Below are positions 1-64,000 of a DNA stretch of 64,000 nt, piece after piece (the first letter of the stretch is position 1; each line of letters begins with the position of its first letter). The stretch is from Owenia fusiformis (taxonomy: Eukaryota > Annelida > Polychaeta > Sabellida > Oweniidae): the NCBI GenBank assembly GCA_903813345.2, contig CAIIXF020000011.1, positions 5,540,571 through 5,604,570 on the forward strand, written 5' to 3'. The position numbers were made by a program, and so were the translations under genes. Under the pieces are notes generated by a model. That model worked only from the letters and a program-made list of their open reading frames with translations, had not been told where the DNA came from and ran no database searches.

Positions 1-2667
1 CATGTATATATATCTTTTATTGACTCTCTGATGTCATTACAATGACATATTAGTCACTAAAAACTACAATCTACAAAACTGACCTAAGACTAAACTAACT
101 ATTGAATACAAAAATAAAGTTGTTGTCAAATACAATTCTAATTACATCATCAAATGTAAAATACAGAATACAAGATTATTGTAAAATACAAATATAACTT
201 GACAGAAATTTAAATATCAGTGTGATGCATCGTGGACATATTAATCCAATTTTTTGAGTGAATGATAGATGAACTTTGCTAAATGTAAAATTACATAAGA
301 ATTTTTGTGAGACATTAGTTTTTTTAAAATAGTGTCAGGACTGCCTACAAAATTAAATCGTGTAAGGGTGTCAAACAAAATTTTTCTTTCTGTAGTGTTT
401 TTCTTACAAATCATGATGAAGTGTTGTTCATCTTCTAAAATACCACAAATATTACATAAACGTTCATCTACAGGTTTTGGCTTTGGCTTTAAATGACGAC
501 CAAGTTCTATATGTAACTTGTGGGAACTAAGCGTAAATCTACAAATTGCTTGCCTGTAATTTTTATTTTGGATATTTAAATAACTCTCTCTTTCAAAGAC
601 ATTTTTGAATTTAACATAAGTTCTCAAGACAGGGTAATTTAATATATCTTTGTTCCATTGAGTTTTATAAGTCTGATACAGTGTTTTTGTTATTGTCTTG
701 ATAAAAATATTGTCATCATCAATCTTTTGAGTATCCCAATAAGATAATTAATCACACTTTTTAAAATATCAATGACTTTGTTTGACCAAGTGCCTTTAAA
801 ACCAAATTGACTCATTTCACGGTCATATATATATGTTTTATGAAGAATGTTTCCTGGTGATGGGTGAAGTAAACGGAGCCAATATTTAATTAATTTGATT
901 TCAAAACGTATTTTTAATGGGTAGCGTCCCAATTCTCCATAAATTGCTGGTGTTGCAGTTGATTTTTTAACACCTAATAGACATTTAAGAAAAGATAGGT
1001 GCATTGTCTCTATTGACTTCAGATGTTTTTCATTGATCCACACCTCCGAAGCATAAGTTAAAATAGGTTCAACTAAGGAATCGAAAAGGTGCAATGCAAC
1101 ATTAACTGGAATGTCATTCAATTTTTTATATTTCTGTTTAACTTTAAACTAAGCTTTCCTTGCTTGCTCTTTCAAGTAAAATACATGCTGGTCAAAATTC
1201 TTTGTTTTACTTAATACACATCCAAGATATTTGTACTGCTCAACATTTTCTATTGCACTATCATTGAATCTGAAAACCGCATCAACTTTTGAGTTAAAAA
1301 TAATTGATTTTGTCTTCATTGTGTTAACTATGAGATGATATCTCTTACAAAAATCAAAAAGGCAATTGAGCAAAATTTGGGCACCATCTTTACTATTTGA
1401 CATCAAGATAAGATCATCAGCCCAAAGTAAATGGTTTAACATATTTCCATTAAATTGAATACCATTTTCTTTTGGTAAATTATCTTTTAAGTCATCAAGG
1501 AAATGGTTGAATAAATAGGTACTAAGTACAGAGCCCTGCATTAATCCAACATCTGTTTCAAAAGTAGGGGTGATACCTTCTTTAAATTTTAGGCATGCTT
1601 TTGATTTTTCATACATACTAGATATAACCTTGAATATATTAGAATAAGGTAAAATTCCTGATTTACAAAGTTTATACATAAGCGCCACTCTATTTACATA
1701 GTCAAATGCTTTTCTAAAATCTATCATGATACAGTATAGAGGCTTTTTCATGAGCTTATAACGGGCTAAGATTGTATTTAAAATATATAAATTATCTGTT
1801 GTTTGATGTCCAGGTTTATATGCCCCATGGAGTGGATCTTGGATATCTAACATTTCAGCATTAAAAACAAGTCTGTTTTGTATTACTCTATCAAAGATAT
1901 TACTGATACAAGTCAACACATTTATTCCCCTATAGTTATCAGGATTAAATCTGCAACCTTGTTTAAAGAGAGTTGTTAACATGCCTATACTCCATTCATT
2001 AGGGTAGTCACCATGAGAAAAGATGTGATTAAAAAGGGACGTGAATTCAGGGACTAATATACTGCAATTCTTAATGATATTAGAAGATAACCCATCTATT
2101 CCAGGTGCTTTGTTAACTTTAACCTTATTGAGAGCAGCATATACCTCAGGTTCCTTTATATTGCTATTAAGCACTTCATGACTAAATCCAATTTCTCTGC
2201 TCAAAACACTATTTTTATCATATTCATCTATAAATAATTGCATCTCTTTTAATGCTCCATCATCAAAATAGTCTATTTTGGGATTCTTACCCAACTTTTC
2301 AAAAGCACAAAAAAGTTCTGATGCCTCAATAGGGATTTCATTTGTATTACTGCTACCTGGGATACTATTTATCATTTTCCAAAATTCTGTCTGATTTTTA
2401 GATTTGAAAGAAATGAGAGATTTTAAAAGATTTGACTGATATGTTCTTTTCTCGCGCTGTTTAGTTTGGTTATACGTTCTCTGTAAATCAGCAATAATGT
2501 TATTAGGTAGCTTCTGCTTAATTGCAGAATGTAAATCCTTTTTCAATTTTTTGCATTCACTGTTAAACCATGGATTCATTGGGAACTTTTCAGTACTTTT
2601 CTTTAAATGTTCAAGTGGGAGTATTTTATCAGAAGTGTCATATATAACATGTTTAAGAGACTGTATA
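1..2667 (-). mobile_element. Non-LTR retrotransposon, 3' half (RT and C-terminal region)
   Basis: This is the 3' part of a LINE-type element read on the minus strand; the 5' part is at 10236-11130. It ends in an AT-rich 3' UTR (1-240) that may run past the window start. Coding order on the minus strand is linker, reverse transcriptase, then a C-terminal region with a cysteine/histidine cluster. The element is interrupted at 2666-2668 by a large inverted-repeat transposon, so it is older than that insertion. Only one in-frame stop and one frameshift are visible in the ORF2 remnant, so the copy is fairly young but dead. The clade is not assigned. Confidence 0.9.
241..2667 (-). pseudogene. LINE ORF2 remnant: reverse transcriptase and C-terminal Cys/His region
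   Basis: The reverse transcriptase would copy the element RNA by target-primed reverse transcription in the nucleus. Motifs visible in the 1149-2667 segment are NKAPGIDGL, the first catalytic block MIDFRKAFDYV, GLMQGSVLSTYLFN, and WADDLILM with the catalytic Asp pair. Reading continues in the same frame past a single TAG at 1149-1151 into DSLVEPILTYASEVW. A frameshift near 740 then leads to a long open frame down to 241. That C-terminal frame carries RFTLSSHKLHIELGR and a CNICG...HF...C cluster typical of LINE ORF2 C-termini. The nonsense codon, the frameshift and the upstream disruption make it non-functional. Confidence 0.9.
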
Positions 2668-3660
2668 GCGCAGTCAGATGTCCAGAAATGAGCCCTTTAT
2701 AGTTCGACTTTTTCAGGAAAGCAACAAACTTGGCACAGTTGTAGAAACACTTGATCTGAGTGGAAAATGATTTCGGGGCAAGTGATCCGGAGTGGTCTTC
2801 ATGGATTTTTTAGTCTCTGACCCCAACCCCTATCAGGCGGGGAGGGGGTACATTATAAAAAATAAATAAAAATGGTTGTGAAGTAAATTCTTTTAAATGA
2901 CTTCATTTGGTGATTGCTCTGAGCCTTGAAATTGAGACAAACCGATTGTAGATGTGGTGTTTTGTGTGGAAAATGCATTTTGACCCAATTATCTAGCGTG
3001 AATTCATCTTTTAAAGGGTCAAATATGGGACATCAAGTACTGTATTTCAAGAATGTGATGTCTGATCATCTTGGAAAAATTCATACTAATAGGGGTATAA
3101 GTGTTCATCACAAATATAGAATATGGCTTGGTTAGCTCATGTATTTTTTGAGATAAAAATTATCGAAATTTGAATTTTTAAGCCCTTGCGGACTAGGGGT
3201 AACCTTATTCTACCTTAATAATTTTTAAGATATGCAATATATGGGTCTCATATGAGCTCAAAATGGTGCATTGAGTCTTGTTTTGTCATATTATTCCTAA
3301 TTGGATTGAAAAATGATTGGAACTTTTCAAAAAAAAAAAAAATTTCATTATCACTTCTGAAGGGCCAGGGGTAACCATATTTTACCTTAATAACTTTCAA
3401 GGTTTGTAATATATGTATCCCAAATTAGCTCAGGATGGTGCATATAGTTCTGTTTAATCATAATACCTCCAATAAGATGTAGAAAATGATTGGACATTTC
3501 TTAAAATTTGAAATTTTCATTTTAGCTTATGATGGCCTGGGGGGGGGGGCTTATTTAACCTTGAACTTTTCTTAATTATGAGACTTGTGCATCTCAAATG
3601 AGCTTAGAATTGTGTCATATACTCTTGTTTTGTCATATTATTCCTTAGGGGATGTAAAAA
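2668..3660 (+). repeat. Left terminal inverted repeat arm
   Basis: About 1 kb that matches the reverse complement of 9335-10235. Shared landmarks include the segment beginning AGTTCGACTTTTTCAGG, the ACCCCAACCCCTATCAGGCGG stretch near 2821-2842, and several degenerate internal units containing AAGGTTACC...TTATTCC (at about 3185-3300, 3360-3480 and 3530-3650). The arm is itself built from roughly 170-bp subrepeats. Scattered indels and substitutions separate the two arms, so they have aged since insertion. Confidence 0.85.
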
Positions 3661-6600
3661 ACTAGACATGTAAATTGAACAAGTTCAATTTAAGACTCCA
3701 GATTTAAACCTTTTTTCAAGCTGAGTCATCCAATTGTAAGCTGAGTCATTCAGAATAAGCTGAGTCAGCTAGAATATAGACATTTAGACAACTTTTAAGA
3801 ATGTTATCTTCGACTCCATTGGCTTAACATGGGGATATCATCATATCGACTTTCGGAGACTTCAAACTGCTATAACTATCTAATCAGAAGGTGGATCAAA
3901 ATTTGGTTTAAAGATTTGGATTCCTGAGACATTTCTACTTTTAATTCATAACTCATACGTTAAATATGGAGAACTTTTTACTTTGACCTACTTTTCGGAC
4001 ACAAATATCTCAAAAGTGGGTCAAAATACTTTCTGACGGCAAAAGGCTAACACTATTAGCACACTCTTTGCTACCTGTATACAAAATTTTGAAGCAAATT
4101 ATTAAAGTGTAGTGTCAGAATCGTAAAAATAAGGAAAAACTATGAATTTGACCTAGATTTTGACCTAGGCATTTTGGTGTCCAAATTTTGAAGCTATGTA
4201 GCTTTTGAGGTCCCCTTCTTTAATAATAGTTCATTATGTTGAGCTTTACCCAGTCTATATCTTGTATTTTACACTTCAAAAAAGTCTTTTTTCCCATTGA
4301 CTTAACATGGTGCACCAAATTGAGCGATTTTTGAGATTTCAAAACGCTTTAACTTCCGAACCGGCAGTCGGATCGAAATTTAGTTTGCAGATTCAGATTC
4401 CTGAGAAAATTCTACTCTTATTTCATAGCTCATATGTTAAATTTGGAGAACTTTTTATTTTGACCTACATTTCGGACACCATATCTCAAAAGTGGGTCAA
4501 AATACTTTCTGACGGCAAAAGGCTAACACTATTAGCACACTCTTTGCTACCTGTTTACAAAATTTTGAAGCAAATTATTAAAGTGTAGTGTCAGAATCGT
4601 AAAAATGAGGAAAAACTATGAATTTGACCTAGATTTTGACCTAGGCATTTTGGTGTCCAAATTTTGAAGCTATGTAGCTTTTGAGGTCCCCTTCTTTTCT
4701 AGGCATTCATTATGTTAAGCTGTACTCAGTCTATATCTTGTATTTTACACTTCGAAAAAGTCTTTTTTCCCATTGGCTTAACATGGGCACCAAATTTAGC
4801 GATTTTTGAGATTTCAAAACGCAATAACTTCCGAACCGGAAGTCGGATCGAAATTTTGTTTGCAGATTCGGATTCCTGAGATAATTCTACACTTATATGA
4901 TGATTCACACGTTGAATTTGGAGAACTTTTTATGTTCTGACCTACTTTTCGGACACCATATCTCAAAATCGGTAAGAGTAATCAAAAAACGGTTTGCCAT
5001 TCGTAATAAGCTTTTTCTAAGGAACATGATGAAAAAAACCCGGAGTGAAAATACCGAAGGACGACTGAGAAAACTTGTAAAATAGTGAAAAACCACGATT
5101 TGACCTAGTTCTTGACCTTTGACCTAGATAAAAAGTTGACCTAATTTCCCAGAAACTAGGCCTCATTACCTAGTTGACTGTGTTAGCAGATTTAAGTAAG
5201 TCCTTCTAGTTACCGAGAAAACGTGACAAGAGAGAAAGAATAATAATAACTAGACATGTAAATTGAACAAGTTCAATTTAAGACTCCAGATTTAATACTT
5301 TTTTTTAAGCTGAGTCATCCAGAATACTTGTAAGCTGAGTCATCCAGAATAAGCTGATCGAGTCAGCTAGAATTTAGACATTTAGACAACTCTCAATTTT
5401 TTATCTTCGACTCCATTGGCTTAACATGGGGATATCATCATATCGACTTTTCGAGACTTCAAACCGCTATAACTATCTAACCAGAAGTTAGATTGAAATT
5501 TGGTTTAAAGATTCGGACTCCTGAGAAAATTCTACCCTTAATTCATAACTCATATGTAAAATTTGGAGAATTTTTTATTTTGACCTACTTTTCGGACACC
5601 ATATCTCAAAAGTGGGTCAAAATACTCTCTGACGGCAAAAGACTAACACTATTAGCCCACTCTTTGCTACCTGTATACAAAATTTTGAAGCAAATCCTAA
5701 ACGTGTAGTGCCAGAATCGCAAAAATAAGGAAAAACTATGTATTTGACCTAGATTTTGACCTAGGGATTTTGGTGTCCAAATTTTTAAGCTAGATAGCGT
5801 TCCAGGTCCCCTTCTTTTATAGACTTTCAGAATCTTAAGCTGTACTCAGTCCTTATCTGGTATTTTACACTTCAAAAAAATCTTTTTTCTCATTGACATA
5901 ACATGGGGCACCAAAATTAGCGATTTTTGAGCTTTCAAAACGCCATAACTTCCCAACGAAAAGTCGGATTGAAATTTGGTTTGCAGATTCGGATTCCTGA
6001 GAAAATTCTACCCTTAACTCATAGCTCATATGTTAAATTATGAGAAATTTTTATTTTGACCTACTTTTCGGACACCATATCTCAAAAGTGGGTCAAAATA
6101 CTTTCTGACGGCAAAAGGCTAACACTATAAGTACACTCTTTGCTACCTGTATACAAAATTTTGAAGCAAATTATTAAAGTGTAGTGTCAGAATCGTAAAA
6201 ATAAGGAAAAACTATGAATTTGACCTAGATTTTGACCTAGGCATTTTGGTGTCCAAATTTTGAAGCTAGGTAGCTTTTGAGGTCCCCTTCTTTTATAGGC
6301 ATTCATTATGTTAAGCTGTGCTCAGTCTATATCTTGTATTTTACACTTCGAAAAAGTCTTTTTTCCCATTGGCTTAACATGGGCACCAAATTTAGCGATT
6401 TTTGAGATTTCAAAACGCAATAACTTCCGAACCGGAAGTCGGATCGAAATTTTGTTTGCAGATTCGGATTCCTGAGATAATTCTACACTTATATGATGAT
6501 TCACACGTTGAATTTGGAGAAATTTTTATGTTCTGACCTACTTTTCGGACACCATATCTCAAAATCGGTAAGAGTAATCAAAAAACGGTTTACCATTCGT

Positions 6601-6846
6601 AATAAGCTTTTTCTAAGGAACATGATGAAAAAAACCCGGAGTGAAAATACCGAAGGACGACTGAGAAAACTTGTAAAATAGTGAAAAACCACGATTTGAC
6701 CTAGTTCTTGACCTTTGACCTAGATAAAAAGTTGACCTAATTTCCCAGAAACTAGGCCTCATTACCTAGTTGACTGTGTTAGCAGATTTAAGTAAGTCCT
6801 TCTAGTTACCGAGAAAAAGTGACAAGAGAGAAAGAATAATAATAAT
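3661..6846 (+). repeat. 1.59-kb tandem duplication made of ~500-bp subrepeats
   Basis: Two head-to-tail copies, 3661-5248 and 5249-6846, both start ACTAGACATGTAAATTGAAC and end in GACAAGAGAGAAAGAATAAT, offset 1588 bp. Each copy contains three related subunits (around 3790-4240, 4300-4715 and 4770-5150 in copy 1). A typical subunit runs from a 'taacttccgaaccgg' block, through 'ggacaccatatctcaaaa', to repeated TTGACCTAG motifs. The short reading frames recurring in both copies are repeat-borne and not conserved as genes. The array is the core of the long inverted-repeat element. Confidence 0.9.
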
Positions 6847-6869
6847 AATAATAAGAAAACCGGCAAAAG

Positions 6870-9334
6870 CAATAGACTCCAGATTTTCAATCTGGAGTCT
6901 AATAATGGAAATTTGAAAAATGACATTTTTAGCTTTTGACAGGTCAGGGGTGATTTTATCATATATAACCATAACATAGAAGCAAAGGATGGAGTGAGTT
7001 TAGCAGCCCCGTCCCCATGACCGATGCCATTGGCAGCTTGGGTCTTAAAGCATTTATGACCCAAGCTGCAATAGACCATGCTGACCTATTCTCAACCAAT
7101 CAGCGAGCTTGAAGGAACAAGTGGTAAATGCGTGCACATTAATGATGCGATTTCGTCAGAGAAAATGACCATATAGAAAGCCGTCCTTATTTCGACAACA
7201 AACTCTGATTAGCGCAGTGAGTTCAGAGATTCATTGAAAACTGATAGAGTGAAGATGAAGCTCTCTTTTGAGAAGGAAAGTCGAATGAATGCAAAGGGTA
7301 GTAAGTCCAGTCACCTTAGCCTGATGGGGGGGGGGGTAAGGTGAGCTGCTTCTGTCAAGGATTCTGTCAGTGAATAATGACAGTCAATAATTGGGTACAA
7401 GAATGCCAAATGTTATCACAATAATTTTCAAGATAAAATGATCTCAAAATGGGGAAAATAGTCTGTTTTTCACTTTATTCCTACTGAGATAATGATTAAC
7501 AACAATTAGAAAATTCAGTGACACATTTAAATCTCAATCCATTTATTCCATTTTTCCATAGCAGTAAAATACAGATGTAACATCACATCCAATGATATTG
7601 TATGAGAAATGGGGAGGATTAAACTTTGGTCATGGGCAGGTAGATATTGATATGTTTTCTCCCTTACCATATGCTATCCAAATTGACTTTTTCAGTTTTT
7701 AACATCACATATATGCCAGGATAACCACATCAGAATTAAATGTAAGAAGTATAATTCTTTCTCTTGAAGGCCATGATTGAAGCAGTCTAACTGAAAATAT
7801 TGAGAAATATCCTTGAATCTGCTTCTTCTTATAAGAGCAAGGGTGATGGCAGAACCTCAATGTTGGGCTAAAACATTGCATTGCCTCCTTAATTTATGTG
7901 GTCACTATCTTCTTTCCATCCATTTCAAGGGTTTCAGTTTCCTCCTTAGACTATCCTTGTTCCAGTTCCACAAGTTTCTCTAGTGCTGTTTTAAAGGTGC
8001 AACAATTAGTGCAAAGGGGCCATTCAATGATCATGGACCAGTGTCAAAATATATTCAAGTTTTGATATTTCATCAAGACTAACATAGTACTATATGTTTA
8101 TTTTTTTCCAAAGAAACCCCCTGGATGAACATTATTTCAGCTGATTCCTCTTGAAATGTTTTGGATCTTAAAAACCTATAAGTGGGACTCCCTTTATAGA
8201 AGCTTTGAACTGAATTTGCACTTCTTAATGCTGAAATTGATAGTTTATCCATACATTTTAAGAAAATAGGTATGTCAAAGCCAAATATTGCCCTGATAGC
8301 TCAGAAATAGTAAAAAAATTGAATCTTCTACAGACCTTGTTGCCCCTTTAAGCTAGTGTCCTTGTCATTTTTCATACAATCGCGAGATGCATTCTGCTAC
8401 TTCTCTTAGTCAACTGATTTGCAGGAATAGAAGGTGTACCCAGAGGTTACGCAAGAATATTCCTTGCCAAATCATCTCTCTCCTCATATGGTAGCTATAA
8501 CCATATATATGCTTGCCATGTGTAGCAAAACACGCAAAAATGTTTTGATATGGTCAAATTTGATCACTTAGAAATGTGATGCTCAATTCCAGTAAGCTGC
8601 CATCTTTTAAAATTTCACACAGGAAGTGATGTCATCGACTCTCAACTTTGCATATAGCATTAGGTGAGGAGCTATTAAGAATTACAAAACCAGCTAAATA
8701 TTCTTTTTCAACTTTGTATCTTATTTAATCCTTCTGAAAATCTCTTCTTTTATTCTAAGTTGACAAGCCCTGAAAATATTTTTGCATAGAAAGTAATGAT
8801 CACTTGTCTAGAAACGATTTTTTGCTACTTTCCTATACTGTTATGGGCAAGGTTATAGAAGTTGAGAGTTGATGATATCACTTCCTGCAAGAAATCTTAA
8901 AAGATGGCAGCTCACTGGAAATAAGCACTAGATTTTTAAATGATCAATATTGACCATATTAAAACATTTTCCCATGTTTTGCTAAATATGGAAACTATAT
9001 ATATGATTATAGCTACCATATCAAGAGAGAAAGGGTCTGGCAAGGAATATTCCTTTAAGCTTTAAATCTATCATAAACTACACTACCAATCTCAAACTGC
9101 ATCAAACAGCATGGTTTCATAAACAGTGCTGTAAAAACAGTACTGAACACAGCTGTTTTCTAAAACAGTACTGAGCTGTAAAAACAGTACTGTACTACGC
9201 TGTCCAAAACAGATGGTGTTAGAATAGCATTGTACATTGCTATATAGTGCAGTACTCTGACTGCACTGTTCAGTACTGTTTACAGCACTGCAAGAAGATG
9301 TTGCGGATTGGGGGTGTAATATGAAAATGTCATT
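6870..9334. other. Right interior of the inverted-repeat element, no gene
   Basis: No gene is visible. The stretch begins with a short palindrome (GACTCCAGATTTTCAATCTGGAGTC at about 6876-6900). It then has a fragment resembling the terminal arms (6900-6980) and a poly-G run near 7326. A possible small MITE with TTAAAGGTGCAACA and TGTTGCCCCTTTAA ends lies at about 7990-8350. A foldback unit is annotated separately, and a cluster of AAACAGTACT-type motifs lies at 9110-9290. Confidence 0.6.
8453..9053. repeat. Foldback (inverted-repeat) unit nested in the larger element
   Basis: The left arm at about 8453-8660 (GAATATTCCTTGCCAAATC...AGCTGCCATCTTTTAAAAT...GACTCTCAACTT) is the reverse complement of about 8855-9053 (AAGTTGAGAGTTGATG...AAAAGATGGCAGCTCACTGG...GGCAAGGAATATTC). 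Roughly 200 bp of central spacer separates the arms. There is no coding capacity, and the unit is compatible with a MITE that inserted into the larger element. Confidence 0.75.
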
Positions 9335-10235
9335 TTCTTAAAATTTCCAATCACTTTTTCACTCCTTGGGAATGATATGATAAAACAGGACTAAATATAC
9401 CATCTTAAGCTCATTTGAGGTGACATATGTCTCATATTTAGAAAATTATTAAGGTAAAATAAGGTTACCCCAGGGCCATCAAGAGCTTAAGTGAAAATTT
9501 TGATTTTTTAGATATATCCGATATCCGGGTAAAATATGGTTACCCCTGGCCCTTTAGAACCGAAAATGAAAATTTGATTTTTTTTAATTTCCAATAATTT
9601 CTTTACATTTAATTAGGAATAATATGACAAAACAATACTTAATGCAACATTTAGAATTCATATGAGGCCCAAACATTGCGTATCTTAAAAATTATTAAGG
9701 TAAAATAAGGTCATCCCTAGGCCGCAAGGGCTTAAATATCCATATTTCGATAATTTATTTCTCAAAAATTACATGAGCTACACAAGCCATATATCATATG
9801 AGTGATTAACACCTATATCTCTATTAGTATGAATTTTTTCAGGATGATCAGACATCACATTCTTGAAATACAGTACTTGATGTCCCATATTTGACCCTTT
9901 GAAAGATGAATTCACGCTAGATAATTGGGTTAAAATGTATTTTCCTTCCTAAACACTACTTCTAAAATAGGTTTTTCTCAATTTCAATGCTCAAAGCAAT
10001 CACCAAATGAAGTCATTTAAAGAAATATACTTTACAACTATTTTTATTTATTTTATTATAACGTACACCCTCCCCGCCTGATAGGGGTTGGGGTCAGAGG
10101 CTTACAATCCATGAAGACCACCCCGAATCACTTGCCCCGAAATCATTTTTCATTCAGATCATATGTTTCTACAACTGTGCCAAGTTTGTTGCTTTCCTGA
10201 AAAAGTCGAACTACCAAAGGGACATCTGACTGCGC
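9335..10235 (-). repeat. Right terminal inverted repeat arm
   Basis: Reverse-complement counterpart of 2668-3660, ending at 10235 with GGACATCTGACTGCGC. The apparent minus-strand coding extension here (AQSDVPLVVRLFQESNKLG) is a run-on of the LINE frame into the arm and should not be treated as LINE protein. Confidence 0.85.
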
Positions 10236-10478
10236 TAGTAGTAAATAATCTGAATTAGTTTTGGAACCAACATCAATATAAAATATTTCAAGTAAACCAT
10301 TGTTGATATTTGCATCCAATAGCTCGGTGAATTGTTTCTTTAATTTATGATCCCATTTAAAGTATGAGTAAGGTAAATTCTGCATATTTTTGCTGACTTT
10401 ATTTTTAATTTTGGCCTGACCTAGATTAAGATTAAAATTTATAGGACAGTGGTCAGAATCTGGACGCAACATATACGT
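10236..10478 (-). pseudogene. LINE ORF2 remnant: end of the endonuclease domain
   Basis: Minus-strand translation gives DSDHCPINFNLNLG, the SDH catalytic motif that closes an apurinic-type (EEP) endonuclease domain. A linker follows, with a YFKWDHKLKKQF block, running to NSDYLLL where the inverted-repeat element interrupts it. The rest of the endonuclease is missing. Just upstream the sequence jumps to ORF1, so an internal deletion near 10470-10480 removed the end of ORF1 and most of the endonuclease. Continuation is at 2667 and below. Confidence 0.85.
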
Positions 10479-11121
10479 TGTTGTATTCCTTAGAGTATTT
10501 CAATTTCGCTTTTGACTTCAATATACGTGCTTTGTCCTCCGGAGATTTCAATGTAACCAATACAATACCAGCACTATCATGCCTTTTTGGTAGTCGTTTG
10601 ACATCAATGGGGCACACATCTATCGGGTCATCATCACATACAATTTCAGACAGTACATTGTTTACCATGGTAGAATCCAATATTGATGAAGATTCCGGCA
10701 GATTCTTTATGACAATTACTAATTCATTTACAGAACTTTCATTCGGATTATAACGAGGTTTCTCAAATCCATCAATACGGCCTTTCTATACCTTGATTTC
10801 AGCAGATACTGCATTTACATGTTGTAGTATTTCAAAGTTTTGTTGTTCCAATTTAGTCTCAAAATAACTCACCAACTCAGCTCGTTGAAGATCAATCTGT
10901 TTGACTCCAATATTCTGATCCATGATTCTGTTCATTTGTTGTTGTAATGTTTGGATCGTTGCACCCAATGCCATTATTGATGCTGAAGTGTTTGAATCCA
11001 TTTTTGGTCCATCTGTATTGAATCCAAATCGTTTTCCAATGTCAGCCATGTTTGATTTTTCAATGTTTTCCTTTGTACAAGCTGAACTTTCTGAACTCTG
11101 TTTTTGACTGTCCTGTAACAC
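10479..11121 (-). pseudogene. LINE ORF1 remnant (coiled coil plus RRM-like segment)
   Basis: The first frame (10786-11121) has a polar N-terminus and a heptad-like stretch (ALGATIQTLQQQMNRIM, then a Gln/Glu-rich helix), typical of the trimerising coiled coil of LINE ORF1 proteins. A frame break then leads to 10479-10680, with LPKRHDSAGIVLVTLKSPEDK, resembling the RNA-binding fold that follows such coiled coils. ORF1 proteins bind element RNA to form the RNP. It is broken by the frameshift near 10700-10790 and fused to endonuclease sequence by deletion. Family assignment is by architecture only. Confidence 0.7.
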
Positions 11122-11129
11122 TTTTGCGA

Positions 11130-12192
11130 TTTCTTGAGTTTACCCATTCTCTATGTATATTCGAATTGAACGTTGATACAGTTTTTATAAATCCATAAAG
11201 TTTACAAAAACATCAAAATTGCACAAAATAGTAGCAGAGAATTATACACGTGTCATGTTGAATACCCTGTAGAAGAAGCCATACATACATACATAAACAT
11301 ACAGTTCATGAAAATCTAATTGAAGCGACGGTCAATGTCGCCATTTGTGACAACGGTATCTGACTTTACCGTTGTCAGGCTGTTCCGGGGTGACGTTATA
11401 AAAGCATGAAAACTAAAATATCAATATTAAAGAGAGAATCAGAGATAGCGAGCAGCCTAACAAAAAACTGTTTCAATTTTAAAATATTTCTGGCTTATGT
11501 CATTCCTTTTCATGTCTATTTTCTAAAAATTCCCAAAGTGCACAATTTATTTCAGGAAAACTAAAGATGTTTACAGTAATGTGTTATTTTTCTTATAAGA
11601 ATGGTTACCATTCTTATTATTTGGGAGAATTTAAACATTTTTCACCCATTTTTGCACCTTGAATCCATTATAACTTCACCAATTTATAATATATCTAAGA
11701 TCTTTTGGGAGATATTGTATTTGAGATTGTAAGGAATCGATTGGTAGGTCAATTGGACATGTTGCTTGTAATTTTGTCACCCCCATAGATCTGATTCTGC
11801 CTTTAATGTCCTGGGCCAATCTCCAAATAAAACAACTGACCAAAATCATGAACTAAACGTGTGGTTTAGCAACGTGGATGGATCGAGAATGGATCTGCAA
11901 AAGGCGTAACATAATTAATGGTCGAATGACCAATCTCATTAACCAATTTTCAATTCAAGAACATAACATTTTGCAACAGATAATACTTTTTATACTGAAT
12001 ATACTTTAAATTGTAAAATTATCAAACTCAAAAGGTTAGATGAAAAATGAATTTCTAAATATATTTTAATCAAAGTTAAAGCGGGCCTTCTCTGTTTCCC
12101 GTGTTATCTGGGCTGAATTAGCGATTTAAAGACCCTCAGCCATTTAAAAATCTAAAACTGACTTTTCTATTTCATGTACTCTTTTAACTTAC
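11130..12192. other. Intron 2 of the RASL11-like gene, upstream of the LINE
   Basis: No gene is seen. The stretch lies in the intron after coding exon 2 of the RASL11-like gene. It contains a dispersed repeat at 11583-11807 whose reverse complement recurs at 30054-30272. A GACAACGG...CCGTTGTCAG...TTCCGG segment at 11340-11390 recurs in the same orientation at about 13030-13085. Confidence 0.6.
11583..11807 (-). repeat. Dispersed repeat, copy 1 (partner at 30054-30272)
   Basis: The stretch from the TATAAGAATGGTTACCATTC motif through the TGTCACCCCCATAGATCTGA motif matches the reverse complement of 30054-30272 over most of its length. It carries a small palindrome (AAGAATGGTTACCATTCTT). Non-coding and of unknown class. 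Both copies lie inside introns. Confidence 0.7.
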
Positions 12193-15100
12193 CGACTGAC
12201 GCTTCGTATTCGCCTATAAACCGCTTGGTGAGAAATCGCACGGTGACTGCTGAAATATAGAAAGAGATAACAAATAAATAGTTTAGCCTATTACTTTCTT
12301 TTTCAATTATTCGATCATGTTAGATCATAAAATCATAGCAAACGGCAAATATTGGTATTGTCATACAACATATAGATACGTTAAACCCCTAATGACGGAC
12401 ACTATATTATGTACAAATGATGATTTGATTCTATAGGTAATATTTGATAGCGATGCGGTTTCCAAGAAAAGATGCAAACGAAACTTGCTACAGTTTGAGA
12501 GAAATCTGAGAATTCAATGTAAAAAACAATTCTTTAAAGTTTTTTCCTCTAGATCTTTCCGTTGGTGCGTGTCTTAATGCTCTTGGGATGGCTTCTATTT
12601 TATCAGCCTGTGGCTCACCCACGTCACGGCATATCATCATCACTAACCGGTCGAAAGACATTTATTGATCACATGACTAACAGAAACAAAAAGTGCATAC
12701 ATGTTGGGAATCGCTTTGAAGAAGAATGTTAGTGTCTTACAACTTTACACCAAGACCAAGGAAGATCACGTTGGAACACCCTGAAAAAGTTAAGTTGACG
12801 TCAGATTCCGAAGTCAAACAGTGGACGTTACCGCCTCATCAACTCTTAAATCTGCTGGTTTTTATTTCGTGGGACCTTTTTGGCGCTAATTGTGATGATA
12901 TATCATGTAAAATGCTTATTTAAAATAAATGTTTATTATTCCTTGGTTATTTTACTAAAGAATTTAAAACACCTGCTCTATGAAACAACATATAGAGGAA
13001 GAATTAAATCGAATTGAGTACGAATCTTCGTCCGCCATTTTGGACAACGAAATCTGACGTCACCGTTGTCAGAATTTTCCGGTTTGAAGATGTAGAAAAT
13101 ACAGTTATGTTAGATGCACGCCTAACTTTCTACATACGTCAAAGGCAATTGATATGTAACATAGTATTAAATTAGTATTTCACGTATTTGGAACGCTTGG
13201 TTACGTAATGTAGACTACCGTAGGAGGGGTTGCTTACATACTGTACTTTAGGTAATTTAAGGTATTGCTTTTTAATAAACACGAACACGTATTTTAAATG
13301 GTATTATCCGTTATATCCGTATTAGTGAAAATATATTTCCATTATTTCATTAAGAAAATGAATGATTTACTATCAAGCTAATATGACAGTAGATGTGATT
13401 ATTCAATTTATTTTTTATTCTAGTATACTTATTCAACTTGTTTTTGTCCGCTGTAATGAACGCATACAACTCTATTACTGTAATGTTCAAATTCAACTCT
13501 ACTGAACTCAACTCTAACTCCTGAGCAATATTTCAATTGTATCTGGAATCAACTAAATATTCAACTTAATATTACTTTACGGAACTGAGTATTTTCTATC
13601 AGAGTGTATTGATACTAAATTTTTTACTTCGTTTATTTATTTTAATTTAAATAAAATTTGATCAACATAAAGCAATTTATCTAGCCTAATGATTTTAACA
13701 CACAATTAACAACACAACAAATAATTTGGGAATAACTTTCCTTTAAGTATACATCGCTAGTGTTTCGCACTGATATCAACAGTTTAATTGGGAAGGTAAC
13801 CATGACAATAATTGTACATTTAAGTATATCCGTGAATGATGCGCTCAACTGACTCCTTAACTTGGATGTTAAGTCCAAAAACACAAGTGCTTCTAGCCCT
13901 ACTTGAACTTCACTTACATATGGCAGCAGGTTGTAGTAAACCAGAGACGATTCTGACTCCATGGTTATCAAAAACAATTTTTATTATCTCCCGAAAAGTA
14001 ACTTTTATCAACATTTTATACGTAGATACATTTTTGAATATGATCCGGACTCCTAGTTACGTCACCACTACGTCACATTTTCTCAATATTCCGTGTTTAT
14101 TTTTCGTAGATAATACACCAGCGTCATGTTTTGTTTTCCATATTATATTTAGTTGTTTTGTAAATCCATCGATTGTACTTGACATGTCACGATGAAAATG
14201 CCAGCTTTTTCAAATGGTGTATAATCAGTTAACGCATTATTGTCCAATTAAAGCCACTATATTTGATTAAAGTGCATTTCTCATAGTATACTATACGATA
14301 CCAAGAATTAAAGTAATTTAACACTGAAATGGGTGTATTAAAATGGAAGTGCTTTTAATTTCACATGTATACACCCACTCCAAAGCAAAAATATTGAATC
14401 AAATTAAAATCTGAGAGTAGCTCAACATAGAATAGTAATACATGTAGGTGGATTGTAGGTACGTGCTGACGTTTTTTTAATAATATGGAGAGCTGTATTA
14501 ACTTGTACGCGAACGTGCAATTGTTGGACTATCGCGAATATCATCCTCTTCTCATAAACACGGGCTTAATTATAACGTTGTTGTTTCAAGCAAAAATAAA
14601 TTTTCTTATCAAATACTTCTACCGGAAGTTCGGCCATGCTGAAACGAAGACAATATGTCTTCGTTTTTCACTTGGTGCCCAGTGTTCATTCTCGGTTGGG
14701 CAAATAAAGGCCACGAAAGTAGTCCCAAGAATCAAAGCCATGATGGTATTACGTAAGTTTACGCACTTAATTAACGTTTGGGACATACCACAATGAGATT
14801 CTCAAATATAATTCATTTGAAATCGTACAATGTTCGGATTTATTACGCATACGAGGATTTGGGGTATCGAATCGAACTTCGGAACCTACAACAGGAAAGC
14901 TCAATATTATTCTAGAGCTAGCGTTGTCTTTAAAATGCAATTGAAATCAAAATGTCAAAAAACTTTCATCTCGAGACTGGACTGATAAAACTTTATTTCA
15001 ATCAACCATCATCCAAAATCTAGATTTCACCTTCTACCATATCAACAGCGCCATCTGTGGAGTGATGTACACTGCCTTTAATTTCAAAGAACAGACATTT

Positions 15101-16755
15101 TGAAGTGAGGTCATTATTTATTGTGTGTACTAAGTGCTTTAAGAAGATTCGTTGAATTCAAGTTACGTGTAAATTGATATAGAACAGCGTCCAACGAGTA
15201 ATAATCCTACTTGACTACTTGACTTCACCATACAGCAATAAACCGATTAGATAACTGTAATCTATGCGAGTTTTACAATGACAATTATCACTGCAATTTA
15301 GTGATTTCGAGATATAACTTGTATCGAATGTATCTAGTCCGTAGTATTTTTGGTATGCTATGTCACTGGTGATCCACTCGATTACGCTGGTTACCAAAAC
15401 GAACCGTTTTGGTAACAAAATGTCGGAACGTCGAAGGCACGATTTTTCTTTTTTTCCTTATTTCACGCGTTGTAGGCAGAATCCCCACGACGTTTTTTCT
15501 CATAACGTGCATCAGTATCATATGTTTTAGAAAATGTACATGTTTGCGATAAAATAGCTCAGAGGACAACATAATCGTCGATTTACTTCCTCACTTAAGT
15601 TACATAAACGGTTTTTCGAAAAACAGTTAAGATCTGCACTTTTAACCTTAACCGTTTATGTAACTTAAGTGAGGAAGTAAATCGACGATTCTGTTGTCTT
15701 CTGAACTATTTGTTCGCAAATATGTACACTTTCTTAAACATATGATACTGATACACGTTTGTGTTAAAAAATATCTTGGGAATTATGCCTACAACGTGTA
15801 AAATAAGGAAACGGGAAAATTGTACCTTCCGGATGTTCCGACATTTTGTTACCAAAACGGTTCGTTTTGGTAACCAGCGTAATCGAGTGGATCACCAGTG
15901 TATGTGGTAATTATCATAATTCAAACACGCTTTATATCGGTTTAACACATATTATTGCATAATTTGTATGCATTAATAATGCAATATTGTTGCATGGTAT
16001 TGTGTTGGATTATACCATAAGAAAAACAGAGATTGTGAGAACTTGCTTATAGGATTCGATTTTGATTGGGCAATGACCCGAGAGTTATTGACCGCGCAAT
16101 GCAATACCAGTGAATAGTATTTGGAGATTCCCTACAAGGAATTAAGTCATTGTGATGAGCCAGAGAAAATTGTGACAACAAACGACATTTTGTAATAATA
16201 TCTTTATATAGTATACTATTTCTAGGAAATAGCATATCAATTATAAACATATCAAATGATTATCCTCCGTATAAATCTGAAACCACATTGTAACTTATAA
16301 GGGGTCTATGTTGGTATTTCAACAGTGCATAACCTCTGGGGAGATCGTTGTACGTATATTGCCGCATATCGTATGGCATTATGTATGATTCATTGGCGAG
16401 CTCAATCTTTGCACGCTGTAATGCAATGAAAAATTCATTATTGATGACTTGTCATTTAAAAACATCTATTTCACACATGGCAATTCGGCATCAAGCTCAT
16501 TTTGGAAATGCATAAAAAGCGAACTTAGAAACGCACAAAAATATAAATTCATCATGCACTGTTAGTCTGTACGTATACGTTAGTCTATGACTCTATGTGT
16601 GAAAAATCCTTACCACTTTTCCCCACGCTTTCAGAGCCGACAACGGCGATTCGTGCTTCTCCCAGGGACGATTTTTTCCTCTTGTAAATTTTATGCGTCG
16701 TAAGGCTAGACCCAAGTTCAGACGGAGAAGCCGTACTTGTCGGTGACGTCATCAT
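12193..16755 (-). CDS. RASL11-like small GTPase, first two coding exons (3' end outside window)
   Basis: Ras-superfamily GTPase, partial. Coding exon 1 is 16614-16755: the ATG at 16753-16755 follows an in-frame TAA, and the exon ends at a GTAAGG donor. It encodes a 33-residue Ser/Thr- and Lys-rich N-terminus followed by ARIAVVGSESVGKS, a P-loop (GxxxxGKS) that binds GTP phosphates. Exon 2 is 12193-12249 (57 nt, phase 1 to phase 1, acceptor TTTCAG, donor GTAAGT) and encodes VTVRFLTKRFIGEYEASVG, the RASL11/RERG signature after the P-loop. The G at the end fits RASL11 better than RERG or RASL12. G2-G5 motifs should lie in later exons, which I could not find down to position 1. Intron 1 is 4.4 kb; intron 2 exceeds 12 kb and holds the LINE complex. 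RASL11 proteins lack a prenylation motif; that end is not visible here. Confidence 0.8.
15364..15900. mobile_element. 537-bp foldback element with 5-bp target-site duplication
   Basis: Near-complete palindrome. The first ~63 bases (starting CACTGGTGATCCACTCGATT) match the reverse complement of the last ~63 perfectly, and most of the interior also pairs around a centre near 15628. The flanks are TATGT at 15359-15363 and TATGT at 15901-15905, a convincing target duplication. There is no coding capacity, so it would be mobilised in trans. The open frames in it are palindrome artefacts. Confidence 0.85.
16056..16150 (+). repeat. Second copy of the DUF3504-element leader
   Basis: GATTTTGATTGG...GACCGCGCAATGCAATACC...GTGAATAGTATT...ATTCCC parallels 37658-37745, the stretch directly upstream of the DUF3504-type ORF. 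No ORF follows here, so it is probably a solo or eroded end of the same element family. Confidence 0.55.
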
Positions 16756-18852
16756 TCTAGCACGTTAACTTGGTTCTTTTTTACAGATTTATCCCTCGTA
16801 TTTTATATGTACGGTTATCACATCCTAAATTGGAGTATCTCTGTACACACTATAATGACACTGTTAGTCCGAATTTAATTCACTGATTTGCAATACATGT
16901 TCGACCTTAAATCATGAAGAATCTTCCTTTGAATTCAAGAGAATATCTGAGTTGAAAGCATTCTTGGCTTGCTTACGTTATTTGTCGTTCTGTGCGAGGT
17001 AAGGAGCGCTTTGGGAGATAACATTGAAGTGCAGGTAGGTAAACACTAAACTGCCCTTTGCTGCTTTAAACATACGTAAGAAAGAGCTGCAACAGGAAGC
17101 GCTGTATCTAATTCATAAGCAAACTATACGCTACCCTGAGATTAATGGCTAAATTACCAGCCTCTGATTTGGATGTAACGTTAAGAAATATGCCCTGGAA
17201 CAAGTATATACAAATCGAGTCTGAGTCCACTACAAAAATCAGACGCGATTTTTTATTCACGTTCCTGACCCTATGCGTTTTGCAATTTGGCATTATATGA
17301 AGTCAAATCAGAGAGCAAGACACAGCCCAGACAATAATGCCTCGGGCAACCATACGGCGACCGTAGCTTCCCAAAATCGAGAGAAATGAGCAGCATAAAG
17401 TTAGCTACGGCCGCGGTAGAGCAAATGTGGTTTGGACTTGAGTCTACATCATCATTTTGATTTTCAATCATTTGATATGGGAATTGGTCCTAACACGCAC
17501 ACAGCATACTGTGTTTGACTGAATGGATTAAATGAATCGCATGTGCAATCAAATGTCGGTTACTATCACAAAGGGTATGGTCGACGGCTCTAACCAGATG
17601 TTGCATCTGCCTTTGAGAGGCCTTTTGGCGTTGCGTTACCATGGTAGCATATAAGAGGCCAAAACAGACACAAGAATCTACATTATTGTTGAGATAAATG
17701 TACAGCGATTCTGCTGCCGAAGCTATCCTGCTATTTAAGACAATTAGACAGAACTGGCAGAGCTTCGGGTGTTGAAATCCACTATAGGAACTTATCTAAC
17801 TATCCATCTATTTATAAACGCTTAAGGCAATACTTCTGTTAAAAGAGATATCCACGTGGTTTTAATTATCATCTAACAACATTTCATGTTTGTACTGCAA
17901 TCCTACTCATAATATACTATCATCATAACCTGAGGTCTAGGCATACATTATAAAATGTTTAAAAAGTCTCATAAAAGTCACAATTTAGTCGAAAACAACA
18001 TATCACAATGGAAACGTGCATGTTTTAGATTCTTGACTATGTGGGTGTAAAATGTTATTTAACGTATTTTTACTCACGATTACTCTTATAGCTATATTAT
18101 TAGAAAACTAGAAAATTACGTTTTGAAGATGGGTAAACTGTTAAAGGTATTATTATAATTATTGCATTAAATAGCATCGTGCATCAAGTAATTGAGGAAT
18201 GATCGTCATTGTAAATTGCAATTGTGTACCTTTGCGGGATGTGCGTCTAGCGGTTGCGGCAGAAGCACTCATTGGCATAAGCTGCGCCTTAAAAACCGGA
18301 TTTGCCGTCATCCAAATCCGCCTTTGCAAAAATGTGAACGGTTCATAATTACATGTAGAGTCGTTCGTGTTATTTCCGGGAGTTTTCAAACCTGGATTTA
18401 ATTGCTTTTACTAGAAGGGTTTTTGTTACTAATATCATATTGTAAAATTTTGACCCAGACTGACACAACACAAATTGTCAACACTGGAGGATGTTAATAG
18501 CGCGAAATTATATTTAAATCAAATATTATCCATATTTATGAATAAAAGTAAATATGTTTCACGTTCCTAATCACTACTGGTCAATCTTTCATCGTTTTAG
18601 CAGCCGTCGCGTTGTACTGGTTTATTATCTTAGTCAAAATATAGAACGAACGAGTATGGGGCTTCTATCTTTGCACATTTTAGACCTATCAAAAAAGCTT
18701 TGCTTGAGAAGAAATTTTAACAGCCCACTTAATATCAAAATGTTTTCATTTTCATGTTATATTTATTCATAATACATAAATAGAGTCAGTACATATAGAC
18801 AACATAAACACATAACATGTCTGAAGACATATTCAAATAAAGTTTATTAGAA

Positions 18853-19108
18853 CAAAGGATTGGTATCGATGTGGCGAACTGGATTGAACTGAATTACACC
18901 AATTATAAAAACAAAAAAAATGTCAACAAAAACAGTTATAAAAATATAAATTAAATACTTATATAGTAATATATACTTATATAGTAATACTTTTGACAGT
19001 CAGAGACCATTACATAAAGGACTGTGTTTTTTAAAGAATGTTTTCAATAATTGGTTTCAAAGAAAACAATGTTGAATTCAGTTCGCCATATCGATAGCAA
19101 TCCTTTTG
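18853..19108. mobile_element. Palindromic MITE, family B, copy 1
   Basis: CAAAGGATTGGTATCGATGT at the left is inverted at the right end as CGCCATATCGATAGCAATCC, followed by TTTTG. The inner AT-rich part pairs less well. A second copy with the same ends is at 61327-61652. Non-coding. Confidence 0.75.
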
Positions 19109-19218
19109 ACATGTGGAATACAAATCATATTACAAATATTCTTTGAGATGACATTTTTAATAACGAGTGCCTTCCAGTTCCAAAGTTACAATGGTAACGG
19201 TACGTATTTTTATCGTAT

Positions 19219-19370
19219 GATCTGTAAAATGAAGCCCTCTGATTGGTCAGTTCTTGTGCTGTACCAATCTGTATTGCTACTGAGATTGTCCCCGTTGATC
19301 AGCTCCGTAGCAATACAGAAAATATTTGTACGGAGGGGACAATCTCAGTAGCAATACAGAGGATCACACG
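19219..19370 (+). repeat. Dispersed inverted repeat, family C, copy 1
   Basis: CTGATTGGTCAGTTCTTGTG then CAATCTGTATTGCTACTGAG, with an inverted echo (GACAATCTCAGTAGCAATAC). The same sequence occurs in reverse orientation at 62519-62625 in the GFUS region. Confidence 0.7.
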
Positions 19371-19378
19371 ATAAAAAC

Positions 19379-19516
19379 GTTATTGAATGATATGAAGTGC
19401 AATACAGGATATATTCTGTCTCGATATTCTGTATTGGTACTCGACTTCGTCTCGCTCCAATACGGAATTTCTCGAGCAGAATATATCCTGTATTGCACTT
19501 CAAATCATTCAATAAC
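19379..19516. repeat. Palindrome of ~138 bp
   Basis: TTATTGAATGATATGAAGTG at the left pairs with CACTTCAAATCATTCAATAA at the right. The inner GCAATACAGGATATATTCTG also pairs. It directly follows the family C repeat, and the two may form one composite element. Confidence 0.75.
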
Positions 19517-20350
19517 TTATAGTATTGTAGCAGAAGTCACCTGTTATTAAAAACATGACCACAGTATTCATGTGAAACTGCATCTTATCCATTATTTCAG
19601 GCTGAAAGGTCTAGCATCTTTCAATAGATGGATCTGGTTTCGAATTATTGGGATATTGGAGTGGCCAACAGGTTAACCATAAAATGTATCGAAAAGTTGT
19701 TTTGGGTTTGTCATGATATGATGAAATGTGACTAAGTTGTCCCTAGCCTCAAACGGTGTGCCTAAGCAGGCACGTAATTTGTTTCGATCCCAAACTGCGT
19801 ACCTAGCAACACTGCATCCTTCAAGTTGGAGTCTAGGTTTACAAACGTAATTTTAAGACGTTTATATTGCATTGTTGTCACGTGACGTTTAATGCGTTGA
19901 TTCAGTGGCGAATGTATGAATCTAGCTAAAACTTTGTGCAAATGAACGCAGATTTTAAACCATTAACAGGTTTATAGCATTTTGTCACGAAATTAAGGGT
20001 ACCAACACAAAAATCGACCTTCACTTCAAAAATTGAAAATACTTGAGATTCCTTCCAAATGTAAATCCATACCCAGTTATCATGTACGTGCAATTAATCA
20101 TATTTCGAGTTAAATCAGAAGATCGCGAGATCAAAAGAAAATTAGATTGGTTGGTTAGTTGGTTGGTTGGTTGGTTGGTTAGTTTGTTATTTTTGAGACG
20201 TCATTTTTTGGTCTTTAGTGACCCATTTGGCCATCTTTTGTAGACAAAACTTTTGATATATTTAAACTGAGAGGAACAATATAAGAAATAAGTCTAACAT
20301 GTTTAAAAAGTGACAAGGTGGGGATCTAAACCTTAATGTTTCGAAGAGTT

Positions 20351-20780
20351 AATAGCCCAGATGCGAGTAGAAATAATCTTGATTTACGTCATTAAAAATT
20401 CACAATTCAGTCAAACTGATGTCATATTTGGAATCTACATGTAAAATTACATTTAGAATTCTTGTTTTGAAAAGATTTTATCAACTTTGGAAATTTATTT
20501 TTCTTTGAAAATGTGACTTCTAGGTCGGGGAGATTCCCCATAGACCCCATATTGTAAAACCACAAAAAGTGAAATATCTTTTCTTGTGTTGGGTAGATAA
20601 TATTTTCTTTTACTGGACACATTTTAATTAACTATCAGATACATAAAGATAATGTGAAAGTGAACCACTAAAACTGATGCATATACAAGTTAAGGGAATT
20701 TTGTAATACCCTGCCATGTTAATTCCCCCGAATAAGCCACCTGGTGGCGAAACAGGTAACTCACTACTCGCATCTAATTG
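20351..20780 (-). mobile_element. MITE family D, copy 1 (~430 bp)
   Basis: The ends AATAGCCCAGATGCGAGTAG and CTACTCGCATCTAATTGG form terminal inverted repeats. The body matches the reverse complement of 54811-55254, including the GGGGAGATTCCCCATAGAC and CACCTGGTGGCGAAACAGG landmarks. A third, truncated end is at 33470-33523. No protein is encoded. Confidence 0.8.
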
Positions 20781-22206
20781 GTTGATTGATAGTTATCTTA
20801 TCATGCAATGTTTAACATGAGTGAATCTACTTGTATACATTTTACGTCAACTGATACATGTCTTTTTTTATTGTTTGACTCGGGAAATGTAGCACATGTC
20901 AAGCAAAGACAGTTATTAAAATTGAAGAGTATAATTTTAGGTAAATTCCATTATTTTTCAAAATCTATTCATTATTCCACTCAAATATTACTCGCATATC
21001 GTTCTATTTGTAGCCCTGACATTCTTCTTTACATATATGCAAAACAACATTTTATCAACATGTACCTTTTGCGGGACCTTTTGCATATGTATTTGAAAAA
21101 CTTACCCGACATAGAAAATTGAATTGTCTAACTATTTTTACACTAAGTGTTTAGTTTACTTGATGAATACTAAAGTTACAGAGCTTCAAAGATATTTTTG
21201 AAAATCATTTTCGCCTTTGTTATTTCAATGGGAGACTTTACTTTAAAGACCTATAACTTTGTTGAACCTGAAGAAAACGTGTCAAGTTTTTGTTAAATAA
21301 AGTTAGCAAATTCAATTGGCTACCTAATTTGTATTTTTTTTTGCAATGACTCGGATAGATGGATATTCTGTTATATGACTTGCGGCAAACCAACAATTTC
21401 ACATTGGTTAACATGGGAATGTCGATATTCAAAAATTCAACAAATTTATCATCAATTTTTGACCTATTGTAAATGAGGAAATAGATTAAGAAAATTTTGA
21501 GGTATTTGAAATAAAGCCAAATTACACGTTTCTATCAATAGTATTCGTATTTTCATTGCAGGTTAAGTAAATAAAAATGCCAATGTAAAGAGGCTTTAAC
21601 ACGTATAGTTCAATGAGAGAGATAAGGTTGCCAAACTTATGGAGGAGAGCGTATATTATTATGGACATTTTGTAGATTTGTGGCTATTATTGCTTATAAA
21701 GGTTGACATAACTGCATATTTTTCAGATTTCTTCATTTTAGTCTTCATCTTAAATTTATATTTTAATTCAATCTAAAAATCATGAATCAGTGTTAATTGA
21801 AGTTAATTTACATCGAATGTACAGCAGATAATAAGGCCATAATAATTATCATCGATTTAATAACCCTTATCTCAATTCCAGTTTTAAGTGAAATCGTTGA
21901 TAATAAATTAAAGATTAGATGGAAATAGTTTTATTTTTAATTTAGTCTATTTCGCTCGTAAAATTATTAAAAACGTGTTCACAACAACAATCGTGCCTGA
22001 TGGTTTTAATATTACTAGCGTAGATCAAGCACTCTTAGCTAAACGATTCAGTATAATTTCAAGTGTCGTAATTATCTATTTGTCGCGAGTAATAAGCTTG
22101 AGAAGTCAGATAGTTCTGACGAAGAACGTCGGCGCACTGATATAACGTGACGTCACGGATTTAATACTAACAATTGAGTCAGGGGTCTTTCTGTCCGGTC
22201 GAGTGG

Positions 22207-22216
22207 TATATAAAGG
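22207..22216 (+). promoter_or_regulatory. TATA box of the first six-cysteine peptide gene
   Basis: TATATAAAGG lies 126 bases before the exon 1 ATG (22342), which leaves about 100 nt of 5' UTR if transcription starts ~30 bp downstream. The fit to the TATA consensus is strong and the surroundings are locally GC-richer. The start site itself is inferred. Confidence 0.65.
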
Positions 22217-22341
22217 GGTACACTGTGGGAAAAGAGCAAATAGCAGAAGAACAGGGAATCGAGAGTAACGATTAAACGCTTTTCATATAACCGGCCGAAA
22301 TTACTTGGAAGAAAAGAGAAACAAGCCTGTTAACTTCTTCA

Positions 22342-25300
22342 ATGCATTCTTTGGCAAATAAGTCAATATTTGCATCTACAACTATATTGAATCTAATGAT
22401 ATTAGGTATGTTTTGTTTAATTTATTTATATGAGTTTAAATTCATTGACTTGTTAACCGATGATTTTCAATTTAAATTGTATTTTAAATCGAAATAGCCA
22501 AATTAACACATTATAAAGGGAAACAAACGTTTTTAGTGTTAAATGTAAAACTTCTTAGGGAATAGAAGCGGAAATGTTAAGAAATGGCTACTTATTTACA
22601 TATCCTTCTTAAGAGTGGGAATAATGTATTAATGAGTTAACTTTGTCCTCTCAAAATTATGTTATCTTTCAAAACATTTTAAAAGATTTCCATATGAATT
22701 GATAACATGAATAGAATGTTTTTATTCTTTTAAACGCATGTAATCACATGCGTTTCATGAGAAATTATTTAGATGGTATTCTCAAAACATGATAACTGGG
22801 TATAATTTTCATTTACGATTTCATGGTATATCTACCGTTAGTGATCGGCACTTAATATTTCAGACATAATTCATACTAAAGTGGATAAAACATCAATGCA
22901 GTAATTGAAGAATTAAATGAATATCAATTTAGCTAAACCTAGTCTCTTATTGTTCCCAAGTAGATATTCTACTTCCAGTTTCTCAGTTTTTTTTCCATAA
23001 AAGCCGTATCAAGTTTTATTCAACGTATCCGATTACCAGCGGTAACTGGTCATAATTGTTTCATTATCTGTTAATATGGTTCCTCATATACGAGTATACA
23101 AATAAGATTTTCAAATACAAACCCCAAATTACAATTACAGTGTACGTAATATGAGATATCGAAAATGGAGACATTAATCATAAAGAATAAAAAAAAATAA
23201 ATAAAAAATAAAAAGAAAAGATCTGAAAAGATAAGAAGATAAAAATACGTACTTAATCAAATATCATAAGTGAATTTAATCACAATTCGTTTCTTTTCCT
23301 CGGTATTGCGTTTAGAAATGGCACACACAGTTAGCTGGAATGGGCCGCAATCGTTCTGGCTCCAGAATCACGGTGGTTAATAATATCGAAGGTACAGCCG
23401 CAAGTACTTGACTGCGACTCGTTTAACTTCCACAGTCATGCGCCAAAAATGGAGAATCATGCTTACCACGCCTGTCGAGAAAACGGTTAAATCCTCTGTT
23501 CTCATTTTGTTAAAATAACCTGGATCCATTTTTAAATACGTTGAATTGACATCGATTTATTCTTCAGATTTCAGTTTTTTCACTTTAAATCTGTTTGGAT
23601 AATTTGACTTAATATACATTTGAAAAGATTTTGAGTGCATTTGTGTTTATAAAACTCAACTGGAAACTGAAAGTATGATTTATGAGAAGCGTATGATGAT
23701 AGAATGTACATACATGGAAAAAAGTTCCTAGTGCACCAGTATTCGCAGTGAATGCGGTCCAGTAGTCGACTTAGCTACTGACCTGAAAATCAAACGTTTG
23801 TTACTGTTTCAACTATTTCTGGGCAACTGGGCAATTTATTTTCAACGCGGAACAATATTAAATAAAACTTGGCGATAATGTGTTGTGCGATTGTAAAGGG
23901 GCCATTAATTTAAATAATATGCGTGTAATATTTCCTTAACCGGCGGTCGACCTTAAAGTATCGATTTTGATATTTTTAGTTTTCATCGAATTAAACTACT
24001 TTTTAGTTGACGTAATGCTTTGATATTTGAATTGAATCCGATTTATATGACATGGAAACTCTGGAGTATTATCATTTGTCCATATTTCACACATTGGCGC
24101 TACAGTTTAACGACATCTTCCACCGCTTAAGGGAAGGTAACTTGGAATTTGGTTTTACATGATAAGATAACTGATATGTGGTGATGTGGTAACCTTATGT
24201 GAGTTCATAATGGAGAGCTAAGATGTCCGGTTTCCTCGTATTGAAAACTAACATGACCGTTACCATATCTTACATTCCAGTTACCTTCCCCTAAGCGGTA
24301 GAAGATTTCGTTGAACTGTGGCGTCCACGCATGATGTATGAACAAATTATCATACTCCATAGTTCCCATGTCATTTAAACCTGATTTGGTTCAAATATCA
24401 AAGCATAACGTCAACTACAAAGTAGTTAAATTCGACGAAAACTAAAAATATCGTAATCGACAATTAGTGTCCGCCATCTTAGATGTGAAGGTTACGGCCG
24501 TTACCTTCGCTTGATACTGACCAGTGACCTTGGGGCACGAGGCGTCATATGTACTCGTGAGACATTCTATTGATGAATTTAATGCCTTTACTGTATATAT
24601 TAAGCATCCATCACCATTGATATTACCCTCTCAAGCGTGAATCCCGGAGAAAGGTAATGTAATGCCTCATTATATTAAAGGTTATTGCGTGATCATGGGG
24701 TGAACACTGTATACCTAGAGTGAAATGTAATTCGGTAATTTTAAAGTGTTAATGAAAATCCGTGATGCAGATCTAAGCTTGTTCGCCTGAGACTAACCTT
24801 GTATTCGCGAATTCATCCATTCATATTAAATGAGTTTGTGAGGTTAATCCGGTAACCAACAGCCGAAAGTTGCATTCGCGAATACAAACTTACACCGTTT
24901 TCAATGCTACCTTTTAAGTCGACTAACGGCGATCAGTGATCACATGACTTTTTATGCCACTGAAATGGTCAAATATACAAGTAACAGGTAGACTAACCGG
25001 TTAAATAGCGACTGGTTCGAAGCGAGAGGGGGCAGCTAACGGGATGCATGGTAGGTAGGTTCATATTTAAATGAGTTTGCCCCCAAAATGCAATCCTGTA
25101 GCCGCTAGTCGCTATTTTAGTCTTGAATAGTCGAGAATATGTTGTTTTTGTTACTATTTAATGTGTAAAGCTGAGTGTTTACCTCTAGTAGTGTTTCGGC
25201 TTTAAAAGCCGCGCGGAACTATCTTCGATCGTTAATTTGAATTTTTGACCTACCAGATATTTGAAAATCAAGGATTGCGAGTCTCATACTGCACTTTTTC

Positions 25301-28300
25301 TTCAAACTTGTTCAATTCAAATCAAAATAAAATTGCCTTTCTGGCGGTGCATTGCTTTATTTTATTTATTTTTTTTTCAATTTATTTCAATTTCCTTGAT
25401 ATTGATATAAATACAAAAGTATGCCTTTGTTAACTTAATAACAATATCGGCATAGTAAATATTAAAAATATAACACAGGAATTTACACAATACAAAAACC
25501 ACGTAGTATGTTCAGTCTGTATGTATGCTTGCTCCCCATCCCACCCATAAGGTTCCCAAAGGATTCTAGAATGTTTCACTGGCTGTTTAAAACTGTGATT
25601 GCTGTTGAGACATAGTGAGCCACGATTTCAATAATTTTGCTATTCATCACATCACTAACGTTGGTATCCACATACAAAAGTGTATCTGATTTCTTAGAGG
25701 TTGTTAAATTTCTGAAATCGGGCAGACATTCCAGTTCGTCGAGTCCTGCAAGAAGCAATTCCCTTTCATTTATGAGCAGTGGACATTTAATTAGAAAATG
25801 AGAAGTGGTTTGATGAGCTGCACCACATGGACATTTGGGATCATTAACTGTGGTGAAATTGTGGGCATGTAAATGGTTACTAAGCAAGAGTCCAGCTCTG
25901 AGTCTGTTGAAAGTAATTTCTGTTTGTCTTGGCATAGTGTACTCCATTTTGGATGTGGGTAAGGATGCATGGCTCCTTTGCTTCCTGACTGATCTTTTGA
26001 ATCTTGAGATTGGCTGCCCAACTCGGATAGTTGGTGGAAGCCCATTCCAAGCTGAGATGGCACTACAAATTGTAGATTTTTGGTTGAGACACTAGTATGT
26101 AATGGAATCTGATAATCTGGCTGATCTCTCAGCCTTCTAGTGTGAACAATTTCATAAGTTCTCACCACATCACAGATGAAGGGAGGTAAAGCATTAAAGC
26201 GCGCCTTAAAAATATTTTTTTTAAGTGCTCATCCCTTCTCGATGCCAGCTTTTTCCAATTTAGAGAAGAAAGTACCTTATCAGTATTTGACCCATGAATA
26301 GCACCTGAAACTAGGCAGGCTGCTCTATAGTGCAGACTTTCGAGAGCTTGGAGCTTAAGAGCTGATGCTTTATTGTAAATTATGTCACAGTAATCTAAGT
26401 GGGGTATGAAGTAAGCATTGTAAATTGTTTCGAGATGTTTGCTTGATAACTTTTTACTAAGAGCCTTCAGTGGCCTCATTAAGATTTTCAATTTGTTAAT
26501 CAGTTGGTCAATGTGGGCATTAAAGTTTAAGTGTTTATCTAACACTATTCCTAAGTGCTTATGGGTATCTGTCATTGGTATTTGCTCATTTCCTAAGGTT
26601 AATGATGGTTGAGCTGCTAATTGGGTTCTTTGACCATAAAAGGTTAGATCAGCACTTTTTTGGGCTTGAAATTGCATGCGCCAAGTGGTTGCGCATTGAT
26701 TAAGATTGTTCAGATCTTGTTGAAGGGGTTGATTTAAATTCAATAGCATGTCAGAGTTTCTGTCATAGGCATCATAAAGTGACGTATCATCAGCAAAAAA
26801 TGAAAGTTTGGGAGTTTAAGTTGTCAGGTAAATCGATAATATATATTAAAAATAGTAGGGGACCCAAAACAGAACCTTGGGGAACACCGGCATTTATAAT
26901 ATATTGGGGTTTATTAGGATTATTGACCGGAGTGTTGTTGTTACCAATTAATTCAGGATCAGAGGACCAATCGGAAAGGCAGTTATTAATACGCACTTTA
27001 ACCCTTCTGTCTTTAAGATAGGAAGTCATTGCATTGCTTTATTGTACAGAGTTCCCCATTTTAGCAAGTTTTTGGTCCCCAGCTATGATAATCCCTTCTC
27101 ACAGCTAGCTAGGTACACAGAGACTTGCAATCCTTGATTTCCCCCAAAAACGGGTAGGTCAGAAATCCAAATTAACGGTCGAAGTTGGACAGAATGTTAG
27201 CACAAATGCACTCACCTTCGGTTCGTGCTTTGTAAAACATTCTGTCCAACTCGTGCTGAATTTCACCATATTGAATGGCCTATCATTATTTATTCCTTAA
27301 TCAAATAAACTGAAGAATGGTATTTCATCAACATGGCCTCTTACTATCGCATATTTTACGTTAAATGCTTGGTTGCAACATTAAAACATCGCACTTCTTA
27401 TCATATGTACATTGTAGATCAGAAAGTGTGCGAATTTCATCAAAGACCGATGGCATGCCCCATGTATAATATCATTACATGAAGGAACACGTCATTCTCC
27501 TTCATACGTATATGTATATAGTTATGTAAAAATGAAAAGTACATGATTGTGTAGTATTATACTGTGTTTATAAACGACAATATATGATGTTTTGAGCAAT
27601 CTGGTATATACACCCTTCGGGGAAATTTCAAGTAGGCACAGGTGGTCAGTCATTTATTAGAACTGGGCTTTTACCATTTCATTGAAAATAAGTTCATGCC
27701 AATTCCCTCTGCATTAAGGTGGTTTCTTCTTGCTAGCGGCAATGGGATTCCTTGGTATAAAATTCATTTGTCAGCATCATGTTATCGCCCTCGTTCTCTG
27801 TTTGTGAAAGAAGTAAATCGATTCTTTCACTGAAATACAATCTGGGTGGGTGGTATCAGGTGCATCGGACAATATGAGCGTACTGGGTGTGAAAACGCGT
27901 AGGGTATTGCTGTTCGAAAAACAGGTAAACTTAAGTGTTATTTCATTTGGTAGCATGTGGACGTTTTGTAGTGTTTTTACCTAGCAATACGCTCATCATG
28001 TTCGAAGGACATCAAATATCAGCATTCCGAAATTGACAGCCATCCATCAAAGAAATATTTTGATTTTGAAAAAGATTCTACGGTTAACCTATGATGCTCG
28101 GATGGGCCTTGACAGTAATAACAACAGATTTAAGATGGAGTTTTAATTTCCATTTATTACATAAGCCTTAACCGGAAAGAATGCGGTTTTCACTGTCTTA
28201 CAAACTGGAAACTGTTTTCGATGGCAAATGAAAACGAAATCATTATTATTATAATATGACAACCCCCACTTAAATATTGAAAACTGGAGCTTTGATTGTC

Positions 28301-31300
28301 AATTTGTAACAACTGAATGCTTCCTTGATGTACTGGGAACATGATGAGCGTATTGAAAGCAAAATGCTCACGACAGATATAAAATTACGGCTTTCTTACC
28401 GTTTTATTTTCTTTTATTCTTGACGAAAATAATCCCCGGGAAATAATCTACGCTATCTACTCGCTTGACGTAGCTGAAATAGTTTTACCGCAGTCAAGAA
28501 TTCAACTGATGTTCAACTGAAATAAACAAGGAGACGATTTTATGTTTTACTTTGCACATGCTCGATTCGTAGCAAACACGCGCTCTTGAATTTTCACGTG
28601 ATCATATCGTTCTGCAAATTGATTGGATAAAGTATCGAATGAAGCGCTTAATGCTCATGAATACTTAATCAGTGGCAATATATCATTGTTTGATTTGGTT
28701 GGTATAGAGAATCAGTATTATACGCTGACGTTGCAGATTTTATCGGAATGTATTAAGTAAGACGGAGCATTGAACTCGTTAAATGATCGAGAGTTATTGA
28801 TTAAGGGAAAGGCGTTGTGATTATCATCCTAAATCGTGTCTATTTATTTCATTATATCTAATTGAATAGAATAAGATAATGTAGTGGGATATTTTAAAGA
28901 TAATAGTCATGATCAATTTATTTGATTTTAGCACTTACGTACAAATCAGCATGCTAATCCCATTACAATGTAAGGCTACGTAGAAAGCAGCTGAACGACT
29001 AGTGGTTTATTAAAACAATTGTACCACACAAAATCAGGTGGAGGGTACATGCGTTATAAAAAAATATCCTATGGTTTTGAAAAAATATCCTTTATATCCA
29101 TGAGTGGATATTAATATCTTCATGAGTGAGTGCAGCGAATGAGTGAAGATATAAATATCCATGAGTGGATATAATTGATAATTTTTCAAAACTATAAGAT
29201 TGTCCGTATATCTCATAGGAAATCGTCATAAGTGAAAAAATTTAAAAAATAATGTGAAAAAATGTTGCAAAGAAATTTTGAAAAAAAATATTTTGGGAAA
29301 AAAATATTTAAAAATTGAACCAAATTTTTTTTGAAAAAATTCGAAAGCATCGAATATCACTTTTCAAACCATCTAATATCACTTTTTCAGTAGTTTTTAA
29401 GCAGTGATATTCGATAGTTTAAAAGTGATATTCGATGGTTTGAAAAGTGATATTCGATGGTTTGATGTGGCGAAAAATTGCCTACTCTGTATTTGAGTTT
29501 GTACCAATAAAACAAGTATCCAATAATCATGTTTATTCCATACCTTGTATTGTTATAGATAAATAACATGCGGTTATATAATTATTATCTGAATTTAGCG
29601 GGTGATTTATATATCACCCGCTCATCAAATCTACGACGTCCCGATCACAAATTCAGAGAGTAGATACGGAGCCAGGGGACTTGAGAATAATACAAACCCT
29701 CATAATCTACTAAATATAAATATAAAATAATACAGATATGCAGATATTCCGTATATCAAAAACCTCCCATTGAATAACCTCTATGTATTACTTTTTTCTT
29801 GCATTCTAGCCAGCTGTATAGTAACGGGATCGAGCAGGCACATAACTAACAACGAGGGTCGACCAAGTGATATCTTAAATACGTGAGTTGTAAAAATGAA
29901 TTTAATAAAGTTGATGAACCTTTCACTTGTTTTACAAATACGACTGTAAAATAATCTACCGATCTTTGTAGCACCGTTGATCCAAATCCTCTTTTTGCAA
30001 ATTCAAATGTTTAGAAAAATTGATGAACGAAGTACTCGGCGAATTTATTGCTTATTAAAGGCAGAATCAGATCTAAAGGGGTGACAAAATTACAAGCAAC
30101 ATGTATAATTGAACTACCAATCTATTCATTACAATCTCAAATACATCTCCCGAAAGATTCAAGATATGTTATAATGAAGTTATCATAGATTCAAAGTGCA
30201 AAAATGAGTGTAAAATGTTTAAATTCTCCCTAATAATATAAATGGTTAACCATTCTTATAAAAAATACCTTGGATTATTTGAATGTCAATCCACATTTGC
30301 ATGTTTAATCACAACATGTACATAAACAGGGTCATCATGTGGTATATCATTCAAGTTTTATACAGATTCAACTAATATAACACACTTTAATAAATCATGA
30401 AATTTAGCCACTTTTCCAAGATTTTAGCATGTAAGTGAATGGAACTCTAGCCCAAATTAAAAGCTGAATAAAAGATGGCAGCACTAGATTTCATTGATTT
30501 TTCTGCTATTTAGAAACTATCCTATTGTGCAAGATGAGTTCTGATAATATTCCTTTTTATTGTATGTTGCCTGACTTTGATTCCCTTTCATATGGCCAAA
30601 GTATAAGGCTCGGCACTATCTCATGATCAGTTATTAATGTGAGTTATCTCTCTGAGAACGAAAATCAAAATTTCCCTGTTAGATTCAGAGTATCCAGTGC
30701 ATTATGAAAGTTACGTAATTTTGTGAAGTCGTCACACTACATGCTAAAAATCTCCGGTTATACTACATAGTCACGCGGTACTAACTTCGACCGTTAATTT
30801 GAATATTTGACCCAATGGATGTTCTTGTAAGTGCAATTGACCAAATCAACGTTTTTAAATAAAGTATACTTGTTCTGACGTTGAGGTACCTGTTCCTATT
30901 TATTAATGTTTTGGGAAGTATATTTTTCTGCAAAATATTACAACGCATCGTATTGTATAGGATGTTAATTAGGTTAATTAAAACAATTATATATTACCAC
31001 GCGGTACTAACTTCGACCGTTAATTTGAATTTTTGACCTACCGGATGTTTGAAGATCAAGGATTACGAGTCTCAAACTGCACCGTTTTTCTTCAAACTTG
31101 TTCCATTCAAAGCAAAACAAAAATCCCTTTATGTTGGTATATTATTCTCTTAAACAGCGTCCCTATAGCTACTTCCAGCGGCATTTTGGTCCCCAGCTGA
31201 AAGAAGGCCTTCTAACAACTTGGGACCAAAACGCTGCTAGAACGGGAGACTCTTTACAATAAAATAATGCACCGACAGAAAGGCAATTTTGTTTTGCTTT

Positions 31301-31738
31301 TAATGGTATAAGTAAAACGGTGCAGTATGAGACTCGCAATCCTTGATTTTCAAGCCACTGGTAGGTCAAAAATTCAAATTAACGTTCGAAGTTAGATACC
31401 GCGTGATAGCGTTTTTCTAAATATCATATATTTCACTTAATTTCAGTTACGATGTGGGTGATAGCCTGCTATGGAAGATGCTGTCAGCGGGACTGGTCGA
31501 ATACTCTCCTGGTTTTACTGTTAATAGTCGCATAGCTCAATCGAACGAAGACGCAATGGATGCAAACAAACTAGACACATTCCAAAAACGCCGTGATGAC
31601 CATGCGAAACGAGACATGCACGAAGCATGCTGCAGAAACGTTATGGACGCATGCTCAATGCACAAATGGGGGCATGGTTGTATCGAGGCCTTACAAGGCA
31701 GAATGTGTGGATCTATGGGACTTTGTCAAAACAAGTAG
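22342..31738 (+). CDS. Secreted six-cysteine peptide precursor, paralog 1
   Basis: Three coding exons: 22342-22405, 29810-29882 and 31447-31738 (stop TAG), all with GT-AG borders, introns of phase 1 then phase 2; 142 aa. Exon 1 encodes a signal peptide (MHSLANKSIFASTTILNLMIL) that continues as ASC in exon 2. Exon 3 opens with TYDVGDSLLWK. The KRR and KR dibasic sites (FQKRRDDHAKRD) precede a C-terminal domain with six cysteines spaced CC-x6-C-x8-C-x8-C-x5-C and ending MCGSMGLCQNK. This architecture suggests a prohormone processed in the secretory pathway, with three disulfides in the mature peptide. I do not recognise the family; a hormone, antimicrobial or other secreted effector are all possible. 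The paralog at 48524-52420 has the same exon phases and cysteine spacing, which strongly supports the gene model. Intron 1 is 7.4 kb and filled with repeats. Confidence 0.85.
23942..24475. mobile_element. Foldback element with ~260-bp arms
   Basis: The left arm (GGCGGTCGACCTTAAAGTAT, then TTTTTAGTTTTCATCGAATT, ACATGGAAACT, and CACCGCTTAAGGGAAGGTAA) pairs with the right arm to about 24475, where each block recurs as its reverse complement. The centre is near 24210. Arms differ by scattered substitutions. No ORF. Confidence 0.8.
25362..27029 (-). mobile_element. 5'-truncated non-LTR retrotransposon with 14-bp target-site duplication
   Basis: The flanks TGCATTGCTTTATT at 25348-25361 and 27030-27043 are an exact 14-bp target duplication, as expected for target-primed reverse transcription. 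The 3' end (low coordinates) is A-rich on the minus strand and the 5' end is truncated inside the reverse transcriptase, the usual fate of LINE insertions. Confidence 0.9.
25576..27029 (-). pseudogene. LINE reverse transcriptase remnant with frameshifts
   Basis: The first frame (26790-27029) starts within the RT fingers/palm and has GVPQGSVLGPLLFLIYIIDL. A frameshift near 26800 moves to a frame with FFADDTSLYDAYD, carrying the catalytic Asp pair, and continues to 26162 with HKHLGIVLDKHLNFNAHI and the thumb-like C-terminal helices. A further shift leads to 25576-25947, with RLRAGLLLSNHL and a CPCGAAHQTTSHFLIKCP Cys/His cluster. At least two frameshifts and the 5' truncation make it inactive. 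It differs from the LINE at 1-11.1 kb and has Jockey/CR1-like motifs, but the clade is not firmly assigned. Confidence 0.85.
27177..27250. repeat. Short palindrome at the edge of the family F element
   Basis: AGTTGGACAGAATGTTAGCAC pairs with the downstream AAAACATTCTGTCCAACT around a loop near 27215. It overlaps the right end of the family F element and may be a separate small foldback insertion. Confidence 0.6.
29810..29882 (+). other. Coding exon 2 of peptide paralog 1
   Basis: A 73-nt exon between a TTCTAG acceptor and a GTGAGT donor, entering in phase 1 and leaving in phase 2. It encodes the end of the signal region (ASC) and a short polar pro-segment. The equivalent exon of paralog 2 is 76 nt with the same phases. 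Confidence 0.8.
30054..30272 (+). repeat. Dispersed repeat, copy 2 (partner at 11583-11807)
   Basis: Starts TTAAAGGCAGAATCAGATCT and ends near GGTTAACCATTCTTATAAAA. It matches the reverse complement of the copy in the RASL11-like intron. Located in intron 2 of peptide paralog 1. Confidence 0.7.
30996..31409. mobile_element. Inverted-repeat element family F, intact copy
   Basis: The left end has ACGCGGTACTAACTTCGACC followed by GTTAATTTGAATTTTTGACC; the right end is the inverse (AAATTCAAATTAACGTTCGA, then AGTTAGATACCGCGTGATA). The inner halves also pair (TTTTGGTCCCCAGCTG against GGGACCAAAACG). A solo end with the same start lies at 30769-30830. The element ends only ~37 bp before the exon 3 acceptor of the peptide gene. 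Confidence 0.8.
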
Positions 31739-32411
31739 TGGACATTAATGTGCCTTCAGAAAAATGAATACCTACGTATAATCACGATTTACATTACATA
31801 TAATTAGAGGACATAGAATTCCTAATATTGATACCTGCAACAGGTTAATTAGACAACTTTATAAGTTGGTCGTTAGATGTGTCCATACATGAATATTTTT
31901 GTCAGTTTTTCTCATGGACTTTCAAGACCCTTTGGTTTTTCTATATCACTGTTCCACATCAAGATATAGATGGCGCTAATTGCAGTTACAGTAATCAAAA
32001 TAGTGGACACAAATTCTTGCAAATTAGATTCAATTACACAGGTCATTGCCTTATGACATTCAATTACAGATCTTTGCCCTACGTAACCGTGATGTCAATA
32101 AGCTTGATTTGTCAATCGTACGACGATCATGCAACTAATCACTCAACGGTAAAAATCTAGTGGACAACGGGTTATAATGAGACAAGGGAAAAATTAGGAC
32201 ATTTGAATTGTTGACACTTGACTGAGTTGCAGTCACATGAACGCTTTGAAATTCTTAGAGAATTCTTAGAGAATTTGGAAAAATAACTTTGACTTTTTGA
32301 GATTCATATACAAATCCTAAGGCGTCATATTTAAGACTGTGAAACAACCCGACAGCTACCTGTAGTTTGTATGTCGTAGATAGACATATTTACGCGATAT
32401 GATATTTTCCC

Positions 32412-32760
32412 TGCAAAACCGTTTGCAAGATTCATCTGAAATCTTCGGGGATGTTTCTACGTGTAAAGATTTAGAACTAATTAGTTTTTGGTCATTCTGG
32501 GAAAATCTTAGGGCGGCCATTTTGGAATTTCCGTCCTAAAATTTTGTCTGTCCAGGCTCGTCTACAGGTTTCCAGAAAACCCGTTTCAGGGATTCATTTG
32601 AAATTTCCAGGAATGTTCTAACTATACAATTTTAGAACTTATTAGTGTTTAGGTATTCTGGGTAAATGTTAAGGCGGCCGTTTTAGATTTTCCATCCCAA
32701 AATCTTGTTTGTCAATGTTTGTCTACAGGTTTCCAGCCAAACCGTTGGATTCATCTCCGT
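32412..32760 (+). repeat. Tandem duplication, period ~165 bp, about two copies
   Basis: The series 'accgttt..gattcat.tgaaat', 'tagaact.attag', 'attctggg.aaat', 'ggcggcc.ttttgga' and 'gtctacaggtttccag' occurs at about 32412-32578 and again at 32579-32740, and a third copy begins. Diverged and non-coding. Confidence 0.65.
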
Positions 32761-33469
32761 GACTTGTTTAATTTCGAACTAGCATTTGCTAAAAATGAAT
32801 ATAAAAGATGATGATCTTGATGTGTATATGATATTTTTATATGTCTGAATAGCTTAATAAAGCTTGCATGCCCAAAAATGTTCTCGTCTCTGTATGAAAG
32901 AAGTTATTGGTCATCTAATTCCTTGACTTCCTCAACATTGATGATTTCAATTAACAAATGGCATACTTATTAACAGTCCCTCAATAGGCCATATTAATGG
33001 CTTTAGAATATCGAGCTCTCGAGGAGGATTGGCTCTCTACACCGCGCGATTTTTTCCAACTCAGAATTTGAATCTCGAATTCAGATCTTATTTCAAAACA
33101 AAAATTAAAACATACATGAAGTAATCAAGATATTAGTTCAAATCCTTTGGAATGTTGATTATAAATTTATAGTCTGTTATTATGTCAGAAAATAGTTGTC
33201 GTCGATCGAGGTCTCAAGGTTGAATATCAAGTTTTAAGCCTGTGATCCATTCCTTCTTGGAGTTTCAAAACTCCCGTGATGTTTTTAATTTCATCTTACA
33301 AAAAGCACAAAATCGCCATTGTAAGCCACTATCAGGCGTATTTGTTTTGTAATACTTAAAGTGTAAAAGATCTTATAAAAGGTTCTGTCTTGAAGGAATT
33401 GGTCAGGTAAACCAACCACTTTTAGATGTGACCTTTACTTGACCTTCGAAAACGCTATCTTTGTTTCTC

Positions 33470-33523
33470 GAATTCGCCACCTGGTGGTGAAACAGGTAAC
33501 TACCTACTGGCATCTAGGTTATT
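33470..33523 (-). repeat. Truncated end of MITE family D
   Basis: TTCGCCACCTGGTGGTGAAA, then CAGGTAACTACCTACTGGCA and TCTAGGTTATT, match one end of the copies at 20351-20780 and 54811-55254. The rest of the element is absent. Confidence 0.7.
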
Positions 33524-35155
33524 GTTAAGCATTGACAAAAAACAGACATGATACCATGACATTATTAATTTGAAATCATGTTTAACTAATAATCTTTTAG
33601 TTAAAATGAAATGCAATTACTGTCGTAGACATGTAAAAGGAAAAGCTATTTAAAACTATTTCAAACCACTTAGTGGCAAATGTGTTTAATACAAGTTTTC
33701 AATCATAATTAAAACATTGTAATCTTTCTGACAATGGCGTCATTAGCAAGACAGATAAACCCTGATTACTAGTAACACATCATTTGAAAGTAATCGGTTT
33801 TAAAAGGTGTCACTTACGTCATGTGGTTTTATAGAAAATGAATCCCGACTCATGTATTAGAAATTGCGAGAGAAATTTATACACTCCCCTCCTCCATAAG
33901 TTTGGCACCCATTTTTTTATTGGATATCATAGAGAAGTCTGTCGAGGTTTAAATCTTAATTCTGTTGGTAAATACAACATTTCTGAAATTTATGACTTCG
34001 ATGAGTTTCCCTACATTGTCAAATACAATCAGGGTTTAATAAGTGATCAAAAAGTGAACAAAGTGGAGCTTCCTGCTGTCAAATTTATTTTGGGGGGGGG
34101 ACGTTTGGAAAGTTCATGAGCTAAAATTAAGAATTTAAAATATTGCAGCCTTAACCACTGATCATATTACCGTATAAGTGGTATTTATTCCGAGTGGTTA
34201 AATTGCCGAAAGGTCAAATTTTAACATTTTCCTTTTCCTAATTTTAATTTTCCTAATGACAAGAAACTTCCCCGACAAAATAGTGAAGATAATAGTTCCG
34301 ACACTTACTTTTCAGAAAATAGTTCCGACACTTAATTTTCCGAACCTGGCAAAAATAGGCAAAAGGAAAATTAAATGATTAGGCAAAATTGCCACTTTTA
34401 CAGTAATAAAATGGTTTTTCTGCCATCAGAACTGCAGGTTATACAAATCCATGTAGCGACTTAGAACGCGTTGAACTAGGAGCACGAGGAGTAACGATGG
34501 CTAAACCCGAAAATGGCCGAAGATCAAACCCTTATTTTTCAATTTGAATTTGATTGGTTCCTCGGAGTATCTTCGGCCATCTTCGTGATTTAAACACCTT
34601 CGTTTGTAATGAATCAGTTCTCTCGCGTATTACTATACATGTAGGTCGTGTGTTGAAGATGGAGACGCTCCAAAACTTGTTTTACTGGCGGCGTGCGTTG
34701 GCTTGGGACGTGTTGAAGGGTGTTTCATGCGTACTGGTGCACGAGTGTTCCACATCTCTACCAACTCTCCCACCTGCCTACACTTCGCATACTTTGGATG
34801 ACTTCTTTCAGTCTACAAGAAGATATCACGCGTTTAACAGGAGACAGCTTGATAAATATGGTGTATCAACTTGCTGTGTGTATAAATATAGCTCCATTTG
34901 AACATGTTTTTATATCACAAGTAAACACATTATTTTCAGGAAACATTATTTTGGGGACTCTTAATTAATTAAGAATGTACCAGTATTTAGGTGAAGATTG
35001 AAAAGACCCTCACTTATGCAGTTTTTAATTCTTATGTCCCAAGAATACGCCGAGGTTTCGTTTACACGTGTGATGCATTGTCAGGCTTATTCTGACATTC
35101 ACTTGTCCTTAAAATTAAGATTAAAAATACTTTATGAAAACACAAAATCATAAAT

Positions 35156-35161
35156 TTTATT
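35156..35161 (-). terminator. Polyadenylation signal overlapping the stop codon
   Basis: On the minus strand the stop TGA (35161-35163) runs directly into ATAAAA, so AATAAA (35156-35161) shares its first A with the stop codon. If used, the 3' UTR would be about 10-30 nt, consistent with a very compact gene. Confidence 0.55.
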
Positions 35162-36873
35162 CATACCTTTTTTGATCTAGTACAGCAGCTAATACACTTG
35201 CATAAACCACACAAACATCTCGCAATGATGATAATTATGACGAGAATGATGACCCAAATGATGATTTCGAATGTGATAACAATAACCTCTGCAGCTTCAT
35301 CAATTCCATTCAGCCATTCACGCGGATTGATATATTTTAACCAATTCCAAGTTGCACTACTTTCAGTTGCGTCACTTTTTCCTGTTCTTTTAGTCTTGGT
35401 GTTATAAGGGATTGTGAACTTTAAAAGTGGTGTTGATCTGTAGCGTGCTATTTTACATATTTCTCTTTCTGGTTTGGAAAGAGGATGTAAGCATACGTAA
35501 CAGTCATAGTCTATGTCGCTTGGTATGGAATGGTATTTTCTGACGTCACTTACAACGCTGATAGAATCCACATAGAATTTCAACCTCGTCTGAATGGGAG
35601 AGTCTTGATTTGAAGAGTCCCGGATGTGCCCTAATACAGTCCCGGATGTCCTATAAAATGTTACGACCAACGCCTTGTTTGAATACTTATCTTGGGCTAT
35701 ACTTGCTCTAAAATCTGTCATTCTGGACTGATCAAAATGAAAAAGAACGTCGTTAAGCTCGTTAAGCATTAGAAATATGTCCATACGTGGAGATTCACGA
35801 TGTGTAACTATAACATGGCGATCAATTGCGACGGCGTCATCTACAAAATCATACACATTTCCAACTGTATCCGCGTCACCAATGACATCATCTTTGTCCC
35901 TATAGGCTACGTACTTCCCGTCAAACCACCATGTAAATTCATTCGATGGCGCCCAGGTTATTCTTGCCCCATATGCCTCAAATAGTTTTGTTCTATCAAA
36001 AATGAATTTATTATCTTGGTATTTGAACCAACCTAGTTTGTCCAAATCCCATTCGTTGAGATTGTTCATTGGGATTTTTGTAAGCACCTCCGTTGACCCA
36101 AGTTCAGAGAAATACATTTGGATTGGAATGGCCTGAGTGGGCCCAGCACTCTGAACATCTAAACGTATCATACTATCAGCTTGAGATTGTACACCTTGGT
36201 TGAGGTTAACAACAAAATACCGCGTCTTGTCAATTGTCTCTTCGGTGTTAGCGTCAAAAACTTGAAGCTTAAAATGTGCAAATGTTTCCGGAACACCGGC
36301 GTAGTAGGCAACATATCGTTTATAAGACTGAGGCTGTACGGTGAGTCCGGTACAAAGTTCTGCATCGTGACTTAACGTCGTAAAGCAACCACTTGCTTTC
36401 TGATTGGGAAAATATTTGTTCACGCAGGTGTCCGTGTTACCTTTACAGACATCTTTCCCGTAATAACACCAATCGGTAAGTAGTGGACAATCCGTCATAC
36501 CTTTGCATGTAAGTTTTGGAATGGCAAAAGTATACTTCTCTACCATTGGATGGTGGTGTTGTATACTCTCGTACGTAAGCCTATACAATAGCGTCACGTT
36601 GGCGTAATCGGGGTCGACGTCGGAGTTCTTTAAATCAGGGAGGCTAACCTTTACTTCAAAACAAGTGCTTTCTTTATAGCCTATCGCTGAGTTGATAATT
36701 GTTTTCGCAATCAGTGTTGAACTTGATCGGTTCAGGAACTTCGCGTGTGATATGATGGTAGGTTGTATTGTACAAATATCTCTCCACTTGGACTCTTCTT
36801 TGGATCCTTCTGTTCTAGGCATCATTAATATCAGAACACTTAACACTGTAAACATCATCATCAACAAAGTCAT
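35161..36873 (-). CDS. Intronless type I membrane glycoprotein, fusogen/envelope-like architecture
   Basis: Single-exon ORF of 570 aa from the ATG at 36871-36873; the codon before it is TTG. It has an N-terminal signal peptide of ~23 residues, then a large ectodomain with about 12 cysteines, mostly in the first 200 residues (for example TCKGMTDCPLLTDWCYYGKD). Glycosylation sequons are at NRS and NVT, and a KTKR possible furin site lies near residue 500. A transmembrane helix at about 528-551 (VIVITFEIIIWVIILVIIII) is followed by a 20-residue cytoplasmic tail rich in cysteines (CLCGLCKCISCC), likely palmitoylated. Size, topology and cysteine distribution resemble class II fusogens such as the EFF-1/AFF-1 cell-fusion family, or captured viral envelope proteins. 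This is an inference from architecture; I recognise no diagnostic motif. The intact frame argues for a functional gene. Confidence 0.8.
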   Translation of the reverse strand: MTLLMMMFTVLSVLILMMPRTEGSKEESKWRDICTIQPTIISHAKFLNRSSSTLIAKTIINSAIGYKESTCFEVKVSLPDLKNSDVDPDYANVTLLYRLTYESIQHHHPMVEKYTFAIPKLTCKGMTDCPLLTDWCYYGKDVCKGNTDTCVNKYFPNQKASGCFTTLSHDAELCTGLTVQPQSYKRYVAYYAGVPETFAHFKLQVFDANTEETIDKTRYFVVNLNQGVQSQADSMIRLDVQSAGPTQAIPIQMYFSELGSTEVLTKIPMNNLNEWDLDKLGWFKYQDNKFIFDRTKLFEAYGARITWAPSNEFTWWFDGKYVAYRDKDDVIGDADTVGNVYDFVDDAVAIDRHVIVTHRESPRMDIFLMLNELNDVLFHFDQSRMTDFRASIAQDKYSNKALVVTFYRTSGTVLGHIRDSSNQDSPIQTRLKFYVDSISVVSDVRKYHSIPSDIDYDCYVCLHPLSKPEREICKIARYRSTPLLKFTIPYNTKTKRTGKSDATESSATWNWLKYINPREWLNGIDEAAEVIVITFEIIIWVIILVIIIIIARCLCGLCKCISCCTRSKKV

Positions 36874-37654
36874 CAATGGTAGCTATTTATCATCGATATA
36901 TGTTTTTAACCAATCCAAAGTAAAAGTGTGTTAGCAATTATTATATCTTTATCAGCAATTGTAACATATTTATCAACAACGGTTGCACCTTCGCCGACTG
37001 GAGTTAGACCTTTATCAGCACTTATAACGCCTCTGTAAACGACTGTAGCACTTTTACTACCAGTTTATATACTGACACCATCTACTTTAATGAAACGTCC
37101 TGCTAAAGTATGCTTATCTATTATATATTCTTTGTTTCATTTATTAGGGAATTAGATTATTGGAACAACAATCAAATTATCAAAATCGATTAAAGGTTGA
37201 GTTAGGATAAGTTAGATTAGGCTACGTTAGGTGTTAGACTATATTAGGTGGGTTTGGTAAGTAACGTCGACGTTAGGTTAGGCTGTATTAGATGAGTTTG
37301 GTAAGTTACGTCACCGTTAGGTTAGGCTACATTAGATGGGTTTGTTAAGTTACGTCAGGTTCAGTTTGTTGTGTTACTGTATGATTAGTTAGGTAAATTC
37401 TCGAAATCGTTGTTCCCTCTTCAAAAGAGGAGACGCGAAAATCTTTCCCTATAAGGTCAAAATAGGTTTAGTTATGTGTATTATAGATAAGGACTCAAAA
37501 AGGACAAATGTGATTGGTGTTATAGGGGAGTTATGCTGTTTTAACGGCAAAGGACCAGGTAAAGTATGGCAAGTGATTTTTAGACGGTCGTATATTTCAC
37601 CATGAGTACTTTCTGAATTTAAATAATAAGTATTGTTAGTACCTCAGTTGAAAT
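36874..37654. other. Upstream region of the glycoprotein gene, with a short minisatellite
   Basis: No gene is visible. 37195-37375 holds about three diverged copies of a ~60-bp unit (GTTAGGTTAGGCT...TTGGTAAGTTACGTC). The rest is AT-rich and unremarkable and presumably includes the promoter of the minus-strand glycoprotein gene; no clear TATA box was found. Confidence 0.6.
37195..37375 (+). repeat. Minisatellite, ~60-bp unit, about 3 copies
   Basis: The units share TTAGGTTAGGCT, then ATTAGATG(A/G)GTTTGGTAAG and TTACGTCACCG. Copies differ by several substitutions. Confidence 0.7.
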
Positions 37655-37748
37655 ACTCGATTTTGATTGGTCAACGAGCGGTGAATAATTTTAACTGTAC
37701 ACCGCGCAATGCATTGCCGGTGAATAATATTCCCGGCATTCCACTAAA

Positions 37749-38045
37749 ATGACGTCATTATCAGACGATAAAATGGCCGCCGCTAGCACTAGCCGTTTCA
37801 AAAATGTTGAAGATGAGGATATTATTAGTCTCTTAGAGGGTAAAGACAGTCAAAATACGAAGAAAAATCTAAAACTTTGTACAAAGCTTTTAGTGGACTT
37901 CGCCCAGGAGAGTAATTTGACTCCATTGAGTGAACTTACTGCCGTGGCAGATGCAGAAGGTCTCGAGGGTCTGGATCCAACTTCAAGTCAACTTCAAGGG
38001 TCAGAAAAATCTAAGATATTCTTCGGACTAACAAAACAATTATAG
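37749..38045 (+). pseudogene. N-terminal fragment of a DUF3504 / KCTD1-like mobile gene
   Basis: A 98-aa frame with FKNVEDEDIISLLEGKDSQN followed by TKKNLKLCTKLLVDF. This is the typical N-terminal opening of the large DUF3504 protein family, which spreads as Crypton-like tyrosine-recombinase-derived elements in many marine invertebrates. The core DUF3504/recombinase domain is missing: the frame stops as it enters a palindrome (38034-38167). The upstream 37658-37745 block (TTTTGATTGGTCAACG...CACCGCGCAATGCATTGCCG) is also found at 16056-16150, so it is probably part of the element. It may be an inactive fragment; a short expressed protein cannot be excluded. Confidence 0.65.
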
Positions 38046-38167
38046 ACCTCTCCATTCGGTTTACTGTCAAAATTATATCCCTCGACTGTAAACCTCGACC
38101 TACGGTCTCGGTTTACAGTCTCGGGATATAATTTTGACAGTAAACCTCTGGAGAGGTCAATAATTGT
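38034..38167. mobile_element. 134-bp near-perfect palindrome (foldback insertion)
   Basis: AATTATAGACCTCTCCA at the left pairs with TGGAGAGGTCAATAATT at the right. The interior (GTTTACTGTCAAAATTATAT and CCTCGACTGTAAACC) pairs almost fully around a centre at about 38100. It contains the stop codon of the DUF3504 fragment, so it may be what truncated that ORF. Confidence 0.8.
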
Positions 38168-40786
38168 ATATTATATTTCCCATTGACACGAGATGTTATC
38201 TTTCGAGTAAATTCTCAAGGATAATAAAAATCTCGATCGAATAATTCGAAAACATTTTCAAAATGTTGAACCATGGGCTCTAGCCCATGGTCGAACCTAT
38301 TTACTCAAGAGGATATTTTTCTGATTTTCATTGCATGTTAAGAGTATTTAACAAGGGTCTAAAACTTCTTCAAAAGTAGAATGGTGTTGAAAGTCTAGTT
38401 TTAAAGATATCAAGTTTCGATGACCAAAATGTTGATGAAAACAATTAATAGAATGGGAAAATAACATGGTTGTTTTTAACTTCATCGCAATTTAAAATCC
38501 GTCCAATTTTCAATTGTGCCGAAGATGGAGTTTTTTAGGACTTTATTTGAAGGAAAACATATTGTTTTCATAAAAACATGACTTACCATAATAGACCTGG
38601 TCCTTTGAGTGAAATGTCGTTTTTGTCAAACTAAACATAACAAACCGAATTATTGCCAAACATTGCCAATTGACATTATATTTCCTTTAAGAAATTTAGG
38701 TTTATTAATTTAGTTTATTAATTTCTATGTAACGTTTTTTTGTCAGAACCATTGAATAAAACCTTGCTATTGAGGTTTCCGATATACTCTATATCACGAA
38801 AAGTGACACGTAAACTACTAAACGTTTGTGGATAAAATTACGTTTGTTTTGCTAGATTGTTTCCATTTTAAGCCCTTTAATTTATAAACCACGTACACAA
38901 AGCACTCTTTACATCTATCCATACGATAGCTACTTACCTATTATCACAGGCGTACATATATCATTCTTTAATTATACGACGTCTCTGTTTTGATCTGACT
39001 AACAATAGATTATTAACACCGAGTTTCTAATTAATCTAATTAAAAGAAACATCTGATGCTAGTTCGCATTACACATATAGCGCTATACAAACCCCATACT
39101 AATAGATGTTATTTTAGGAATAGATGATAAATAAAAGTAAACGTATATTGCCCAGGATGGCACAAGTAAGCAGCATACATGTACATATATGGAGGTCGAA
39201 AATTCGTTTTTATTCAGCATTTTGCTTAGTATCTGTATCTAAAATACAAGGATACCATATTCAAAGCAATGCAATTTGATTGGCAATAAAATATACTTAG
39301 ATATCTAAACACATAATGAAATATTATATACTAACGATTATATTCAGTATCAGGAATGTTTAATAGTTTGCGATCATCCATCTGCATCTTAGAGAGCTAG
39401 CATGACAACCAGTATTCATAGATTATGACTTTTTTATTTAGTTTTATAAAATAAATGTACATGGGGTAATATAGTAAATACAAGAGAGCATATTCAAGTG
39501 CTAATCACCATTTTGGCATTATAAGCACTCTAGCCTAGCGGGTAAAAAGTTGAAGAGGGGTGGAAGGGGGGGGGGGGGTCTGCGCTGGGCTGGGACTGAG
39601 GGAATACAGGGCAGAGGGACGATGTAATTTATATTTTCAAGACAAGGCAGGGTACAATAGGTTCTAGAATAGTCTTGTTCAATATGGGGTAAGCCATCTC
39701 TTAATAAAGGCAGAAGTCAGAGTTAAGATTTTTGTGTTTTCATTCTTGCTAAAATTACGATTGCCAATTACGGCTACAGATTGGTAATGCCTTGGTCACA
39801 TAGGCTCCGATTTTCACTACGGCGCCCGGCCGATTGAGTATTTTGTTCAAAATTGAATACAATATTGAACAAAACACTCAATCGGCCGGGCGCCGGCCGA
39901 TGGATCGGAGCATATGTGACCCAGGCATTAGTGGAGATCACAGGAGTTTCAGTTTAGAGAGTATTGAAACTTTATGAAGTCATCATGACTTTTAAATCTT
40001 CAATGACGTCATTATTTCAAAGTCTATGATGGATCTTTTTCAGATCTTAAATTGAAAACAGGAATAGAATTGTATTTTTGTCATTTTCAATATCTTTGAT
40101 TTTTGCTTTCATATGATGAATGGATTCACTTTCTTTGACGTATGCATCTTCTAGTTATTGGTTACGCCAACCTTAACAATTTTTTCAGTCGAGAATGCCA
40201 AGACGGATTAAACAGTACCATTGGTCTTTATTTCAATTAAATTCAATTTATTTCAATCTCCAGTTTTTTTCAAGGTTACGTTTTTGTTCAATTTTGACTA
40301 GCTTCGTTTGACAAGTTTTAACAGGGTCGATATAATTATATAATAGGATGTTGTTCTGATGCCATATTAAGGCCAAACGAACATCAAACAATAAAATTTT
40401 ACAATCACAGTAAAATTAGTAATAAAGTAAAGAAAATAGAAATCGTACGATATTCTTCACAATTACATTATATAATGTTACTTTGAAATAAGGATCATAT
40501 CTCTACCAATCATTAAATAATGTATGATCGTGTCATTCTTTTGATATGATCCCCTCACTCGTCGATAGAATAATTGATTTTTGGTGGTCAATCATATATT
40601 TCATATTCATATATTGAGATTTTCTGATCATGATACCATCTTATTGTTTACATTTGAACAAAAAATGCGATTCATCTTATAAAACCGGATTCCAGGATTC
40701 TATCACGATATGCTATCTAGCTTAAATTGCGTGGCAGTTCTTTTTACTTGACCTCTTTTTTAAAAAACCCACCCTAGCTTCAAGTA
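38168..40786. other. Gene-free spacer
   Basis: No gene is visible. There is a small palindrome at 38266-38296 (TTGAACCATGGGCTCTAGCCC and CATGGTCGAAC), a poly-G tract near 39567-39580, and the foldback at 39784-39930. The last part is presumably the 3' flank of the minus-strand gene ending at 40787. Confidence 0.6.
39784..39930. mobile_element. Foldback element of ~147 bp with GC-rich core
   Basis: AATGCCTTGGTCACATAGGC and the following TCCGAT pair with ATCGGAGCATATGTGACC and CAGGCATT. The core pairs GCGCCCGGCCGATTGAGT with ACTCAATCGGCCGGGCGC. It has the compact form of a MITE; no ORF. Confidence 0.8.
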
Positions 40787-42730
40787 TTAGATAATTTGAT
40801 CTTTGGTATCTGTGGTTGGTAGAAAAACATCGAGGCACGTTTTAACCCTTTCAACTGCCCTATCCCCGTCGATTGGAACGGAGATTTTTCGAATCAACGT
40901 TTTGCCTTCTTTTGCACATGGTACTTTTAATTTATTCGGTTTCTTTTCTTTAAGCGGCGTTTTAATACCAATACCGTTATAACGAGACTTCACAAACCGT
41001 CTGCCCGAATCGCTTACGTCATCAATAAATGCTTCTAACGTTGAATTGAGAGTATTTGATTCCTTTCGACAACTAACATTTCTTTCAACATTACCATCGT
41101 TCAGTCGTATTTGTCTTAGCTTACGAGTAATAGATGAGTAATCTGACATCTCTATGTGATCGTTTGTAATTACATTGTGCTTCAAGGCATTCGAATTGTT
41201 TATCGAAGAACCATCTATTTTAACTGATGTATCAATTCCTTTTGTATGAACTTTTTGAAATTTCTCTTTATTTGTAATGTTCATTTCTTGAATTGACACA
41301 CTATGTTGTTCAGTTTTGTATGTGTTTTCATAATCAGCAAAATCAAACGTATCACAACTAGTATCAACATTATCTACATCGTATTTTGTTTCCACGTTGT
41401 CCAACTTATCTTTCTTATCTCCCGCTTTGCTATCGTTTGAATGAGTAATTGAGTCATTTGAATCATAATGATCGCTGCTTGTAATTTCTTTAACACTTTC
41501 CGCTCTTTTTGAGATTTCTAAATAAACATTTTTGGAATGTGTATCAATTGTTTGGTTCTGGTCGGTGCTAAGACTCGGTAAGCTTAGGGACTGTGACCAT
41601 GTTCTCTCTGAGATTGGCATAGCTTGTTGCGAGATACATTTACAATCGGGACATTCTCCCTCTCGAAGCTGTGTCAAGTCAGTCAGAGATCTGTGTATCG
41701 GACTCTCAAACTGGCGTCGCTTAAAACGAGCAACATTGTTATCGACGTAGCGTTTTGCAGAAGTCGACTTACGTAGTCCCTCATGAGAGTTGTGTTTGTT
41801 TTCAAATGGCCCAGTTGGTGTGAATCCTGGCGTTTCAAGTTTTGTAGAAATATTTAAAAACTCCTTAGGTTTAGCGTTCATCTCTTTTGGTGGCTGTGTA
41901 TCATGAATCTTCCAGTATTCCTTATAAGGAGTAAGTCTTGTCTCTGGTTCCGAATTCTCCCCTAAAACTTGCTTTTGCTGTCTGCTTGATTGATTTCCCG
42001 ATGACATACGCTGTGTGATGCGATTCAGTATATTTTCATTTCTGTAATATTTTTCTCGTATTGAAGTGTGACTCTTTATTTTTGCGTGTATTTTCTCGGA
42101 TAAAAACACATCTGTTTTATGTTTAGACTCGGTATCTACCACAAGCTGGGTGATACCACTAATTTGGAGACTCCTTGGCAATGGCGTTCGATTTGATTTT
42201 TGTGCTTCCATCTTTTTACTTTGGACAATGCTGAAAATATAATTCGAATTTAGTTGAAGTTAGTATCTATCATTGGTGGATTTTCTGTATTTGATTATAA
42301 GCAGGAATGATACTCCTGGGTCCAAGGGTAATTTAATCGCCTATTATATACGAATTTTGAAAATTACGTTTAATTGAAAGAAGCCAGAATTCAAAAAATA
42401 AAAGTGAACCAAAAACGGGTTTCGTTGTACGTGCCGAGATTTAATATCACAGATTTTACTTGGAAACAACCAACCTCTCACGTGGACTCAACTTTCAGAC
42501 TCCTCCCCCCCCCCCATAGAAAATATTACCCAACATAGTCAGTTTGAGGTGGCTACTTACCGTGATTCGAGGGTAAGAGTTCCAACACCTGCATTCAATG
42601 CCCTAGACGTATCAACATGATGGCTATCCATCGTACTTCTTATCATTGTGCTGCTTTTACAGATCCTTAGTGCCCTCTTCTGCTTGCACAATTTGCAACA
42701 TAGGCCAAATGGCGTTTTCGGTCTGTCCAT
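40787..42730 (-). CDS. Uncharacterised 537-aa Ser/Thr-rich, probably disordered protein
   Basis: Two exons on the minus strand. Exon 1 is 42561-42730 (170 nt; ATG at 42728-42730 is the first Met after an in-frame TGA; donor GTAAGT) and exon 2 is 40787-42230 (acceptor TTTTCAG), joined in phase 2 across a 330-bp intron. Exon 1 encodes a cysteine-rich N-terminus (PFGLCCKLCKQKRALRIC) and the frame stays open across the junction. Exon 2 carries a basic/aromatic stretch (IREKYYRNENILNRITQRM), a second cysteine cluster (GECPDCKC, about residue 250) and long polar regions rich in Ser, Asn, Asp and Lys. CxxC pairs in both exons could bind zinc. I do not recognise the family. The protein is probably largely disordered and intracellular; there is no signal peptide or membrane segment. 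Confidence 0.75.
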
Positions 42731-44097
42731 ATGGCTGGACGTATGTGTTTCTCATGATCAGAACTCGTGAAGATTTCCAAGGGAGTACACGGCAACGAAA
42801 TGCATTCAGAAACAAAACAGAAATTGACTCCGAGTTCCTTTTGAAACATGTGCGTGTTTGTTTCTAAGCGATGTCAAATCATACAGTATTCCCAGTTCAT
42901 TGGATTACGATTTTGTGTTTACAAATAGGGATAAATAAAATATTTGTGGAAATTTTCCCATTTCCTGCAAAAGTAAATAACGCCGGCATTTTACGATTAT
43001 TGTTAAATAAATAAGTTTGTTATTCTTTTGACTGTTCGTTCAGGTTCAAGTGTAGGTTTACACGAAGTTAAAAGGGTCTTTTGTAGCTCATACGTTAAAT
43101 AAAGTAAACATGTTGATCAGGCCAAAATCACCAGTGCGACTTATGCCTATTTGTTAACACACACATTCAAATTCGAACTAGTCCACCACATTTACTCTGT
43201 AGAACACAGAACTCCTGGTTGCATATTTATCATTTTATATTTAATTATCCAGACAAGTATCGAACAATTGTATTTGTGGCTGTGTAAAAAAATGAACAGT
43301 ACTCTTTAAAATCAATCACACACCACTTTTGGTCAACTTTTCCACGACTCGTTTTCTCGTGAAAACTCGTGAACCCTATTGACTAATAATCGAGGTATGT
43401 CTCGCCTTTATATAATTAAGAGTAAAGGCCGGGGTAGCGTCATGTCCTCTGATAAAGGGTAAAACTGCCCGGCCGGTTGATAGAAATGAAATCTGAGAGC
43501 AGAAACAAGAACTTATTTAACTTATTTCCTGGCCTTAGGGTCTGCAAACACGTTAATTACATTACTGTGTTAAAATGCATGTCCAAATAAAAGCACTATT
43601 GTTCGGGTTCCAATTCCAATGCACAACTTTGTGGTCAGGTAACAACCATACGAACTCGGACAACATTCACTTTGGAATATTCTCTTGTATAACACAAGGA
43701 TATTATTTCCCGGTGAATAATCAACACTTCTTTGTACACCTCATCTCCCCGATATTTTATTGTCCGACTTTTTTTAGCTGACTTGCTTTACAGCAAAATA
43801 ATTTAACCAATTTTGTTATTTCTCATCTTCGTTCACTCGATGAACGCAGTGAAGACCGGAGCGTGCGAAGATGGTAATCCCTAATCTAAACATTTTACCA
43901 AATGACAATAAGTTCGCATTATATTATTAGAATTAGCAGTTTTTAAACCCCAAATACATTCAGCATATCCTATATGTGGATACACCATGAAGGTCTACGC
44001 TAATACACCGAAGCATGAAAAAATAAAAAAGATAAAAAATTGAAAATGTTACATCAGCTTCTTAAGAAGCCATGCTAGTTGATAAAGCGTATAATCA

Positions 44098-44436
44098 TGT
44101 ATCTCATACTTGAGTGGGTTTGGGGTAGATATCACCCGGGAATATATATCGTATCTGAGGAGCGGGCAGGATATATTGTATATGTCCCGCTCCAGGCCAA
44201 ATGCGGGCAGATATAATATATCCATCCCGCTCCCGGGAATTTTTAAAAGTTTAAAAAAGTTTAAATATCAAAAGTTTTAATTTTTTAATTTTAAAATTAA
44301 AATTTTTAAGTTTAAATGTTACAATTTCATTGTATTGAACAATAAGAATATTACGAAAATCAATATGAATATCTTGTCATCTGAAAAAGGTGGAAAAGGT
44401 TATATCTACCCTAAACCCACTCAAGTATGAGATACA
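44098..44436 (+). mobile_element. MITE family E, copy 1
   Basis: TGTATCTCATACTTGAGTGG, then GTTTGGGGTAGATATCACCC at the left; CCTAAACCCACTCAAGTATG and AGATACA at the right, in inverted orientation. The body has CCAGGCCAAATGCGGGCAGA. The second copy is at 52785-53073. Non-coding. Confidence 0.8.
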
Positions 44437-44440
44437 CCAG

Positions 44441-44583
44441 TTATGCACGGTCGGTTTGGATACATGGAATATCCCTTGGGATATACAATACATCTTCCCT
44501 CGGTCCCTTCGGTCCCTCGGGAAGATATATTGTATATCCCTCGGGATATTCCCTGTATCCAAAACCTCCCAGTGCATAACCAT
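44441..44583. repeat. Palindrome next to MITE E
   Basis: GTTATGCACGGTCGGTTTGG and ATACATGGAATATCCC pair with the right arm ending TATCCAAAACCTCCCAGTGC and ATAAC. A GGTCCCTTCGGTCCC core forms the loop. A remnant (TATGCACTGTCGGCTTTGGA) follows family E copy 2 as well, so the two may belong together. Confidence 0.75.
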
Positions 44584-46669
44584 TATGCATTCAATATATA
44601 TTGATTATATCTTATATAGATATAATCAATATTATTTCTTAGTCGCGAATCCAGGTTATCTCAATCAAATGTTTCCCCTCGATTTGAAATCCACACCCAC
44701 CAGGAAATAAAATCTAGACTTTTAAGGTGATTTTGGGTAATTTCACGTCTAGTGCAAAAACGTATGACTATATAAAAGCTCTTCTTCCTACTATAATTAA
44801 AAAGATCCCCAATTCTTTGATTTATATACAAAGCACGACAATTATTCACAATTCCATCAGTCCACTAATGTCTGAAAAACTTTTAGCAAAAAGTTATGAT
44901 AGGTAGATAGGTATATCTCATGACACAGGTACGTAAAAGATACGTTAAATGTTAGCATATCTAAAGTATTCACTTTTATGTTGCTAAAATGGACGATCAA
45001 TACAATAAAAAATCCATCCATCGGTGATATTGTCAATGTGCATTTTAGGGCAGATGGGTGATTTACTTATTTCATACATGTACGATCGATCATGGTAAGA
45101 ATGGGGAATACCTCAGAATTCAACATTGAACATATATATAGGCCCGGGTGTGGAGACAGAAGAAGAAATGCCCACGGGCAACCATTTTAACATCTTACTC
45201 ATTAACGGGCACTATCCACACTTTTGAGGATTGACTTGATGACACCGTACCACTGCCCATAAAACCAGCCTGTTTTTCAGAGAAAGTCTATCCCTCAGGA
45301 CAAATCATTCCGCCGCCATCTCTAAATGAGTCAACTTTGAAATGATATTAGATATATTGATCCTCGATTCATTTGTAAAACACCAGATGGCAACCTGATC
45401 GGGTAGAAAAGGAGAAAATCACTTTTTTATAGAAAACTAAATATTCTGCATGAAAATAGGTTCATCTTGATTCTGGAAGATTTTCGCCTCTTAATTGTGA
45501 TCTTGTTCCCAATCAATTAGGACGCTTCGTTCCAGAAATGGACTTTGTAGCTGTTCACAAGCGTGTATAATTATATGATCTTTGTAGTTTCAGAAACTGA
45601 TGGAAACAATACCCTGAGACTTGAGCTAGTACAATTTACTAACCTCTAGCTAGGATGGACAGTTTGACGTTGATAAGATCGTATCGAATCCAAATATGGT
45701 TGTCATGGCAAGTCATGGAAATTTGGTGTAATAAAACCCAGGTACGTGTACCTGGAATAACGGTACATAATCTTAAAATGACTCCGATTCTGACTTAGCA
45801 ACTGAAATTTGATCGACATAATATGATTGTATTCGGCAAAGTATAACATCGAGAGCCTCAGAACATTTGCTCTACGACAGTCGTACGGCGGCCGTACGGC
45901 GACCGTAGTTTCACAAAACCGGTATAGGAAAATCGTTATCGTACTATCATCCCTATTATGCTTCATATTTATCTCAATTTTTGGAAGCTACTACCACCAT
46001 TCGTTTGATGTAGATGAAACGTCACTTAGGCTGCAGTGAAATGGTTCACTGAGATGAGGCTAACTGGTATTTGATGAACTTGATCAGCTTAACCTTGTTG
46101 TTAAAACCAAAAGAAATCATAACTACTTTGGTTGCTTTCGCGTTTACCCTTTCCAATAATCTGATTTTCATTTACACTTCATCTACAACTCCTTCTACAA
46201 AAACCAATCACTGATCCCAGGGTAGCTAGTAGGAAGTCAGTACAATATTGATTTGGTTCGTTTGATTAATAGGTTTGATCAGTTCGACCATTTTACGCTA
46301 TTCCAGTTTTGACAAAACCATCGATTCTCTATTGAATTCCATACGGATATGATTGATGATGTTGTCAAATTTTTCTACGTATTCGTCATCAAATTCCACT
46401 ATGATGGAATTGAGAAAAATGTTTCCTTATGTAACTACGTGAGGAGAATCACCAGTCGCATTCGTGTGATTTAGGTAACGTTCGCGAATTCAACTGTCGG
46501 CTAACGGTTAAAGTTTATCCTTCTTGTCGTTGCCACCTCATTTCAATATGCATGGAATATTCGCAAGAAATTAAAATTAATATTCGCAATTCGTTAGCCA
46601 TCAAAAAATTCGTGAATGCTACCCTAGGCTCTTCTGATTATCAGTTTCTTGTTTCCAAGCCTTTATTCG

Positions 46670-47755
46670 TGGATGCAAACAGCGGCTGACGGCTACCGGA
46701 TTAACCTACTATTTTATGACCAACTCATTCGAATATGAATGGAATAGTGACCGTTTTTTCGGCATTGACCAACATCTTTTTTTATTTTTGTCAACATCCC
46801 GGCCCATGGGATAACCTTCAAGGATTTTAGAATATAAAAACCCAAACAACCATTTTATTTCATATCTAATATTTGCATACATATACAATGCGTCCCATAT
46901 AAAACGCAACAAACAAAGACATTGTAAAATCACAAAACCAGTGATGATTACATCAATTTGAACTAGTTTACCAGGAAGCCACATGTCTCCTCTTTCCAAT
47001 GGTATGTCAATTATTCATATAAGCTCTGGGCCAAGTTTTAGACATGACAGCAGTTAACAAAGAATCACCGATGAGGTTGTGCTCTCTGCCATAACCTCAG
47101 ATGATTCAAAGAGGTGTGCAACATGGACACACATGCCAGTCTCAGTGTGTAAAGAAATAGTGGCCATGCGAAAGGGCATGGAATGTAATCCTTCATGAGT
47201 AATCGTTCATAAGATGACAGACAACGACTGTTTAAATGCCACTTTTTTATGTTTCGTTGACTGTGAACCAACAAGTTAAGGATACTGATGAACACTTAAA
47301 GTTAAATTTTCTTTTCATTTTTTCTTTTTTCTTAGTAAATCTAAAGCAGAAACAACTTGTGTTAGGTAAATCTTGTGACAAAAAATTAATTCCCAGTACC
47401 AATTACATAATGATTTTTCTGATTGCACAATAATGATCAGTTGATTGATATTTCATAACTTGGCACAGAGGCCTTTCACCCATTTACGAAAAAACATTGG
47501 AAAGTGGAGACAGGTGGCTTCATGATAAACAAAATAAAATTGATCTATTCATCACTGGTTTTATGATTTTACAATGTTTTTCTTTGTTGCGTTTTTTGGG
47601 ACGCACTGTATATTAAATTGCCGCTAATGTTGTAAAACCTTGGCAATTAGCTAATTGAAATCGATTGTAATTGTTTATATTAGAAACTATTCATATCTAA
47701 ATGAGTTACCCATAAAATAGTAGAATAATCCGGTAGCCGACATCTTTTTATATTC
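46670..47755. mobile_element. ~1.1-kb foldback element
   Basis: The left arm (GGCTGACGGCTACCGGATTA, ATAAAACGCAACAAACAAAG, CATTGTAAAATCACAAAACC) is the inverse of the right arm (GGTTTTATGATTTTACAATG, CTTTGTTGCGTTTTTTGGGA, AATAATCCGGTAGCCGACAT). The arms are ~300-380 bp with a ~400-bp central spacer and no transposase. Related CGGTTACCGGATTAACC-like sequence occurs near 24850-24870. Confidence 0.75.
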
Positions 47756-48336
47756 ACCAGCCACGACTTAGTCCAGTGTAATTATCTTATATATCCCCGG
47801 GAGTACATTATTATCAATTAAACATTTGTATAGTATCCAATGTGTGTATTGCACGCGAGAATCAGCGTTTACAGTTTGACTGTTAATGGGGTTAAGTGGA
47901 CACACGAGTCCCACATCATTTCCACTAGTTTTGATCTTTATCTGTAACATCATATACATCATAAAATACTGACAATTAATCTTTTTAATTGTATAGCGAC
48001 CGAAATTGGGGAACTCCACTGAACCCAACTAATTAATTTCACCTATACCCTGTAAATGCCCCCTTTACAAAGAGTATCGCTATAGGTTTCATTATTAGCG
48101 CGTTTCCTTGCTTTGAACACATTTAATAATATACATAAAGTCATTCATTCCATCACTGACTACGTACGTAAATGCTCAGATTTCGTAACTTATTGCATGG
48201 GGTGTATCACTGCTACCTTTCTCAATTGAACATAAAGAGATTATCAAATTGGATGTTTTTCTCAATTAGGCGCGGTCGAGACGGGCATATGTCGGTAACG
48301 CTATCATTGCTCATCCTACAACTTTAATTTTTTGAC

Positions 48337-48342
48337 TATAAG
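48337..48342 (+). promoter_or_regulatory. Possible TATA box of peptide paralog 2
   Basis: TATAAG (context GACTATAAGAGAAGG) lies 187 bases before the exon 1 ATG at 48524. It is weaker than the TATATAAAGG of paralog 1 but at a comparable distance. No other good candidate was seen in the preceding 150 bases. Confidence 0.35.
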
Positions 48343-48523
48343 AGAAGGATAAATATTTAAAGAAGCAGAAGTTCAATTGAAAAAATAGTTTAAATAAGGG
48401 AGAAATACGACATTATATACAAATAAGTGAAAATATTGCAAAATACTAATATAAGTGGACTTTCATCACATCGCATTAGTAGTCGCTGTTTGAAAAGCTA
48501 GGGGTTAGCATAACATTTTACAA

Positions 48524-51500
48524 ATGCATTGTGTTTTCGGACCGAAACTTTATGTTTGGATTTCGACGATTCTTCCTTTTCTTTTATTAGGTAAGACAAT
48601 TAGTTTATATCATTATTTACTGGAGTTAAATAATTTGAATTCATTCATTGGGTTCATTAAAATGGCAAACTCAATCTACTCGTGAAATTGAAATCAAAAT
48701 AATACAGGAAAAACAACAAATTAAAATAATCTCGATAAAATTCTTACCATTTGACACAACTGGCATTTTCAAATGTTATAGTAATATTCAAGTTATTGCG
48801 GAATCAGTTATTATGGAATTGCAAGTTATTTTGACATAAGTTATTGTAGCATTTGAGTTATCATTACACCGCAGTGACAAATCAATAAATAGAGAATAAT
48901 CTTGTCATTGAGCTTGGCGTTTTAGTGTTATTCAAATGTGTGTGATGGGAAGTATAGTCCCCCGGTGATTATAATCCCCATTCTATGGCCAACATTGGTT
49001 GTGATTGATTGAAACCCAATAAAAACGACTTAAGTCAAAGATAAGTCAATATGGGAAATTTTTCACTGAGTAATTTTTTTTTTAATTGCAACCAGGGCAA
49101 TCTGGAACTTTGTAAAAGAGGAACTATTATCTCTGGAGGACAAGTACTCCTCTTACACCGGCCGTTATACTGATTTCCTAAATAAAAGTAAAATTCAAGT
49201 TCATAAATGATTTACGCATAACACTTTTCTTCATTCCAGTGAACTGTCATAGTATTAGCAGATCTAGCCCCACGTATTTTGGCGAAGACACATATCCACG
49301 TAAGACAATAGACAGGTACGTATGAAAAATACACTCTCCTCCATAAGTTCTGTAACCGGACTTTTCTTTTTGAATCACATTTAGAAGCCTTTTATTTCTT
49401 GGGATTTTTAAAAATTCATCAAAGTCATAATTTTCCATTGTACAACGTCTTGTGTTAAAGGAATGAAATAAAGATTCAAATATCTGCAGGCTTTAACACA
49501 AATGAAAACTTCAGGTTTTGCCAAATTTATGGAGGGGAGTGTATGTCATAATCTTATTTTTTCCCTGACAAATGAAATAGCTTACTAAAAACCCTCGGAC
49601 AGAAGGAGTTACTCTGTCCCTGAGCTTTTAAAGTTATGTTTTTAGATGGGTCTTCAGCTCGTGATATATTGTAGTCACCCACCTGCGCCTACATTATCTA
49701 ATTCATATTTTCCTAGTTTCAATTTTAGATTTACGTTTTAGTTCATAGCATTCCTTGACATGTAAATTTCTTAAAAATACTCAAAATGCATACTTTGAAA
49801 TATTTTTTCCGATTGATAACATATTGTGGGTCTTTTGAGAGATACTTTGAGATCACAATAGGGTATATCGGTATTTCGCGATCAATTGACCACTTGCAAT
49901 ACTAAAGGATGCATAGATGACGGCGTGGGTGTTGCTAGAGCTTTAAAAGTTTCAAATAAAACTGTGACTCATAAATGGAAATTAAACTGTATCAAAAAAT
50001 ATTTTGAATTTCAATTGTAATTGAAAACCAATGTCATTACATTGAGTATTACACTTTATTCCACAGTTAGCATAATATTCATAGGATAACATGTCAAAAT
50101 AAAAACGGTATTTTTGAAATCAGTGGTAAAATATGATATTTTTGACAAATTTTCACTTAACCATAGCATACGGTGTTTTAGCCATGACATACGGCGCCGT
50201 ATGCTATGAATAATGGATTTTTGCTACTTCTGACTCAAAACGAGGCTAAGTGTCAACATCGCCAGATTGTTTGGAAAATTCAAATTAAATCACTTAATTT
50301 CCGACGATTCTCATGCTGACTTTAACTATGGAATAGTTACGCTCGCTCGTGCAGATATCATATCCATTCATGGATAAACATCATAGCACTCATAAATCAT
50401 AGGATATCCTCTATATGTCATATAGTCACCACCTGCCATTTGCTACAAACAAGTTTCTATGCTAGTATGGATGTTGAATTTGGAGATCTCTGAATTTTGA
50501 TGCCTATCTTGAGTTAAGACCAGGATATTGTTTCCAATATGATTTATGGCGCAATATAAGATATTTTCTTATCGGTGTTAAAACAACGAAATCTCGAACC
50601 TATCGTGGTCTATTTGGCAGAACGAACAACAGAGATCCATAGTTGCGAATGATCTCACAAGTGTAGGCATTCGTAGTTGGTAACTCCATTTATTTAGTAT
50701 ATACACCAGTTCTTTCAAATGCGTAGATACCAGTTCCAAAGAATCGATCACTAGCTCTGCTTTAATCATTAAAGTTCAACTCGAACTCCTATTCACACAG
50801 ATCAAAAAATGAAAATATTAATTTATTAATGAACATGCTCTTATCAAAACGAATCAGTGCTTTAAATTACTCAATCGATTTTCTTTAATAACAAAATCTG
50901 TAAAGGGGTATACATTTTAGATTAATGACTTGTCATATTTCTGTCCCTCGACTCCCTCCAGGTATCTTTTTAGATTTATAGTTTCTAGTTCATGTAAAAC
51001 GATTACATGACAATACTGCACTTTTACCATTTCTTCAGTTAATTTAGGCATGACTCAATAATGTGGAGCGATTCTTGCACTAGTTTCTTATATAGATAAT
51101 CAAAAACGAGGGCGATAGTCCAAGTATTATTGATGACCCAAAATTTCCATCGTTTAAAGAGATCGGGTCTCCAAAAAACACAATTAGAGTAACCCCCTGA
51201 TTTTTTCGTGTTATTTGATGTAAAACAAGTTTGTTTATCAACTCATCAATTATGAGGCTTGAATTAATTCGTTAACAGTATCAATTCGATGATTGTTCCT
51301 TGCCATGAGTTTCCTCTTACATCAATAGAAATTAAAATCTAAATTTAAAAAGCCCGCTCAAATTTGTTACAGTCTGATTGGCTTTTTCCTTCAGATTATT
51401 TTGGCTCAGAGATGCCATATTTATTACTTCTAAGGGGTTACAATATAGATAAATCTCCCAAAAACATTGTATTCTGTTTTCGACTTATTGCGTTGAATTC

Positions 51501-52420
51501 TGACAGTTGGTTGTTCTTTTGGTTGTCCTGTTGATAGCCTCAGTATATTGTCGATATCGTGCTTATGATTTGGTCCCAAGATATATTTAAGGTATATATG
51601 ATGTTTTATGAGCAATTATATTGGGACATTAATGATTGTCCAGAATAGAAATCTGGACGATTCGATTTCTTTAAGGCTTATCTGGTCACGTTTATCTAGA
51701 CTCATCTTCTATAGTGAGGTATCGAAAAAGTCTAATATGAACTGAACATCAAACGGAGGAATATCAAACATACATTTTTGTTAATTTAATAATTACTAAT
51801 AAACATGCACCTTGAAATATTAATTATTGCCTCCGGGGATTATTGTTTCCTATCTTACATCTGACTTACTTTGATTGAAACCACTAACCCAGATGCAAGT
51901 CGGACGTTATCCAGTTCCATCACAAATATGACCAAGTGGCTTGATTTCAAATGTAAAATCACTCAATTTTTTTTATTCAGAAGTTATATTACATACATTC
52001 AATACAATATTCTAAAAGCTTGTTTTAATGATGCAAATGACTATTTCTGCTTGCATTAAGTCTTTTTGTTGAATAATCTATTGTCGACCAGACCTCCTAT
52101 CCCATTGAATTCGTTTTAAGTGTTTATATGTCTTTTATTTATCCAGGTATGACGATTACGGAGCAAATAACAAACTTTGGAAGCTGATAAAGATTATACT
52201 AGGGCGACAACAGGACAATATGATAGCTGCGCCGAAAGATGGCACCATCGTTTCCGATAAACGCAATATCGAAAAAAGGATACACTTTAAAGATGCGTTG
52301 AAGAAACGCAGTATTGCTTGTTGTCATAGTGTTGCTGATAGATGCGGGCATTTTGCTGGGGGTCCCGGATGTATGCAAGCACTGGAGGCCCGGATGTGTG
52401 GTTCCATGGGACTATGTTAA
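48524..52420 (+). CDS. Secreted six-cysteine peptide precursor, paralog 2
   Basis: Three coding exons: 48524-48590, 49240-49315 and 52147-52420 (stop TAA), with GT-AG introns of phase 1 and phase 2 as in paralog 1; 138 aa. Exon 1 encodes a hydrophobic signal peptide (YVWISTILPFLLL) followed by VNC. Exon 3 starts RYDDYGANNKLWKLIKIILG, aligning with the YD...LWK block of paralog 1. Three basic processing sites follow (DKRN, EKRI, LKKRS). The last would release a ~36-residue peptide starting SIACC. Its cysteines are spaced CC-x6-C-x8-C-x8-C-x5-C, identical to paralog 1, and it ends with the same MCGSMGLC directly before the stop. Probably a processed secreted peptide stabilised by three disulfides, of unknown function. 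The two genes lie in the same orientation 16.8 kb apart and must come from a duplication. Confidence 0.85.
49240..49315 (+). other. Coding exon 2 of peptide paralog 2
   Basis: A 76-nt exon between a CATTCCAG acceptor and a GTACGT donor, entering in phase 1 and leaving in phase 2. It encodes VNC and a 24-residue polar pro-segment. A MITE-like inverted repeat (49326-49546) begins ten bases after the exon ends. Confidence 0.8.
49326..49546. mobile_element. MITE with ATACACTC-TCCTCCATAAGTT ends
   Basis: ATACACTCTCCTCCATAAGTT, with GGAC and Cys-rich reverse frames, pairs with the right end CCAAATTTATGGAGGGGAGTGT. Similar ends appear at 33880-33910 and, inverted, at about 21632-21655. An internal TTATGACTT(C/T)GATGA(G/A)TTT block is shared with 33987-34010. 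It sits right behind a splice donor. Confidence 0.65.
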
Positions 52421-52784
52421 TATACAAATAGAAATTCGAAGTCTTCGAAAATCAAAAAAACATCCCCAACATCTGGGCAAAATTAAAATGTTGAACAAAT
52501 GATTAAGAAAATCGATGGTGGCAAAAGTTTTACAGGTGGCCTGTGTAGGTGGCACTATTGTTTGGCTAAGATGTATCTTTTGAAAATACCATCTTCAGAA
52601 AATATCCATGCTTAAAGTATGCTTAAAAATATGCTTAAAAATACAGAACTTATAACTGAGAAATTCAAATATCTGTGAGGGGAGTGCGTCTCGTATATAC
52701 ACCTTCTTTAAAATGTATTTACAATTATTTGTAGTTGGACAAGACCCGTGCGGGCATGAATCGATATCTACCGAATATAAAATT

Positions 52785-53073
52785 GTATCTCATACTTGGG
52801 TGGATTTGGGGTAGATATCACCCGGAAATTTATATCATATCTGAGGAGCAGGTAGCACATTGTATATATCCCACTCCAGGCCAAATGCGGGCAGATATAA
52901 TATATCCATTCCGTTCCCATGAATTTTAAAAAGTTTAAAAACTTCAAAAGTTGTAAATTTCAAAAGTTCAATTTTTTTTAAAGCTTAAATGTTACAATTT
53001 CATTGTTTTGAACTAAAGCAATAATACGAAAATGTTAAATATAACTTGTGGTTTTTACTCAAGTATGAGATAC
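52785..53073 (+). mobile_element. MITE family E, copy 2
   Basis: Starts GTATCTCATACTTGGGTGGA and ends ACTCAAGTATGAGATAC. It matches 44098-44436 along its length, with the CCAGGCCAAATGCGGGCAGA landmark. It lies 365 bp after the stop codon of peptide paralog 2. Confidence 0.8.
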
Positions 53074-54810
53074 AGCAGCTATGCACTGTCGGCTTTGGAT
53101 AAAGGGTGTAATTTTAAGTCGTAGATAGCTAGACTTTTTGAGTACATTTTGGCATTTTTAATATCTGATTTTGCCATTGAGCCTTCTAATATTAAACAGT
53201 TTTGGTTTCATCAACGTTTCACTCTGAGACCTACATGTACTAGTATACCTACTTTCGTCCAGAAGCGTCCAGAAATACTGTTATTTCTAGTCAACAGTCA
53301 AGCCTAGCAGTTGATCTTTTGGAAAATGTTCCTTTTTAACTTTATATTTTTTACAATTCCGATCCCTTCTCAAAGTCTGCGACTTTTCATGTAATGTCCT
53401 TAACAACGTTCTATATTTAGCAGTGTTCGGGCATGATCCACCCGTCTTGATATTTTGCCACCAAAGACGAGTCCAGAGACAAAAATAACTGTTCTGACAA
53501 TATATGGCGTGTAGTAACTGAGTAAAGTCATGGTGACCAAAGGATATGGAACAACGATCTTCAGGTCTTCAATATAAACTACTTTTAAATAGTTCAGTCA
53601 ATTTATTTCATATAAAAATTAGACATACTTTCAAAGAGAGGCCTCTAATAACCTCTCCCCCTCACCCTCCGATCTGCCTGTGATATATGTAGTTGGTGTA
53701 CATGATCCTCAAAATGTATAGGCGGAGCGGAATTTTTCTTTTTCACTGGGTAATAAAATGATATTGAATTATTAATTTATATTGAGAGAGCAACAAATAA
53801 ACGAAAGAAATGAAATGGTACCGACTATGTTTTCTAATATCTTGATCAAAAGTACGCAATTCTTGCTAAATACCAGTCTTCTCATTTATAATGTGTTACT
53901 TTGATATTATTGCAGCGTTCGATTCAATTCTACACATATGCCCATCTTACATGAGAAATGCAATAACACTGGTATTTTCCAAGGATCCTTACTCTGCCCT
54001 CTTATTTTCTAGTTAGTGATAAATTGAAAGAGAGTGGCCAAATACTAAGTAAATAAACATTCATCAAAGAATATATTTGATCCTGTGTTCAAAAAAATGT
54101 TATAGTATTCAACAGTAACACGAACCCCTGTTGACGGTACCGATGAGTTTTACTAGTCTCGTGTATTGTGAATCTTTGAATATTGAGTCATTCTTTGAAT
54201 TCGTATTTCAAAAGACTACACGCAGATAACTATTGCTCGCATAGATATATGAGGAAAACGTTCATCTTATTGTTTTTCTCGAAGAGATGTTATTACTTTC
54301 TCACAAATATGAAATACGCATTCAAATTTAATTATAAAACGGAAGAAACTTGAAAGATAATGTAACATCACATCATGTGTCAAATGTTGAAACCTGTTTG
54401 CAGATAATAGCGTTACACTTAAAACAACCGACAACCTGGTAAGCGATCGATATCAAAAATAAGCAGCGTCATTAGAATAACCCTATCATAACTTTATTTT
54501 ACATGATTTATCCTTTAAAATGACCTGCTATTTTACTAGAGTAGCCCTTCAAAAGAACAAAGTATTTTATTTTACATCTATAGCCTACCTCCAAAAATAA
54601 AACTGGTAAAATATATTTGAAGTCACGTGTGTCTTGGTAAATGAACCATTGATTAAACTATTCTGTCAACGCTTTTCAATACGGCAGGGGACATCTGACC
54701 ACCCTCTCGTTTTCCTTTCGTGCTATGGTTGCATGTGATAATATGGTTGCATTCGTTATATATATGCATATATTGCATGAGATGGTGACATAGACCTAGC
54801 TAGTTTTCAA

Positions 54811-55254
54811 TTACCCAAATGCGAGTAGGTAGGTACCAGTTTCACCACCAGGTGGCTGATTCGGGTCAATTAACATGGCAGGTATATAAGAAAGTTCCCT
54901 TAAACTTGAATATTATCAATTTAAATGGCTCTATAACCCTTATGTGTCTGATACTTATACTAATGAAAATATGTCCAGTAAAGCAAAATATTATCTGTCC
55001 CCTTTCTAAAAGAAAAGATATTTCATTTTTTGTGATTTTATAGCATGGGGTCTACATGGTCTATGGGGAATCTCCCCGAGCTAGAGGTCACATTTTCAAA
55101 GAAAATTAATTTTTCAAAGTTGATTAACACTTTTTAAAACCACATTTCTAGATGTAATTTTACATGTAGATTTCAAATATGATATTACTTTGACTGAATT
55201 TTGAATTTTTAATGACGTAAATCAAGATTATTTTTACTCGCATCTGGGTTATTA
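54811..55254 (+). mobile_element. MITE family D, copy 2 (~440 bp)
   Basis: TTACCCAAATGCGAGTAGG at the left and ACTCGCATCTGGGTTATT at the right form the terminal inverted repeats. The body matches the reverse complement of 20351-20780. Confidence 0.8.
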
Positions 55255-56504
55255 TCCGAATTGAAACGTGCATGTTTTTCTACATATCGAAAGCCTTTAA
55301 CCTATCCCTTTACGTGATAATCCAATTATGAATGTAGTTATGGTTCTAGCCTTTTAGACAATTAAGTTAGGACTCGCTAAAAGAAGAATTCATTTGAATT
55401 CACCTCTAATTACAGACGTATCTACCACTTTTCAATCGTAGAAGCTGAAAGATGGAACGTTAAAAGGTAATAAGAGGGCGAAGGTTTCAAATTGATCACT
55501 ATAACGCCTTCTTGAACCGTTTGAAAATGAGAAAATTACATAGCAAGACGAGAAAACTGCGAGTTCAAAGAACAGAAATGTATCTTTCAATTAAGAGATT
55601 TAGGAGTGAAATTACATTTGTTATTGTGACGATTTAGCGGCTGGACGTCCTTCAATGAATTCAACTTTGACGTAATAACCAATTCGACTTTGTAAATGGT
55701 AATAATAAACGCCTATTTAAAATCAGTCACTACTTTTGGGTTCTCATATATTGGTATTGAAATAACTTCAATTACAGATTGGTATTTTCGATTAAAACTC
55801 GTCTCGCCAAAAATCATATAGCACTCGAATGTATGTCAATGGGGTTAACAGGTCAGACACCCCCTCCGTATTTTGGAAACCCTCAGTGTAATATTAAACT
55901 CAATGGCAGTCCTCTTAAAAACATGTACATGTAGCGAATCCTCCCTAATGAATGATGAACCCTCGCCCCCTAAAAATAAGTCATTTGTGGACCGAGTGTT
56001 ATAATCTATAAATATCAAAGGATTTTTTGAATACCTACATTGATCAGATACAGACTTTAAGTTGAATACCCCTACCTTTGGTACCTCAGGATATGATAAG
56101 AGTAATATCCATTATAAAAATTAGAACGAAGTGATGGTCTTGGTGCTAGATAAAACAAAGTATAGCTAAACATTTGACGTATGACAACATTAGATACTTC
56201 TCCAAATACAATGTCCCAAGACCAACCGACCTAATGTTAAATGAACCTCTGTAAGTAAAATATCAAAAATGGAACACTTTTTAGGGGTATATATGTACCG
56301 AAGCTATTCCAATTATTTATACGTTTAATTGTGAGTTAAACTCTTCTACAATCTGAACACTTCCCAGTGCAAACATTGTTGTGCCCTGTTTTTATATGCC
56401 ACAGATTTCTATGTTAGGAAATCTGGAAAGATGAACACTTGCTATTTGAAATATTTTCCCCAATGGCATTCAGATAAGACAGGTTTTACTGTATTGTGCC
56501 AAAC

Positions 56505-56660
56505 GTAATCTCTAATTTTTCCAAATTTATGAAGGACTGGACTAAATGAATAAATACAAGGAGCACACACGTCTCGAACTCGCAACCTCGTGGTTACGGC
56601 GCCCAATCGCCTAGGTCGAACGTGCTGGCGCTCAAGCCCTCTCGGCCAACTCGACAACCC
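56505..56660 (-). repeat. tRNA-derived SINE (Leu/Ser-type head)
   Basis: On the minus strand GTTGTCGAGTTGGCCGAGAG resembles the 5' end and A box (TGGCCGAGAGG) of type II tRNAs such as tRNA-Leu/Ser. About 60 nt downstream GAGTTCGAGAC resembles the B box, and a long variable region separates them. The 3' end does not pair with the 5' end as a working acceptor stem, so this is a SINE or decayed tRNA copy rather than a gene. The head spans about 56559-56660; the tail boundary is uncertain. Confidence 0.6.
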
Positions 56661-57188
56661 CAAAAAAGGTTGTTTAGTTAGTCGATCTGACTAGAGGCAG
56701 CTGATGTTAACGCTCGAACACACCAGAGGAAAGAACGAGTAACTATATTTAGAGAACCACACATTTGAGATGATGTACATGTCCCATTGTCAAATGTTGT
56801 ACTTGTGAATAGCCGAGTGTTCGTGAAGAAATATTGACTTTCAAGTAACATTAAGTAAATGCAAGACAATATCATTAATTCCATGTATATATGGGGAAGG
56901 GATACAATTAATATAAAATCAGCAGGGAATAATACACTACAAAAAATCACAAAATGCAAACTGGTTGTATTTCAAAGCATTATATATATATTTTCTATAT
57001 TTTTCAGAATCCTATATCAAATAAGACTTTAAAGAGCCACACTTATAGACTATAGAGTCACCACACTTACTTACAGTATATAGTACTTAACCAACACATT
57101 TCTTTAACCATATTTTAACCCCATATAAAAATAATCATCTATAAAACAAACTTCCAACTTCATTTTTGTAATCCCATATTTATACATA

Positions 57189-57390
57189 TCAGTGATCTCC
57201 CCAGCATTAAAGCAGGTGGGCGCAGCGCCCACTTGAGATTTCTAAAATAGGGTTGCACCCACCTGAAAATCCATTTGCACCCACTTGAAAATGAGAAAAA
57301 TCTTGAAAATAGGCATATTTTGGCAATTTTGTCTAAATTGTGAAAATGAGAATTTTGCACCCACCTGAGAAAAAATCCAGGGGAGATCAT
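57189..57390. mobile_element. Small MITE with GATCTCCCC ends
   Basis: AGTGATCTCCCCAGC at the left and CCAGGGGAGATCATT at the right are inverted. The interior has repeated GCACCCACCTGA/GCACCCACTTGA units. The minus-strand reading frames across it are repeat artefacts. Confidence 0.65.
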
Positions 57391-57942
57391 TTTTACACAT
57401 ACACCTTACCCTTATGAATACCAGGGGCTTAGCCAGGCATGTGTATATGATATTTTTACCAGATTTGTTCAACTTATACAGTAGGAATTAAGTATTATAT
57501 GCCCCCTTACATAAATTTTCCTCATCTTTTTTTTATAATTTGCCTGGTATTTAGATTTGCCTCAATGTTTTTAAATTTGCCTCATCTATTTAGATTTGCC
57601 TAGCCATTTTTGATTTTGCCTCACCTATTTCAAAAACAATAGGCAATACTGTCAAAATATCTTAAACAATGTATATTAAATAAATAATAACAGCTTCTTA
57701 AATTGGAGTTACAATGAAAATACAGAAAGGAACTGACATTTTGGTCGTACCCCTCACTGAATATAAATAGTAACTAAATACTTTCAGAGCAGGAACAGAT
57801 ACAATCCTTTCAGTTCTTGGTTATTAAGAGACAACATCATCATAACGTGTGTTTCCATGTTCAATTGCAATTTTTGGAGAAAGTACGACATGTTGAATAT
57901 GTTTCAAGATGAGAGGAGAAGAAAGCACAATGATTGGTACTA

Positions 57943-57948
57943 TTTATT
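57943..57948 (-). terminator. Possible polyadenylation signal of GFUS
   Basis: AATAAA on the minus strand, 125 nt after the GFUS stop codon (58073-58075). It is the first canonical signal downstream of the stop. Confidence 0.45.
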
Positions 57949-58072
57949 AAGATTGTTGTCAGCTGTTGTATTCTTTCATTTTTTGTCCACATACATATTA
58001 GAGTATGCCCAATCAAATTATATTCATTTTTTGTGCAACATATTTCTCCTAGAAACATCATTTGAGCAACAT

Positions 58073-64000
<5,928 letters not shown>

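Follow-up and report, generated by a model that had tools for sequence, protein, structure and literature searches.

A pair of paralogous genes in Owenia fusiformis for a putative six-cysteine secreted peptide family

Introduction

Do two small genes that lie on the same strand of the Owenia fusiformis genome encode processed signalling peptides, and is the family to which they would belong a new one? The question arises from an initial annotation of a 64-kb window (the whole stretch of DNA that was analysed), in which an undescribed family of secreted peptides had been proposed. In PMC8111721 Owenia is placed in the lineage that is sister to all other annelids, and an orphan peptide of this animal therefore bears on the rate at which peptide signals turn over in animals. 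Our analysis confirms a real, constrained and unnamed pair of peptide genes and makes a new family of an ordinary kind plausible; as an unproven orphan, the pair joins the many lineage-restricted peptides of this type already described.

Gene organization and deposited precursors

Both genes are on the plus strand and consist of three exons. Exon 1 (22342..22405 in gene 1 and 48524..48590 in gene 2) contains the start codon and a hydrophobic, signal-like stretch and is followed by a phase 1 intron. Exon 2 (29810..29882 and 49240..49315, each flanked by canonical AG/GT) encodes the end of the signal-like region and pro-region sequence and is followed by a phase 2 intron. The remainder of the pro-region, the six-cysteine domain and the stop codon are located in exon 3 (31447..31738 and 52147..52420), together with the basic sites KRR and KR and a QNK tail in gene 1, and with KR, KR and KKR in gene 2. 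Splice sites were inspected for all six exons, and the introns of both genes were of the GT/AG type. Cumulative exon lengths of 64 and 137 bases in gene 1 and of 67 and 143 bases in gene 2 give phases 1 and 2 in both genes. The two three-exon, same-strand genes proposed initially were thus correct in all coordinates, splice sites and phases.

An in-frame stop was present upstream of each start codon (at 22288 in gene 1 and 48506 in gene 2). Regular-expression searches detected a TATA-like box, TATATAA, on the plus strand at 22207..22213, some 135 bases upstream of the gene 1 start codon and a consensus match only; no such match was found within 300 bases before gene 2. The same type of search placed ATTAAA, which may serve gene 2 as a poly(A) signal, at 52482..52487 on the plus strand, and the nearest AATAAA or ATTAAA downstream of gene 1 at 32856, more than 1 kb away.

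Spliced translation gave precursors of 142 aa (gene 1) and 138 aa (gene 2), which are identical, letter for letter, to NCBI P0001 and P0002, respectively. Both proteins have already been deposited as 'unnamed protein product' of Owenia fusiformis, on a contig of 37.3 Mb, and the window is accordingly assigned to this annelid. These records presumably derive from the published Owenia genome annotation, which is described as a merger of gene models built from RNA-seq with hints from splice junctions and with ab initio prediction (PMC9977687). Since RNA-seq was merged with ab initio prediction in that annotation, transcript support for the two genes is likely, if unproven for this pair.

A conserved C-terminal cysteine frame

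A frame scan located CC-x6-C-x8-C-x8-C-x5-C at 31628..31726 in gene 1 and at 52319..52417 in gene 2 (both plus strand), the C-terminal frame that had been proposed for both genes. When the 64-kb window was translated in all six frames, two copies of the exact frame appeared; none of 200 mononucleotide-shuffled windows contained it, and a loosened frame returned the same two copies and no third within the window. The domain had also been described as ending in MCGSMGLC. This is true of gene 2, but gene 1 continues past the last cysteine (MCGSMGLCQNK), and the identical terminal block, RMCGSMGLC, comprises nine residues rather than eight.

Whole precursors were 29-31% identical to each other, in agreement with the overall divergence noted before. 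Over ungapped columns, identity was 7/24 in the signal region, 14/76 between the signal and the domain (a region that also takes in the few residues after the cleavage site that precede the domain) and 20/34 in the domain. In Fisher tests, which treat residues as independent and are based on one pair of sequences, the domain was compared with the region before it (p 4e-5; p 0.002 once the six cysteines are excluded; p 0.016 once the last nine residues are excluded) and with the signal region (p 0.03). Within the domain, pN was 0.286 and pS was saturated, and the last nine codons had 0 nonsynonymous differences, with 5.0 of 5.8 synonymous sites differing. With silent sites saturated and no amino-acid change in the last nine codons, the duplication must be old, and what has been kept is the peptide, not the DNA.

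Conservation of the domain against a divergent signal and pro-region indicates that selection keeps the mature domain, and the comparison supports a fast-evolving pro-region with selection acting on the C-terminal domain. Selection had been claimed for the cysteine frame, the processing sites and the last residues; the frame and the end bear this out, but among the processing sites only the basic site shortly before the domain is kept. Such constraint, as read from two sequences, would fit signalling or any other conserved secreted role equally.

One alternative is that skin, tube or mucous glands make the product as an exocrine or toxin-like peptide. The cysteine order of the Owenia pair, CC-C-C-C-C, is that of conotoxin framework IV (A-superfamily), a weak likeness when order is taken alone, and the loop lengths of framework IV differ from those of the pair. 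In conotoxins the signal is conserved and the mature toxin is variable, whereas in the Owenia pair conservation sits in the mature domain and the signal and the region before the domain diverge, which argues against a conotoxin-like pattern. In addition, we know of no venom in the tube-dwelling Oweniidae. A signal, a propeptide and a single mature peptide near the C-terminus form the predicted layout of the pair and also the layout of conotoxin precursors (PMC4278219). We consider a toxin-like role decidedly unlikely.

Predicted processing and mature peptides

The hydrophobic N-terminal stretch encoded by exon 1 of both genes is signal-like, as judged by eye. Basic sites are KRR and KR in gene 1 and RK, KR, KR and KKR in gene 2, and the last of these before the six cysteines is KR at residues 100-101 in gene 1 and KKR at 100-102 in gene 2. 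The polar pro-region with dibasic sites that had been described was recovered insofar as sites are present in both genes, but their positions differ between the two. Beyond the domain, each precursor has a single cysteine in its signal region, and gene 2 has Cys3 in addition; no other cysteines are present. With a basic site shortly before the six-cysteine domain in both precursors, the layout appears to be that of a processed disulfide-rich secreted peptide, as had been proposed.

Cleavage at the last basic site would release a 41-residue peptide from gene 1 (after KR; 31613..31735, plus strand; four K+R and four D+E) and a 36-residue peptide from gene 2 (after KKR; 52310..52417, plus strand; two K+R and two D+E). 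Their computed charges at pH 7.4, with Cys as free thiols, are -0.48 and -0.82, and their computed average masses with three disulfides are approximately 4537 and 3625 Da, respectively. Both masses are open to detection by peptidomics, and the gene pair is a defined target for such work and for receptor studies. A C-terminal amidation signal was absent from both precursors.

In a two-row AlphaFold2 model, the domain contained helices at 4-17 and 21-32 at low confidence (mean pLDDT 64.5), and a weak fold search with this model gave no structural match worth the name. The full-length model of gene 1 was poor (mean pLDDT 39.6).

The predicted charge also bears on a secreted defence peptide, in which the released six-cysteine domain would act on microbes. 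A small, disulfide-rich unit at the C-terminus, after a pro-region and basic sites, is a layout common to many invertebrate antimicrobial peptides, and the local gene pair would be in keeping with it. Antimicrobial peptides are usually cationic, whereas both mature peptides, as predicted, have as many K+R as D+E, leaving no net positive charge. Such near neutrality speaks against an antimicrobial peptide of the typical cationic type, and the terminal block, strictly conserved between old paralogues, also counts against a defence role. We regard a defence role as unlikely, if less so than a toxin-like one.

Search for relatives

Pfam profile searches at E values up to 10 (HMMER filters drop most matches above approximately 0.1) gave no match above cut-off for either precursor. 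The sole entry returned was a sub-threshold Ribonucleas_3_2 for gene 1, a result that also counts against an antimicrobial peptide. No match to the domain profile was found among PDB sequences. A search of approximately 5.8 billion proteins yielded no relative beyond the two precursors themselves, and when the gene 2 domain alone served as query in this search, gene 1 was not returned. Because this search depends on exact words common to query and target, and because it missed gene 1, its result means that no close relatives are present in that collection. Other Owenia paralogues may exist beyond the pair.

In the literature, the strings MCGSMGLC, CGSMGLC and MCGSMG were absent from the open-access full texts searched, and cysteine-spacing strings retrieved no matching peptide from the open-access literature among the matches listed, as judged by title and start of abstract. 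The initial annotation had claimed an undescribed family. No named match appeared in any search made, but both proteins were already on deposit, unnamed. These observations are consistent with a peptide family that is unnamed as far as searched, by searches insensitive to distant peptide relatives.

Could the pair instead have diverged from within an established family, such as insulin/relaxin, eclosion hormone, the six-cysteine orexin-type peptides or the echinoderm np11/np15-like peptides, with similarity too weak to be detected? Short peptides lose similarity fast, and the protein search, in which the gene 2 domain missed gene 1, is insensitive; on the other side stand the Pfam searches with no match above cut-off and the PDB sequences with none to the domain profile. 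Echinoderms have several peptides with six cysteines, among them orexin-type, np11 and np15 peptides, as described in PMC4772807. The starfish orexin-type peptides described there carry an amidation glycine, whereas the Owenia pair has none.

Additional features of the window

Between the two peptide genes, an uninterrupted 573-codon frame on the minus strand (35161-36882) matches, with residues 67-525, profile PF14884 (EFF-AFF cell-cell fusogens) over its full length (E 1.8e-73). It also matches the EFF-1A structure 4cyl (E 3.6e-36) and has two further sub-threshold Pfam matches. Among the literature matches listed, two contain the word annelid, and neither bore on an annelid EFF/AFF protein as judged by its title or, for PMC8987731, by passages of its text. 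A polar-rich open frame of 490 codons (40787-42259, minus strand), which may belong to a host gene as one of its exons, had no Pfam match at E values up to 1.

A retroelement remnant occupies 690-2696 on the minus strand and includes a frame (1149-2696) with a reverse transcriptase domain, PF00078 (E 1.4e-26). Within the first intron of gene 1, frames on the minus strand at 25576-26815 resemble, by eye, the terminal part of a reverse transcriptase of the LINE type; no Pfam match reached cut-off for the frame at 26162-26815. Two tandem arrays were also present, one with a 476-base unit in two blocks at 3893-6714 (82-86% matches) and one with a 40-base unit in 10.5 copies at 59187-59613 (92% matches).

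Proposed function

It appears fairly probable that the gene pair encodes processed hormone-like peptide signals of one family, whose secretion, cleavage and receptor action we infer from sequence. Given the observed gene structure, cysteine frame, basic sites and domain constraint, both genes would encode preproproteins of one peptide family, which would enter the secretory pathway via an N-terminal signal sequence. The six C-terminal cysteines may fold into three disulfides, and proprotein convertases would cut at KR in gene 1 or KKR in gene 2, leaving one near-neutral peptide of 41 or 36 residues per precursor. Each peptide probably forms a short, disulfide-closed unit of two helices, the helices being those of the low-confidence model. 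Once released, it would act on a receptor in a hormone-like or neuropeptide-like manner, and the invariant RMCGSMGLC end would be the likeliest contact or folding core.

The shared three-exon layout with its phases, the conserved domain and the near-neutral predicted peptides count for this hormone-like role. Counting against it are the lack of an amidation signal, the unconserved positions of most basic sites, the poor full-length model and the lack of a structural match. A more specific version, in which a new three-disulfide hormone family is represented by an old Owenia pair with a two-helix fold and with RMCGSMGLC binding a receptor, is tentative and on the doubtful side. If it were true, and if the family occurred in other early-branching annelids, the peptide would represent an ancestral annelid signal that was lost or is unrecognised elsewhere.

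Comparison with known systems

The A-chain of insulin/relaxin peptides has an adjacent CC pair in the spacing CC-x3-C, compared with CC-x6-C in the Owenia pair, which also has no separate B-chain cysteines. Likeness extends to basic-site processing, which is predicted for the pair, to the adjacent CC itself and to introns of phases 1 and 2, which are also carried by Dilp7-type insulin-related genes (PMC11863921); the intron likeness is one of phase. Precursors of the insulin type contain both a B-chain and an A-chain (PMC11863921), whereas the six domain cysteines of the Owenia pair lie in one 33-residue stretch, with none between the signal region and the domain. Neither an insulin/relaxin nor an eclosion hormone/CHH profile was listed as a match by Pfam at E values up to 10. 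To our knowledge, eclosion hormone/CHH-type spacings have no adjacent CC pair. These hormones are secreted and have six cysteines and three disulfides (PMC8398477, PMC4772807), as is predicted for the Owenia peptides. A diverged member of a known family is very unlikely in our assessment, the least probable of the readings weighed here.

Among echinoderm precursors, Arnp11, Arnp15a/b and Spnp11 are small and contain a spacer and one proposed six-cysteine peptide of 47-57 residues (PMC4772807); these peptides are longer than those of Owenia and are likened to them by description, not by sequence or spacing. In the account given in the same source, np11 has no apparent similarity to peptides from other phyla. 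Lineage restriction is also found in annelid- or Platynereis-specific cysteine-bearing proneuropeptides (WLD, SLL-1, SHM, RNT and CCAa, among others; PMC3890597), again likened by description only. Judged by analogy, the Owenia pair is nearest in kind to these echinoderm orphan six-cysteine precursors and to the annelid- or Platynereis-specific cysteine-bearing precursors.
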